A DNA stretch of 64,000 bases from contig NC_135355.1 of assembly GCF_051622035.1 (NCBI RefSeq), positions 39,475,986 to 39,539,985 of the forward strand. The letters are read 5' to 3'. Shown here piece after piece: positions 1 through 64,000 of the stretch. The notes below the pieces were generated by a model. That model saw only the letters and a program-made list of their open reading frames with translations. It made no database searches and was not told the origin of the DNA. Every line of letters begins with the position of its first letter. Position 1 is the stretch's first letter. The translations under genes and the position numbers were made by a program. The DNA comes from Arctopsyche grandis. Lineage: Eukaryota > Arthropoda > Insecta > Trichoptera > Hydropsychidae.

Positions 1-240
1 AGGAATGCGGTTCGTTCCGTTTAATTTGTTAGGGTGGAACATTCTCGAATACGTGGCGTCGTTCCACTCAATTTAGTTTTTATCACCCTTTGTTCCAGGG
101 AGTCTGGATGTTTGTTCAATGGGTTACAATGTAGCCGTTGTTTGTTCAGCTGCGCTTTAATTGATGCAGGTGTTCTTCGACTTCGAGTCGTTCCGCTTGA
201 TTTGTTAGAGTGGAAGTTTCCCGACTCGAGATGACGTCAA
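1..240 (-). mobile_element. LTR retrotransposon fragment
   Basis: Contains repeated short blocks reading GTTCCGCTTGATTTG or GTTCCACTCAATTTA. In reverse complement these match the AAACTCAAGCGGAACG blocks inside the 1.1 kb solo LTR near 31,860-31,950. It is therefore probably the reverse-oriented edge of a related LTR that continues off the left side of the window. The short open frame here is not convincing as a gene. Confidence 0.3.
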
Positions 241-1107
241 TGGTTGAGCGTGGGAAATGTATCCTCCGTCGGAATAGATGTTTCGATTGGGGTGACGGGA
301 TTCCTACACATTTTTCAATGCCTTTTTGATACCCTTGAATTTTTATTTTGATCGCGTGACTCTACGCTAATCGCGTATGCTCAGGGTCTGCTCTGTCAAA
401 AGGTGAACAACCTTAAAATAAATACATATGTGACGAACCAGGTTTACGCCCGGGAATGTCTCCCACGTTGGGATGCGCATGTTGAACAGGTGTCCTCCAG
501 GAACACGTTCTAAAGGGAAACCATGGCATGACCTGGACGTGTCGTAGGGTCTTAAGAGTTCTTCTGGTTCTATGCTTGCCGAAGCGCAGCCAGCTGTACG
601 AGCTGGCGGGAGAAAGGCTGGAGACCCGGTCACGAGGTCCTTCCTCTACGTAGACGGCTTCTAACTGTTTCGCAAACAGCTGCGTATGAAGAGGGCGAGA
701 GCTCCAGGAACTGTACAGCTACTACTGAGACTCAACCGCACGTGGATCGCTCGGCTCTCGGGATGCAGGGAGACACACGACTGTGTTTCTGAAGGTCTGG
801 TGACAAGAAAAGGCGTCTGGGACGGGAGATCCGAGTTCGATCGTCTCCGAAGAAAGTCCGATGGCAAGAGAGCACTTCTGTGCTTGCACGTCTGGAAGCT
901 ACGTCTGGGGAGTGGGGGTAGAGGATGCCAACTTAACCCTTGGCATTGCTACCAACTGAAGGGACGATGTAGTGTTACAAATATTATGAATTTCAAAATC
1001 ATAGGACTTTTGTAGAGTTTTGTATTATTTTATTTTATGTCGCCAACGATTTCCCTATGTTTCTAAGATACATTGAAAAGTGCGCAGTTGCAAAAAAATA
1101 AATATAG
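241..1107. other. unrecognised GC-richer segment
   Basis: Clearly richer in GC than its surroundings between about 370 and 950, then it falls back to AT-rich sequence with an AATAAA-like stretch just before the solo LTR at 1,108. Open frames of about 90-110 codons exist on both strands, but none shows a domain I recognise. It could be the tail of a host transcript, or retrotransposon internal sequence. I assign no product. Confidence 0.25.
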
Positions 1108-1555
1108 TGTAGGAATATAGCACAAAATGTGCTATCCCGAATCGAAATCAGTGATCTCAACAACACAAGTAGTACGATGGCATCATTGCAAACATGCAGA
1201 GCTAACCTCGCTCGGAATTGTCTTCGCTACCCAAGGGCAACGACCGAGCAACCTTGAGGCATAGCTGCACACTGACTCGACCTCCATGCCCGTGGATACT
1301 TCCAGAAGTATGATCTCGTCACCTGGACACAAAGCATAACTTAGAGCTCCCTAAAGCAGGATGACAGGATAACCAGTATATAATCCAGAGCAGCAGACTC
1401 AGATGCCAGTTCAGCCAGCCCTTCCACTGTAGTGGGCAGTTAGCCCACTTCCCCGCGAATATACTATACTTCATGTGGAAACTCAGTTGGGTTTTTACGA
1501 GGATCCTTTATTACAAGTTGATTCGGGATGGCACGAGTTGCGCTATATTCCTACA
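1108..1555 (+). mobile_element. solo LTR, 448 bp
   Basis: Begins TGTAGGAATATAGC and ends GCTATATTCCTACA, a TG...CA structure with a 14-bp perfect inverted terminus. A TATA-like TATATAATCC lies near 1,377, followed by a GTTCAGCCAGCC block shared with the LTR-like sequence near 21,735. No target-site duplication is evident (flanks ATAG and ATTC), so the element is old or rearranged. Orientation is taken from the TATA-like box. It resembles the TGTAGGAATCTAG ends near 28,611 and 33,594. Confidence 0.6.
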
Positions 1556-2179
1556 ATTCCATAATAATAATTTAAATTGAACGCCAAAACAGAAAGATGA
1601 TGGAGGTGAAGTTTTTTTTTATATACCTGTAGGCTATGTATGGAGTGGCATTACAACTTGTTACAATACAATATTATGAAGTGTTTCATCACCTTTGTAA
1701 ATAAATATTTATTTGTTTTACCATTATTACATTTTTAATACTTCATAGAGATTTTTATACTTCTGCGGTTGTAAATCGATGTTCTGCAAGAAAAATCTCG
1801 ATATTTTAAAATATTTTATTAATAATAAAACAAAAATAATACTCCCAATATTTTCAATAATAATAAATATAAGACAATTTATATTCCCAATAACAATTTT
1901 TGCCTTTATTTTGTCACAGCAATTAAAATTTAGTACTGGTCTCAGCATGGAATAAAAATGTTATTCGGAAAAATTTAAAAGGTTACGTCAACAAGAATAA
2001 ATATCACGCTAAAAATGAGTAATACTTAAATAAGCTACAATTATCTTGTAATAATTAAACCAGCTTTAATAATTTATTACATTTAAAAAAAAAATGAAGA
2101 TATTAGAATACGCATTTGGTATATGGAATACTCATTTAAAAAAATATGTTATATGTATGTATTGAAAGGGTAAAAAGGA
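1556..2179. other. AT-rich, nothing recognised
   Basis: Strongly AT-rich sequence with homopolymer runs. The short open frame on the minus strand has the composition of random AT-rich DNA. No splice-flanked coding exon or repeat boundary was found. Confidence 0.4.
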
Positions 2180-2515
2180 GAATTACAAAGATTCTTTCTG
2201 AACTTAAATCACTTTCTTATAACGAAAGGTTGAAAAGAATGAATCTCACTACACTGGAGACGAGATGAATAAGAGGCGACTTAATCAAAGTCTTTGAAAT
2301 AATAAACAATCATTATAATTGTCATGTCCAAACTTATTATGTTTAATGAAAACACTGATCTCAGAGATCACACTTTCAGACGCCAAAAAGAAAAATCTAA
2401 TAAATTGATCAGAGATTTCTTCTTTTCAAACAGAGGGGTTTCAGCTTGGAAAAGTCTTCCCAACAAAGTAGTAAATTCTGAAAACTTTAATATTTTTTAA
2501 ACAATGTAGATGTCT
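2180..2515 (+). pseudogene. dead LINE C-terminus (CR1/L2-like)
   Basis: Conceptual translation shows the conserved tail that follows the reverse transcriptase of CR1/L2-like non-LTR retrotransposons: a SYNERLKRMNLTTLETR stretch, then IRGDLIKVFEI, and later IRDFFFSNRGVSAWKSLPN. The frame is broken: an arginine codon in the LETRR-like motif has become TGA, and there are further interruptions before about 2,515. Only the C-terminal end survives, as expected of a 5'-truncated insertion. Clade assignment rests on the motif pattern alone. Confidence 0.65.
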
Positions 2516-3656
2516 TTCTTAAATTTAAAGAATTTTTGTAATTTCTTCTTTTTCCAATACCTTTCTTTATCTTCGTTTTCTTTTAGTTATTATGTTACCA
2601 TTTCATATATTTGATTTTTCTTTTTTTGGTATTTTATTTTATTTTATGTTTACTTTTTCTTCTATCTTATTATTGCTATGAATATTTGTGTTTTTATTTT
2701 ATTATTTGTATAATTCAAACCCCGTGGGTCTATCGGCTTTACCCCCTTCCCCATCTATTTTACATATGTAAATAAATAGAAATATTGATATGATTAAATA
2801 AGCATTTATAATTTTGTTATAGTGAAATAAGTGTTCATAATTTTGTTATATAGAATAAGTGCATTTTTTATAAGTTCTGTGACCATCATTTTACAAATGT
2901 TTATCTTTTATAAAAAAATCATAACTTAGTGGTCTGAAAGGTTAAGTGACTTCTGCTTTAAATATTTTTATTACATATTTTTATTTTCATATTACATATT
3001 TTTCATTTTCATACACTCGTGTCATATATAAAATTTAATAAAAAAATATTTTAATCATACTCGAATTTTATAATCGACATTTAAATATCTCATATGTGGG
3101 AACAAATACTGTGTTCTATCGAATTTTTCGTATAGATTTTCGTGTTTTTATTACGGAGCCTAATAAAATATTCTTTTATTTTTATTTATTTCTTATAAGC
3201 CTGAAATATTTCACACTATTAAGTGTTCTGCGGCCCCAAAACGGTTAAGCGCCATTGATTTACATTGTCCAGAGCGAACCATATTCCAATTAAATGGGAC
3301 GCCGGTTTATCAGGTCAGCTGACTACGTGGGATGAATTCCAAGGAGTGGAAACTACTGGTAGTAACTCTTCAACGTCGCTTATTAGAGCCAGCCATTAAT
3401 TTCTGTTAGACAATCAATTGAAGAGTTTCATAGTCTTCTTTGATATATTTATGTTACTCGTTCCTGGTCCCTTTCTGCAGTATTATTTTCTTTACAATGC
3501 TGCTTCTCATGCTCCTCTTAGAGCTAGCTGTGATCTAAAACATACCGTGTTTGTTAAAAATATTTCACGACTCATTGAATATCAATCGTACCAATTTTCG
3601 GTTATTGCTCACAGATTAAGAGCTATCTTACTATCTTAGGGCTAGCTTACTCTATC
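2516..3656. other. AT-rich, nothing recognised
   Basis: Very AT-rich sequence downstream of the dead LINE. It becomes less biased from about 3,230 to 3,640, just downstream of the zinc-finger stop codon on the minus strand, where the 3' UTR of that gene should lie. I could not assign a polyadenylation site with confidence. Confidence 0.35.
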
Positions 3657-4343
3657 TTATGTTTCTCCAGTGTGATTTTTCATATGAAAGTTCAAGCCAC
3701 AGATGCTTCCAAAATATCTGGAGCATATTTCACATTTGATTTTTGTTTCTATTTTGTAAGATCTTATATGAGCTTTCAGCCCATGATCGCTTACGAAACA
3801 TTTTGGGCACGTTTTACATTTGAATGGTCTTTCACCAACATGATGTTTCATATGAACTTCTAAGTCAACATTGCTCACAGAACACTCCGAGCACGATTTA
3901 CACGAATCGACATGCCATTTCATATGCATTTTGAATGCGTCGTGTTTTATATAGCATTTTGAGCATAGCTTACATTTGTACGGTTTCTCTTCGATGTGAC
4001 GCTTCATATGAATCTTTAATTCGTCATCGATTACGAAAGTTTTCGGGCATTTTTCACATTTGATGGGTGCTTCTCCGGTATGTCGTTTCATGTGTACCTT
4101 CAGCTCGTTAATGCATGCAAAATCTTTTGGACAGACTTTACACTTGAACGGTTTCTCACCCGTGTGACGCCTCATATGAATTTCTAATTCATCACTTTTT
4201 ACGAAATATTTTGGACATATTTCGCATTTGAACGGTGTTTCTCCAGTGTGACGTCTCGTGTGTTCTTTCAAGCCGCGTTTGGTTGCTAAATGTTTCGAAC
4301 ATATTTCACATTTGAAAGGGGCAACAGTTATTCCTATATCCTG
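3657..4343 (-). CDS. C2H2 zinc-finger array, terminal exon
   Basis: Encodes about 228 residues with eight C2H2 fingers joined by HTGE-type linkers; six look complete. Finger 6 has a shortened, altered first half (CKSCSECS). Finger 7 lacks the last zinc ligand (HIRSY where H-x3-H is expected). The reading frame runs into a splice acceptor (TTTATGTTTCAG on the coding strand) at 4,344, so the ATG at 4,382 is probably intronic and this is a 3' terminal exon. Two AGs lie in tandem (CAGCAG), a NAGNAG acceptor, and either use keeps the frame. The entry phase is 0, matching the donor of the ZAD exon at 20,574, so I infer a ZAD-C2H2 transcription factor of about 370 residues with a 16-kb intron. This would be a nuclear DNA-binding protein; its targets are unknown. 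Other exons could exist in between. Confidence 0.8.
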   Translation of the reverse strand, partial: QDIGITVAPFKCEICSKHLATKRGLKEHTRRHTGETPFKCEICPKYFVKSDELEIHMRRHTGEKPFKCKVCPKDFACINELKVHMKRHTGEAPIKCEKCPKTFVIDDELKIHMKRHIEEKPYKCKLCSKCYIKHDAFKMHMKWHVDSCKSCSECSVSNVDLEVHMKHHVGERPFKCKTCPKCFVSDHGLKAHIRSYKIETKIKCEICSRYFGSICGLNFHMKNHTGET

Positions 4344-5140
4344 CTGAAACATAAACAAAAAAATAATTACATAAATATTCAATAATTAATATCGTTAAAT
4401 CTGCATTTTAGTCAAAGTCAAACTGAATACAACATGAAGACTAGCCAGTGGTAACTTCAACACGTTATATCACATATGGCGCTCTAGCAGAAATGGATAG
4501 GATGTGAAATTATATTATAATAACACTGAGCAAGAAATAATTTGTATATAAAATTATTATTATGAATAAAAATACCAATAATTTTATTTTACTACCGCCA
4601 TCTATGTTTAAAACTAAAAACTGGATAAACGTCAGTCACTTTTCAGAAATTCAAATTTCAAACGGGTCTTACACGATATTTTTGCACCATCGTAATGGCG
4701 GAGGATCAATTTATTTAAATAAAAATATAAATAATATTTAATTATTTTGAATAAAAATACCAATAATTTTATTTTACTACCGCCATCTATGTATAAAATT
4801 AATGACTACGAGACGTCACCGAGATTAAAAATTTTCGGACTTGAATCGCCTCTTAAACGATATGTTATCTCTATCGTAATGGCGGAGGATCCATTTACTT
4901 ATATTGATGACCAAAATGAGCAATATGGCAAAGTATGAAAACGATCGGATAAGAGGCAAATTATTACCTGAATTGTAATCGTAAGTGAAACGTAAAGGAG
5001 GTATGTAATAAAAATCACGTTTTTTACTTACCGGAGTGGAGATTAATGAATCTTTACAAAGTTAAGCCCACTGAATTCGAATATGACAATGATTATTGTT
5101 GGTTTTCTCTTTCTCTTGGTTAGTTTTTCATATATCTTAA
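4344..5140. repeat. two partial copies of a dispersed repeat
   Basis: About 4,553-4,715 and 4,742-5,025 are diverged direct copies of one family. Shared blocks are AATACCAATAATTTTATTTT, ACTACCGCCATCTATG and ATCGTAATGGCGGAGGATC. Further copies lie at 62,165-62,430 and, in part, at 52,850-53,010, where they run into an ACACTAG Helitron-type end. They are probably segments of a non-autonomous Helitron family. They lie just inside the inferred ZAD gene intron. Confidence 0.5.
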
Positions 5141-5725
5141 CCCTTTGAATGCTGACCAACGCCGATCGGCGTTTTGCCAACAAGTCCATGGGCCTAAAAA
5201 ACGCCGATACGCGTTATATTTTGAGCATGTACACAGTAAACATGAATACTATCCGCTAAGCCTTTCCAGGTAGCATTGAAAAAAATGCATTGAACATGGG
5301 TCGTGTAATCCATTTGTCAGCGTTTATAAAGACTGGTTTACAATAGAATTTCTGAATTTATAACCATAGCAGAATTTCCCAATGGAAATTCCTAACTGCT
5401 GTGTATTTTAGATTGTGGCTTGGCATTTAGACTGTGAGCGTTACATTTTAACAACAATGAAGAAGATGGAACTAGTTTTGGAAAAATACATTCATTAATA
5501 GACTTATTTTGTTTATTTTATATTGTTGCAAGATATATTAGAGAGTTTGGACACACCTTTACAAAACTCGAAATCCTCGGGGGTAGTTATCTAGGGTTTG
5601 TTTGGATTAACTTCAATTTTTATACCTGCTTTCTATTGGATTTCTAAATAATTCCAATTGGAAATGTTTGCGAAATTTTCAGCGTGGTGGGCTTTCAACA
5701 GGAAAGACGTCAGCACTCAAAGGGT
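5141..5725. mobile_element. piggyBac-like MITE, about 585 bp
   Basis: TTAA at 5,137-5,140 is followed by CCCTTTGAATGCTGACC. The other end reads GTCAGCACTCAAAGGG followed by TTTAA, so TTAA lies at 5,726-5,729. TTAA target sites and CCCTTTG termini are the hallmark of piggyBac-like elements. The ends show an inverted repeat of roughly 16 bp with one mismatch. No transposase frame is present, so it is non-autonomous. Confidence 0.7.
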
Positions 5726-6516
5726 TTAACGAGAGTATGCCAACAAAATCACTGTCATATTCGAAATCAGTGAGTCAAACTTAGTAAAGATTGATTAGTC
5801 TCCTCTCCGGTGATTTTTTGTTGTTGTTCAATGTAATCAACGATTCTGTGCAAATGCAGAGAGAGTTCTCGAATACAAGAGCATAAATTCTTTTTTTTTT
5901 ATTTTATTAATATTAATATAGTCTAAATTGACGACAAAGAATTGTAAATTGGTTTTTGAGCTCTTTTTCCTATTACGCTGTACATATTAACATTATAATA
6001 ATATAATACTATGATTACTAACAAAATTAATTTAAAATTGTAAAATAGAAAATGATCAGTAGATCAGTAGCTATTAAAATAGATATAAGATGTATTGTGA
6101 ACATAATTTAGTAATAATAAAAAGCATTTAAAAATCAAATTCAAATTCACGACAAAACTAAAAAAAAAAAAAACAGTCCTCATTTAATTAAAGACAGAAA
6201 GTATTTGTACACATAAACAACTCGACACATACTATTTTCTAGTAATAAAACAAACGATTTTAATAAATATTTACGACATATATGTATGTACGTACATATG
6301 AATTTATTTATTTCAAAAATTAAAATCAGACCAGAGTGACTTAACAAGTTGCCTCAAAGCGCCATTGCACCCGGAAACATGTTAACAAGAGGCATTAAAA
6401 AAATCACAAAACATAATATATAATAATAATAAGTAAGTTTTGACAATGGTATACTAAATTTTCAACCGTTATTCACGAAACAAAAAGCACTTACATACAA
6501 TGCAGCATATAAAATC
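5726..6516 (+). mobile_element. LINE 3' tail copy and flanking AT-rich DNA
   Basis: About 5,940-6,137 is a close direct copy of 8,521-8,713: both carry GTTTTTGAGCTCTTTTTCC and GAAAATGATCAGTAGATCAG. The downstream copy is attached to a Jockey-like LINE coding remnant, so this one is best read as a 3'-UTR fragment of the same LINE family. The rest of the interval is AT-rich with no recognised feature. Confidence 0.5.
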
Positions 6517-6877
6517 ACGATGCGGTGCAAACGATCGACAAGCGCCAGACAGACTGAACCACAGATTAACTGTACGTGTACCTTATGCGTGCGCACTGCT
6601 CGCACTTACACTAAGCGAAATCTACCCGAAGTCCCGACATACACCTACCCTGTATACGTTATGTTCTCCTGATACTTTAGTTCCGAATTTTGCCTTATTA
6701 AACTCGCCAGAAAGATCCAACTCAATTTTAATAATTGCATCTGTGCACATCGAAAGGTTACTCGTCATCTGATGTGCAATCTATCATTCGTGAAGTCGAG
6801 AATTGCGTTTAAAGCAGCCATCCAGTTAATCTGTAGTTCAGTCTGTCTGGCGCTTGTCGATCGTTTGCACCAAACCC
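6517..6877. mobile_element. hAT-like MITE, 361 bp, 8-bp TSD
   Basis: Flanked by the exact 8-bp direct repeat ATAAAATC (6,509-6,516 and 6,878-6,885). The ends carry a long inverted repeat including GTGCAAACGATCGACAAGCG; one outer tip reads GATGCGG and the other GGGTTTGG. The same family is at 38,722-39,095, with a rearranged piece at 55,554-55,800. An 8-bp duplication fits hAT or P superfamily elements. It starts about 22 bp beyond the stop codon of the FLYWCH-MULE exon at 6,900, so it probably lies in that exon's 3' UTR. Confidence 0.85.
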
Positions 6878-6899
6878 ATAAAATCAATACTATTTCATT

Positions 6900-8249
6900 T
6901 CATTGTAGATTAGCGAGATGTCGCAAATATAATAATTTATTTTCAGTCTGATGGTAAGCACTCACAACACTAGCAACTTCGTTTTTGAGTCTCTTATATT
7001 TTGTGCTTCTAGTTTCTAATTGAGCCGACTTCACGTTCGTGACTGTCAACTTATGGGAAGCGAGGTCGCGTTGTATCCCATCAAACAAATACCAAATGCT
7101 GGGGTTTCTGCAGTTAAATATAGCATTCAAAGTATTGTGGAACCATTCGCAGCAGTTTGACGTTTTGGGTGACATTTCACCGGCCACTGAATAATGATTC
7201 CACGATGTAGTCGGGAATTGTGGACTATTTCCCGCTACACCCTCAATGTACGTCGAGCAAAAGTATGTTACGACTTCTTCATAGCATTCTTCTTCAGGAA
7301 AAGTAGCAGTTAATTGTAAAAATACACTCTTCACGTCTTCGTCTGGCACGAATGCCAGAGCAGGCAGTGATTTCAGGTTTAATTTGACTTCTAAATCATT
7401 TTCAAAGGCAGATTTTAACCCTGCACTGTCTATTTTTCTTATGAGGCTTTGAGTCAAGTGGAAATAGGATCCTTTCACCTCGCTTTGAGGAAAGGCGCTT
7501 CGAGCTGCGTTCATCGCGGCCTTTTCAAAGTCTAGCAAAATATTTTCAGGAGCTAAATCTGGTACCAGCTGCTTCATTATATCAAACATTCGCTCGTAGG
7601 TCGCCGTTGTTTTGTTTGGCAACAAAAAATAGGCAAATGGTGGGTAGGAGTTTCCTACGCGAGCATGCCACGTGTATAATTGGAAAGATATTTGTGGTAC
7701 TTTATCGAAGGTACCATCTCCGAATATCATGTCTTTACGTAGTTCTTTGACTATCTCCGCATCTCCCAGAGCTAAAATCCTGCACGGGTCATTTTTGCCC
7801 GTGTCGTGTAGTACAATTTCTTTGTAATTTTCGGAAATGTCAAAATTAAGCGACAAACGACTGAGTTGTTTGATTTTTAAAAGGGTCCTCGATAGGGAGG
7901 ATTTTTTTGGCAGGTAGGCGAGCGCTTCGTTGCTCACTTCTGATAAGACACTCCCGATCACGTTCTGGGTATTGGCACCGATTACGCGCATGGCTTGGAC
8001 CATCTTCCTCTTGGCGATGTTGGCTTCTATGGTCTGAGGGCAGGAGTCATGGCAATGGGGTCTCGGGTAGCATACGATCACGTTGTTTTCGTTTATCTTC
8101 ATGCTTGAATGGCAGCGCAAGGTGCGACCTTGTCTACATCTCCACGTCGAAACTCCGTTTGAGACGCGGAAGTGGAGATATTCAAAGCCTGAGTAAATCA
8201 ACATTTGTTTCCCCCGCTCGGTGGTTGAATATTTGAAGTCCTCGGCACG
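6900..8249 (-). CDS. FLYWCH-MULE transposase-derived exon
   Basis: Uninterrupted frame of 449 residues from an acceptor (ACTATTTTTCAG, coding strand) at 8,250 to a stop at 6,900-6,902. Counting from the ATG at 8,204, residues about 5-52 form a FLYWCH zinc finger (W21-x-C23, C31, H50-x-H52). Residues about 155-360 form a MULE transposase core with candidate DDE residues D163 (GDGTF), D225 (LLDFEKA) and E353 (CCEWFH). The frame stays open upstream of that ATG for 15 codons (it reads RAEDFKYSTTERGKQ), and those codons complete the FLYWCH start, so I place the exon start at the acceptor, not at the ATG. Entry phase is 0. No terminal inverted repeats were found around it. It may be a recent MULE, or a domesticated gene joined to upstream exons; the ZAD exons 12 kb upstream are candidates. 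Confidence 0.8.
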   Translation of the reverse strand, partial: RAEDFKYSTTERGKQMLIYSGFEYLHFRVSNGVSTWRCRQGRTLRCHSSMKINENNVIVCYPRPHCHDSCPQTIEANIAKRKMVQAMRVIGANTQNVIGSVLSEVSNEALAYLPKKSSLSRTLLKIKQLSRLSLNFDISENYKEIVLHDTGKNDPCRILALGDAEIVKELRKDMIFGDGTFDKVPQISFQLYTWHARVGNSYPPFAYFLLPNKTTATYERMFDIMKQLVPDLAPENILLDFEKAAMNAARSAFPQSEVKGSYFHLTQSLIRKIDSAGLKSAFENDLEVKLNLKSLPALAFVPDEDVKSVFLQLTATFPEEECYEEVVTYFCSTYIEGVAGNSPQFPTTSWNHYSVAGEMSPKTSNCCEWFHNTLNAIFNCRNPSIWYLFDGIQRDLASHKLTVTNVKSAQLETRSTKYKRLKNEVASVVSAYHQTENKLLYLRHLANLQ

Positions 8250-8307
8250 CTGAAAAATAGTGCATAAAATAAGAATTATTAAATCATAATGAATATTCCG
8301 TTTGTTA

Positions 8308-8713
8308 CAGACATTACTAAGAAACTAACCAGTAGATTCTATGACAGAATCACTAATAACCATACTAACACACTTGTGAAGAGTCTCGGTGATTACAACA
8401 AAATGTCTATACCCTTAAGGTATAACACTCAGATTACCTAAACACAATCTGCTTTAGGTCATCGACTTTAAAGAGTCTTTAATTAATATTATGTATTAGA
8501 TGTATTATGAGCATTTATAAGAATTGTAAATAGGTTTTTGAGCTCTTTTTCCTATTATGCTGTACATTAACATTAGAATAATATAATACTATGATTACTA
8601 ACCAAATTAAATAAAATTGTAAAATAGAAAATGATCAGTAGATCAGTAACTATTAAAATAGATATAAGATGTATTGTGAACATAGATTCGTAATAATAAA
8701 AACATTTAAAAAT
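8308..8713 (+). pseudogene. LINE 3' end (Jockey-like) relic
   Basis: From about 8,308 the translation reads a DITKKLTSRFYDRI stretch followed by SLGDYNK, resembling the extreme C-terminus of Jockey/I-like LINE ORF2 proteins (a RFYDR motif, then a short tail). A stop follows near 8,440, then a 3'-UTR-like segment of about 270 bp that is duplicated at 5,940-6,137. This is a 5'-truncated, inactive LINE. The clade call is from motif resemblance only. Confidence 0.5.
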
Positions 8714-9655
8714 TAAAAAAAATTAAAAACAAACCTTACGGTCGGTTCTTTAAATTCTAAACAAATTTATAAAATAATAATAAAATAAATTTATAAAAAC
8801 ACGAAAAATGTGAAAAAAGCTTTAAAAAAGAATGTACATAAGTACAATCTAATATATAATTTCGATTAAGAGACTTTGTATGTAAGTATCTTTGGTTGAG
8901 AACCTCGAAAACAAAACAAAATTTCCATGACGACAATTCAATTGGTTGAATGTTATATTTTTTTCGATTCAAATAAATTCAATAAAAAGCTAGAGGGCGA
9001 CGAACAGCAAAAAGATTTTTCTAAGAAAAAATCCTACTCCGATTTATTAAATTTAATGATTTTTTTTGTTATTTTCATCACATTGATGTTTAAGGGGTCG
9101 AAAAAATCGAACAAGAGTAAACTGCCACTTAAACTTATAGATATGTAATTTTAGTTCAATTCACTCAAAGGTTTCTGAGAAAAACATAAAAACCTCGATT
9201 CTCCAGAGTAAAAGTACTACTTCCGGCTGAGGTAAAAATAATTAAAAAATATTAGGGTATAAAATTTATAATTTCTATTACATGTAAAAAAATTTCAGTC
9301 TGATTCGGTTAGCGGTTTGAGAAATAGTTGAATTCAAAAACTTAAAAAAAGAGGACACCTATTATATAAGGGGAGCTACCATTTCCGGTCAACTTAGAAA
9401 ATTGAAAAAAATTAACTGCGTGTCGATAAAAATTTCACTAACCGATACTAAGTTTCAGTTCGATAGGACGAACGGTGTTCAAAAAAATCCCTAAAATACA
9501 CATGAAAACGTGATCAGTGATCGATTCTGAGTTCGAATCAGTCAAAATCTCGAGTTCAAGTTTTCGCACGATCACAAAACTTCATCTATTGTTACTACAT
9601 ACATAGATAAAAATGGGATTAACCGTATCTCGATTATTCCAGTCCCACTTCTCCA
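8714..9655. repeat. dispersed repeat, Helitron-like left end
   Basis: Near 8,848 a TCTAATATATAATTTCGA block begins, followed by GAGACTTTGTATGTAAG. A similar block is near 47,520, and a TC start at an A/T site suggests a Helitron 5' end. About 9,290-9,550 is repeated in direct orientation at 43,970-44,275, sharing ACCATTTCCGGTCAACTTA and AAGTTTCAGTTCGATAGGAC. Short open frames in this span are not supported as genes. Confidence 0.45.
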
Positions 9656-9975
9656 TCATTGGGATGAAAATTGAAAGTACGCTGTATTGAAAATCGTCAT
9701 ACAAAAATATTGAGACTTGTGGGGAAAATGTGGAATAAAATAATTTGAAATGTTCAATACCTTAGGAATTGGTTTTTGAGGATCGAGCGTAGCTGATGGT
9801 TTGGTGGTGTCCACTTGACTGCTGACGGCGACATTGCAAATTGGGCGACTCTGCAAATTTTTCCGAAAATTGGGTGTTTCTGTCAATCGTAGTATATACT
9901 AGCTTTCAGGTTTAAATTTAAAGGAAACTTAGGATGAAAGAAACATCCAATTTGTTGCATCTGATCAATACCTAC
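9656..9975. other. nothing recognised
   Basis: No coding exon, RNA gene or repeat boundary that I can support. Confidence 0.3.
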
Positions 9976-10250
9976 AACAGTGAGCCACAGTGTAGCTCAC
10001 TATTGCTTACCAGTAGAGAGGTCGTGGGTTCAAGTCCCAGCCAAATACGCTGCTGGCGAGATCTTGTGGTAATTAAAACACAGATCGACCGTCTCCTGCT
10101 GGGATTTTCCGATTTATCTAGCTTAATTGTTATGACGGATCCAATAAATCAGTATCTTCCCCCTCCCCCAGTTTCTAGCAAATTCCAGTTATTATCGTCT
10201 CGAATTTGTTGAATCTTATGAAATGCTACCTACATACTTGTATTTCGAGA
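9976..10250 (+). mobile_element. tRNA-derived SINE
   Basis: The head carries an A-box-like GTGTAGCTCA and, about 35 bp later, a clean B box inside GTGGGTTCAAGTCCCAGCC. No acceptor stem can be folded around these boxes and the sequence runs on into an unrelated body of about 180 bp. It is therefore a tRNA-derived SINE-like repeat, not a functional tRNA gene. Ends are approximate. Confidence 0.5.
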
Positions 10251-10295
10251 GGCTGAACAATTAATTATTAGTGAATTAATACTGAAGCGTATATT

Positions 10296-10920
10296 TAAAT
10301 GAGCCGCCGTTATAATTGGTTTCGAGGATTATCTCCAGGCTTAAGTACAAGTCGGCTAACAATGAGATACCTCCGAATGCACTTAGCGGGGGTAGCGGTA
10401 GCTCGGTCGCATTCCGGTAGAGTTCTCAGAACCCACAGCGATAGCGTGGGACTGACTTCCGTGGCACATATAGTACGTGACCATAACAATAGGTAAACAA
10501 ACGTGGGTAAGATCATCCAACTACCAATTTTGTACCATTTTGTGAAAAAGTGATATTTTTGTTAATACGGTTACGTACACCGCCGAGTAAGTGCAATCGG
10601 ATTAGGCCGAGTAGCATCCCAGAGACTGTGTGACCGTTATAATTGGTTTCAAGGATTATCTCTGGACTAAGTGCAAGTAGGTTAAACAATGGCCACCGAA
10701 TTGGCCGCTATTGGTCCCTTCTCAGAAGTGACCGATACCGTGGGACTGAGTGTCGTGGGAATACATATCCGGGTACATGCCTAAACAATGGGGAAGTAAC
10801 CGGACGTCGAAAATGCCCTGAGAGACCTTTCCTTTATAAGGAGGTACTTATGCGATATCAAGACATTCTGGACGGAGCACTGCCAGTGTGTGTATCTCCT
10901 TAATCACCAATAAATGCTAA
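10296..10920 (+). mobile_element. LTR-spacer-LTR element, damaged copy
   Basis: A partial LTR (10,296-10,500) starts near CCGTTATAATTGG. It is followed by a short spacer containing GTAAGATCATCC and CCATTTTGTGAAAAAG, then a fuller LTR (from about 10,570) with ACCGCCGAGTAAGTGC, a TTATAAGG TATA-like box and an AATAAA near 10,907. The same spacer separates two LTRs at 37,727-38,569, so this layout is a family trait rather than a chance tandem. The spacer is too short to code for proteins. Confidence 0.6.
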
Positions 10921-12259
10921 GTAATAAAAATAAGTACTCATGTACAAACTAATCTAACCATATATGTGTCGCCTTGGGGTAATTTCTATCATGGCGCCTA
11001 TGGTAATAAAATAAAATAACGAGTGAAGTTGTACGTGACATGTCATCACGTTGATCTGACAGCGAATTCCCGTATATCGGTCGAGTCTAGTGGTTCGAAA
11101 TTGCCTCACTTATTTAAATCCGCGAGCGGTACTTCTTGGTTATAAGGGCGCATCCTAGCATCCAGTTTAGGTGAAATTCGTAGACATATAATATTTAGGT
11201 ACGTATAGTAGAATTTTTCGGGAAATGTTTGATGTAACGTCAATCACTGGCTGCATATTTTCAGTTTATGTGTTATAGGGTAAGTAAGTCCACTCACGGA
11301 CATTACAATCACAGATAAATCGCTCACGCGAAATTACGCTCACGGATTTATTAAAATAACGTACAAAAACGTTTTTTTTTTTTACACAAGATTTATTCCA
11401 CAACTCAATTAAACGTATCGAGACGAATTAATACACTATCATATCACAGATAAATAAATAAAAAATATATCCAAACCAGTTTAATCTCAATTTATTCACA
11501 AAGTATAGAGTTTGTTATAAGATTTTTTTAATTCTTCGTAATTGATAAGGATTTTCGTTCAGTTGCAATTATTTTTTTAATTGGTGTTAATTATCAATTC
11601 TTTTACATGTAAAATAATCAATTACATATATAATATTATGTTTTTGTAGTTGATTTATGTTCAATTCATCATCCAAGACTTCGTTTTCTTTTTAATTATT
11701 GTATCAACAGTACTATTATAAAATGATTGTAAGGTTTTTGAAATATGTAAATAGAATACAATAAAATCTATGTTCGGAACGTTTTTAATAAGTTTTCGAA
11801 TCCGATATCGAGACAGGTGTTGTCAACTGACATTTATTTGGTCAACTTACTACAGAAAAGCAAATTTAATAAAAAAAAACGTTGCCTTCACAACAGTAAT
11901 TGATGACGCCTCTGATATTTTTACCGATATAAATGAATTAAAAATATTTTTTGAAGATTTTAGCATATGTGGTTTTCAAGGTAAGTGTATTGTTTAATTT
12001 CAAAACGTGAAACTAAAAAACAAAAAAAAATTAATGAGTGTTGAATTTCAAAGAAATACAATGGAATACAAAAAAAAGCAAAAATTTTGTTTTGAATCAG
12101 TTTTATTTATTCGAAAACAGAACAAAACTAAAAAAATATGTAAGCATTGTTGATAATAAAAAATACATAAATGTAAATGTCAAATTGTACATTTATTAAT
12201 GAATTTTCAATTATTATTTTAATTATAAAATTTTAATCTAATCATATATATGTATAATA
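10921..12259. repeat. AT-rich repeat, inverted copy at 19,080-19,740
   Basis: About 11,380-11,990 is present in opposite orientation at 19,080-19,740, sharing for example AACTCAATTAAACGTATCG, CCAAACCAGTTTAATCTCAA and AAAATCTATGTTCGGAACG in diverged form. The copies are several hundred bp long and differ by point changes and small indels, as expected of old transposons of one family. Around 11,000-11,340 I recognise nothing. Confidence 0.5.
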
Positions 12260-13245
12260 TCACTATTCCGTCTGTCTGTCTGCCTGAGATAACGCTCTCC
12301 GTACTATAATAGTATTTTCGATTCGACGTATATGTACGTCACTTTTAAAACGTATACGAAGATATAATAACAAACTAAAAAAACTTCTATATATACTAAT
12401 CGATGCCAATCTTTCCACTTGGCTGAAAATTCAGCACCATCTATTGAAAATTTATTTAACTAATTAATTAATTAATTAATAAATATTAAATCATATATAT
12501 TTAAAAGGTATTTGAAAAAAATTCGACCGCGTTGGGATCGAACACATGACCGACGACACATTTCTTTTAATTTTTTTATTTAATAACTTAACACTATGAC
12601 GGCCGCTGACTCATATTTGTATCATGTTGGGTGTACAACGCTTACTGGCCGCTAATACATATATAATTCACGGGTCTATCTCACAGGAAGGCAAAGATCG
12701 AAAAATCTTAAGTCGCAAGATCAAAAAAAAAGGGGGGACGGTAAAGGGTACTATGTATACATATATAATATATATATTAATGGTATGCGGTGAAATTATC
12801 TCTCTTTTTGTCATACAGCCTTGTTTAATGTGCGCACGCATGATTCGGGAGGAAAAGCCTGTTCCTCTTGTTCCTGTTGTATCCTGCTCGCGCAAATTAA
12901 GTGAGGATGTACGACGGGGGGAGAGAGACTTTTACCGCACGCCACTGATATACATATATACTAACCGTTTTTCATATGTATGCATGGTACACGACTGCGC
13001 GAACTGTTTCACTCCGCTGATATATGTTTGTATCAAGTTTTCGTCATAAACGAAAACGTGATACAAAATTGTATCATCGGCTACAAACGATTGACGAAAT
13101 AGTTATATACAGTTCGCGCAGTCGTGAATCATATATGTGTCAGCGGCCAGTAAGCGTTGAGCACCCAACATGATACAAATATGAGTCAGCGGCCGTCATA
13201 GTGTTAATATGCCAACACCCATGCGATGATATATCATCAGGTATA
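12260..13245 (+). mobile_element. Helitron (H1), split by a MITE
   Basis: Starts TCACTATTCCGTCTGTC after an A, and ends near CATGCGATGATATATCATC with a decayed terminus (CACCAA in place of CACTAG). The family in this window has a 5' TC, a 3' hairpin CGATGA-TATG-TCATCG, and CTAG followed by T: the Helitron end structure. A piggyBac-like MITE splits it at 12,592-13,203. No helicase frame is present, so it is non-autonomous. It also carries a B-box-like GGGATCGAACACATGACC on the opposite strand. Confidence 0.75.
12592..13203. mobile_element. piggyBac-like MITE, 612 bp, in Helitron H1
   Basis: Flanked by TTAA (12,588-12,591 and 13,204-13,207). Inverted ends begin CACTATGACGGCCGCTGAC and extend for some tens of bp. 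Intact relatives of the host Helitron read TAACTTAATATGCC at this point, which shows the empty site. The interior shares GGAGGAAAAGCCTGTTCCTC and other blocks with the palindrome at 16,935-17,285. No transposase is encoded; the short open frames inside are not credible genes. Confidence 0.85.
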
Positions 13246-13317
13246 ACACCAATATACATTTAACATAACTATTTGACAACTTATTTATGTACTTATTAAC
13301 TATTTTATAACTTAAAA

Positions 13318-14799
13318 CTAAAAATTAAGACACAGGCCCCTTAGATACATTTCTAAATTTGGCCTGTACGCCCAATTGTCTGTCATTTTTATCACTGTTT
13401 CAGCCAAACGCACATATTCCGGCCGATGTTTTCGTTCGAAATATCCTCCGCCAATCGATTCCTCCACCAACTTTTCAGTTTCGGCTTGCAGGCCTTGCAA
13501 GGCCTTTAAGCACCTCCACAAATTTGTAGACTGTGTTCCAATTGTGTGCGACACCTTCATGTGAAATGCTTCGACCTCACAATCGGCCCGACCGTACTGT
13601 TCCAGCGTTCCATCTCGCACGTTCCACATTTTAATGTCTGCCACCCGAGGTTCTCGCCTCACGCCTTCTACGCTCTTTCCAATAAAGCTCTCTTCAAAGT
13701 ACGAAAAAAAGTCTTCTATTCTAGGTTGGATCGCTTCCGTTTGTGCCGTAACCCACGGCTGCATGATCTGACGAAGCTCTTCCCAGCTTTCGACGACGTG
13801 TTCCACGGGAACCAAAGCCAAAGCCGACACCATTTTGAATTTAACGGCGTTTTCAGCACCCTCGACATACAACAGGGACAATCCCAATTCTTGGATTTTA
13901 TCATTCAGATCCTGGCACAGTCTAAAGAAGCAACACGAGACCCGTGCATTCGGCCAGTGCGTTTGAACAGCACCGATGGCTGCTCTTTCGAAGTCGACCA
14001 TTATTCTCACAGGTTCCCATCCCGGAAGAATTGATTTCAGCTGTTCAAAAACCCTCATATATGTCATTTGAGTTTTATCCGGAAGCAGAAAATAAACTAA
14101 CGGTATGGCCTTTCCTGGTCTTTGATCGAGGCCTTCAAGCCTCGTGCCGTATATTGTATACAGCTGGGCGAAGAGTGGTGGAGACGTTTTAAAGGTACCG
14201 TCCATTAAAACTCCTTGGCAACCTCTTAGGAAGTCTACATTCTGTTGCGTGGCAAACATTAAAATTCTCTCTTCGCCGTTGTTCAACGCAGGGCCGGAAT
14301 CCCACATCAAAAATTGCTCCGATCGATTCTGGTTGCCCGTGGTTAGATATTGTGCGGGTATATTGATCTCGTTCCTCGTTGTTGGTGGAGGAGCCTGAGC
14401 TTTACTTCTCTGCCTTTGTATGTTGCGTATTAAGCTTTCGATTTTGGGCAACCTAGCCTTGGCCACGTCGGATGTGGTTATCAACGATGCTTGCAAAACA
14501 TCAGTAGTGACAGCGCCGACAGTGTTCGATGCTATTTCTCGCATATTGTTTTTAATTTGGCGCATCTCACACCTTAAAATATTCGGCAGATGATTATGCT
14601 CCCGCGACAGGTGTAATTCGCGTCTATTGTTTCTGGTAATTGCACGGCCGAAACACTTTGCTTTCTGATCGCACGTCCAATATTCTGTTTCACCGTTTGT
14701 AGCCGATCTGTGACGCAAATAACAATATCCATCTTCGCTCATTAATAGCACGCCATTCCGTTGGGTCTTTTCAAATTTTAAATTTTGCATTGTGTATTT
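13318..14799 (-). CDS. FLYWCH-MULE transposase-derived exon
   Basis: Open frame of 493 residues from a strong acceptor (TTATTTTTTCTTTACAG on the coding strand) at 14,800 down to a stop at 13,318. The first ATG inside the exon is at 14,790. Counting from it, residues about 14-67 are a FLYWCH finger (Y24-L25, W38-x-C40, C46, H65-x-H67). A proline-rich linker with PPPTTR lies near 134. The MULE core has D197 (MDGTF), D266 (VDFERAA) and a third acidic residue near 400 in CEVEAFH. The ATG at 14,826 lies upstream of the acceptor and is probably intronic. Entry phase is 0. It is related to but clearly different from the exon at 6,900, so the two are separate insertions or old paralogues. It may be an active MULE, a recent fossil, or a captured host exon. 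Confidence 0.8.
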   Translation of the reverse strand, partial: KYTMQNLKFEKTQRNGVLLMSEDGYCYLRHRSATNGETEYWTCDQKAKCFGRAITRNNRRELHLSREHNHLPNILRCEMRQIKNNMREIASNTVGAVTTDVLQASLITTSDVAKARLPKIESLIRNIQRQRSKAQAPPPTTRNEINIPAQYLTTGNQNRSEQFLMWDSGPALNNGEERILMFATQQNVDFLRGCQGVLMDGTFKTSPPLFAQLYTIYGTRLEGLDQRPGKAIPLVYFLLPDKTQMTYMRVFEQLKSILPGWEPVRIMVDFERAAIGAVQTHWPNARVSCCFFRLCQDLNDKIQELGLSLLYVEGAENAVKFKMVSALALVPVEHVVESWEELRQIMQPWVTAQTEAIQPRIEDFFSYFEESFIGKSVEGVRREPRVADIKMWNVRDGTLEQYGRADCEVEAFHMKVSHTIGTQSTNLWRCLKALQGLQAETEKLVEESIGGGYFERKHRPEYVRLAETVIKMTDNWAYRPNLEMYLRGLCLNF

Positions 14800-14853
14800 C
14801 TGTAAAGAAAAAATAAATTGTATCAATGAATAAAGTACGTATGGTTTTATATA

Positions 14854-15371
14854 CGGTTGTGGCTATTTGCAGGTACTATATCTGAAAATTATTGGCTATT
14901 TGCAGGTACTATATCTGCGACAGGCGCAAAGCCTTCTGCGCATGCGCGTGAACTGTCACTGTCAGCGTGTTTACTGTTATAAATTTTGTTTTAAATCTCT
15001 TAAAATTTAGTTCGAACTCGTTAAGTGACGTAGAGTAAAAAATATAATCCAAATTAGTTAATATTATTAATTGTTAGAAGACTATTATCATATACAACGT
15101 ATAATACTTATGTACATACAAGTACAAGCCGCGAACTAGCTAAATGATATAAATCTATTATAATAACGTGCGAAATTTATTTGCCTCATGTATAATGAAC
15201 GATTGATTAAACAAGTCTAGCATACATTAAATGTAAGAAATTATAATCGGATTATAAGTGCCCGTGTGCCCGTCACAGATATAGTACCTGCAAATAGCCA
15301 ATAATTCGCAGAAATAGTACCTGCAAATAGCCAATAATTCGCAGATATAGTACTTGCAAATAGCCACAACC
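14854..15371. mobile_element. MITE with subterminal repeats, 518 bp, 8-bp TSD
   Basis: Flanked by TTTATATA (14,846-14,853 and 15,372-15,379). The ends are inverted copies of GGTTGTGGCTATTTGCAGG, continuing to ACTATATCTG. The GGCTATTTGCA-type unit occurs twice at the left end and three times, inverted, at the right end, at about 31-bp spacing. Subterminal repeat arrays of this sort bind transposase in hAT elements. The 8-bp duplication also suggests hAT. No transposase is present. Confidence 0.75.
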
Positions 15372-15679
15372 TTTATATAATAATAACTAGCTGAATCCGG
15401 CATGCCTTGCAATGCCACAATAACGCAAGCAATTCCCGTTCCCGTTCCCATTTGTCAGAAAAACGCAGACACATTTGAAATTATTCAATTGTTTATTTTA
15501 GCCTAACGAGGCAGGTCGCGATGCGAAAACATTTAAAATTATTGCATTGCATTCCCGTTTTTGGCGATTTTTTTTTACAGAAACCATCGCGGACATGCAC
15601 ACAATAACTCTCGTAAGTTTCATCGCAATCGGTTCAATGGTATAGGAACGGATTCGTGACTAACAGACAAACATTGATT
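15372..15679. repeat. dispersed repeat with TTCCCG hexamers
   Basis: About 15,380-15,660 belongs to a family also found at 52,240-52,700 (inverted) and 61,960-62,110. Shared blocks are TTCCCGTTCCCGTTCCC, AACCATCGCGGACATGCAC and GTAAGTTTCATCGCAATCGG. The hexamer run is polymorphic between copies. The class is unknown. Confidence 0.5.
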
Positions 15680-16138
15680 GGTGCTAGTTTATGTAGTATG
15701 CGGTCTACTTGCACATATCCACTTTAGTATGCGATCTACCTTCACGTTTTTACTTTAATATGCGGTCTCACTGTCTAAGTTCTCGCGTGTGACACTGAGA
15801 CTGAATAATACCGACCGTAACAACCTAATCTTATATGAAAAGGGCCAACCTTAACTTAACCTAACCTATCCTGACCCTAAAAATAAATAGGTGTTGGCTG
15901 CTAAGATATTTTTTTTTAAGTTTTATTACATCATTATTTTCACAAAAAAAAAAACATATCTTAGCAGCCAACACCTATTTATTTAAGGGTCAGGATAGGT
16001 TAGTTTGAGTTAAGGTTGGCCCTATTCATTTAAGATTTAGTTAAGTGATATGTATCGTCGTTGATGTATGTACAAATAAAGTTACACGTAAAAAAGGTAG
16101 ATCGCTTTCTAAGGTAGACCGCATACTAAACTAGCACC
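15680..16138. mobile_element. palindromic hAT-like MITE, 459 bp
   Basis: Exact 8-bp duplication CATTGATT at 15,672-15,679 and 16,139-16,146. Termini are inverted GGTGCTAGTTTA, continuing to GTATGCGGTCTAC. An inner long palindrome (about 15,830-16,030) has arms containing CAGCCAACACCTATTT around a short T- and A-rich loop. Confidence 0.8.
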
Positions 16139-16328
16139 CATTGATTTTTATATATGTCACAGTGAAATTATATTTCAAATGAAAATATAAATATTTTCAC
16201 TGACGTTTCAGCGAAATCATAACCAGTTACATTTTCAGGGTTGGTTTTATTAATTTAAGATTAGATTGTTGGGGTTGGTATTATTTAAGGGTTAGGATAG
16301 GTTAGGTTAAGTAAGGGTTGGCCCCATT

Positions 16329-16547
16329 CAGTGCCGGTTTTAGGGGGGGGCTAGGTGGGGCGGCGCCCGAGGGCGCCAAATTATTTAGGGCGCCGCTCGA
16401 TGCGTCAAAGGCGCTTTAAAATTTAAAATTAGAGCGCCAAAAGCCATACAAAAAATTTAGGCCATACAAAATAAAGGCGAATTTTGTTTTCTAAGGGTGT
16501 TTAGAAAAAATTGCCCGAGGGCGCCATTGGGTGTAAGGCCGGCACTG
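16329..16547. mobile_element. hAT MITE, 219 bp
   Basis: Termini CAGTGCCGG and CCGGCACTG, flanked by GCCCCATT and GCCCTATT (7 of 8 bases identical). The uninterrupted target GGCCCTATTCATTT is seen at 16,018-16,031 in a related sequence. The interior is rich in GGCGCC blocks. CAGTG termini with an 8-bp duplication are typical of hAT. Confidence 0.8.
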
Positions 16548-16695
16548 GCCCTATTCATTTAAGATTGGGTTGTTAGGGTTAAATTTATAAAGTTAAAAGT
16601 TGTAAATTCATTGTTTGATACATGAATTCACCGCTTGAATTGGTGAAAATATATTTTCACTTGAAATATGCTTTCACTGTAACATAAACATAGAC

Positions 16696-16934
16696 TAGTG
16701 TTGTACCCGATGACATATCATCGATGAGATGCCTCTCATCTTCAAGAATTATCACATGATTTTGGCGGTTGATTGATCGTTGAAACGATCCGTTTTATTA
16801 TGTAATTAACACTGTTTTATTGAATAATTCTTTTTTAATCGTTTTTCAGTTGTATTTTATTGAAATAAAATTTATGACGACTTATATCTATTTGTTTTAT
16901 CAATATTCCACTTTGTATATTCTATATCGGTCTC
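16696..16934 (-). mobile_element. Helitron 3' end fragment
   Basis: Reads CTAGTGTTGTACCCGATG followed by a CATATCATC hairpin arm: the right end of the Helitron family on the minus strand. The sequence then departs from the family, so the copy is truncated. The rest of the interval is AT-rich. Confidence 0.5.
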
Positions 16935-17285
16935 CGTGACGAGCCAGAATGTTAAATTACAGAAAACACAAATATCGGAAGGCAAAGATCAAAAATCGAA
17001 AGATCTTAAGTCGAAAGATCAAAAAAAAAAGGGTGCATGGTAAACGGTACAACAGGAACAAGAGGAACAGGCTTTTCCTCCCGTATTAATCTGCGCGCGC
17101 AGAATACGGGAGGAAAAGCCTGTTCCTCTTGTTCCTGTTGTGCCCTACTCGCGCAAATTAAGTGAGTATGTACCGTTTACCATGCACCCTTTTTTTTTTG
17201 ATCTTTCGACTTAAGATCTTTCGATTTTCGATCTTTGCCTTCCGATATTTGTGTTTTCTGTAATTTAACATTCTGGCTCGTCACG
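16935..17285. mobile_element. 351-bp near-perfect palindrome (foldback element)
   Basis: The left arm from CGTGACGAGCCAGAATG is matched in inverse at the right end by CATTCTGGCTCGTCACG. Arms of about 160 bp pair almost completely around a centre near 17,096 (CTGCGCGCGCAG). The main asymmetry is a block of about 35 bp on the right side (near CTACTCGCGCAAATTAAG). Blocks shared with the interior of the MITE at 12,592-13,203 show a common ancestry. Confidence 0.8.
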
Positions 17286-17371
17286 TAGACCCATTCTATA
17301 TATGTACATATGTGCATGTTCAATTTATAGAGATCAAAACATATATTATCGAAATTTGACAATATAATATA

Positions 17372-17819
17372 CTAGTGTTGTACCCGATGAAATATCATCG
17401 CATGGGTGTTAGCATATTAAGTTATTAAATAAAAAAAAATTAAAAGAAATGTGTCGTCGGTCATGTGTTCGATCCCCACGCGGTCAAACTTTTTTCAAAT
17501 ACCTTTTAAATATATTTAATTGTTTAATATGAAAAAAAAACCTACCTACCTACCTACATATAAACTATATATGTAAAACACTGATAGAAAAATTAATTAA
17601 TTTTCAATAGATGGCGGCAAATTCTCTACCAAGAGGGAACACTGGCAGCAAATAGTATATATAGAAGTTTTTTCTTTTGCTATTGTATTCGTATATAAGT
17701 TTTGGCAGTGGTTTAGTCGTGACGTATGTATATATGTATGACGAATCGAAACGATTATTATAGTACGGCGAGCGTTATCTCAGACAGACAGACAGACACA
17801 CACACAGACAGAATAGCGA
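17372..17819 (-). mobile_element. Helitron (H2), 448 bp, complete
   Basis: On the minus strand it starts TCGCTATTCTGTCTGTG after an A and ends with the hairpin CGATGAAATATCATCG-type arm, then CAACACTAG before a T. Internal blocks (AGATGGCGGCAAATTCTC, the B-box-like GTTCGATCCCCACG) match the other Helitron copies. Non-autonomous: no Rep/helicase frame. Confidence 0.8.
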
Positions 17820-19079
17820 TATTATATATACACATATGATAAATTATTATATCGTGGATTAAAAAAAATATTATAAAAATGATTAATTGTGGAGATTAAC
17901 TAATTTATTATAATAAAGAAAACATTGAATTTAATAATTTTAAATATTATTTTTTTCATTAGGACTTCAATTTTGCCGTAATTTAAAAAGCAATTTTTTA
18001 ACTTAATTTAAAAAAATTTCGATTGTTATTTTTTTCTCTATGATATTCTATTTCAGCTGCAATATTAGTTTCAACTGCTAGGTTTATTTTTTTATCGATT
18101 TTTGGACATAATTTCAATTCGATTTCAAGTGCAAATCGCATCCGGTTTGGTACACATGCATCCGGAGTGATAAAATAAAGAGAGATAGAAGAAAAATTAT
18201 AAAAAAGTGAACATTGGATAGTTTTTCATCGATGCAATGACACATGTATCTAATTATATAGAATTCAAATTAACTTGTAATGATAAATTTAAAATATTCT
18301 CAGATAAATTATGATCACTGCACTCGTTTGAAAAAGTCAGATGACTTATTTGGACAAATCTGCGGATTTTCAAAAGCTTTTATTTAGTTTGTACTACCGG
18401 TAGAGTACCAAAGGCTTATTTTCGGTCAAATACCGATACCACCGGTATCGGTACTTTCGGTATTGCAATCCCTAGTGACAACAACAGAGTGTATTTACAT
18501 AAGTTTCTATAACACTATACACTCAATAAACTGAAAATAGAAAGCGATTAAATGAGTCTGCCACTCTTAATCGGATACCCAATGAATGAATTAATGTTGA
18601 GATTACACCACATCACCATAAAAAATCTCAAAATGATCAATTAAAAGAAAAATTATATACATACATACATTTATTTAAAAACTGCACTGTCTAAGATGAA
18701 TCCAAGGGCGGTCCAGGTTGTAGATGTGTAGCGGAAAGTCAAGTAGATAAGTCGTGAAGTGATGAATCCAAGGACGGTCCAGATCGTAGTTATTATACGT
18801 AGCGGTCGGTGCAATAGTTAAGAGTCGCGAATCAATAAAAAAGCAGGCCAGATATATGTGAAATGAAATGAAGCAGACGACGGATGATGAATGTCTCAAG
18901 CGAAAGTAGAACTAAGACTGAATGCACTTTACCTATTTTATATACCCAATGTGGAATATAAAATTACATTTACATGTACGAAAGTCTCAATCCCGAAAAC
19001 CAAACAATCAAAGGGATAAGCTCTTTATGTTCATTGACTTCGTATCAAATATTGTTAACTTTTGCATATCGAATTTTGT
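17820..19079. other. AT-rich, short tandem repeat inside
   Basis: Mostly featureless AT-rich DNA. At 18,697-18,785 a block ATGAATCCAAGG-CGGTCCAG occurs twice about 65 bp apart, with shared GTAGATAAGTCGTGAAG context. No credible gene. Confidence 0.35.
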
Positions 19080-19769
19080 ACTTCTTTGATTCAGATGCGG
19101 GCTGTTCGATTGAACATCGTTTATAATCTTTTTTGCTATAGAAAAATAATTTAAATATTTAAAAGTCAATTGACAACACCTGCCTCGATATTCGATTCGT
19201 TTGCGGAGCATTTTTTTAAGCATTACAACTTTTCTAGTTCGTAGAAAAATGTTTTTTAGTTGAAATTTTTTAGTTGAAAACACCTGCCTCGGTATCGGAT
19301 TCGATAACTTATTAAAAACCTTCCGAACATAGATTTTATTGTATTCTATTTACATATTTCAAAAACCTTACGATCATTTCATAATATTACTGTCGATACA
19401 ATAATTAAAAATAAAACGAAGTCTTGGGGATGATGAATTGAACATATGTATGTTATTAAATACAAAAACATAATATTATATAGTTGCGTTGGTTATTTTA
19501 CATATAAAGGAATTTATAATTATCACCAATTTAAAAAAAATACTTGTAACTGAACGAAAATCCTTATTAATACGAAGAATTAAAAAATTCTTATAATAAA
19601 CTCGGTACTTTGTGAATAAATTGAGATTAAACTGGTTTGTATATGTATTTTATTTATTTATCTGTGATAGGATAGTGTATTAATTCATCACGATACGCTT
19701 AATCGAGTTGTGGAATAATTCTTGTATAAAAAAATAACGTTTCTGTACGTTAAACCCTTAACCCTTTAA
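19080..19769. repeat. inverted copy of the 11,380-11,990 repeat
   Basis: See the entry at 10,921-12,259. The two copies face each other and bracket about 7 kb that includes the FLYWCH-MULE exon at 13,318. Both contain the diverged AACTGGTTTGT / CCAAACCAGTTTAATC block and the CCGAACATAGATTTTATTG block. Confidence 0.5.
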
Positions 19770-20290
19770 ACCCTTTGCCTGCGGCAATAAATATAGCGAA
19801 CAAGCCTAATAAATATAGAACTGTACGTGGCACCTTTTTCGTGAATTTGGCAATCGAGTTTTCAACCTTAAATACAGATTTTAATATTTACTCAAGTAAC
19901 CAGATATGTTAATAAACACCTAAAGTATTATTTTAAACAATAAAATACATAATATATCTCGTAGTTTTGGCTTAATTGTCAAATAATCATTCTTCATACA
20001 ATTGAGACGTATCGTCGCCATTGTTCAACAGACGTGACGTCACATAAACGAGGTTTCACTACGGTTCCACAAAAAACTAATTTTGACTGGTATATATTCA
20101 TTTTAAGCAAATTGAATAGATGGCATTCAACTCTCAGTAATATATTCAACCAATTTTGAACCTTAAAATAGTTGAAATAGGCGCATATAAGGCTCAAAAT
20201 CCCGTGCAAAGTTCAGAAATTCTATAGAAGACAGCCGCGCTACAGACTTGTCGCGCAAAGCTTCCATAGAAGACGGCCGCGGGCAAACGG
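19770..20290 (-). mobile_element. piggyBac-like MITE copy A, about 520 bp
   Basis: Flanked by TTAA at 19,766-19,769 and 20,291-20,294. One end is ACCCTTTGCCTGCGG and the other CCGCGGGCAAACGG. Further copies are at 26,550, 27,297 and 35,099. Each carries a perfect palindromic TGACGTCA (CRE-type) motif in its middle. Short open frames in these copies only reflect the shared repeat. Confidence 0.85.
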
Positions 20291-20573
20291 TTAATAATTC
20301 CGTGAGCTTTGTCGCGTGAGCGATTTGTTGAGTGAGTGAAATGACGTTGAGTGTACGGTTCGCGAGCGATTTGTTGCGTGAGTGAAATGTCGCTGAGTGT
20401 AAGGTCCGTGAGCGATTTGTCGTGACACCATAACCAATAAGTACCTAATTTTTGTACAAAAAAAAGTGAGCAGTTTTCATGTTGGGAATTTCTCACGTTG
20501 GTGATTTTCTGTGCGAGATCGATCGTCATTCGAGAGGTAATATTACCGAACCAATAAAAAACATATGTATTAC

Positions 20574-20885
20574 CGTATCATTATTTTCTTCGTTCAATAA
20601 AGGTTCACCAATGTCTGGAGTCGTCTCCTCTGGATTACAACTACTCGGTCGCATTATGCTATCTTCATCATCGACGGGGGGGTTACGTAGCTGCGACTCT
20701 GGTTCGTCCTCCCAAACTAAGTCATCCAGTAAAACTTCTTCCAATTTAATATTCAAACATTTAGACGATTTCTGTCTCGCCTTTACATCACTCTGTGTAC
20801 AGATCTTTTTAAACTGAGTAAACAACGTCAAGTTGCGTTCACACGACAAGCACATTGTATGGGACAGTCCGTCGTGCTTTCTCAC
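20574..20885 (-). CDS. ZAD zinc-finger gene, exon 2
   Basis: The exon runs from an acceptor (TTTACCGTTGCAG, coding strand) to a donor (ACG|GTAATA) and encodes 104 residues in phase 0 at both ends. The start (VRKHDGLSHTMCLSCERNL) supplies the second zinc-ligand pair, C-x2-C, of a ZAD domain, followed by a QFKKIC helix. The rest is an acidic linker (DDLVWEDEPES) typical of the region between ZAD and DNA-binding fingers. The open frame continues past the donor for 16 codons (to 20,526), so readthrough without splicing would give a short protein. The downstream partner is inferred to be one or more of the same-strand phase-0 exons at 14,799, 8,249 and 4,343. Confidence 0.75.
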
Positions 20886-20965
20886 CTGCAACGGTAAATA
20901 AATCGGGAATAATAGAATCTAATCGGAACATATTATAACAGATTAGATTTAGGAGAGTGTCCGAC

Positions 20966-21079
20966 TTTTAGCTGACAGCAGTTCGAGATGCGTTCCTGCA
21001 ATTCCAGAGATTCAGAACTACCGTAGATGGGAATGCTAGATTCATCTGGTACCGGACACAGGCAAAGCCGGCACGTCAT
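20966..21079 (-). CDS. ZAD zinc-finger gene, first coding exon
   Basis: ATG at 21,077-21,079 is the first one after an in-frame upstream TAA. It gives 38 residues starting MTCRLCLCP and containing IPIYG and LQERISNCCQLK. These are the first zinc-ligand pair (C3, C6) and the first helix of a ZAD domain, a dimerisation module found in arthropod C2H2 transcription factors. Joined in phase 0 to the next exon it completes the ZAD (two C-x2-C pairs about 48 residues apart). The donor would be AAA|GTCGGA, which is weak at +3 to +5, so the exact boundary is uncertain. The exon is too short to stand out as a long open frame. Confidence 0.7.
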
Positions 21080-21340
21080 TTCGCTACTCCGAATCTTCAC
21101 TTTAACGCTTCTAATTAGTTAAAGCATCCTGGTGGAAGGTGAAATATAGAACATCAATATGTCAAATTGCATAATATTTGAATGAGCTATATCGTACATG
21201 GCGATCGCTTCCACGAACTCCACGATTTTAGTGGAAGCAATCGCCACGGTATTTTAAGGTAGCTATTAGCGTCCTTGGTACACACACACATACACACTCA
21301 CTCATTCGCAGTTTGAATCAGAGAAGTTATAAACGGGGCC
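21080..21340. promoter_or_regulatory. presumed upstream region of the ZAD gene
   Basis: The 5' flank of the first ZAD exon on the minus strand. I see a short inverted block near 21,200-21,240 (GGCGATCGCTTCCACGAAC and GTGGAAGCAATCGCC) and a CACACACA run, but no clear core promoter. It is called regulatory by position only. Confidence 0.25.
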
Positions 21341-21870
21341 TTTTACTTATCTACAAGGGCAAAGATACAATTCAACTCGCTCCATATTAACGATCGCGAG
21401 CCCGCAGGAATCCCCGAAAGCATGATCTCATCACACGGCTACACATTGCAGTGGCGTAGCGAAGGGGGGGGTCCGGGGGGTCTGGACCCCCCTTGGCGGA
21501 GCGCAGTCGGCGGCAAAATATCCCACTCCTGTTGCAATTGATCGGTTGATTGCATCATACACTTCAGTTAGCAGTTAGCTTTACTTTATGTTTATATGTT
21601 GTGATTTTATATTAATTAAATGTAAATTATCTTGCCTTTTTTCCTGTCAAAACCCCCCCCTTGACAAAATCTTGGCTACGCCACTGACACATTGTACAAC
21701 CGACCAGCAAATACCAACCGCCAGCGAGCTTCTGGAGTTCAGCCAGCCTACTCCTTATTCGCCGTACATACAATAGTTCTTGTATACTGAACATAAATAA
21801 AGATCCTTTCAAAAACTCTATATGCCAGGACACGGTTGAAACATTAAGCTTCTTTACCCATAATAACATA
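21341..21870 (+). mobile_element. LTR-like relic carrying a hAT MITE
   Basis: From 21,687 a R-U5-like block follows (GTTCAGCCAGCC, then CCGTACATACAATAG and AATAAAGATCC). It resembles the polyadenylation region of the LTRs near 29,860 (CGTACATACAATAAC, AATAAACGATCC). The boundaries are not visible. The left half of the relic ends at the MITE at 21,449. Confidence 0.4.
21449..21686. mobile_element. hAT MITE, 238 bp, exact 8-bp TSD
   Basis: Exact duplication ACACATTG at 21,441-21,448 and 21,687-21,694. Termini CAGTGGCGTAGC and GCTACGCCACTG are classic hAT ends. The interior has G-rich and C-rich tracts next to the ends. Non-coding. Confidence 0.95.
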
Positions 21871-21891
21871 TAAGAGGTTTTTATTTATCAT

Positions 21892-21897
<6 letters not shown>

Positions 21898-21961
<64 letters not shown>
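21898..21961. repeat. (AT)n microsatellite, about 64 bp
   Basis: Uninterrupted AT dinucleotides immediately before the 5' TC of Helitron H3. Slippage or insertion preference at AT may explain the junction. Confidence 0.95.
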
Positions 21962-21965
<4 letters not shown>

Positions 21966-22389
21966 TATTCTGTGTGTCTGTCTGGGATAACGCTCGCCGT
22001 ATTATTATTAAAAGTCGTTTTGATTTGACTTACATATGTACGTCACAGCTAAGCCACTGCTAAAACGTATATAAGAATACAATAACAAAATAAAGCAAAC
22101 TTCTACATATATATACCAATGTTTCCTCTTGGCATTGATCTTTAAAAATTAATTAATTTTTCTATTGGTGTTTTATATTGTTTACATTTACATAGGTAGG
22201 TAAATAGTTTTTACTTATTTTTTCATATTAAACAATTAAATATAAATATATTTAAAAGGTATTTGAAAAAAAATCGACCTCGTGGGGATCGAACACATGA
22301 CCGACGACAAATTTCTTTTAATTTTTTATTATTTAATAACTCAATATGCCAACACCCATGTGATGATATGTCATCGGGCACAACACTAG
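21962..22389 (+). mobile_element. Helitron (H3), 428 bp, complete
   Basis: Starts TCACTATTCTGTGTGTC after an A and ends GTGATGATATGTCATC, then CACAACACTAG before a T. It is the first of three head-to-tail copies. Non-autonomous. Confidence 0.85.
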
Positions 22390-22693
22390 TAATATATTAT
22401 ATATAATATCACTATTCTGTATGTCTGTCTGTCTGAGATAACGCTCGCCGTACTATATTAGTCGTTTCGATTCGACATACATATGTACGTCACAGCTAAA
22501 CCACTGCCAAAACGTATACGAATATGTGTATGTAATAACAAAAGAAAAAACTTCTATATATACTGTTTGTTACCAATGGTTTCTCTAGCCATATAGACAG
22601 CGCTAAGTCTCTGAGCGTTTACCGCCATCTATTAAAAATGTATTTAATTAATTAATTTTACTATTGGTGTTTTATATTGTTTATATGTAGATA

Positions 22694-24080
22694 ATATATT
22701 TATCAGGCGAACTACCTAGCGATTGGTTACAATCCATATTTATCCCGTTGCCAAAAAAGAGTAACGCGAGGACGTGTAGCGACTTCAGAATAATTAGCCT
22801 AATGAGTCACACATTGGAGATCCTACTAAGGATAATACAGGGCAGAATTTACTCACGGTGTGAAGAGGCGATTAGCAGAGAGCAGTTTGGGTTCAGACAA
22901 GGCTTGGGTACCCGAGAGGCCCTTTTCTGTATGAAAACACTACTCCAAAGATGCAGAGAAGTCCGTAAACCTGTGTACATCTGCTTTATAGACTTTGAAA
23001 AGGCCTTTGACCGTGTCCAACACGCTCGCCTGATGGAAACATTAAAAAATATTGGCCTGGATGACAGAGATGTCAGATTGCTACGAAATATTTATTGGAA
23101 TCAGACTGCAGTAGTACGTGTCGATGATCAATTCACTGATGAGATTCCTATCGAACGGGGCGTCAGGCAAGGATGCATCCTATCACCTACTCTTTTTAAC
23201 ACCTACACCGAATCCATCTTCCACGATGCTCTCCAAGAGGCGGAGGGCATCAAGGTGGGCGGCGAGACGATCACCAATATAAGATATGCTGATGATACGG
23301 CACTAGTCGCTGAAAATTTAGCAGACCTGCAAAGATCTCTAGATCGTGTACATCAAGAAAGCAATCAAAGAGGTCTGCGCATAAATCTAAAGAAGACAAA
23401 ATTTATGATAGTAGATAGAATGCAAACAGACACCGGGAATCTAACCTTGGATGGAGAGGTGATAGAAATAGTAAAAAGATTCAAATACCTGGGTACCTGG
23501 CTGAATGAAGAGATGGACCCAGATGAAGATCTAAGAATCCGCATCGAGATGGCTAGAACAGCATTTGTAAAAATGGAGGCGGCGCTTACAAACAAGCATC
23601 TCAATCTTCATACGCGATTGAGATTCGCGAAGAGCTACGTCTGGACAGTATTACTACACGGATGTGAGACGTGGACTCTGAAGACCAAGATGATCAGCCG
23701 CATCGAAGCTTTTGAGATGTGGGTCTATAGGCGTATGTTGAAGATACAGTGGACCAAAAAGATATCAAACGAAGCTGTCCTCGGCATGATGGGGAGAGGC
23801 AGGGAACTTTTTTCTGTCATCAAGCGGAGAAAGATGGAGTACCTCGGACACATGATACGGGGTCCAAAATACGAATTTCTCCGTTTGATAACCATGGGGA
23901 AAATAGAAGGAAAAAAATGGATTGGCAGGAAAAAGTTATCTTGGCTTCGAAACATGCGCATGTGGACCGATATGAGCGCCGAAGAGTTGTTCCGAGCCGC
24001 TGAAGACCGATGCGGATATCTTAAAATAATCGACGAGGTGGTCGCCAACGTCCGGATGCGGACAAGGCATTAACAAGAAG
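22694..24080 (+). mobile_element. 5'-truncated RTE-like retrotransposon
   Basis: Flanked by an exact 11-bp duplication ATATGTAGATA (22,683-22,693 and 24,081-24,091). Open from the left junction to a stop at 24,071-24,073, then only seven more bases (CAAGAAG) before the duplication. A very short 3' tail without poly(A) suits RTE-clade elements. The endonuclease and the start of the reverse transcriptase are missing, so it cannot move by itself. Confidence 0.85.
22697..24073 (+). CDS. reverse transcriptase fragment (RTE-like)
   Basis: About 458 uninterrupted codons, entering mid-domain. Near the start it reads DWLQSIFIPLPKK followed by SDFRIISLMSH, the first RT motifs. FIDFEKAFDRV is the catalytic aspartate block A; GVRQGCILSPTLFN is block B; the IRYADDTAL block holds the YADD active site. 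The C-terminal region, with YRRMLKIQWTKK, YLGHMIRG and LGxKIEGKK-like blocks, resembles the tail of BovB/RTE proteins. An in-frame TTG at 22,748 is not a true start: the frame is open to the 5' truncation at 22,694. The intact frame argues for a fairly recent insertion. It would need the missing N-terminal endonuclease to retrotranspose. Confidence 0.85.
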   Translation, partial: YLSGELPSDWLQSIFIPLPKKSNARTCSDFRIISLMSHTLEILLRIIQGRIYSRCEEAISREQFGFRQGLGTREALFCMKTLLQRCREVRKPVYICFIDFEKAFDRVQHARLMETLKNIGLDDRDVRLLRNIYWNQTAVVRVDDQFTDEIPIERGVRQGCILSPTLFNTYTESIFHDALQEAEGIKVGGETITNIRYADDTALVAENLADLQRSLDRVHQESNQRGLRINLKKTKFMIVDRMQTDTGNLTLDGEVIEIVKRFKYLGTWLNEEMDPDEDLRIRIEMARTAFVKMEAALTNKHLNLHTRLRFAKSYVWTVLLHGCETWTLKTKMISRIEAFEMWVYRRMLKIQWTKKISNEAVLGMMGRGRELFSVIKRRKMEYLGHMIRGPKYEFLRLITMGKIEGKKWIGRKKLSWLRNMRMWTDMSAEELFRAAEDRCGYLKIIDEVVANVRMRTRH

Positions 24081-24296
24081 ATATGTAGATAGGTAGGTAG
24101 TTTTTACCATTTTTTTTTTCATACTTAACAATTAAATGTAAATATATTTAAAAGGTATTTGAAAAAAAAAAGGTATTCGAAAAAAGTGCGGGCGGAACAC
24201 AGCCGACACATTTCTTTTAATTTAATAACTTGATATGCCGATACCCATGCGATGATATGTCATCGGGTACAACACTAGTATCATATATAGGTAATA

Positions 24297-24525
24297 TCGC
24301 TATTCTGTGTGTCTGTCTACTATCTGCCATACTATAATATTCGTTTCGATTCGACATATGTACGCCACAGTTAAAACACTGCCAACAAAATGTACGAATA
24401 TAATACGAACATAATAACATATCAAGAAAAAACTTCCGTATATACTGTTTGCTACCAATGTTTACTCTAGGAAAATAGTATCAGAGTATTTAGCGCCATC
24501 TATTGAAAATTAGTTAATTAATGAC
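24297..24525 (+). mobile_element. Helitron (H5), 5' part
   Basis: Starts TCGCTATTCTGTGTGTC after an A, 18 bp after H4 ends, and follows the family up to AGCGCCATCTATTG. Its 3' part (GGTAATTGAAAAAAATACG to TATTTAATATGCC) reappears at 25,875-25,993, after about 1.35 kb of inserted sequence. The final hairpin and CTAG are lost. Confidence 0.65.
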
Positions 24526-25874
24526 CCTGGTTTTATTCTGTGCGTGTATCTGTAGTTATAGAAACGTTAGGCGTATAATTGACACAGGAAATGTATTGTT
24601 AAATTAACATTTCTCTGGGTCTATGACTATAAAACAGGTCTGTTGCTTACGTCACGCCATATAAAAAATACATAGCGAAATTCGCGTTAGATTGGAGCAA
24701 GCAAGAGCTGCATTCTTAAAATTGAAAAATGTCCTAACTAGATGAAAAATATCCTATATATGTATATGCTAAATTCGTAAAATATGCGAATAGATGCTAA
24801 AATAACAAACAAAAGTGAAATTTATAAAAATAATTGACAAATTATGTGAAGAAATTGAGGGGATAAAACAGAGCTTGCAGTTTACCATAGACGGTGTTTT
24901 TCCTGTCGAAACCAAGCAACTGCTTTTGTCTACTACTGTAATCAAAAGAAGACAGTTGGAGCTGTGTATCCAAAAGGCTGCTCATAGACTCGCACTCAAG
25001 ACTAAATGAGACAAATCTATTCCTCCGAACATTGAGTAAACTATTCAATCCATCTGTGTTAGGTTCAAAATCTAATATTAATGTTAAAGAAACAGTTTTG
25101 TTTTTTAGAAACCTGCCATTGTTTAATGTATTAACAGAGGCTCAATGTTTGGAAGGATATCAGCACTTTTTAGACAATTAATAGATAATATAAAAAGTGA
25201 ATCCACGCCGGATATATTGCTATTATGTATTGATGGCAACAAAAATTAAATATGAAGAGTTTGGTTGTGCCGCTCTAAAGTCTATTTGGTGTCCCGTCAA
25301 TAGTGTGGATGCTGAAAGGTATTTTAGTAAATACAATATAATTGTTACCGATCGTCGCACGAATCATAAAAAAATAAACTAGAAATTTTAATTGGTATTA
25401 TATTTTTATATTCATATTTTTTGTCTTTGTATTTTTATATTGATGTTTTTTTCATTGTAATTTTAATTTCAAAACATTTTTGAATTTTTCTATTATTTTT
25501 TAATTGTTGTGTTGTCTTTAAATTGTATATAAATTTTATTAAAATTCATCGAAAATTTTTATTATTTAAAATTAAACTCTTCATAAAAATAGATGCTATA
25601 TACATTTTTAATGCCCTAAAATGCTAAAATGCAAAATGAAAATGCCAAAATTGACAAAAATAGATGCCCAAAATATGGGTCTCTACTAATAATCCAGGGG
25701 AAAATCGTAGGCAGTCGGAGAATCTTCGGCAGTGGTACGGCCTCAGCACCCGAGCACTATTCCGAGCAGCCGTTGACAAAGTACGAATGGGACATCTACA
25801 TAGTTGCCGATGTTCTGGGAGGACATGGCACGTGAAGAAGAAGGTTATTCGATATAGAGCGGTTTTGAACCATT
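24526..25874 (+). pseudogene. hAT transposase and RTE relics inside H5
   Basis: At 25,197-25,382 the frame contains PVNSVDAERYFSKYNIIVTD followed by RRTN, the C-terminal dimerisation region of hAT transposases. An upstream fragment at 24,815-25,009 is open but not diagnostic. At about 25,680-25,848 a second relic reads ENLRQWYGLSTRALFRAAV then, after a frameshift, VADVLGGHGT, which resembles an RTE ORF tail. Both are broken and non-functional. Confidence 0.6.
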
Positions 25875-26549
25875 CTTTTTATCATATTATACATACAATT
25901 AAATATAAAGGTAATTGAAAAAAATACGACCGCGATGCGGATCGAACACAGAGCCGACATGTTTCTTTTCATTTTTTTTTTGTATTTAATATGCCATCAT
26001 AGCCGGTGGCCGTAACTGCAACGAAAGTGACTCGATTGAAAGTCGAAAAACCAAGATTTTTCGCGATTTTTATGACCAATATGTGAAATAGTCCGTTTAC
26101 CATGCATATATGGGGACTGATTTAATCGTGAAGGTTTTCTACACAACCAGTCTCCATGGGTTTATAGACCGGTTCGTCTGTGTTTTAGTTGTTAAAATAC
26201 GGCTTTATATGGGAATTAAGTCGTTTATTTGGTTATAATATTTGTATAAGTATGATTGCGGTAGATCACTGGATACTGCCAAGTGTCGTTGGCTCGGCAT
26301 CCGGCTTTGTGGAGATGTCTCTGGATACTGCTGAGTGTTGCTGGCTCGGCATCCGCCTATGTTGAGATGTCTCTGGATCCCGAGCATAGATGGACATAGA
26401 CGGATCCCGAGCCAGCAACACTCTGCAGTATCCAGAGACATTTCCACATAGCCGGATCCCAAGCCAACGACACTTGGCAGTATCCTGTGATCTACCGCAA
26501 TCATACTTATACAAATATTGCTTAATTCCTATATACAGCCGTATTTTAA

Positions 26550-27060
26550 CCGTTTGCCCGCGGCCGTCTTCTATGGAAGCTTTGGGCGACAAGTATGTAG
26601 CGCGTCTGTCTTCCATAGAATTTCTAAACTTTGCACGGGATTTTGAGCCTTATATGCGCCTATTTCAACTGTTTTAAGGTTCAAAATTGGTTGAATATAT
26701 TACTGAGAGTTGAATGCCATCTATTCAATTTGCTTAAAATGAATATATATCAGTCGAAATTAGTTTTTTGTGGAACCATACTGAAATCTCGTTTATGTGA
26801 CGTCACGTCTGTTGAACAATAGCGATGATAAGTCTCAATTGTATGAAGAATGATTATTTGACAATTAAGCCAAAACTACGAGATATATTATATATTTTAT
26901 TGTTTAAAATAATACTTTATGTGTTAATTAACATATCTGGTTACTTGAGTAAATATTAAAATCTGTATTTAAGGTCGAAAACTCGATTGCCAAATTCGCG
27001 AAAAAGGTGCAGCCGGGCGTACAGAGCTTGTTCGCTATATTTATTGCCACGGGCAAAGCG
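26550..27060 (+). mobile_element. piggyBac-like MITE copy B
   Basis: TTAA at 26,546-26,549 and 27,061-27,064. Starts CCGTTTGCCCGCGGCCG and ends CCACGGGCAAAGCG. Orientation is opposite to copies A and C. A TGACGTCA motif lies in the middle. Confidence 0.85.
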
Positions 27061-27296
27061 TTAATTTCGTGTTGTTAATCCGTCTATGTTGAGATGTCTC
27101 ATCTCACATCTCATGAGACATCTCAACATAGACGGATCCCGAGTCAGCAACACTCAGCACTATCCAGAGACATCTCCACATAGCCGGATCCCGAGCCAAC
27201 GACACTTGGCAGTATCCAGTGATCTACCGCAATCATACTTATACAAATATTATAATCAAATAAACGACTAAATTCCCATATACAGCCATATTTTAA

Positions 27297-27802
27297 CCCT
27301 TTGCCCGCGGTAATAAATATAGCGAACAAGCCCCGTACGCGGCATCCTTTTCGCGAATTTGGCAATCGAGTTTTCGACCTTAAATACAAATTTTAATATT
27401 TACTCAAGTAACCAGATATGTTAAGTAACACATAAAGTATTATTTTAAACAATAAAATACATAATATATCTCGTAGTTTTGGCTTAATTGTCAAATAATC
27501 ATTCTTCATACAATTGAGACATATCGTCGGCATTGTTCAACAGACGTGACGTCACATAAACGAGGTTTCACTACGGTTCCACAAAAAAATAATTTTGACT
27601 GGTATATTTTCATTTTAAGCAAATTGAATAGATGGCATTCAACTCTCAGTAATATATTCAACCAATTTTGAACCTTAAAACAGTTGAAATAGGCGCATAT
27701 AAGGCTCAAAATCCCGTGCAAAGTCCAGAAATTCTATGGAAGACAGCCACGCTACAGACTTGTCGCCCAAAGCTTCCATAGAAGACGGCCGCGGGCAAAC
27801 GG
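27297..27802 (-). mobile_element. piggyBac-like MITE copy C
   Basis: TTAA at 27,293-27,296 and 27,803-27,806. Starts CCCTTTGCCCGCGG and ends CCGCGGGCAAACGG. The unoccupied form of its target (GTTGTTAAAATACGGC, inverse orientation) is present at 26,190-26,205. Confidence 0.9.
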
Positions 27803-27900
27803 TTAACAACTAAAACACAGACGAACCGGTCTATAGACCCATGGAGACTGGTTGTGTAGAAAACCTTCACGACTAAATCAGTCCCCATACATACATATGA

Positions 27901-28610
27901 AGAGCGGGTAGCATTACTATACATATATAGTACCGTTTACCATGCATACATTCTTTTCGACTTTCGATGCAATGACCCAGACCCCATCACATAATCCATG
28001 CGATGATATTTCATCAGGCATAACACTAGTTTTATTGATAATATTCTAACAGACTCGAATTGCTTAAATTAATACTGCTTTGGTGTGTGTGTGTGTGTGT
28101 ATGTAACTTATGTATGTAACTTAATAATTTCGGACGCTAAGAGTCAAGATGGCATTTGGGAATGCACGACTGAGACAATCGGTTTATGTTTGCTTTGTAT
28201 ACAGTTAGGAGAGCATTTGGGAGAGAGATGATGATGACAGATGACCCAAATGCTCTCCATGTGATTGTATGCAAAGCAAAAATACAACGACTTGTCTCCA
28301 TGTCTCCATGTCGTGACTTTTGTCTGGGTCACTGGGTTCCCAAATGCTACCTTTCCCTTTGCCAACAGTTTTCGATACGCATACGATCACTGAACCATTT
28401 TGAACGTACCCAAGCATCCGAGGAACTATGACAACTGACGTTTACTTATACCAACTGTGAAATCTCTTGTAACGGTGATACCATATCCTCGCCATTAGAA
28501 TACTTCGCACATTGCGATTCAGCGCGCATGCATTTAAAAGCATACCAAAATTTAGCATATAGGCTAATAAATACAGTACACAGTGGATGCAGTGTAAAAT
28601 GTACATATGG
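27901..28610. other. Helitron 3' end and inverted short repeats
   Basis: At about 27,990-28,028 the sequence CATGCGATGATATTTCATC then AACACTAG is a Helitron right end with the left part lost. (GT)n lies near 28,082-28,100. At 28,150-28,350 an inverted pair (GCATTTGGGAA and TTCCCAAATGC; GAGAGCATTTGGG and CCCAAATGCTCTCC) suggests another degenerate palindromic element. No gene was found. Confidence 0.4.
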
Positions 28611-29950
28611 TTCTTTAGGAATCTAGCACATCTTGTGCTATTACGAATCAAAACCAGTGATTTCATCGTCGCTCCTGTAAAAACATGCATAACTCAAGGG
28701 CAACGTCCCCTTCGACAATTCCAGAAGAAAGAGTTCATCGCTCGATCGTAAAACGAACGAAACCCAACAGTGATGTCATCAGGAAACTGTAAAGGTCTGT
28801 TCATACTTAGCAGCACTGCACGACTCCGTTTCAAATATGTCATTTTATTACATTTCTATTCATATCTACCTACACGTCGCGGTCACGTCATGTTTACAGC
28901 AATTTGGCCGAGTGCAAGGCAAAATCGGCTTACTTATACATTAGAGGCCATGACGATACGGCGCAATATTGCTTACGTTGTATTGTCGAGTACTTGCAAT
29001 ATGAATGCATACACGTGCATTCGAAGCTACGCGTCAGAATACAAGTCAGCAAAAATGTTTCGACGTTTATCGAACGAAAAATTATGTATAATCGCGCTGT
29101 TGTTGGAAGAAGAAGCTCAAGAAGGCAATAAAAAAGCACGGAGGCGTTTTGATGTGCATCCCATGTTAAAAAATAGAAAAACCGAAGGAGAGTTTTGGAC
29201 ACTGTATAAGGAGCTTGTGGATGATTGGACAAAATTTTTTTGAATATTTCCGTAAAAAATTAAAATTTTTTTAAAATATTTGCGCCAAAACCATGTCGAA
29301 AGATTGAACAGCTGTCAACTATCACTATCGATAATTGGTTCAAAACAGCAAAGCGGCAGACTCATGGCACGTAATTCGCGTGTATATTTCCACGATGGCC
29401 AAAAAAACGGATACGATACGTTGACGGATGTTGCTGTAAGGTATGAACAGGAAATGTCGGGTACTGCTGTAAGCCTGCCGTGGCGTAAACGTGACGGTTG
29501 GTATGAATATACCCATTCAAAATGTACCAAAGAATACTTTTCGTACGGCCGGATACCTGCTGAAGTCGGTACGTGCTGACTAGGTATGAACAGACCTTAA
29601 TATGTGTCCTAAAAAGTCGTTAACGCGTGGCACACGACCCCATTCTCATCCCAGCTATAAACCACACGTGTACCGAAGACACGTGCCTCGAAAACAGGTC
29701 AGCACACGGATAACACACGTGTCCTGGAAACGAAGACAAAGCATCTGCACGCTTCAAGCCAGAACGTATATAAAGCGACGCACCAGCTCCCAACACTAGA
29801 GTGAACCCCTGGAGTTCAACCAGATCACTTCTCCGAAGCTCAACCTCTTCGTACATACAATAACAATTGTAACAATTGAACAAAAATAAACGATCCTCTT
29901 CCAAACTACACAACATGTGTTTCATTAGGCCGGGATACGGTCAACATACC
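28611..29950 (+). mobile_element. LTR, split by Harbinger element 1
   Basis: Left part from a TTAGGAATCTAGCAC end (decayed TGTAGGAATCTAG) to 28,792, then the Harbinger insertion, then from 29,598. The right part holds a TATATAAAGCG TATA box near 29,769, CGTACATACAATAAC, AATAAACGATCC near 29,887 and GGCCGGGATACGGTCAAC near 29,930. The promoter and polyadenylation layout fits an LTR. A reverse-oriented relative starts at 33,594. Confidence 0.55.
28793..29597 (+). mobile_element. PIF/Harbinger element 1, internally deleted, 805 bp
   Basis: Termini AGGTCTGTTCATAC and GTATGAACAGACCT, target duplication TAA on both sides, as expected for PIF/Harbinger (TWA). It keeps a piece of a HARBI1-like transposase N-terminus: near 29,140-29,240 the frame reads RRRFDVHPMLKNRKTEGEF followed by ELVDD. 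The rest of the transposase is missing. Closely matching sequence in element 2 (31,548-33,466, inverted) shows both come from one deletion derivative. Confidence 0.9.
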
Positions 29951-30944
29951 TTCCCTGCCTTACCGTTCGTTATTCAGTGTTGGAATAACCGAATAATACA
30001 CCCCACCCCTCCCCCCACATAAAACTTATATTGTTCTGGATCTAAAAACATAATTGTTTCACAATACATATTCTTCTGATTCGGAAAGTCCACACAGAAG
30101 AAATACTCGCTCGAGAGTTGCATCATGCATCATGAAACAGTCAATATTACTTACAATATCATCCGTATCCAGCTCCCATATAACTATATGTGGTGGCTAT
30201 ATGAGATCTGGATAGTCTGGATATATGCGACCTAGTCCCTATGCGATGAATTTTAGTGTGACAGGAGACTCGCACGCGCGATTTTCGTAGCGGTGGTTAT
30301 CCTGGTAGCGATTCACATTTGGAATGTAGCCCGTTTACTCTACCGTCTTTGATCTATGCGATGAATTTTCGTACGACAGGAGACTCGCACGCGCGATTTT
30401 CGTAGCGGTGGTTATCCTGGTAGCGATTCACATTTGGAATGTAGCCCGTTTACTCTACCGTCATTGATACAAACAACTTTACGGGGGCAGTTGGAGTGAA
30501 ACGACAGAAAATCCGTTGTAAAAACGCCGCATCGGTCGTGAAAAACCGGCCTAAGCATGTTTCGCTGTTAAGTTTAATATATTTTCCTAGTGAATATGGA
30601 TAATGATCACTCTACTTTTCTCTTTCTTCCGTCACTCAAAATCACCGCAGAAATAATTACGCTTTCTCGTATTCGTGTTTGGAGATACTCGTACTAAGCA
30701 ACAAATTAAAAATCAGTACTGCTTTTATGACGATTATCGCTTTTTTTTTAATTTAAAACTACGTTTGCCCCCAATACAATGACTTTAGTGTTTCTCACAA
30801 GTCACAAGGTGTGTATTGTTTATTCGAATTGAGGTGGAAAAATTGAGTGCAAATGGAAAGAAGCTAATCTGGTTGAAAAAGCTGGTTCGGTGATATATGG
30901 CGGGTTAAGGTCTTGAAAGAGGATTGAGAGTTTGAAAGAGGATC
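29951..30944. repeat. unassigned region with a 115-bp tandem duplication
   Basis: 30,241-30,355 and 30,356-30,470 are two adjacent direct copies (115-bp period), nearly identical, containing GGAGACTCGCACGCGCGATT and TGGTTATCCTGGTAGCG. The rest is unremarkable. No gene was recognised. Confidence 0.7.
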
Positions 30945-31547
30945 GTTTATTTTTGTTCAATTGGTACAATGGTTATTGTATGTACGAAGAGGTTTCTTCG
31001 TAGATGTGATCTCTAAAGGCTCACTCTGCTGTTTGGGGCTGGCGCGTCGCTATTTATACGATTCCAGAACACGTGTTGTGTGCGTTTTCCTTTGTTTTTC
31101 GGGCATGTGTACTTGTGACACGTGTTCAGCGCAGATGCTTTGTTTTTGGTACACGCGCTAACCTAGTTACGCTGCGAGCGTGGTTTTATGGGTTCAGCGC
31201 CTGGACGTCGTTCGTGGGGTAATGGGGTCGTGCGCCGTGTGTCTACGGTGCACCGACCTCTTTATGAGGCGATCGAGGGACACGTGCGGTTTTATAATGT
31301 TTTACGACTTTTCTGGATATGTGTCGCATTGGCCTGATGAGATAAGTGTTCGTTTGATAATGCGAGCGTTTGCCATGCGTTAATGACTTTTCAGACACGT
31401 GTTGTTTATGGAGGAAGCGGATGTGGCGGCTCGCTATACGACATGGTCGAGTTTGGTCACCTTCCTGCGAGTGGGGACCAACTCGATTGTGTTCGGAGCT
31501 AGCTACTCACTCTGCCTTCAGCTGTCATAAATAAAACACGTGCATTA

Positions 31548-33466
31548 AGGTCTGTTCATACCTAGTCAGCACGTACCGACTTCAGCAGGTATCCGGCCGT
31601 ACGAAAAGTATTCTTTGGTACATTTTGTATGGGTATATTCATACCAACCGTCACGTTTACGCCACGGCAGGCTTACAGCAGTACCCGACATTTCCTGTTC
31701 ATACTGTAGGAATCTCGTCATAGTCATCGTCATCGAAACATTCGAGAATATTCCGCAACAACAAACCACATTCCTTGCGGAACTCACATTCATCAAAGCA
31801 GTTACTGCGACGCAGAATACATTCCCGAAAACCAGACGTCGCACACCTGCAACCATTATATTAAACTCAAGCGGAACGCCCCTACCAGTCGAGTGGAACC
31901 AAAACGGTCGAAACACGCCGCCACCATTAAACTACATCGAGCGGAACGGCGCCAATCATTCCAGAAAATTCTACGCCTCGACAAAAGCAAATTCCTCGTT
32001 TACGCATCAACAAACACATGCGCTTACGCATCAACAACCACATCCATCAATCATTCCAGAAAATTCTACGCCTCGACAAAAGCAAATTCCTCTCTTACGC
32101 ATCAACCAACCACCACCATCGATCAGGTGATTCCAGAAACACTATAAAAGGAGGTACAACCCAAACAACGCCAGTCTCCAAACGGTCCATACCCGTTAAC
32201 CACCCACTAACACACTAACCCCGACAGTATCCCACAGATGTTGCACTAATTTTGCTTAGTGTTCCAGATCGACAAACACTCCACAAGCGAGCAGCCGCCA
32301 GCCCGCACCACAAACATCACCGAGAGTCCGATCCCATACAACTCGTTCGATAGATAGGTTAAGGGAGTGTCACTACCCTATAAACTATCGTTAAAACGCA
32401 GCCACAAAGTAAGCAACGCCAGTCGACCCACAGCAGCAAGCGTCGACACACAGCAGCAGACCAGTCAACATACAGCTCCTGACCAGCCACCACTACACTA
32501 CGCGGACTTGGAAGATCAACCAGCCGGACGAGCCAGCAACACACTGCCGTATCCAGAGACCTTCCGAACATAGCCGAACAACGAGCCAGCAACACACTGC
32601 CGCATCCAGAGACCTTCTGAACATAGCTGAATGCCGAGCCAGCGACACTCTACCATATCCAGAGACCGCTGAACGACATACTTTTGCCCACAAATACCAT
32701 ACCTTTGTACAACCATAGGCAAACAATAAAACTTTATAAAACTAGCACAACAGTGTTTCGTTAGGCCGGGATACGGTCAACACACATGTACCCCGCCTAC
32801 AATACCTTACAGCAACATCCGTCAACGTATCGTATCCGTTTTTTGGCCAACGTGGAAATATAAACGCGAATTACGTGCCATGAGTCTGCCGCTTTGCTGT
32901 TTTGGACCAATTATCGATAGTGACAGTTGACAGCTGTTCAATCTTTCGACATGGTTTTGGCGTAAATATTTAAAAAAAAATTAAATTTTTTATGGAAATA
33001 TTTAAAAAAATTTGTCCATCATCCACAAGCTCTTTATACAGTGTCCAAAACTCTCCTTCGGTTTTTCTATTTTTTAACATGGGATGCACATCAAAACGCC
33101 TCCGTGATTTTTTATTGCCTTCTTGAGATTCTTCTTCCAACAACAACGCGATTATATATAATTTTTCGTTCGATAAACGCCGAAAAATTTTTGCTGACTT
33201 GTATTCTGACGCGTAGCTACGAATGCACGTGTATGCATTCATATTGTAAGTACTCGACAATACGACGTAAGCAATATTGCACCGTATCGTCATGGCCTGT
33301 AATGTATAAGTAAGCCGATTTTGCCTTGCACTCGGCCAAATTGCTGTAAACGTGACGTGAGCGCGACGTGTAGGCAGATATGAATAGAAATGTAATAAAA
33401 TGACATATTTGAAACGGAGTCGTGCAGTGCTGAAGCTCTGCAGTGCTGTTAAGTATGAACAGACCT
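31548..33466 (-). mobile_element. PIF/Harbinger element 2, split by a solo LTR
   Basis: Same termini as element 1, inverted, with target duplication TTA (31,545-31,547 and 33,467-33,469). The two outer parts align with element 1, including the broken HARBI1-like segment, which is open at 32,970-33,473 on the minus strand. A 1,097-bp LTR is inserted at 31,705. Confidence 0.9.
31705..32801 (+). mobile_element. solo LTR, 1,097 bp, 4-bp TSD
   Basis: TGTAGGAATCTCG ... CCCGCCTACA, flanked by ATAC on both sides (31,701-31,704 and 32,802-32,805). The uninterrupted Harbinger sequence (TTCATACCTTACAGC, seen in inverse in element 1) confirms the insertion point. A TATAAAAGGAGG TATA box lies at about 32,143 and AATAAAACTTTA near 32,727. 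Three 53-bp tandem subrepeats begin at 32,529, 32,582 and 32,635 (CGAGCCAGCAACAC...). No internal coding region remains. Confidence 0.9.
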
Positions 33467-33594
33467 TTAACATGCCAGTCGTCTCATTCGTTCATCCCCC
33501 ATACGTGTATGGTCGCAGGAGTCGTTGCCCTTGAGTTTATGCGTGTTTGGACAGGATCGATGATGAGATTGCTGGTGTTGTACTAGATTCCTAC

Positions 33595-33938
33595 ATATCC
33601 CTACAGTGATTATTCTGCAAAAAGCGATCTCGCGTACGTCACTAAAATATCGACCGTGGAACATCTGGCACCCAAAAATATCGATATTCTGCATTTGCGA
33701 TTTTTGCGGCAAAGATTGTCGGCAATTTGCGCAATAATTCGTTTCAAGAAGCTAGTTTGAAGAGAATTTTCGTTAGTCTGATGGTAGGTTGGTAGCAGTG
33801 CGCCATCTGTCAGGTGTCAACCGGTATCTAACGTGGACCTCACTGACGTCTGACAGTTGGAGTGACGTCGAAGGGTGAAGAGAGCTGAAGTCCAGCTCAG
33901 TAGCAGCCTTGAAGTAGGTGAATCAGTTTCGGTGAAGG
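33595..33938 (+). promoter_or_regulatory. presumed promoter and 5' UTR of GOLT1
   Basis: Composition shifts to GC-richer sequence from about 33,770. Two TGACGTC-type motifs (CTGACGTCTGAC and GTGACGTCGAAG) lie within 100 bp of the start codon, at about 33,842 and 33,863. No TATA box is obvious, which fits a housekeeping promoter. A splice acceptor within the 5' UTR is possible but not clear. Confidence 0.4.
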
Positions 33939-34361
33939 ATGCTGGAGATTTCGGACACGCAGAAGATCGGCGCGGGGCTGGCGGGCTTCGGGCTGACGTT
34001 CCTCTTCCTGGGAGTGCTGCTGCTCTTCGACAAGGGTCTGCTGGCCATCGGCAACATCCTCTTCATCTGCGGCCTGGCGTGCGTCATCGGCCTCGAGCGT
34101 ACCTTCCGCTTCTTCTTCCAGCGGCACAAACTGCGCGGCTCCGTCGCCTTCTTCGGGGGCATCACCGTCGTCCTCTTCGGCTGGCCCATCGTCGGCATGA
34201 TCCTCGAGACTTACGGCTTCATCTTGCTCTTCAGCGGCTTCTTCCCCGTGGCCGTCAACTTCATGAGGCGACTGCCGCTCGTCGGCAACCTCCTAAACTT
34301 GCCGCTCATCAGTGGACTCGTCGACCGGATAGCCGGCGACTCCAGCAGAACTATGGTTTAG
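33939..34361 (+). CDS. GOLT1: vesicle transport protein GOT1 (GOLT1 family)
   Basis: 140 residues, intact, no intron. The protein (MLEISDTQKIGAGLAGFG... IGLERTFRFFFQ ... ending MV) matches the GOT1/GOLT1 family along its whole length, which is typically about 138 residues. Four hydrophobic segments are visible (about residues 10-30, 34-51, 67-86 and 89-108), as expected of this small multi-pass membrane protein. In yeast and mammals the family acts in ER-to-Golgi vesicle traffic at the Golgi/ER membranes. The ATG at 33,939 (AAGGATGC) starts at the family's N-terminus. Codons are strongly GC-ending, unlike the AT-rich surroundings, but the protein is ordinary, so I infer expression-related codon bias rather than transfer. 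Being intronless could mean an ancestral single-exon gene or a retrocopy; its intact frame and promoter-like upstream sequence favour a working gene. Confidence 0.95.
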   Translation: MLEISDTQKIGAGLAGFGLTFLFLGVLLLFDKGLLAIGNILFICGLACVIGLERTFRFFFQRHKLRGSVAFFGGITVVLFGWPIVGMILETYGFILLFSGFFPVAVNFMRRLPLVGNLLNLPLISGLVDRIAGDSSRTMV

Positions 34362-35098
34362 AAGTGACTATCGAATGTACAGAGTTTATGTGGCTTTCGA
34401 ACACGAGTGTTTCATCAATTTTTCATTCTATTTAATCCATATTGTATTATACTATGTAATGTAAACACCAATTTTGAAACTTTCATATTACTTATGTGCG
34501 AGCTAAAACTGTCCAACTTTGAATGTTATATAGGTGTATATTCAGTGCTGTCATCTAGCAGTTTTACTAAGGCCATTGTTCCCATTGTTCAAATTTTAAT
34601 TTAATTTATATATATATTTTTTAATGATTGAGCTATACAGTCGTATGCTTTTGGGTCTCAATGAAGGTTCTGAATCTTAATACTAAATTTTTCATTAATT
34701 AGACCTGAAAAATTTAATTTGTAGCCATTTTTATACAGCATAATGATCATATTTAAATTTACGACATATATAAATGTACCTGCGGTATGTATTTGAACAG
34801 TTTTTTGTTGGACATCCAATGTTACGGAAATTGGATGACACAACTGTATATACATACATACATATGTAGGTTACAAACACTTTTTTTAATTTAAATTTTT
34901 GAGTCGTATTATATCCATACCAACAATTATATATACATGTATAAAATATGAAGGTTTAAACCTATGATAATCTCAACTTGGGCAACATATATTTCAACAT
35001 ATATGTAAGTACAATGTACGCTTAAAATCTTTCGATATCATGATGGATCCATTTATGTATTACATATGTATGTATATTGTTTAATATACTGGTATTAA
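34362..35098. other. GOLT1 3' UTR and AT-rich spacer
   Basis: Begins as the 3' UTR of GOLT1 (stop at 34,359-34,361). I found no unambiguous AATAAA within the first 300 bp, so the polyadenylation site is not assigned. Beyond about 34,620 the sequence is AT-rich with TATGTA-type simple repeats. Confidence 0.4.
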
Positions 35099-35607
35099 CT
35101 GTTTGCCCGCGGCCGTCTTCTATGGAAGCTTTGCGCGACAAGTCTATAGTGCGGCTGTCTTCCATAGAATTTCTGAACTTTGCACGGGATTTTGAACCTT
35201 ATATGCGCCTATTTCAACTGTTTTAAGGTTCAAAATTGGTTGAATATATTACTGAGAGTTGAATGCCATCTATTCAATTTGCTTAAAATGAATATATACC
35301 AGTCAAAATTAGTTTTTTGTGGAACCATAGTGAAACCTCGTTTATGTGACGTCACGTCTGTTGAACAATGGCGGCGATACGTCTCAACTGTATGAAGAAT
35401 GATTATTTGACAATTAAGCCAAAACTACGAGATATATTATGTATTTTATTGTTTAAAATAATACTTTATGTGTTACTTAACATATCTGGTTACTTGAGTA
35501 AATATTAAAATCTGTATTTAAGGTTGAAAACTCGATTGCCAAATTCGCAAAAAAGGTGCCGCCGCGTACAGGGCTTGTTCGCTATATTTATTGTCGCGGG
35601 CAAACGG
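35099..35607 (+). mobile_element. piggyBac-like MITE copy D
   Basis: TTAA at 35,095-35,098 and 35,608-35,611. Ends CTGTTTGCCCGCGGCCG and GTCGCGGGCAAACGG. Same orientation as copy B. Contains the TGACGTCA motif. Confidence 0.9.
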
Positions 35608-37320
35608 TTAAAACAAGTCATTGACTTGGGTTACGCCGAGTATATCTGTTGGTTGATGAGGCCAAAAATTAAATTACTATGTACTGCTCATTATCGAGTA
35701 ATGATTTTGTATGTAATTTATACTCCTCTGCTCAACGGCCAGGATATGCCGAGGCATGTTTTGTATTATATATCGTCCCCCATACTGGATTGGAATCACT
35801 GTTTGAAATTGAATAACGCAATTTACTGCATACATATAAAGGTCTGTTTACACTGGCGACTGCAAGTAAACAGCAGTTCGAAAAGTATTCTGTATGGACT
35901 CATTCATATGTACATAGCGTAGACATAACAGCACTAGCCGACACGATCTATTCATATTAAACAGTAGTACATGTCACCGTAACGTATCAAGCAAAACCGG
36001 TTTTCTTTGACTACTGTGGAAATATTCTGTGACGTCATAGTAGTGAGTGCACGCGTACTAAGTACTAATATTTTCGGAAACGTCATATTGTGACAATATT
36101 GATTGGATGCAAGCAATATTGCGCCGTGTTGTCGCTCTCTGTATTGTATATGTAAGTCGATTTTGCCTTGCACTCGGCCAAAACAAGTCTGAATGTTCCG
36201 AAACGTGTGCTGCTGTATAGTATGAATAGAAGTAGTCTTTTCCGTGCACTGCTGTGCTGGGGATGTTGTTTTGCAGTGCTGGATAGAATGACTAAATCTT
36301 AATGCGTATAAAGCTGTTTGGTCAGTAGCTTTGAAAGAATTAGGTCAGTTATTGTAATAAATGGTCTGTAAATAAATTAAGCAATACATTTACAGATTTA
36401 GTAGACAAACGATCAGTAACTATCATAAATGGTCAACTATTACCAGTGCTGGATAAAGTAAATATACCTTAAAACTTCATACCAATCTCCAGTCGATATG
36501 TATTGAAAACATTCTTATGAGTGGTCATATTTTTCATATCACAATGAACAATATTTAATTTTTTAATATCATATTATATGTAGGTTTGTTTGTGATTTTC
36601 TTAAATAATTTATTCTTAATTAAATCTATATCCACATTCCCTTATTTCGCAGCTCATCACAATCTCCGATCCAATAATGCGGGTCCTATTTACATATGTA
36701 TATGAGTGATTTTATCGCATTTGCTTGCCCGAAGTCATGAAATGCATATTCATAGCAATAATAAATAGATTTTATTCATAGAGCTATGTATTCATCGACA
36801 GTATGTACTTATTGTGTCATTTGACAGTTTCGTATCTGATGTTTACGACAGAAGATCGCCCGGATCTACTGGCATTTCAAATACTGATTGAATTGGCAGT
36901 ACGTACTGTCTGTGATTGCATTCCGTTATCCTTATATAAGTGAAGTTCAACAAATAAAACAAATCTCGATATTTTGTATAGTTTTTTTTACTAAAATAAA
37001 TAATATAATATAATTAAAATTTATAAAAGTAAGGTTGTTGTCATTTTTTTTGTAATTGTTGTTATTTTTTGATAAAGGTAGTTAGTTTTGGGAATTATGC
37101 ATTTATTTCCACATTTTTATTATACATTCTGCAATAGTGGTGTGACTCTTGAATGTGTAACCTTTTCATTAATTTAATTTTTGTTGTCTTATTGTATCGT
37201 TCCATAGTTGACTCAGTTCTATAAAGATATATCTGTAAATAAATAATAAAAAAAATCATTATTTGACTATCAAAGATACTTTTTTTTTTATTCAAAACTT
37301 AAATTACATATATGACCTAC
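35608..37320. mobile_element. decayed Harbinger relative, then AT-rich DNA
   Basis: At 35,846 an AGGTCTGTTTACACTGG end resembles the Harbinger terminus. The segment to about 36,300 shares TTGCCTTGCACTCGGCCAAA, CAATATTGCGCCGT and TTCGAAAAGTATTC with elements 1 and 2. The stretch 36,300-36,440 (GTTTGGTCAGTAGCTTTGAA) is repeated in inverse at 56,000-56,280. From 36,450 to 37,320 the sequence is AT-rich and I see nothing. Confidence 0.5.
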
Positions 37321-37482
37321 CTAAAAACATTTTTTATATGCTGTTTAGCAGTCGGTAGAGTAATTGAGCTTCGACCTGTTTCTATAGCATTCAAAATGGC
37401 CGCAGCTGAATCGGCAACATCTTCTTCATCACTTCGCCTCTTTGTTCTACGCATAGCTCGAATGATATGCACATTGTTCCCT
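37321..37482 (-). CDS. possible internal exon, unknown product
   Basis: A 162-bp segment on the minus strand between an acceptor (GTACTTTACAG|AGGG) and a donor (TTTTAG|GTAGGT). It reads open in a frame that begins and ends in phase 2, so it could be skipped or included without a shift. The sense translation is hydrophilic and unlike the AT-driven frames nearby (RRTKRRSDEEDVADSAAAI, then ITLPTAKQHIKNV). I recognise no domain. It lies downstream of the SDR gene on the same strand, but nothing shows it belongs to it. Confidence 0.25.
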
Positions 37483-37726
37483 CTGTAAAGTACGTTAAAC
37501 ATTTATCAATATAACTCATAGTTACTGTGCGACAACAATTTGTACGGAAGATCTGTTTTATGCTTTCTCTATACATAATCTACGTAAGTATGTAATACAT
37601 CTTTCTTCTTGTACAACATTAGTTTTCAATGATTGTTAGAAATTGGAATCTACATATATCTACATTTACACAGACTGAATGACCGCATTGATGTATGAAA
37701 AGATAGGTAATGTAGCATATACTAAA

Positions 37727-38569
37727 AAGAGCCGCCGGTTAAGTGAAATCGGATTAGGCCGAGGCGCATCCCTGACACTGTGCGACCGTTATAATTGGTT
37801 TCAAGAATTACTAAGTGCATGTAGGCTAAACAATGGCCACCGAGTTGGCCGTTGTTGGTCCCTTCTCAGAAGTGACCGAGTGGGAGTGAGTGTCGTGGGA
37901 ATACATATCCGGGTACATGCCTAAACAATAGGGAAGTAACCGGACGTCGAAGATGCCCTGAGCGACTGATCCGTTATAAGGCGGTACATAGGCGATATCA
38001 ACACATTCTGGACGGAGCACTGCCAGTGCGTGTATCTCCTTAATCACCAATAAATGCTGTGAAACGACTATGGCCTTTTACTTGGATCCTCCACCCACCC
38101 CTACGCAACAGTAAGATCATCCGACTACCAATTTTGGACCATTTTGTGAAAAAGCGATATTTTTGATAATACGGTTACGTACACCGCCGAGTAAGTGCAA
38201 TCGGATTAGGCCGAGTAGCATCCCAGAGACTGTGTGACCGTTATAATTGGTTTCAAGGATTATCTCTAGACTAAGTGCATGTAAGCTAAACAATGGTCAC
38301 CGAATTGGCCGCTATTGGTCCCTTCTCAGAAGTGACTGATACCGTGGGACTGGGTGTCGTGGGAATACATATCCGGGTACATGCCTAAACAATAGGGAAG
38401 TAACCGGACGTCGAAGATGCCCTAAGCGACCGTTATAAGGCGGTACTTAGGCGATATCAAGACATTCTGGACGGAGCACTGCCAGTGCGTGTATCTCCAT
38501 AATCACCAATAAATGCCGTGAAACGACTATGGCCTTTTACTTGGATCCTCCACCCACCCCTACGCAACA
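37727..38569 (+). mobile_element. LTR-spacer-LTR element
   Basis: Two direct LTR copies (about 37,735-38,108 and 38,169-38,569), each with CCGTTATAATTGG, a TTATAAGGCGG TATA-like box, AATAAATGC and the end CACCCACCCCTACGCAACA. They are separated by about 60 bp containing GTAAGATCATCCGACTACC and CCATTTTGTGAAAAAG. The same spacer is in the copy at 10,296-10,920. A tiny internal region between LTRs is the layout of TRIM-type non-autonomous retrotransposons; a tandem duplication with deletion is the alternative. Confidence 0.65.
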
Positions 38570-38713
38570 ATACTTTTGATTATCAGGATTCTGAACGTCT
38601 CTATTTAGTCCGCATAATCGATATTCTACTATACCAATCTTAACATTGGGCATCAATGGTGTGTGGAGTTGTCATAAGATAGATCTTGATTCAAAAATTT
38701 TCACCGCTTATGA
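38570..38713 (-). pseudogene. possible remnant of the last SDR exon
   Basis: On the minus strand a short stretch reads LMTTPHTIDAQC, reminiscent of the TTVHP..ID segment near the C-terminus of SDR16C-like enzymes, and is then followed by a stop. No acceptor of the needed phase is visible, so this is only a hint that the end of the SDR gene has decayed here. Confidence 0.2.
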
Positions 38714-38721
38714 TTAGTGAT

Positions 38722-39095
38722 GGGTTTGGGGCAAACGATCGACAAGCGCCAGACAGGCTGAACCACAGATTAACTGGATGGCTGCTTTAAACGCAATTCT
38801 CGACTTCACGAATGATAGATTGCACATCAGATGACGAGTAACCTTTCGATGTGCATAGATGCAATTATTAAAATGGTAATTATTAAAATTGAGTTGGATC
38901 TTTCTGGCGAGTTTAATAAGGCAAAATTCGGAACTAAAGTATCAGAAGCACGGAACGTATTCAGGGTAGGTATGTCGGGACTTCGGGTAGATTTCGCTTA
39001 GTGTAAGTGCGAGCAGTGCGCACGCATAAGGTACACGTGTCGTTAATCTGTGGTTCAGTCTGTCTGGCGATTGTCGATCGTTTGCACCGCATCAC
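38722..39095. mobile_element. hAT-like MITE, 374 bp, exact 8-bp TSD
   Basis: Exact duplication TTAGTGAT at 38,714-38,721 and 39,096-39,103. Same family as 6,517-6,877, in opposite orientation, with the tips GGGTTTGG and CGCATCAC reversed accordingly. Its duplication ends 6 bp from the donor GTATGT of the SDR exon, on the intron side. Confidence 0.9.
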
Positions 39096-39109
39096 TTAGT
39101 GATACATAC

Positions 39110-39249
39110 AATTGTTGAGTTATCGAGTCCGAAAGGGACATTATCGCAGATTTAGTGGCAGAGAAAGCTCCAGACACGGATACAGAAGGTTGTATCGCCA
39201 CGAAGCATCCAGAACGACGTGCCAAATCCGGAACAAACTGCGATACCAC
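39110..39249 (-). CDS. SDR-like gene, exon 3 (active-site region)
   Basis: The exon runs from an acceptor (TTTTGATTTCAG|GTGG) to a strong donor (CAATT|GTATGT), phase 0 in and phase 2 out, 46 full codons. Translation VVSQFVPDLARRSG... then SGAFSATKSAIMSLSDSI aligns with the segment around the active site of classical short-chain dehydrogenases. The catalytic Y-x3-K has become F-x3-K (residue 176 by my numbering), so normal proton transfer is not expected. Continuing the frame past the donor runs into the MITE and a stop, so the long open frame at 39,055 is partly intron. Confidence 0.65.
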
Positions 39250-39328
39250 CTGAAATCAAAACGTTCGCATTGTAATACTTGTGCAATGTTAATAATAATA
39301 ATAAAAAAAACAAAAGTACAATCAGTAC

Positions 39329-39622
39329 GTGAAAGTGTTCCATCAGATTGTTTTCTACAATGTTTACTACTTCATCGACAGGTTCTAAACAGGAAGTCTG
39401 CGCAATGTCAGTCGCATATACGACTATGTCAAGTTTGCCAAACTCGTCGTCGATTCTCTTGGCAAGTTTAGCTAATTGATTGGGTTTCGCTGGATTGCAC
39501 GGGTAAAATGTCTCCGAAGTGTTGTTATTTATGCTCAGCAAACCAGCTCGGACCACGTGACAGCCACGTAGGGTGAACTGGTTGGACAATTCACGTTGCA
39601 GCACATCGTCTGCACCTATTAT
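39329..39622 (-). CDS. SDR-like gene, exon 2 (Rossmann fold)
   Basis: 98 codons between an acceptor (ATTTACAACCAG|ATAATA) and a donor (TTTCAC|GTACTG), phase 0 at both ends. IIGADDVLQREL occupies the place of the TG-x3-G-x-G cofactor loop and keeps only one of three glycines. GCHVVRAG follows at the end of strand 2. DEFGKLDIVVYATDIAQTS sits where DILVNNAGI is expected, so NNAG has become YATD. LEPVDEVVNIVENNLMEHF is a well-preserved helix-4 region. An SDR fold with damaged cofactor motifs; the frame and splice sites remain intact. The intron to exon 3 is only 79 bp (39,250-39,328). Confidence 0.7.
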
Positions 39623-39748
39623 CTGGTTGTAAATTGAAGGTTACATACTCTTGATGGTGAATGTGAATGTAATTTTCAAACTTTATACAAAAACAAATTT
39701 ATAGATTTTCTTTTTTAATTTTGTTCACATGAATCCGAATCTCACTTA

Positions 39749-39923
39749 GGGCCGGGCCGCACCATGCAACTTTGTCGGCCGACTAGTTGCGCGACACGAA
39801 AAAATGTATGGAAATGTGTGCGACGAACAAGTTGACGGGTGTGGCATGTCCCATCTACCTGCATGCATTGGTCTGCTCGCTCTCAACCAAGTCGCTCACA
39901 AGTCGCACGGTACGGCCCGGCCC
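39749..39923. mobile_element. Harbinger-type MITE, 175 bp
   Basis: Inverted ends GGGCCGGGCCGCACCATGC and GCACGGTACGGCCCGGCCC with TTA on both sides (39,746-39,748 and 39,924-39,926). TTA target sites and GGGCC ends suit Tourist/Harbinger MITEs. It lies in the first intron of the SDR-like gene and shares no ends with the AGGTCTGTTCATAC family. Confidence 0.75.
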
Positions 39924-41145
39924 TTATTATACTTTCGTCAGCATTATGACAATAATAGGGTTTACGGGCGTCCCGATTAATTAAGATTGTCACTGGTTTT
40001 AAGCCTCGAGTCCTAGTACTTCGAACGAACCTTGTAGGACACCCAAAAGTCCCAGTTTTCAAATTTCTACTATGCATACTTTTTAAGCAATTACAAAGGG
40101 ACAAATTGATGGATTTAATAAATAAGTAGCAAAGTTTTATGAAACATTGACAGATTATTTGAAACAATAGACAATACCATTAAAAATAATCTGTGTTTTC
40201 CTGGATGAGCTTGGAAAAAATTACAGAATGGCTAGATAATTAAAAAATAGTTGAATATTTAAATACGAAAAATATTATAACAAATGACACACATTTGTTC
40301 AATCAATATGTTGCATTAAAATATATATTAAAAAGAGAATTACAATATCCAAATTGGAATGGAAAAAATAGCTACAGAAAGATGGGTAGTTATATTTTCG
40401 AGGTGCATGCGAGCCTTTAAGGTCTGACCGCACTATACGGCCGTCGACTGCTGCAGCACGACACAACACGGCAAAGTTGATACAAAGGCAAAAGACAAAA
40501 GTCACGTGACGCGCATTACTGGTTAAAAATTTTGTACCCCTTGGGAAAAGCTGAAATGATGCTGTGGCGGCTCGCTAAATGACATGGTCGAGTCACCTTC
40601 CTGCGAGTTGGGACCAACTCTGCCGTGTTCAGAGTTGCTACCTCACTCCGTCTTCGGCTGCCATAATAAAAACACGTGCATCAACGTTTCATTCGTTTCA
40701 TCCTCTATAACCCATATAACGCCTAATATTTAAAAAAAAATTTATTCCTATGTCTACATTTTCGTTCATTTTTTACTATTTCTGTTCCAATTAATAAATA
40801 ATTCATATTGAAATTTGATATTATTTTATAAATTAAAAATTAGTAATGAAGTAGAAGCTATGTACATGGCAGCCCAAGCGAGCCAAGCGGGGAGAGGGAA
40901 AAAACGAAGTGGTCTAATATTTTTAATTTTTTCGGGTGGGGGTCCTGGTTTGACTGAGAAGACATCTGGCAACCCTAGTCATTAAGTTATTTTTTTAAGA
41001 CAATATCACTCGGGTGATTACAATATAAATATGTACTACTGGATGCAATAATATGCAAATATCAAACGTTTGTTTTGGAGTCTCAAAGGCAAACTTATAG
41101 TGGGATTCAGATTTATGTATGTGTTTTATAAATTTTTTAACCAAC
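39924..41145. other. SDR intron 1 remainder
   Basis: Intronic by inference. At 40,563-40,679 a block from GTGGCGGCTCGCT to AACACGTGCA repeats 31,422-31,544, a short LTR-like or TRIM-like piece. At 40,925-40,985 GGTCCTGGTTTGACTGAG ... TCTGGCAACCCTAG resembles 49,955-49,990. Otherwise AT-rich. Confidence 0.4.
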
Positions 41146-41292
41146 CAAAACTCGATTATCGACGAGTGATTGAGTGTAAGAGTAGGGTTTGTAGCAAATT
41201 CGTTGGGCTGCTGCTCTGACAGCTAGCCCTGCCGTGATCAATACTGCTCCAGCTAGTTCCAGGGCTCCTAAGAGCCTCTGTCCACTCTCCAT
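41146..41292 (-). CDS. SDR-like gene, first coding exon
   Basis: 49 codons from the ATG at 41,290-41,292 (MESGQRLLGALELAGAVLIT...) to a donor (TTTTG|GTTGGT). A hydrophobic stretch of about 18 residues (8-25) is followed by basic residues (VRAAAQRICYK): a single N-terminal membrane anchor, as in ER-bound SDR16C-like retinol/sterol dehydrogenases. Joined in phase 0 to exon 2 the junction reads DNRVL-IIGADD, the normal strand-1 entry into the Rossmann fold. A short out-of-frame ATG with a stop lies 8 bp upstream. An acceptor (TTGTTTGCAG) at 41,306 implies a non-coding upstream exon. Confidence 0.6.
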
Positions 41293-41305
41293 TATGAGAT
41301 CATTC

Positions 41306-41919
41306 CTGCAAACAAAAAAGGCAAACTTAAAATTGCATTAAATTTATATAAGTTTTAAAAGAGATAAACATGTAGCATTTCCTTGTCTTTGTTACTAAAC
41401 AGTGTCAACAGAGTTGTATGACTTAAATTATAAAACGCAATCCATTTAAATAGTTGCAAAATCATCATCAAAGTACATACATATCTACTTTCAAAGTACA
41501 AACAGTCTTCCTAGTGGATGCTTTGATGTGTTGCCACGTTGCGTCATCTTTGTAATTTTAAGATTGTTACAACTCAATTTTATGCTCATCAAATACAAAC
41601 ACGAAATATCAGATAATTTTTTTTTATAAATTGCATACATTTTGTAAAAAACTTAGGCAACGTTCAATCAATGCAATTATCTTTCTAAAATTGTAACAAT
41701 GTGATTTCAATATGAGATATTTCACCTTTTTTTCCGGAAACAAATTATTCTGTTTCGGTATAAATTTGGATTTTGTAACTACAAATGAAGAATTTAGAGT
41801 ATGGCAAACTTTTTTTGAATATTTCAGCTTGATTAGTTTATAATATAGAGTTCGACGAGCTTTATATTGTAACGTGGGAACACTATGAGGATTATCCACT
41901 GTCAAAGTGCATTCGGGGG
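41306..41919. other. upstream of the SDR exon, nothing recognised
   Basis: Should contain the 5' intron and UTR of the SDR-like gene. The minus-strand frame at 41,624-41,905 has no recognisable domain and AT-driven composition. Confidence 0.3.
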
Positions 41920-42115
41920 GTTAGCAATGGAGACCCCCGAATTGGCCTAACGGGACGCAGTAAGTGGCTGGCAGAATTCTCAGAACCTGAGAGCGTGAGA
42001 CTCACTTAAACTGTACGTGGCTAAACAATGGATCGGGGAAGCTGTGGTGGGCAACTTGCCTTTTAAAAGGAGGTACACTTTGGACCCTCAACTCATCCCT
42101 ATGTAACAATATTAT
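41920..42115 (+). mobile_element. LTR fragment
   Basis: Contains GGCTAAACAATGGATCGGGG, TTTTAAAAGGAGGTACAC and CATCCCTATGTAACA, a diverged relative of the CACCCACCCCTACGCAACA LTR family. The 5' boundary is unclear. Confidence 0.5.
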
Positions 42116-43052
42116 ATTTTGGCGAATTTACATATCCGGTTGGTAAAGTGTTAAATTAATCAATAAAGATATACAAGAATAATTTCCAAGATGGATAATT
42201 ATATGATAGTGCAGAGTGTAAATCAACTGATTGTGTATACCAAGGATTTAAAAAAAATACAATATCATCTTCATAAGATGTCCCCCCCATGGTTGATAAA
42301 ATGTTATTTTATTGCATGTTGCATTTTCGAACACGCAACGCATCGTTGCATTTTCTTTTTAAGTGATTAAGAATGAAATTTATTTATTTTTATTTTTCTA
42401 TTAAACATTCTCACGATAAATAGAAAATCCATTCACGTCCTAAGATATTTGAAATGCATATCATTTCTGTATTACATATCATATTGATGAACTATGGATA
42501 TACATAGCTTGGGTCGAACAAAACTGCATTGGTACAATGATATACAGTGCGATAGTAAGAGTGGACAAGTCTCTCGATAAGAGGAGAAAGTGTCTAGGTT
42601 TTCGATATCTTCCTGGTTCAGCATGGAAATGAAAAGCAGAGTTATGTAAAAGGTATGGCTATCAGGAACACATTGCAGTGGCTTTGCTCCGAATACTTCT
42701 GGTTGTTTTGCTCATATATTTGTAAGTGTGGTTGTTTTACAGCAGTGTTTGCAAAACTATATAGTAATTGCTAGGCGAATTGTCTGGTGTAGTTCGATTG
42801 GGTGAATGTTGAAAATGAAAGTAAAAATGGAACTATTTCAGAAAATCTTATAGTCTGACATAACAAATTTGGTGGTTTTAAATTTTAACATGTACATTCA
42901 TATTTAAATAGTAGATTTTCTTTACATAGCATAATACATAATAAATAGCGATATATGAATAGCCATATATAATAGCCCGGGATCGAAGGACTCTCATACA
43001 AAAACGCCCTATCAATGCGTTTGTCCACTATGCAATTCCATAGTAAATATAT
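42116..43052. other. nothing recognised
   Basis: Moderately AT-rich, with no exon, RNA gene or repeat boundary that I can support. Confidence 0.35.
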
Positions 43053-43437
43053 TGTTGCGTAAGGGTGGGTGGAGGATCCAAGTAAAAGGCCAAAGTCACA
43101 GCATTTATTGATGATTAAGGAGATGCACACACTGGCAGTGCTCAGTCCAGAATGTCTTGATATCGCCTAAGTATCGCCTTATAAGGGATAGATCTCTCAG
43201 GACATCTTCGACTTCTAATTCGTTTACCTATTGTTATGGTCACGTACTCGGATGTGCAGCCCCACGCTTTGGCGTTATTAGTTCTAAGAACTCCACGGGA
43301 ATGCGACCGAGTATCGCTATCGCCGCTAAGTGCAATCATTGTTTAGCCGACAGCATTTAGTGTAGATATAATCCTTGAAACCAATTATCACGGTCACACA
43401 GTCTCTGGGATGCTACCCGGCCTAATCTGATTGCGGT
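43053..43437 (-). mobile_element. LTR, reverse orientation
   Basis: On the minus strand it ends CACCCACCCTTACGCAACA, with an AATAAATGC polyadenylation block and a TTATAAGGCG TATA-like box. The 5' tip is lost at 43,437, where a CCCGGGATCCCGG block begins. Same family as 37,727 and 56,471. Confidence 0.7.
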
Positions 43438-44630
43438 GCTGGAAATTTCCGATCCCGGGATCCCGGTGCTAGCACCGGGATTTCAAATGTATAAGAAAAA
43501 AAAGTTCAATTGCATGTTTTCATATTTCAAAAACGTTAAATTGCATTTTGCAAACTCTCCCAATGTTTCACGCAAAAAATATTCCCATATTGGCGTACTA
43601 ATTTTGAGAGTTTGGCTACATTCTTTAAATTTTCGGTTCGCATCCATAAATTTCTAAGATTAAATAAAACACACCCAAAAATGTAATTAAATAAATAAAA
43701 AAACATCGCTTTGATTCATTGATTTGTTTTTTACAAATAGTTGAAATAATCCACCCAATATAAAAAAAACTCCAATTAAATTTACTTTATGTAAAAAATT
43801 CGGATGTGACCAACCTACGACTTTATCTATGTATTTGAGGAATATAAGAAGTATAAAATACAAAATTCGATAATCGAACATATGTGTACATACACGTTCA
43901 CACATACCGGCTATGAGCATTTTCAATACAAATTGAACACAAATGTAGGAAAACTTACAGACTAAAGTTCTATTTCAGTCCGATTTGATGAGTGGTTTGG
44001 AAGATATAATTTAAATCAAAAACTTGAAAAGAAAGAGAACACCTATAAGGGGAGGTACCATTTCCGGTCAACTTAAAAATTTGAAAAAAAATAACGGTCT
44101 ATCGATAAAAATTTCAGTAACCAATACTAAGTTTCAGTTCGATAGGACGAACAGTGTTCAAAAAATCCCCAAAATACACTGACACACAATAAACATACAG
44201 ACACTCACACGTTTTTTCTAGATCACGAAAACGTGATCAGTGGTCGATTCTGAGTTCGAATCAGTTAAAATATACTTCAAATATCATTGCGGTTGAGTAC
44301 AATATCTGCGACAAAATACAGGCCGTTCATACCATTTCGTGGAAACGGCAAGCCGGCGTCGAAACGGGTGGCAAACAAATGGACTATGACTTTGGTTCAA
44401 ATGGACTATGACTATGGTTTATTATATAATGGTTCATTATTTAATGTAAAAAATAATATGTTTTTTCCATATTATTTTTGTAAAAATAATATTTTTAAAG
44501 AAATTTCTGTCAGCACCGTAATCCCGGTTTTCAGACTAGTTTCAGCACCGGGATTCACGGTGCCAGAAAACACCGGGATTCCGGGATCCCGGTGCTCGGG
44601 ATCCCGGGATTGGAAGCCTTAGTAACAATA
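43438..44630. repeat. segment between CCGGGATCCCGG blocks
   Basis: Bounded by GATCCCGGGATCCCGGTGC at 43,452 and an inverse-like cluster at 44,505-44,620 (CACCGGGATTCCGGGATCC, CGGGATCCCGGGATTGG). Such repeated, self-complementary ends suggest a degenerate DNA transposon of about 1.2 kb. The part 43,970-44,275 repeats 9,290-9,550 directly. Open frames here are short and unsupported. Confidence 0.4.
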
Positions 44631-46289
44631 TTATACATAGCTTTATCTATTGCATTTTGGAAGGTTTTTTTAGTTGTGCAATGCCCATTTAATGTTTTGC
44701 ACCTACTCAATGTTCCGTCTCTGACCCAGACCCACTCAAATTACCGAAGCAATTTAAAAAATTACATAACTAGCAAACGGTACAAATTTTTCCAATTCAA
44801 CTTAACAGCCATTGAGGAACATGTACATAGAAAGCTGGCGTTACGATATTGACATTGAACGGTGTCAAAATAACGCATGGCGTTATTAGAGGCATCTCAA
44901 CGGCTCACCTTGACAGCTAGAACACATGGAAGTGTCTCGGAACGAGCTGTCATGATATATTACATGATTTCATTATGCAAATTCGCCATTTTTTATTGCT
45001 AATATTGTCGTAATAAAGCCGTGCGTAAACAGCGACACAAGCCGAATGCTAAAACACGATCGTAAATGTGAGCCATCGAAGTTTTGTATGAAATTAAAAT
45101 TGTGCGGACACTTCCTAGTGAAATTTGATGATAACATTATTGATTGGGTGATACATCAATATTAATTACAAGGCTGACAATCGTCGGAATTTTCTTGACA
45201 TTTTCTCCCATTTCTACCTGTTGCGTTGTTTTTGAACGGTTATATTATTTCCTGGTGAATAAATTAAATACGGATATTAAATACATATACAATGTATCGT
45301 AAAATATCTAATTTGTGGTATAAAATTTATAAAAAAATACTACATATACAATGCAAATACATTAAATGACAATATAATTTCGTGAAATTGAGTCGTGAAT
45401 GTCAGTCATTGCAATGAGTTGTGATTTACATATGTTTGTACATATAATACAATATGTATTTACATATGTAATATTGTAGTTACATAGCGAATTGCTTGCC
45501 ATTATTTAGAATGAACAAATCTTACCAAGAGATTTAAACTCATCTATAATCTATTTTGTTTATCAAATTTAGTAGTCGTATATGAAAAACTGTTGATTTG
45601 TATAGTGTGCAAACAAACAAGCACTCAACTTGAAAAGTAAATATATAAATATATATTTGTACATATTTAATTACATATAACAAAGGAGGTATGTAAAAAA
45701 AGGGCAATATTTAATTTCCCGAATAATGAAATTTTTTGTTCCTTTATATGCTAAATTTCGTATTATCGGGGTTTCTTAAGATGGCCGTACTGGAGCTCAT
45801 CATTAATAATATACTAGTTGTTTTACCCGGCTTCGCTCAGTATTTGTAATATAAACAGCTTAAACATAGCAAATCTAATAGTAAATATTCATTTGTTTTT
45901 TTATTAAATTTATTTGAGTCGAAAAAAAATAATATTCCATCAATTGAATCCACGTCATAGAAACTTTTTACTTGTTTTCGATTTCCAACCAAAAATACTT
46001 ACAAACTTATATACAAAGTCTCTTTCGAAATTATATACATATATGTATATTATATTATTTAATTTTTATTTACATATATTTATCATGTTTTTCTGCTTTT
46101 GCTTTTTTCTTTTTATTTTATGTATTTTATTTTTTATTTTTCTTCTCTTTTCAAATGTAGGCCATTGTGGCGCATTAGGTTCTTCCTGTAAAGCCACAAT
46201 GGTTCAAAACTATACATAAATAAATAAATAAATATATTAAATTACGAGAATGATTTGATTTTTTCTGACAGTCCTGACAGGTAATAATT
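44631..46289. other. AT-rich DNA with short repeats
   Basis: No gene recognised. At 45,825-45,845 TTTTACCCGGCTTCGCTCAG, and near 48,310 GCCCGGCGTTGCTCGAATGG, resemble a motif common in insect transposon ends. AAGGAGGTATGTAAA near 45,683 also occurs in the 4,553/62,165 repeat family. Microsatellite-like TATGTA runs are frequent. Confidence 0.4.
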
Positions 46290-46590
46290 AATTAATTAAT
46301 TAATCCATCGAGATATTTATGGATTTAGAATTTTTCACATATTGTACATAAATCAAATTCAGATATTTGTGACAGCGGGTAGGAAGATTTTTGCCAATTT
46401 GAGGAACCGTTTGAACAATGAAAATCAGATAAATTGGCAAACTCTGATAAGAAACGATCAACTTGGAGCCACAAATATCCAAGTCTAACCAGCAGTATTA
46501 AAGATTAGCACGGGATCGAACCCAGAAATCTTTTGGATGCCAAACATAAACGCAACCAGCGATCCAGACTGCTGGCTAATGTCGAATTCA
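46290..46590 (-). mobile_element. tRNA-derived SINE copy 1
   Basis: On the minus strand: a head with GTTGCGTTTATG and a B box in CTGGGTTCGATCCCGTGC; a body with GATCGTTTCTTATCAGAG and GCCAATTTATCTGATTTTC; and a (TTAA)n-type tail near 46,290. Three more copies lie at 50,030, 50,690 and 51,653. Confidence 0.7.
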
Positions 46591-47817
46591 GGCGTCAACT
46601 GTTAATATTCGTTTGGAATTCATCGAATATTAGAAAACTTTACACATACGAAGTGTATTAGGAATTTTAGCACACGATATACATTAGAGTAGTTGACGAA
46701 CTACATATGATCGGATGATTTACAGCCTGTCTACTTTAAAAAATACTATACAGAATAAGTCTACAGACACAGTATACATATGTATTGTAAAGACGTATTT
46801 AAGTTATCTTGGGTACCTCTGATCTAATGCCTACTCGAGGTCATGAAGTACCATTTCAATTATTACTATAAAACAAAGGTACGTGTCTGCGAATCTGTAC
46901 AAACTCCACAATTAAATTTCCCTTCTATAATATAATTTAATGTCTATTGCACAATCGGATAATATCCTCTAAGAAGGGACATAGTCAAAGTTTAGCAATC
47001 GTCGAACATTCTAAAACTTTTGAAACGATTATGAAACGCGAGTAATTTTTTGACAACTTGAAAAATTCGATAATAACAGTAAATGCAATGTCAGTACTGT
47101 TTCAATGAGATGGTTCGTTTTTAGCTGATTTTATTTTAAACGAGTTCATAGTCGCGTGCGCACACATATTATTAATCGTAATAAAAAATGCGCACATTAC
47201 ACGCTCACCTATCCAACCCATTCGAAATGATGAATGAATGTGTGTGTGTGTGTGTATGTGTATATGTCACTCGTCGCTCGGCCTGACGTTGCACATGCAT
47301 GTCGTGGCTCGGCCTGACGTTGCACATGCATGTCGTGGCTCGGCCTGACGTCACATAACGTTCCACCCCCCCCCCTCACTTCTCCACTACCATGCTTCCC
47401 CGCATCTCCTCGACCAATTGACTCTGATTGGCTGTGTGTCCACGGTCTGGCACATACCCATATACCCACATCGCATCCGTTTTTACAAGTCTCTTCTACA
47501 CATATTTCACTTCGCTAATATAATATATAATTTCGAAAGAGACTTCGTGTGTATGTAAGGTTTGTTGGTAATCGAAAAACAAATCAAAGTTTTTAAATTT
47601 CAAATTTCCTAGTCCCCGGTTGCTCTAGGATTTGGGGAAAGTTTTGTGAGTTTTTTTAAAGGGGTTCATTGATTTCCTTCCAAAAACCACCTAAAATTTA
47701 AGTTTGAGTACCGTGAGATATGTAGCATATCAAATTTGGTAATTGTAAATTTAAAACTGTAAATTTTCATACTAGACGAACAAAAATCCATTTTTTATAT
47801 ATGTATGTATGTACATA
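46591..47817. repeat. unassigned; second Helitron-like family segment at 47,165-47,500
   Basis: 47,165-47,500 (GCTCACCTATCCAACCCATT, (TG)n, CGGCCTGACGTTGCACATG twice, a C-rich tract, GATTGGCTGTGTGTCC) is matched in inverse by pieces at 54,650-54,790 and 55,800-55,925. It is one dispersed family, probably Helitron-related (see 55,980). No gene. Confidence 0.45.
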
Positions 47818-48115
47818 AGTAGTGTTGTGCCCGTTGACATTTCAATGACTGATTTTGGAAAATCATTGTTTAAATGAACCACACCCGAGGCTATTGTCGC
47901 TAGCACTTTCGACATGCATAGCCCGCATGCACTGCCATCTGTGTACAAATGAACATTTGTATATACATGTTCCACAGCACGATCTCTCGCATTCTTATGG
48001 TTAGACACCGGACAGTCACAGTGCTATCCATTGTTCCATTGTTGTAAATCCTTTGTAAAAAAGGTTCGGCAAAACTTTAACAATGCATTTACAACCTTTG
48101 AACAATACGCAGCAC
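47818..48115 (-). mobile_element. Helitron end and palindromic MITE relic
   Basis: TAGTGTTGTGCCCGTTGAC at 47,820 is a Helitron right end on the minus strand. 48,010-48,115 holds a copy of the small palindromic MITE (TTGTAAATCCTTTGTAAAAA, GGTTCGGCAAAACTTTAAC, TTTGAACAATACGCAGCAC) without a visible duplication. Confidence 0.55.
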
Positions 48116-50029
48116 TTTGGCTATCCTACCTCTACTTATGGTCTTCTGAAAAATATTTATTTTTACATACCTCCTTTACGTTTCACTTACGATTATTTGA
48201 AATCTCCATAATTGTCCATGCAAAAAAATACATACACGTATACATATGTGTGTATGTACATCTTTTCCGTTTTATATGTATTATATATTATTATTATAGG
48301 AATAAAAATTGCCCGGCGTTGCTCGAATGGATGAAATTTTTATTTTTGTATGAAGGTTCTTTAATCATCTACCGTCTCAAGTTATCGTAAGAATACACTG
48401 AATCGTACGGCATGGACGTGCTCATAGTTTCCAGCTGTGATGGAAATCTTCATGTCCCTATTAATTCGTACGATCTTATTATTTCGAAAAGTTTCTCCTA
48501 CATTTCATCAAATATGGGAATCGATGTCAAGCTTTTGTCAATATAAGGATAAAATATCACCGAAAACACTCCAGGAAGTGGGTTTTGCAAAGGATCGCGA
48601 CATTATAGATTAGGCGTGCTTGTGGTAAAACTAGCGTGTCGCTTACCACTCTGTGTGTCTGCCCCTTTAGAGTACCATGACATTGCATACCAAATTCATT
48701 GGTTTTATGTAAATTGAAAACTACAGATTTGAATCCGACTGATTGTGGTTATTTTTGAGGTCTTGCTATTGCTTAGTATTCGTATTAAGCAAGTTCGACG
48801 AAATGCTATGGAAATTCAATACCATAAAAAACTTAAATCAGGAAGAATTGTTGTCGAAACGTTTTCGATGCTTTTTTAATAATAAGAAAAGTCTTTATAT
48901 AATATAATATAAAACGAAAAAGAAATTAAATTGCATTTTTGTCACATCACCTTCTTGTTGGTCAATGGCGACCCATTTTAGTGTCTCTAACGTTTTGAAA
49001 CAGTTTGTTGTCAAAGTGACTTTGTTGTTCAAAGAGAGGATAGGCAGTTTCCGCAATTGCAAAACCCACATTGTGTCTTAAACTCACAATTGCGCACACG
49101 CACCATTTCGCAATGTTTTCCTTCCATTATTATTAATGCACAATTGAAATTTGTCACGGTTTTTTTCTGATCATTAACATACAATGTCTCGCAAAGAATG
49201 GTATGGAAATAATTTGCAACAAAATAAAAACCCGTTTAGTCATTGTTAATTTTTTCAATAATGTTTTAAGAATGGACGCCTACTCATATAAGCAAGGATT
49301 TTATAATAGTATATTATAAAATCAACGGCGAGTTGGCACAGGCTCATTTGCAAATAATAGTGTAGGTCGTGTGATTCGTTTGCAATTAGTCGGGCAATTT
49401 ATCAAGATGATTTGCCGCATCGACTAACTATTGGGTAGTAGGTTTATCAAGGGCTTAAAATATTATCAAACAATTATCATTTTAGTTTGATTTCAGTCTG
49501 GTTGATAAGAACTACATAATGGTAGCTAATGGTATCTACCTATTGGTTAAACAGGCGGGAAATTCATCAACAAGAAAATATGTAGAAGGTAGAAGATCTA
49601 TCAAATGGATAATTTTCTCACACGCGGAATAGACAACATCAGAATAGAAAGACTATAAAGAAATACAAAAATCTACTCACATTCACAAAACTAGGTTGCT
49701 ATCAATATTGCAATAAAACGCATTCTAAAGCTATTTGAAACTTTGAAAGCTTTTTTTTAGCTGAAGAAAAATCACAAAAACCATAATAGATTTTTTCATA
49801 AACCTCTCAGTGAAGTCTATCTTTGGTTTCTTCATTGTAATTGTAGCACTTTTCATTTACAAATATTAAAAAAAATCAATTATAAATATTCTAAATATTA
49901 CCACTTCAATTGAAAATATACCTATATAAAAGTCAAAGATCTGATTTTTTTTGTGTCCCGGTTTGACTGGAATGAAATCTGACAACCCTACGTAAACAGA
50001 TACAATACAATCAATCAATATATGTACAT
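48116..50029. other. nothing recognised
   Basis: Long AT-rich interval. I searched both strands for conserved domains and splice-flanked exons and found none. 49,955-49,990 repeats a TTTGACTGGAATGAAATCTG ... CAACCCTA block seen near 40,950. Confidence 0.35.
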
Positions 50030-50340
50030 AAGGATTTTATACAATGCGAATTCATATAAACATCCACAGTGACATCTATGGAGAAATTTTTGCAGCATTT
50101 TATAATAAAATTGACGAACTTCAAGACACTAAATAGCTTGAGATTGGCAAGAGAGATAGGAAAGGAGATGCTAATTTTTATAGGAACCTTTGCAATGAAA
50201 ATTAGAAAAATTGGCAAACTCTGATAAGAAACGACCGACCTGGTTACAAACCAAGGTCTGGCCAGCAGCAAGCAGTGAGACTCGAACTCATAACCACACT
50301 GACCATATGTTGATATGCTGACCACTAGTCCACAATGTCT
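50030..50340 (-). mobile_element. tRNA-derived SINE copy 2
   Basis: Same body as copy 1 (CGGTCGTTTCTTATCAGAG on the minus strand, GCCAATTTTTCTAATTTTC), with a head containing GAGTTCGAGTCTCACTGC. Diverged from copy 1. Confidence 0.65.
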
Positions 50341-50684
50341 CCGACATGAGGCTAGAGGGGTTCAATCATTAACGAACTGATTAAAATTTACATCGGAATG
50401 TTGAAGCGTTGACAGCTAGCTATCCAAACACGTCTTTCTACGGCCCCTTCACAATTCACGGGTTAAATAGTTATATATTTATTTTTTTACAATTTCGCCA
50501 TAGTGACATTAAAGATTAGCTCCAGGTCGTCACTATGGCTAATTTATTACAAGACATTAAAAAATCTTAATTAACTAGACATCTAAATACATAATTATTA
50601 CATACATACATACACATGTAAATCGAAACAATACCTGACATCTATGGTCAGATATTACAAACATTGTATAAATACGATTAATAA

Positions 50685-50995
50685 CATTTTTCATGTAACA
50701 ATACGAATTTTTACATTCGATAAACAACCACAGAGACATCTATGGTGAGAAACCTGGCGAAACCTGAGATATAACAATAACTCAAGGGTTGCAACAGAAA
50801 ATTGGGAAGGAAAAGCCAATTTTATAGGAACCGTTTCAATGAAAATCAGAAAAATTAGCAAATTCTGATAAGAAACGATCGACCTCGACAAACCAAGGTC
50901 AAGCCAACAACGACACTCTTAGTGGGAATCGAACCCGTGACATCAAGCACGAAGGAATTCAATACTCACCACTAGACCACGCTGCTGGTTAACAG
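50685..50995 (-). mobile_element. tRNA-derived SINE copy 3
   Basis: Minus-strand head with GTCACGGGTTCGATTCCCAC (B box) and the shared GATCGTTTCTTATCAGAATT body. Slightly shortened relative to copy 1. Confidence 0.65.
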
Positions 50996-51652
50996 TTACT
51001 TTTTTCACTCTCATTTATTTGATTATGGTTTTAATTTAAAAAAAAAAATGAATGTATGAGGCTTATATGAAAGTTAGGGTATTGTTATGCATTATATGTA
51101 AAAGTAAAAAATAATTTTATAATAAATTTGGCATTATATGCAAGAAGTTGTGCAGAAGTTTGTTTTCACAAGCAGAGATAAATATAATAATAGAAAAAAC
51201 ACATTTTTTAAGTTTTAAACACGGACCTAACGATGACATGTTCTACAGGGGTAAATATTTAAAATGTACACTATTCGAATCTGCTAATTTCTCTCGATCG
51301 ACTTCACCAACTAATGCAAACATTATAAAAACAGAGTTTATTGGCAATTTTACCTTGAAGAGTGGTCGAAAATTATACGCTTGAATGTTTACACGATAAA
51401 ATAAAAATAAAATACGTTTTCGAACAAAGAAATAAAAATCGCAAAGGTGCGTGATTCCGTTCAAAGAGGATACTTCCGCCAAAATTAATCCAATAAACAA
51501 ACGCCTTCAAAGATTTTTGTTAATTGCTCGTACATATTTAATTTTATTACATACATGCATCATATGTGCCATGACGGGAACTGCCCCAAGGTGAAACACA
51601 TGGTTAGACTATATTTTACATAATTACTAACAACTCTTTACATATAATACAT
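50996..51652. other. nothing recognised
   Basis: AT-rich. Small open frames on both strands near 51,150-51,500 have no recognisable domain. Confidence 0.35.
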
Positions 51653-52115
51653 TAGCCAGCAGTATGGTTCGGTGATTGCGTTTATGTTTAGCACCGAGAG
51701 ATTATCGGGTTTGATCCCGTGCTCAAATGCTTTAATGCTGCTGGTCAGACTTGGTTATTTGGACTCCAAGTCGATCGTTTCTTATCAGTAGAGGTCGGAA
51801 TCTGAAGGGGCCGGAAACGTGCCGCCTATTGTTCAATTGTTGAAAATGCTTTGTAAAAAAGTTTCGGCAAACCTTTAACAATGCATTTACAATCTTTGAA
51901 CAATAAACAGCCCCTTCAGATTCCGGCCTTTACTTATCAGAGTTTGCCAATTTATCTGATTTCATTGTTGAAACGGTTCCTCCATCGAATTGGCAAAAAT
52001 CAACCTAATCGCTGTCACAAATATCTGAATTTGATTTATGTACAATATGTAAAAATGTATGTACCAGTCTAAATCCATAGATGTCTCAATGGATTAATTA
52101 ATTAATTATTTAATT
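51653..52115 (+). mobile_element. tRNA-derived SINE copy 4, split by a MITE
   Basis: Plus-strand copy starting near TTAGCCAGCAGTATGG, with B box GGGTTTGATCCCGTGC and a (TTAA)n-type tail near 52,095-52,115. The palindromic MITE at 51,789-51,932 interrupts the TTTCTTATCAGAG body motif. Confidence 0.8.
51789..51932. mobile_element. palindromic MITE, 144 bp, exact 8-bp TSD
   Basis: Duplication CTTATCAG at 51,781-51,788 and 51,933-51,940. Ends TAGAGGTCGGAATCTGAAGG and CCTTCAGATTCCGGCCTTTA pair as arms. The centre (GCTTTGTAAAAAAGTTTCGG ... TTTAACAATGCATTTAC) is conserved with copies at 48,010, 56,053 and 59,150. Confidence 0.9.
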
Positions 52116-52175
52116 GTTAATTTCGTATTCTTCAGCCTCTCAAAATACAGTGATTTATGTAATAAAAGTGCTGAA

Positions 52176-52243
<68 letters not shown>

Positions 52244-52760
52244 CAATGTTTTTCTGTCTATCACGTATGCATTCCTATATTTTACTATAATTTAATTTGA
52301 AACTGAAACATTCACTTATCGAAACGCATCGAGAAACGAGAACGGGAACGGTAATTGCATGCGTTATTGTACGATGGAACGATGAAACTTTCAGGATATA
52401 TTGTATGCATGTCCTGGAAGCTTACTGTGAAAAAAATCGGCCAAAAACGGGAACGGAAGCGGGAAAAACGGGAATGACTGGCATTGCAACGCAATAATTT
52501 CAAATGTTTTCGCGTCGCGACATGCGTTGTTAGGGTAAAATTAACAAATAATTGAATAATTTCAAATGTGTTCGCTGCCTGTGTTATTCCGACAAATGGG
52601 AACGGGAACGAGAACGAGAACGAGAACGGGAATGGGAACGGAAACGGGAATTGCATGCGTTATTGTGGCATTGCCGGGTTCAGCCAGTCTATATATATAT
52701 AACGAGAACCTATAGAGCTAATTTTATAAAATATAGAGTGAATTATAGGCGTTTAAACAA
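52116..52760 (-). repeat. (TA)n and dispersed GGAACG repeat
   Basis: (AT)n of about 64 bp at 52,178-52,241. Then an inverted copy of the 15,380-15,660 family, with two internal related halves, and a hexamer run around 52,598-52,651 (GGAACG/AGAACG units). TGTGGCATTGCCGGGTTCAG at 52,663 is the inverse of the 15,400 end. Confidence 0.6.
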
Positions 52761-53088
52761 TTAAAATCTGATATGGCCAATTCATGGCGAAAAGGTTGGA
52801 AGACACGGGACGAACGTTTACGGGCCCCGTTTTTAAAACGCGTTGTATACGATATTTTATCTCCAACGTAATGGCAGACGATGCATTAACGTATATTGAT
52901 GACCAAAATGAGCAATATGGCAAAGTATGAAAACGATCGGATAAGAGATAAGAGATATAAAAAATGACCACTAACACAAAAGCCATGTGAAATGCAAAGG
53001 AGGTATGTAAAAATATAACTTTATTTTAATTCGTGTATCAATTCCTTTCCGAAGTCACCCGTTTAAAATCAGCGGGCACAACACTAGT
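52761..53088 (+). mobile_element. Helitron-like segment with CACTAG end
   Basis: Contains the ATTGATGACCAAAATGAGCA block of the 4,742 and 62,165 repeats. It ends with ATCAGCGGGCACAACACTAG before a T, sharing the terminal GCACAACACTAG with the first Helitron family but a different subterminal sequence (CTTTCCGAAGTCACCCG). A second example ends at 55,980. Confidence 0.55.
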
Positions 53089-53521
53089 ACCTATATACAT
53101 ATAAACCTCCGATTCGATTGTACATAAAATGATTAAGTTGCGTCAAGGTTTCGGATTATGTTCAGTCATCTGAAATAATACGCTCGACCGCTCCACACAT
53201 CCGTGACGGAATTTCAGTTAACAAAACCAGCTCTTACGGTCTTTCGGAGCTAAACCTTGAATCAGGATTCTATTTTTAAAGAAAAAGTGTCCCTGTCGTC
53301 CTTGCAGTTGCAATTCCAGTGGCGAACCCCAGTCTTTAATCGCGCCAGAAGTGGCACGTGACCGTGAAAGCAAGGAAAGTGTCTCAAGTGCGTGCCACAG
53401 CAAACCAGTTGGAGGTTCATATTGTGAATGTGTGCTGGTGAGATGCAGACGATGGCAAAGTTGAGTGTCAAGGGCAGTTTCTCAACGATCACTCGAAACC
53501 AAACGAGTATTTTCATTCTAT
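53089..53521. other. nothing recognised
   Basis: Slightly GC-richer at 53,270-53,400, but the minus-strand frames there show no domain I recognise. Confidence 0.3.
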
Positions 53522-54468
53522 AATGGTGCTTACGGACTAAACCAACGACGATTTTGGGCCAACTTTTTAACTAGCAGTAGCGTACAAAATATCGAAATAA
53601 AAATTAAATTTTAAAATTGAAATTAAATATCAAAATCAAGCTAAAGAGCGAGATTGAGCTAAAATTAGATCATCGTTGACGTTTTGAATTACAACAATAT
53701 TTTGAATTACGACGATACCGCATTTAAAACCAGAGAAATATTATAATTTCTCTGCGTACGAGCGAAAAAAAATATTGTTAAAGTCGTCACGAGATGTTAC
53801 TGTATTTCCACTTGGATGATCGATAAAAAAAACAATTCATAAAAAAACGCGGTGTCGGATGTCGGTGATTTGTCAAAGGGTTTTTTTTCTTTCGTCGAAA
53901 TAAAATTAATAATCACACATTATCCGATAAATTTTACCTCTGCAATGATTTAATTACTTGATTTATTTCGACGAGAGAAACAATTGAAGAATAAAAAAAT
54001 CCGTTTGATGTGACCGACAACACCCCGGGCTAGCAAAAATCGTTGGATCACCCATACTAATACATGATATATTCTCAGTAACTGCGCATTACGGGGAAGT
54101 AAAAATAATAATTCTTTGATTTTTTTTCGATCTTAGTGCGTATCTTCGTAAGTCAAATCATCTTCGACAAACAAAAGTCGAGGATTACCTGTATGTGATT
54201 GTTGATGATCTAATTTTAGGTCAATCTCGAAAATTTATTTAAATTGTGCATGTTCTGTTTTAACTTTCAATATATAATTTTAATTTTAATATAATGATTA
54301 TAATTTTATTTTGATACTTGAATTCAATTTTAATATAATAATAATAGTTTTAATTTTGATATTTAATTTCAATTTTTAAATTTAATTTTTATTTCGATAT
54401 TTTGTACGCTACTGGTTTTTAAAGTTGGCCTGTGGGCCGTTCGTTGGTCTGGTGCGTACGCACCATAA
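53522..54468. mobile_element. large foldback element, about 950 bp
   Basis: The ends pair over about 170 bp: ATGGTGCTTACGGAC at the left and GTCTGGTGCGTACGCACCAT at the right, then ACCAACGA, CAGTAGCGTACAAAATATCG and a long AAATTAAATT-rich arm. Inner blocks (TTTCGTCGAAATAAA and TTTATTTCGACGAGAG) also pair. No transposase and no clear target duplication (possibly TA or AATA). Confidence 0.6.
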
Positions 54469-54639
54469 TACGAGTACATATTATAATACATACATACATA
54501 CACAATCTGGTTGCTAAAATATCAAACTTTGAATAAAATATTCTGAAAATTAGTGGCGACTCATGGAAACTATTTGTTTAGGTAATACATGTATTCATTA
54601 TTCATGTATCATTTTTCCACTAAATGGATTGTACTGTTC

Positions 54640-54798
54640 CGTTTGTTTTATTTATTGAACATAATATAAATAAAAACTGTGTATGTGCCAGACCGTGGAA
54701 ACACAGCCAATCAAGTGGTTGAGGAGACGCGGGAAGGGGGGGGGGGGGGCGTGGAGCGCCATGTGACGTCAGGTCGAGCGACAAATTGAACGACAGAT
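54640..54798 (-). repeat. inverse piece of the 47,340-47,450 repeat
   Basis: Reads GTGCCAGACCGTGGAAACAC, AGCCAATCAAGTGGTTGAGG, a 12-13 bp G run, and TGACGTCAGGTCGAGCGAC: the inverse of the segment near 47,340-47,450. Confidence 0.5.
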
Positions 54799-55064
54799 TA
54801 AGCTCGTACTAGTGTTTACACGTATTTACACGAATCCGAATTTAATTAATAGGGATAATATATTAAATTATCTTTATATGAGAATTAAATAAAATTCCAC
54901 TTAGAAAAATCATATTTCGACTATTCTTGTGGATTAATAACAAAAATTCTTTTAATTTTCAGTTATCAATAGAATTTTTCTCATATAAAGATAATTTAAT
55001 ATATTATCCCTATTAATTCAATTCAGATTCGTGTACATACGAGTAAACACTAGTACGAGCTTTT
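54799..55064. mobile_element. palindromic element, about 266 bp
   Basis: Arms of roughly 95 bp: AAGCTCGTACTAGTGTTTAC at the left and GTAAACACTAGTACGAGCTT at the right, continuing through TAATAGGGATAATATATTAA and ATTATCTTTATATGAGA. The loop is about 70 bp. No duplication identified; it may have inserted into the repeat ending at 54,798. Confidence 0.7.
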
Positions 55065-55553
55065 TGGTCGCAATTTTACCGTTTTAAAATTCATCACACA
55101 TCCAATTAACCCTTTTAAACGAAATCAAAAAATAGTGTGGCCAGAACATTATCCTAATAAACATGTTTCAATAGAAAATACTCAATATAATATAGTATTA
55201 ACAGTGGGAAAAAATCCCAAGTGGAAATACGTCATTTTGAATTTTGATTTGAACTGGACGACTACTTAGAGAGATTTTAAAGCTGAAAAGTACTACAAAT
55301 GAAAGATAAAACACTCGACTGTAGATTCCAATATTCATTTTGAACAGGAAATTAGCAGATTTTGAGAAATCGACCGAACAACACCAAGATATAGAAAAAT
55401 CACGCGATTTAAAAAACACATATATCTCCGAATCTCGAGCCAATCAACACTTTTTATTACCAGATTCGTGTTCACTGGGCATAGATCTATAAGAAAAGTC
55501 ATATCTCGTCTCTGTAACATTTTAAAAGTCGTCATTTGTCGAACAGTGTTATT
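55065..55553. other. nothing recognised
   Basis: AT-rich. The overlapping minus-strand frames at 55,198-55,535 show no recognisable domain. Confidence 0.3.
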
Positions 55554-55800
55554 AAAATGGTAATTATTAAAATTGAGTTGGATCTTTCAGGCGAGTTTAA
55601 TAAGGCAATATTCGATAAGTTCCGAATATTGCCTTATTAAACTCGCCAGAAAGATCCAACTCAATTTTAATAATTGCATCTGTGCACATCGAAAGGTTAC
55701 TCGTCATCTGATGTGCAATCTATCATTCGAGAAAACGAGAATTACGTTTAAAGCTACCGTTCTGTTAATCTGGCGGTTTTAGAGCGAATGCACCAAACCC
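55554..55800 (+). mobile_element. rearranged piece of the 6,517/38,722 MITE
   Basis: Shares TTGAGTTGGATCTTTCAGG, CGAAAGGTTACTCGTCATC and the GCACCAAACCCA tip. The left part is an inverted duplication around CGATAAGTTCCG, so the copy is folded on itself. Confidence 0.65.
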
Positions 55801-55837
55801 ACGACAGGCATGTGCGACGTCAGGCCGAGCGACGGGT

Positions 55838-55874
<37 letters not shown>

Positions 55875-55980
55875 ACACATTAATTCATCATTTCGAACGG
55901 GTTGAATTGGTGAGCGTGTACCTTACTTTGGATCAATTTCTTTCCGAAACAACCCGTTGAAATCATCAGGCACAACACTA
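55801..55980 (+). mobile_element. Helitron-like right end
   Basis: Starts with GACGTCAGGCCGAGCGACGG, then (CA)n, then ATTTCGAACGGGTTGAATTG, and ends GAAATCATCAGGCACAACAC then TAG before a T. It is the second example of the CACTAG-ending family at 53,088. Confidence 0.55.
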
Positions 55981-56052
55981 GTTTATTATAATAGTTGAGC
56001 ATTTGTAGTATGTAGTTACTGATCGTTTGTCTACTAAATGGAATGTAATGAT

Positions 56053-56185
56053 TAAAGTGCGGACCCAGAGCGCGCCGTCTATTGTTCAATTATTGTAAAT
56101 GCTTTGTAAAAAAGGTTCGGCAAACCTTTAACAATGCATTTGCAACACGTGAATAATGAACGGCTCGCTCTGGGTCCGCTCTTTA
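56053..56185. mobile_element. palindromic MITE, 133 bp, exact 8-bp TSD
   Basis: Duplication GTAATGAT at 56,045-56,052 and 56,186-56,193. Arms TAAAGTGCGGACCCAGAGCG and CGCTCTGGGTCCGCTCTTTA. Conserved centre as in the copy at 51,789, but quite different arms. Confidence 0.9.
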
Positions 56186-56470
56186 GTAATGATTGCTTAT
56201 TTTATTTACAGACCATTTATTACAATAACTGACCTAATTATTTTAAAGCTACTGACCAAACAGTTTTATACGCTTTGAGATGTATTCATACTATTCAGCA
56301 GTGCACGTTTCGGCACATTCAGACATATTTGGCCAAGGGCAAGGCAAAATCGGCTTACATATACATTACGGAGCGCGACGATACGGCGCAATATTGCTTG
56401 CGTCGTATCAATATTGTCACAACATGACGTTCTGAAAATATTCATATGCGGATGTGCACCGGAATAATAT

Positions 56471-56855
56471 TGTTGCGTAGGGGTGGGTGGAGGATCCAAG
56501 TAAAAGGCCAACAGTCGTGTCACAACATTTATTGATGATTAAGGAGATACACACACTGGCAGTGCTCCGTCCAGAATGTCTTGATATCGCCTAAGTACCG
56601 CCTTATAAGGGTCAGGTCTCTCAGGGCATCCGATTACTTCCCTATTGTTTAGGCATGTACCCGGATATGTATTCCCACGACACCCAGTCCCACGGTATCG
56701 GTCACTTCTGCGAAGGGTTACTTTGGTGGCCATTGTTTAGCTTACATGCACTTAGAGTCTAGAGATAATCCTTGAAACCAATTATAACGGTCACACAGTA
56801 TCTGGGATGCGCCTCGGCCTAATCCGATTGCAACTACTCGGCGCTGTACGTAACA
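56471..56855 (-). mobile_element. solo LTR, 385 bp
   Basis: Plus-strand ends TGTTGCGTAGGGG and GCGCTGTACGTAACA. ATAATAT abuts both ends (56,464-56,470 and 56,856-56,862); the true duplication is probably 4-6 bp of this. On the minus strand it has the TTATAAGGCGG box and AATAAATG. It is the best-delimited copy of the family seen at 10,296, 37,727 and 43,053. Confidence 0.85.
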
Positions 56856-57012
56856 ATAATATGAATAGATTGTATCAGCTCCTGCTGTTACGTCTACGCC
56901 ACGCACTTACATACTACGGAGCATGTCAATGCGTCCATGTACATAGAATGTAACAAATAATATTTTACCTTTCGTACTGCTGTTTAAACATCAGTATAAA
57001 CAGACCTTTAAT

Positions 57013-58460
57013 GTTTAAAGACGTTTTTAAATAAATTATTGCATATGCGCAGTATTATTGGATATAAGAATATTTATTTTTGAATACAAGTAGGTACATG
57101 TTGAAATCGACTAAAATATGACCTTTGAATCGACTGTTTTATTACCACTGGCGTCCCTTGAAATTGAGAGCAATTTAAATTCGGAATTTCCTATAATTAA
57201 AGGGCCAAATACATAAAAGTATAATTAGCAATAAATATATACAAAAAATAGTGTTATTGAATTTTATGAATGTTTCATACACATTCGAATAAATTAAACA
57301 TAAATTTCTGTTTGGCTTTTTGTGGTTTTTTTTTAATGAAAAATATTATATTTCATGGTGATTGCATTATTGTAATATGCTTTATAACAATAGAAAGTGT
57401 ACATTGAAATATTGCTAAAAATATTTTATCAAAATAACAAATTATTCAAATATATTCAGTTTATATATTATACCAATTTTCAACTGTCATCTTCATTTAA
57501 AAAAAATTGTTTTTAGTTTGCAATATTTGAATGTACGTAAGTTGCAACAAAAAATGTAATGCGCAGTCGGTTTTATGCTTTTAGTTTTTTTCGATCAAAT
57601 TGCCATACATTAAAATAATTATATTGATAGCTAAAATGAATACGATGAAGAATATTCTGTTTATTTTTCCAGTTGATTAGCACGAATATGTGAAAAAATA
57701 TCTTGTGCATAAATGAAGCTTCATTTTTCAGAATTGGTGATGAATTTGTCCGGAGAACCAGACAATTTATAATTGAAAGTCAACCGAATACCCTTGCGAT
57801 GATTTATGTATCGTCTGAGGCTAATCATTATGTCAGCATTAGTCACGACGCTTATATTGAAATAAAAACATATTCCATTATTGTTTTCAATACTTATTTA
57901 ACATCCGGATGAATATAATAGAATGAATGAACTGACGTTCAATGTCACAGACAAATGTCAACTAACTTCCATTATAATCAACCACTGTTTTGAATAACAT
58001 TTTCAAAAGTTAATTTATCATCAGCCTTTTATAAGATTTTTTTAAAATTGAATATTCACAAGTATTCACACACAGGATATATCGATGGCTTGGTGTACAG
58101 ATATTGTATGTCAATTTTTGAATTTGTATCGAATTTCAAGTTCAAATAATTTATGTTGTATACGTAAATTACCTTGAAAGGAAAAACCTGAATTATTCCA
58201 GCATATACAAACTCAAAATTCGATACAAACTCAAAAATGGACTTACAATATCTGTGCACTATCGATATGTTGTATGTACATTAAGGCGCCCACTCACGAA
58301 GAGATTTGGCAGATTAGTGTGAAAACACATTGAAAGCACGTGTAAAAAAAACGCTAGCATGCATAATCTTTCCTGCGGCACCCTGTCCTCAAAATCTTTA
58401 AGATACTTTATTTTATTTTATTTTTATTTTTTTTATTTTATTTATTGAAAAATCAACAGA
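57013..58460. other. AT-rich, nothing recognised
   Basis: No conserved domain or splice-flanked exon. The plus-strand frame at 57,703-57,912 is open for 69 codons but has no similarity I recognise. The pair GAGTTTGTATCGAATTTTG and TTTGAATTTGTATCGAATTT around 58,070-58,260 forms a local inverted repeat. Confidence 0.35.
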
Positions 58461-59149
58461 CAGGATGTACATAGATATGTATAAAAAAACAAATAGTAAA
58501 TAAATACTATATGTAACATCCGAGTCCAATAATACTTTATCCTTATACTGCTGCATAGTATGAATATATGTACTGCCGCATAGTATGAATAGATTTTGTC
58601 GGCTACTGCTGGTATTTGCTGTTACGTCTACTATACGTTAGACGTGAATGTGTCCATAAAAATTGTACCAAAGAATACACTTCGTATTGTTGGTTACGTT
58701 CTTGAACGTTCTGCGCTGGTATGAATAGACTTTATATCGTAAACTGAATGCATTGAATAATTCCACGAAATTCAATAAAAAAATTGCTAATATTTTTAAT
58801 GCAAATTAGTTACGTTAAAAATTCTATAATTTGCTATTTAAAATCAAAAATAAAATTTTTGAAAGTGAATAAGTAATTACGCAAAATTACAGAATATCCG
58901 CTTATTTACTAATAAATTTAGCAATATTAACACCAGCATGAATTTTGCTTAACCAAATTATTGGCTGTTAATTTTTTTTAATATCATTTTTCCGATCTAT
59001 TGATAAAGTCATAATATAGTGTCCTCAATATTAAAATATTTAAATACATGGTATTTGAAAAAGATGGACCTGATTTGAAATCGTTATAGCTAAAGGGTGG
59101 ATAGAGAGCGTGTTTTTTCCAGAAATCGGGGTGGTTTGGCTCTATTAAC
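58461..59149. other. Harbinger-like scrap and AT-rich DNA
   Basis: 58,560-58,735 holds GTATGAATAGATTTTGTCGG, GCTGTTACGTCTAC and AAGAATACACTTCGTA, diverged from the Harbinger elements. The rest is AT-rich. Confidence 0.4.
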
Positions 59150-59245
59150 AATGCTAGGGTGCAAAAAAAAATGGTTCGGCGAACCTTTAACAAAGCACGG
59201 CGAACAATTGAACAATGAACGGCGCACTTTGGGTCCACTCACTAG
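59150..59245. mobile_element. palindromic MITE relic
   Basis: Contains ATGGTTCGGCGAACCTTTAA, TTGAACAATGAACGGCGCAC and TTTGGGTCCAC, a shortened and decayed copy of the family at 51,789 and 56,053. No duplication is visible. Confidence 0.55.
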
Positions 59246-61959
59246 TTATAACTAGACATCGGATGGTCATCGGGGCAATTAAAAATAAGACCGTCCCATC
59301 AGTGTTCAAAGCAAAGGAGCAAAAAAGCTTTAAAAAAATTGTTTTCCTACCAAATAAAAAATAGCAAAACCCTTTGCCTCGATCCCTAGCTTGAGCTTTA
59401 TAACTCTGCAAACAAGAAACGATTATGAATGAAACATTTGAAATGGTGAAGTATCGATTATCAAATTATTACCACTAGATGTCTCTCCCAGCGCAAATCA
59501 GCCCCTAGCCTCGGTCATTCTCAAGATGACGACTATACAACACAAATAGTACATAACATACTATTTTTGACTTTTTTTCAAGTGATTGAGGCAAAGGGCT
59601 GTTTGTGCGATGGGAAAGACATCTAGCGGTGAACATTTGATGCTTTCATTTTGAAAGAGTAAGGGCGCTGACACACAGAGTGGTATGCAGCACGTGTTTT
59701 TTTTAAAGATAATTTTGCACATGTGAAAAAAAAGCTAGTACACCTGATCTACGCCAGGCCAAAACTCACCCCTTGAAGCATTTTCAGTGATACATTTTCA
59801 TTGTGTTGACATAGGATTGATAGTGATCGATAACGGCGATAATTTGAAGAAATGTGGGAGATAAAATAAGATCTTAAGGTTTGTAGTTTGGGATATAGTG
59901 ATTTTAAATTAGTTCCATCTATTTAACATAAAATACACATATTTCATTTGAATTAACGACTTGTTCGACATTTGGGTTATTGCTAAAAGGGTTCAGAATG
60001 AAAAATTGCAGTCCTTAGGTGTCGATTGCCCAACGGATCAGAAGGCTAACTGGATACAATCTATGTATGTATGTCTACTATGTATACTCATCGGTTAAGG
60101 TATGTCATGGAAATGTTGGATTGGATAGTGAAAACGAGTTTCGTGTCACTATATTTATGTATAATCAATGCGAATTTTGAAACATTGAATTATATACATA
60201 TATATCCGTAGATGAAATACATATTTGATGTTGAATAAACTTACATAAGAATATTACAACGAATTTGAAGGATTTTGATGCATATTTATTCAGTTGCATG
60301 AAACTACATAATTATGAAATTGGAGCATAAAGTTGTCATGTCATGTTTGTTGCAGTGAAATGTTCCGTTTCATAGTTTTGAATAGTCATCATAAAATATA
60401 TAGATAAATCATTGAAATAGAGTTATGCTTAAATTGACGCTTGATCAGTGTTGTTCGCTGGCGATTTTAACTAAGTAAACTCAGGTCTCTTTTTATGCGG
60501 CATCGAGGAAGGTGGACGGTAAGCTCTACCGGCCTTGTTTTGTGCAAACCCGGCCACGGCTTGTACAATGCGGCCCAAACCAGACGAAATTCCCCCTCCT
60601 TTCCAAAACGTAATAACTAGCACATTGGGAAACATACTAATTTTTCATAAAAATTATGTAAAACGCATCTCTAATTTTTCTAGGTAAGCCAATTTTTTTT
60701 TATATGGAACGAATCTATCGCATAAAAAGAGACTTGAATGCATGCGAATGTTTCTAAAATCATGAACAGACACCAGCGTTGGATGGATGCCTTTCAAATA
60801 ACAATAGACCGCTCCATTAGTGTTCAAAGCATGATTTTTGTACGAAATTGACAAAGGTGAACCATTTTTTGTGCGAAAACCATCCATCGAACGCCAATCT
60901 CAATCTCTGACCATGAACTCTTTTGAACCCTGAAAACGAATCGCTCTGTGTTTTCGTAGCAGTTTTCGAATCACCTTATTGCCAAAGAATTGTACACTTC
61001 AACCAAGTGATATAATACAAAGTATGATAGTTTACGCATGTTTGTATCTTATGATATACAATGTATAATATGTACATACCTATGGAATCCGGTTTTCTAA
61101 AATTCGAATTCAACGCACGATTGTCCATTTTGTTTGAATGTTACGCATTTTATACTGATTAATGAAATACGAAAACTTCACCTTGACATTTCCTTTTAAT
61201 ATAATACAATTGTAGACATTCCCGTGTTTGTGTCACCTGTATAAAATAATTGATCGTACGGTATTGAAATTTAAGGAATACGGTCGTATTTTAACCTCAT
61301 GAAAACCGGTCTTCAGTTGTGTACCTATATTTTGAGGCCCTGTAAAAGTCACATGTTTTAATGTCCGTTCATCAATTAACACGTAAACTTGATAATTTGA
61401 AGTTTAAACATCGTGTTTATTTATATATATGAATGTACATATAAACTTGTACGTTTTCAAGGGAAGTTGTTGTGAAATTGAGTTTAATTGCACGATTTTA
61501 TATGTATGTACATTGCAGCATCGAAAGCGTATATTTTTATTTTTCAACTTTTGTATAAAGCATTTTATTAATTCATTCGAAGTCAATCGCGAAATATAAG
61601 GTCGAGTTTTGCAACTTTAAATTGTGTGATTTTTTTTTGATTATAATATTTCATGAGAATTTATGATTGTGGTCACGAAATCAAATGGAAAACTTCAAAA
61701 AATATGTCTGTAGTAATCATTTCCCTAAACCGCAAATTAAATGTTGCTGAATATCTTGTGTATTGTATTTTTTGTAATGATTGTTCAAGCGAAGTCAATC
61801 GCAAATTTGAAAAAAAATTCTTCCAAAGTATGCACATGTATTTATGTGTTGATATTAAAAAAAATGGAATGATTCAAATAAAAAATCTGCATATCGTTGA
61901 TATACAATGTAAATCCATTAACTGAATGAACCATTGTTTTTTATGTATATCATTAGCAG
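59246..61959. other. nothing recognised
   Basis: Long interval, somewhat less AT-rich at 60,480-60,610 (GCATCGAGGAAGGTGGACGG, AAACCCGGCCACGGCTTG), but no open frame with a recognisable domain there. Other open frames are short and AT-driven. Confidence 0.35.
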
Positions 61960-62430
61960 TGCCACAATAACGCATGCAATTCCCGTTCACGTTCCCGTTT
62001 TTGGGCAATTTTTTAAACAGAAACCATCTCGGGCATGCACACAGTAACTCATGTAAGTTTCATCGCAATCGGTTGAACGGTTGCTACAATAATACATTCT
62101 AAAGAATAGTTAAATTCCTCTAGCACCGGAGAAAAGGTAACAAAAGCCTTTAAAAAGTTTTTTAAAAACATCTATAATTTGTATATAAAATTATTATTTT
62201 GAATAAAAATACCAATAATTTAATTTTACTACCGCCATCTATGTTTAAAACTAAAAACTGGATAAACGTCAGGCACTTTTCAGAAATTCAAATTTCAAAC
62301 GTGTCTTACACGATATTTTTGCACCATCGTAATGGCGGAGGATCCATTTACTTATATTGATGACCAAAATGAGCAATGCAAATTTTTTCCTGAATTGTAA
62401 TCGTAAGTGAAACGTAAAGGAGGTATGTAA
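61960..62430. repeat. pieces of two dispersed repeats
   Basis: 61,960-62,110 matches the 15,380-15,660 family (CACAATAACGCATGCAATTC, AACCATCTCGGGCATGCAC). 62,165-62,430 matches 4,553-5,025 (CTACCGCCATCTATGTTTAA, ATGGCGGAGGATCC, TAAAGGAGGTATGTAAAAA). Confidence 0.6.
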
Positions 62431-64000
62431 AAATTACATTCATAGCCTGTATAATGCATATTGGCAGTTAATGGATTTTCGCTGTTAATCGATTTATTAA
62501 ATTACTAATTTTTATGCATTATTGAATCTTTTATACGATGCATGTGTTAGAATTTAATATCCAACAATAGCAAGTGTGTATTTTTTGACTTTTTTTAAAT
62601 AGGAAATAGTATAATCTTTCGAAAACATGGCCACTGTAGAAATCGAAGAAATTTATATGTACATATTATATGTATGTATCATGAGATGAGAATGATGAGA
62701 ATGAGTCATGAGAAATTTAATGACGTAGTACATAAATACATACATACATATATTGTATCTTCTTGCTTTGTTTCGAAATTTTGAATGAAATATTGTCGCA
62801 CTTATAGAATATTATGTATGTAATTATTTTTTAAACATATATACATAAATAAATGCTAAGGAATATCCTTGAAAATACAATTGAACAAACTGTATATTTA
62901 TAGTACATATATGTATGGTTAACGATAATATCAAAAAATATTAATGATACTTTAATTTTATCCTAAAAAAAATTTATTACTACAAGAAATAACTATATAA
63001 AATAACATACGATATGGAAAAATATATTTTTCGCATATGGAAAAAATACAATAAAATAACACCAATGAATAATGTAAGTAATTGGCAACGTATTATTTAT
63101 GTATATATGTAAATATATAAATTCATAAATTATAACGTACATACAGTCGTAGTCATAAAAAATGCCACATGACTGCATAGTACATTCAATTTGGGTTTTT
63201 TCTTATCGATTGTTTTAATTTTTTTGTTTTTGGGTATGGCAAATTGGCAAAACGACGTATGTACATCAAATATCATAGAATTGCGTAAAAATATAACGGA
63301 AATTTGGGAGAATGATATTACGATGGAATGTTTAAATTCACTGTACGAAATCAACGCATATTGACTATTATTCTAAATCGAGGCGGCAGTACTAAATATT
63401 AAAATATAATAAGTATAACATTATCCAAAAGTAGTTTTATTCACAAAATATCTTTTCAATACCTCACAAGGAATATTAGCTTTAGAAATCTAACAACAAA
63501 AATGGTGTAAGGATAGTCTCATATATTAAATGAACTCAACTTCGGCGCAAGTACCGTTAATGACCGCTTTCCATTTCTGCATCAATTCCAAGAATATCCT
63601 GTTAACTATTTCCATTTTTTTTTTGCTTAAATTGAAGTTTACTGATAAACCTTCAAACCCCCTTTCAAGAATTGTTTGAAAATTACAATATGCATAATTT
63701 AAAAAAATGTAAAAATAGTCGAGTGCGGCATTTTTTATGTCTACAACTATACAAATGTATATATGTATGTATGTGTTGTAATAAAAAAAGGAATAAAATA
63801 TATTAGACATTATTTTTTTAGATCAAAAGTAAGAAAAGATGCACACATTGACGTAAACTAAAAAAAAAAAATGAAAACTAGTCAGACATGTCCTCATATA
63901 AATTTGAATTATTAAAATAATATACAAGTAAAACGAGAATTGAGAAGGATAATTACATCAAATTATTCGTTTTTTACAGTATCTTAATTCTTTTTCCAAT
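62431..64000. other. AT-rich, nothing recognised
   Basis: Very AT-rich with TATGTA simple repeats. I see no coding exon. The minus-strand frame at 63,526-63,810 reads MSNIFYSFFYYN..., then KKKMEIVNRIFLELMQKWKA. Its second half has a faint look of a Tc1/mariner transposase tail, but not enough to call. Confidence 0.3.

Follow-up and report, generated by a model that had tools for sequence, protein, structure and literature searches.

The insect genes mod(mdg4) and lola combine a shared 5′ part with many alternative 3′ exons, and in vertebrates host domains, including KRAB, have been fused to transposases by splicing. Few families of insect regulators have expanded as strongly as the ZAD genes; the ZAD mediates dimerisation, and new DNA-binding specificities of these genes are usually sought in their C2H2 fingers. 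PMC5094011 describes Mod(mdg4) as having BTB and FLYWCH domains and Pita as a ZAD-ZNF protein (zf-AD and C2H2). Muta1 and Phantom are MULE transposons of insects (PMC5225508, PMC6446971), and the transposition of Muta1 needs the residues D, D, H, W and E (Muta1 section of PMC5225508).

We analysed a stretch of 64,000 nucleotides from Arctopsyche grandis (the window, to which positions refer unless another locus is named), in which two exons encoding a ZAD are followed on the minus strand by two FLYWCH-MULE exons (A and B) and a C2H2 exon. As in mod(mdg4) and lola, one 5′ part precedes several phase-matched DNA-binding 3′ exons, FLYWCH included; unlike in those genes, there are only three such terminal exons (all in phase 0), two of which are full-length transposases. 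The common part is the ZAD, and a scan of 15 frames or models of the window gave no BTB domain. The locus resembles vertebrate transposase capture in that a host regulatory domain could be spliced to a transposase-derived DNA-binding exon, with a compatible phase-0 junction from host to transposase exon both in the window and at a locus on another contig (L021). It differs in its host domain (ZAD), in its transposase (a FLYWCH MULE) and in having retained the original C2H2 exon. The combination of ZAD and FLYWCH-MULE would extend the transposase capture already known, with a new host domain and a new transposon type. No such fusion was reported in the literature covered, mainly freely available papers, on ZAD with FLYWCH or transposases and on transposase capture, and a word search of the main text of a screen for transposon-domain fusions (PMC12062965) returned none of zf-AD, ZAD, MULE or FLYWCH.

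The ZAD-C2H2 gene

The base gene at the locus is, as judged from its predicted exons, a ZAD-C2H2 gene of the ZAD-ZNF kind. When joined, ZAD exon 1 (20966..21079, minus strand; MTCRLCLC...CCQLK) and ZAD exon 2 (20574..20885, minus strand) match the Pfam family zf-AD with 48.4 bits for a cut-off of 28 (exon 2 by itself scores 19.5, under the cut-off), and C2H2 fingers are Pfam matches in the terminal exon (3657..4343, minus strand; 228 codons and a stop). Exon 2 ends in a phase-0 donor, GATACG/GTAATAC, which an approximate, hand-written splice-site matrix places at the 94.3 percentile among 3,618 GTs, and the C2H2 exon starts after a phase-0 acceptor at 4,343 (TTTCAG/CAGGATAT), at the 99.5 percentile of the 2,860 minus-strand AGs among which acceptors were ranked. 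The array is in frame with the ZAD, since donor and acceptor are both in phase 0. The nearest paralog (L023, about 23 kb away) has an identical ZAD donor and a homologous C2H2 acceptor, and the predicted ZAD-to-C2H2 splicing of the window gene is thus supported by this paralog. The ZAD-C2H2 intron spans 994 bp in the paralog and 16,230 bp in the window gene; the paralog lacks exons A and B, as would be expected if these were inserted later. The window gene sits within a local ZAD cluster; it shares its kind and such a setting with ZAD-ZNF genes and differs from them by the transposase exons between its ZAD and its fingers.

The window gene might be decaying, in which case the inserted exons would be irrelevant. 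Its exon 1 donor is weak (AAA/GTCGGA, 71.7 percentile) where the paralog has GTGAGA, and its finger exon, counted from the acceptor, has 228 residues versus 368 in the paralog. We consider decay improbable: the ZAD and C2H2 frames are all open, dN/dS between the two genes is 0.44 for the ZAD (bootstrap 0.24-0.90) and 0.28 for the C2H2 part (0.18-0.43), and the length of the finger array is normally variable in families of this type.

The FLYWCH-MULE exons

Exons A (13318..14799, minus strand; 493 codons and a stop) and B (6900..8249, minus strand; 449 codons and a stop) both match FLYWCH and MULE over the curated Pfam cut-offs. Each starts at a phase-0 acceptor, TTTACAG/AAATACACAATG at 14,799 for A (99.9 percentile of the 2,860 minus-strand AGs) and TTTTTCAG/CGTGCC at 8,249 for B (95.1 percentile). 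The frame after the acceptor is uninterrupted in A, in B and in the C2H2 exon. A keeps its ATG, and the spacer between acceptor and ATG is open and in frame (KYT); B has a Glu in place of the start codon of its relatives and retains the acceptor and the frame. An earlier sequence-only reading had proposed these four exons, on the minus strand and in phase 0, and we confirmed their positions, donor, acceptors and open frames; the products of 370, 591 and 635 residues that it derived follow from the exon coordinates.

A and B are intact, diverged Phantom/Muta (MULE) transposase exons. They share with Muta1 and Phantom an N-terminal FLYWCH finger, whose Zn ligands are kept in both, and a MULE core with the D-D-E, C/H and W positions; they differ in being single-copy in the searches made and in several residues. 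A keeps DDE, and its CxxH reads C..R: an Arg replaces the His essential to Muta1, so that A has the Muta1-required set D, D, H, W and E only in part. The CxxH of B reads S..H, and B has therefore lost the Cys, along with its start codon, with D, D, H, W and E all present; the need for this Cys, a Ser in B, falls outside what the Muta1 section of PMC5225508 covers. Relatives in the genome are true transposons, bearing long terminal repeats and target duplications of 9-10 bp; the closest kin of A, about 60% identical, are for the most part young transposons, and the two copies checked both have target duplications. A search for relatives in viral contigs located none, one match being reported without a locus. 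Sequence comparison with solved structures gave, for A, a weak match to FLYWCH1 and another at E 0.89 and, for B, a match to FLYWCH1 only.

The transposon copies themselves carry a phase-0 acceptor directly next to their start codon. The acceptors of A and B are therefore in large part inherited from the transposons, and that they agree in phase is not independent evidence of splicing to the ZAD. The earlier reading had cautioned that strand and phase might agree by chance; because the acceptor arrives with the transposon, its argument from shared phase carries less weight than it first seemed to. Its idea of a ZAD joined to a transposase-derived 3′ exon is supported, at the level of gene structure, by the recurrence of the arrangement elsewhere in the genome.

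Repeats around the exons

On either side of exon A is an inverted arm from a dispersed, Phantom/Muta-like terminal-repeat family whose ends read GGTGTCACGAC... The left arm (11291..11828, plus strand) lacks its outermost part; the right arm (19272..20429, minus strand) has a matching terminus, GGTGTCACGACAAAT, at 20,429 and is interrupted by a repeat at 19,765-20,297. The arms are 88% identical across 484 columns, and the family has at least 62 matches in the genome; the two arms may stem from separate insertions. Inspection by eye showed no target duplication (8-10 bp) where the arms end, a check with little power because the left terminus is lost. We did not accept the arms as proof of a complete element, on account of the dispersed family, the missing left end and the lack of a visible target duplication. 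Two frames inside the arms considered as a second protein (11,755-11,994, plus strand; 19,011-19,349, minus strand) match no Pfam family over its cut-off.

The arms fit an explanation in which A and B are old intronic transposon copies, with frames open by chance or recent arrival and with their own promoter and non-coding leader, past which the host splices. It also agrees with the terminal repeats and target duplications of the genome relatives and with the start-codon acceptor of the transposon copies. At L013, the acceptor and the ATG are separated by an in-frame TGA, as fits a non-coding leader. On the other side, provided that the arms belong to A as its terminal repeats, an open frame survived to the arm-derived age in only 4 of 20,000 simulated neutral copies of A (173 of 20,000 when this age was halved and 1,898 of 20,000 when it was quartered; 6 gap openings used). 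B has no ATG at the transposase start, so that its translation by itself could not give a complete FLYWCH finger, and L021 provides a matching fusion model with GT-AG sites throughout. We regard this explanation as rather unlikely.

Other repeats lie around the exons. The insertion in the right arm (19765..20297) is a repeat of about 530 bp with TTAA at its ends by eye, which we take to be piggyBac-like; the window has 4 copies, and the other three share 92-93% identity with it. An inverted-repeat, MITE-like insertion (14855..15371), whose 9-bp flanks match at 8 of 9 positions by eye, lies upstream of the acceptor of A at a distance of about 55 bp. The direct repeats upstream (8519..8736) and downstream (5937..6159) of B were considered as long terminal repeats and rejected, since both belong to a short repeat that is very abundant (1,362 first-look candidates, of which 40 were scored). 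Just 3′ of the stop codon of B lies a dispersed repeat with inverted ends (6519..6879), which has another copy at 38,720-39,093.

Candidate alternative 3′ exons

Our preferred explanation, to which we give slightly better than even chances, is that the locus is a ZAD-C2H2 gene with intronic MULE exons as putative alternative 3′ exons. Transposons of the Phantom/Muta type would have entered the second intron of the gene in the sense direction, bringing transposase exons whose own phase-0 acceptor lies immediately upstream of the start codon. The phase-0 donor normally used between ZAD and C2H2 could therefore splice to them, and the gene would make ZAD-C2H2 and at least one alternative product, a ZAD-FLYWCH-MULE protein from B, possibly with another from A. 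In such a fusion the ZAD would serve dimerisation and the FLYWCH finger would bind DNA, while the altered transposase core would make additional contacts with DNA or protein. We infer splicing at this locus, translation of the products and their molecular role from sequence.

The two exons differ as candidates. ZAD-to-B splicing is favoured as the alternative beside ZAD-C2H2, because B is without the start codon that its relatives have. When other 5′ coding exons for B were sought, seven minus-strand frames of at least 80 codons (six between B and the ZAD and one upstream of the ZAD, at 21,630-21,884) contained none over a Pfam cut-off. ZAD-to-A splicing is only possible, since A retains an ATG and might be preceded by a leader exon of its own. 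As a sub-case of the preferred explanation, B might be a 3′ exon of the ZAD gene and A a separate, immobile transposase gene that has its own leader; the ATG and strong acceptor kept in A and the ATG not kept in B agree with this, but the spacer of A is open and in frame and hence compatible with fusion, and we find this division unlikely. The intact frames and the loss of the ATG in both B and L021 may reflect selection on transposase exons after capture, or may in part go back to the time when these were mobile.

Recurrence elsewhere in the genome

Capture of such exons seems to have occurred in further ZAD genes of the genome as well. At L021, on contig C6, a predicted four-exon ZAD-linker-FLYWCH-MULE model (exons 7,954-7,841, 7,761-7,540, 7,387-7,169 and 5,833-4,388 of that locus, minus strand) encodes 667 residues without stops, has GT-AG sites at every junction and a phase-0 junction from host to transposase, matches three Pfam domains over their cut-offs, and reads AGG where the transposase ATG stood. 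At another locus, L015, ZAD exon 2 is followed downstream by a FLYWCH-MULE exon. Between the transposase exon of L021 (C6) and that of L015 (contig C9), dN/dS is 0.46 (0.35-0.62); dN/dS taken against diverged transposon kin includes selection during the mobile phase. Both retain all six transposition positions, so residue loss is not general among ZAD-linked exons.

A ZAD on the same strand lies within 10 kb upstream of 6 of the 47 non-young MULE matches (1.96 expected, P 0.0075) and of none of the 13 young copies. The association is weak at shorter distances (3 versus 1.06 expected within 5 kb, P 0.078; 2 versus 0.69 within 3 kb, P 0.149). Seven of the 47 have a same-strand ZAD within 10 kb downstream, so part of the signal comes from MULEs that sit in same-strand ZAD clusters. 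At the level of gene structure, the recurrence is the best support for the gain of transposase-derived 3′ exons by ZAD genes.

More broadly, Phantom/Muta transposons could be ready-made exon modules that ZAD genes captured repeatedly, as alternative 3′ exons in the window and then as replacements of the finger array on contig C6, giving a growing class of ZAD-FLYWCH-MULE regulators; we hold this tentatively, at somewhat less than even chances. Repeated capture would follow from the phase-0 acceptor of the transposon and the phase-0 donor of the ZAD; since each partner comes with the matching splice phase, the recurrence may have a simple mechanical cause. If so, such regulators may bind the ends of their source transposons, and one genome may hold the possible stages of the process (young mobile, intronic, ATG-less and finger-replacing copies). 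Capture of whole transposases by splicing in ZAD genes would be an insect counterpart of vertebrate transposase capture.

Three near-identical relatives of B on contig C6 were also considered as a mobile family, which is doubtful because their likeness continues through the flanks (4.3 kb) and a ZAD exon lies near them on the same strand; they look like a segmental duplication. Their frames differ at 1-2 of 1,356 sites, whereas the 5′ flank differs at 27-36 of about 1,440-1,475. The depletion extends to synonymous sites (P 0.0015-0.0043), which means that homogenisation, and not amino-acid selection alone, must have acted, and we did not count these copies as clean selection.

The window gene and its nearest paralog

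The earlier proposal that ZAD exon 2 is followed on one strand by three exons in the same phase is borne out by coordinates, Pfam and splice-site scoring with a hand-written matrix. On the minus strand, ZAD exon 1 (20,966-21,079) and ZAD exon 2 (20,574-20,885, phase-0 donor) are followed by the FLYWCH-MULE exons A (13,318-14,799) and B (6,900-8,249) and by the C2H2 exon (3,657-4,343), the latter three with phase-0 acceptors. Each of the five exons has Pfam support, the ZAD exons when joined. We regard the locus as most likely a ZAD-C2H2 gene that is gaining alternative 3' exons derived from transposases, for which we infer both splicing and function; B is the better candidate 3' exon, and A is a possible one. 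On the plus strand, a long open frame near the ZAD gene (22,691-24,073) carries a reverse transcriptase domain (143 bits) and is probably a LINE-type element, and an open frame of the Got1/Sft2 family (33,936-34,361; 58.4 bits) is likely a GOLT1 gene.

The genome searched comprises 475.7 Mb in 189 contigs, the window being C1:39,475,986-39,539,985; its ZAD genes and a locus resembling mod(mdg4) point to an insect. At least five matches to ZAD exon 2, including that of the window, lie at C1:39.447-39.497 Mb, four of them on one strand among the matches listed. The nearest among these matches belongs to the paralog L023 (74% identity in ZAD exon 2), which has the identical donor GATACG/GTAATAC and a finger acceptor (TTTCAG/CAGGATAT) homologous to the C2H2 acceptor of the window. 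The ZAD-to-C2H2 intron measures 994 bp in L023 against 16,230 bp in the window. All that was found in common between the two introns is a stretch of about 125 bp leading up to the C2H2 acceptor and a dispersed 530-bp repeat, which has four copies in the window (19,765-20,297; 26,546-27,062; 27,291-27,809; 35,093-35,613; TTAA ends by eye) and an extra one, 94% identical, within the L023 intron. The dN/dS comparison that had been suggested (Nei-Gojobori, own script) indicates constraint between the window gene and L023 on both the ZAD exons (0.44, bootstrap 0.24-0.90) and the C2H2 exon (0.28, bootstrap 0.18-0.43). Because L023 shares the donor and acceptor and has a short intron, and because the exons are constrained, the ancestral form was most likely ZAD-C2H2, with A and B sitting in an intron that expanded. 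Two features count against the window gene being untroubled: its exon-1 donor (20,960-20,966) reads GTCGGA, compared with GTGAGA in L023, which may reduce gene output, and its finger exon encodes 228 residues from the acceptor, compared with 368.

Origins of exons A and B

Exon A has a single 100% match in the genome; identity drops to about 60% in the matches that follow, of which ten span about 490 residues. Among the ten, L008/L013 (C9:7.79 Mb) stands apart as a diverged, single-copy sequence, and six of the other nine were compared and are 98.6-99.8% alike across 3.3-4.5 kb. The four young relatives examined with 10-kb context (L009-L012) bear long inverted arms, made of 197-bp tandem repeats in L009, with the ends GGTTACACGACAATTGG and GGGGACGCGACAATTGG. 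The two copies checked by eye have target duplications: CTCTCTGCT in L012, 9 bp long, and ATCGATTTG in L011, whose length is 9 or 10 bp owing to one ambiguous base. In arms, ends and target duplications, the young copies match the Phantom and Muta MULEs described in PMC6446971 and PMC5225508. The inverted arms flanking A are 88% identical over 484 columns; the right terminus at 20,429, GGTGTCACGACAAAT, is near the transposon end in sequence, and the left arm lacks its outer portion. If these arms are A's own, a frame still open was obtained in 4 of 20,000 neutral-decay simulations at the arm divergence, 173 of 20,000 at half the arm age and 1,898 of 20,000 at a quarter of it. It is conceivable that the arms are instead two separate insertions, since they belong to a dispersed family (at least 62 matches listed, 73-100% identity).

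Three copies on contig C6 (3.29, 3.34 and 3.60 Mb), almost identical among themselves, match exon B at 63% identity. A C13 copy (L022, C13:5,418,500-5,428,499) matches it at about 50%; there the B-like transposase, its reading frame interrupted, lies between 799-bp inverted repeats that are 99% identical; L022 is apparently a young element. The C6 copies, which seem to have arisen by segmental duplication, lie within a ZAD cluster, and some 6-8 kb downstream of them is a same-strand ZAD exon. Their B-like frames (L028, L029 and L030, at 3.29, 3.60 and 3.34 Mb) have nearly no differences, synonymous ones included, and their flanks differ by about 2%, a pattern that looks like local homogenisation. 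The acceptor is followed by TTTACAATG in all three; the matching stretch of B, CGTGCCGAG, has Glu in place of Met and retains acceptor and frame. As this start Met is lost and the first Met of B falls within the FLYWCH finger, B is unable to initiate at the transposase start, and the straightforward reading of its sequence would be an upstream coding exon. The seven minus-strand frames of at least 80 codons (six between B and ZAD, one upstream of ZAD) contain no Pfam domain over the cut-off.

The acceptor as a transposon feature

In all nine loci having a start codon, the distance from acceptor to ATG is a multiple of three: 0 bases in the young transposon L010, 9 in A and its diverged relative L013, 6 in L022 and a further locus, L020, and 3 in the ZAD-linked locus L015 and in the tandem copies L016, L017 and L018-L019. 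These are not nine independent facts, because they group into three clades. In L013 the acceptor and the ATG are separated by an in-frame TGA, so that a non-coding leader is needed, at least there. The phase-0 acceptor is a feature of the transposon itself. The agreement of phases seen in the sequence-only reading thus stands and is weakened as evidence, yet the same feature supplies a mechanism of capture: transposase exons with such an acceptor would fit any phase-0 donor.

Retention of transposase and FLYWCH residues

According to PMC5225508, the Muta1 transposase requires D214, D283, E419, H307 and W401. In the alignment, A has D200, D269, W392 and E410, with R293 at the His position; B retains D, D, H, W and E, and the Cys of its CxxH is replaced by Ser, likewise in the C6 relatives. 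L010, L013 and L014 retain all six transposition positions, as do L015 and L021, which are linked to ZAD. Of 12 aligned sequences, 11 have intact FLYWCH zinc ligands (L014 being without the domain), which suggests that DNA binding is kept wherever the finger is present. The transposition residues are hit in A, less clearly in B, and not in L015 or L021. Three same-strand FLYWCH-MULE frames lie in a row on C9 (L016, L017 and L018-L019, at 4.114, 4.125 and 4.139 Mb); these tandem copies are 68-94% identical with intact frames, the second catalytic Asp being replaced by Asn in all three and the Glu by Lys in one as well. A simple pattern found no ZAD exon-2 motif across 40 kb around them. Values of dN/dS were 0.74 (0.56-1.02) for L016 and 0.40 (0.24-0.70) for L017, each against L018-L019, 0.26 (0.20-0.35) for B against a C6 copy and 0.22 (0.16-0.30) for A against L013.

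Transposase exons beside other ZAD genes

In L021 (C6:3,092,500-3,102,499), ZAD exon 1, ZAD exon 2 (donor GAG/GTACGT), a linker exon and a FLYWCH-MULE exon follow one another on one strand; the last of these has AGG in place of the transposase ATG. The linker (219 bases, no fingers, donor TTG/GTAAGC) resembles, by eye, the sequence with which related genes begin their C2H2 exon. Joined, the four exons encode 667 residues with no stop and match zf-AD (48.6 bits), FLYWCH (38.2) and MULE (58.6), all over the Pfam cut-off; a C2H2 exon lies farther downstream on the same strand. L021 thus seems to represent a more advanced stage, the fingers having been replaced. In L015 (C9:7,533,000-7,542,999), ZAD exon 2 runs into a 1,200-codon frame (6305-9904, minus strand), mostly of degenerate tandem repeats, before a same-strand FLYWCH-MULE exon downstream; beyond lie a second ZAD gene and FLYWCH-type matches at C9:7,530,163 and 7,528,360, known by position only. 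The transposase exons of L015 and L021 have about 2.1 kb in common at 81%, plus tandem-like copies behind, and the two look like separate insertions because likeness elsewhere is confined to short dispersed stretches. The two exons give a dN/dS of 0.46 (0.35-0.62), to which selection during the mobile phase may have contributed. On C12, a 173-codon frame with a FLYWCH match lies about 1.3 kb behind a ZAD exon of the same strand (6,834,703 and 6,833,168, plus strand; position only).

We classed 60 MULE matches as 13 young A-type copies and 47 others, and compared them with at least 382 distinct ZAD exons, taken from the best 150 of 843-989 candidates in each of three ZAD searches. A same-strand ZAD lies upstream within 10 kb of 6 of the 47, compared with 1.96 expected when positions are jittered by 200 kb and strand is random (P 0.0075); the counts are 3 against 1.06 within 5 kb (P 0.078) and 2 against 0.69 within 3 kb (P 0.149). 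Within the same 10 kb, 7 of the 47 have a ZAD downstream on their own strand, 2 have one upstream on the other strand, and for none is a listed ZAD downstream on the other strand. By locus, strands agree in 8 of 9 (one-sided sign P 0.02, the grouping having been chosen after the list was seen), and one agreeing locus, C6:3.097, lies 9.1 kb from a ZAD of the opposite strand as well. Among the counted loci, those at C12:22.70, C11:1.654, C6:3.03, C6:3.06 and C6:5.72 Mb are placed by their coordinates alone. None of the 13 young copies has a same-strand ZAD from this list upstream within 15 kb. The simple pattern found no second-ZAD-exon motif in the stretches examined of L013, L014, L016-L019 and L022; it also missed ZAD exon 2 of L021, which the family search found, and can miss others.

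Relation to known systems

The base gene of the window belongs to the ZAD-ZNF family, and Phantom/Muta MULEs are the source of the captured part. The mechanism proposed is that of host-transposase fusions. ZAD dimerises, and other transposase-derived regulators bind sites related to old transposon ends. By analogy, ZAD would dimerise a fusion product and FLYWCH would likely direct it to such sites. PMC10027918 counts FLYWCH among the transposon-derived factors of Metazoa, and the word ZAD is absent from its main text. No ZAD fusion with FLYWCH or a transposase was found in the literature searched for such pairings. At least 116 FLYWCH matches, out of 150 listed, cluster at C11:18,541,353-18,852,530 (about 310 kb), on both strands and mostly in short open frames; we infer that this is an alternative-exon locus of the mod(mdg4) kind and of very large size.
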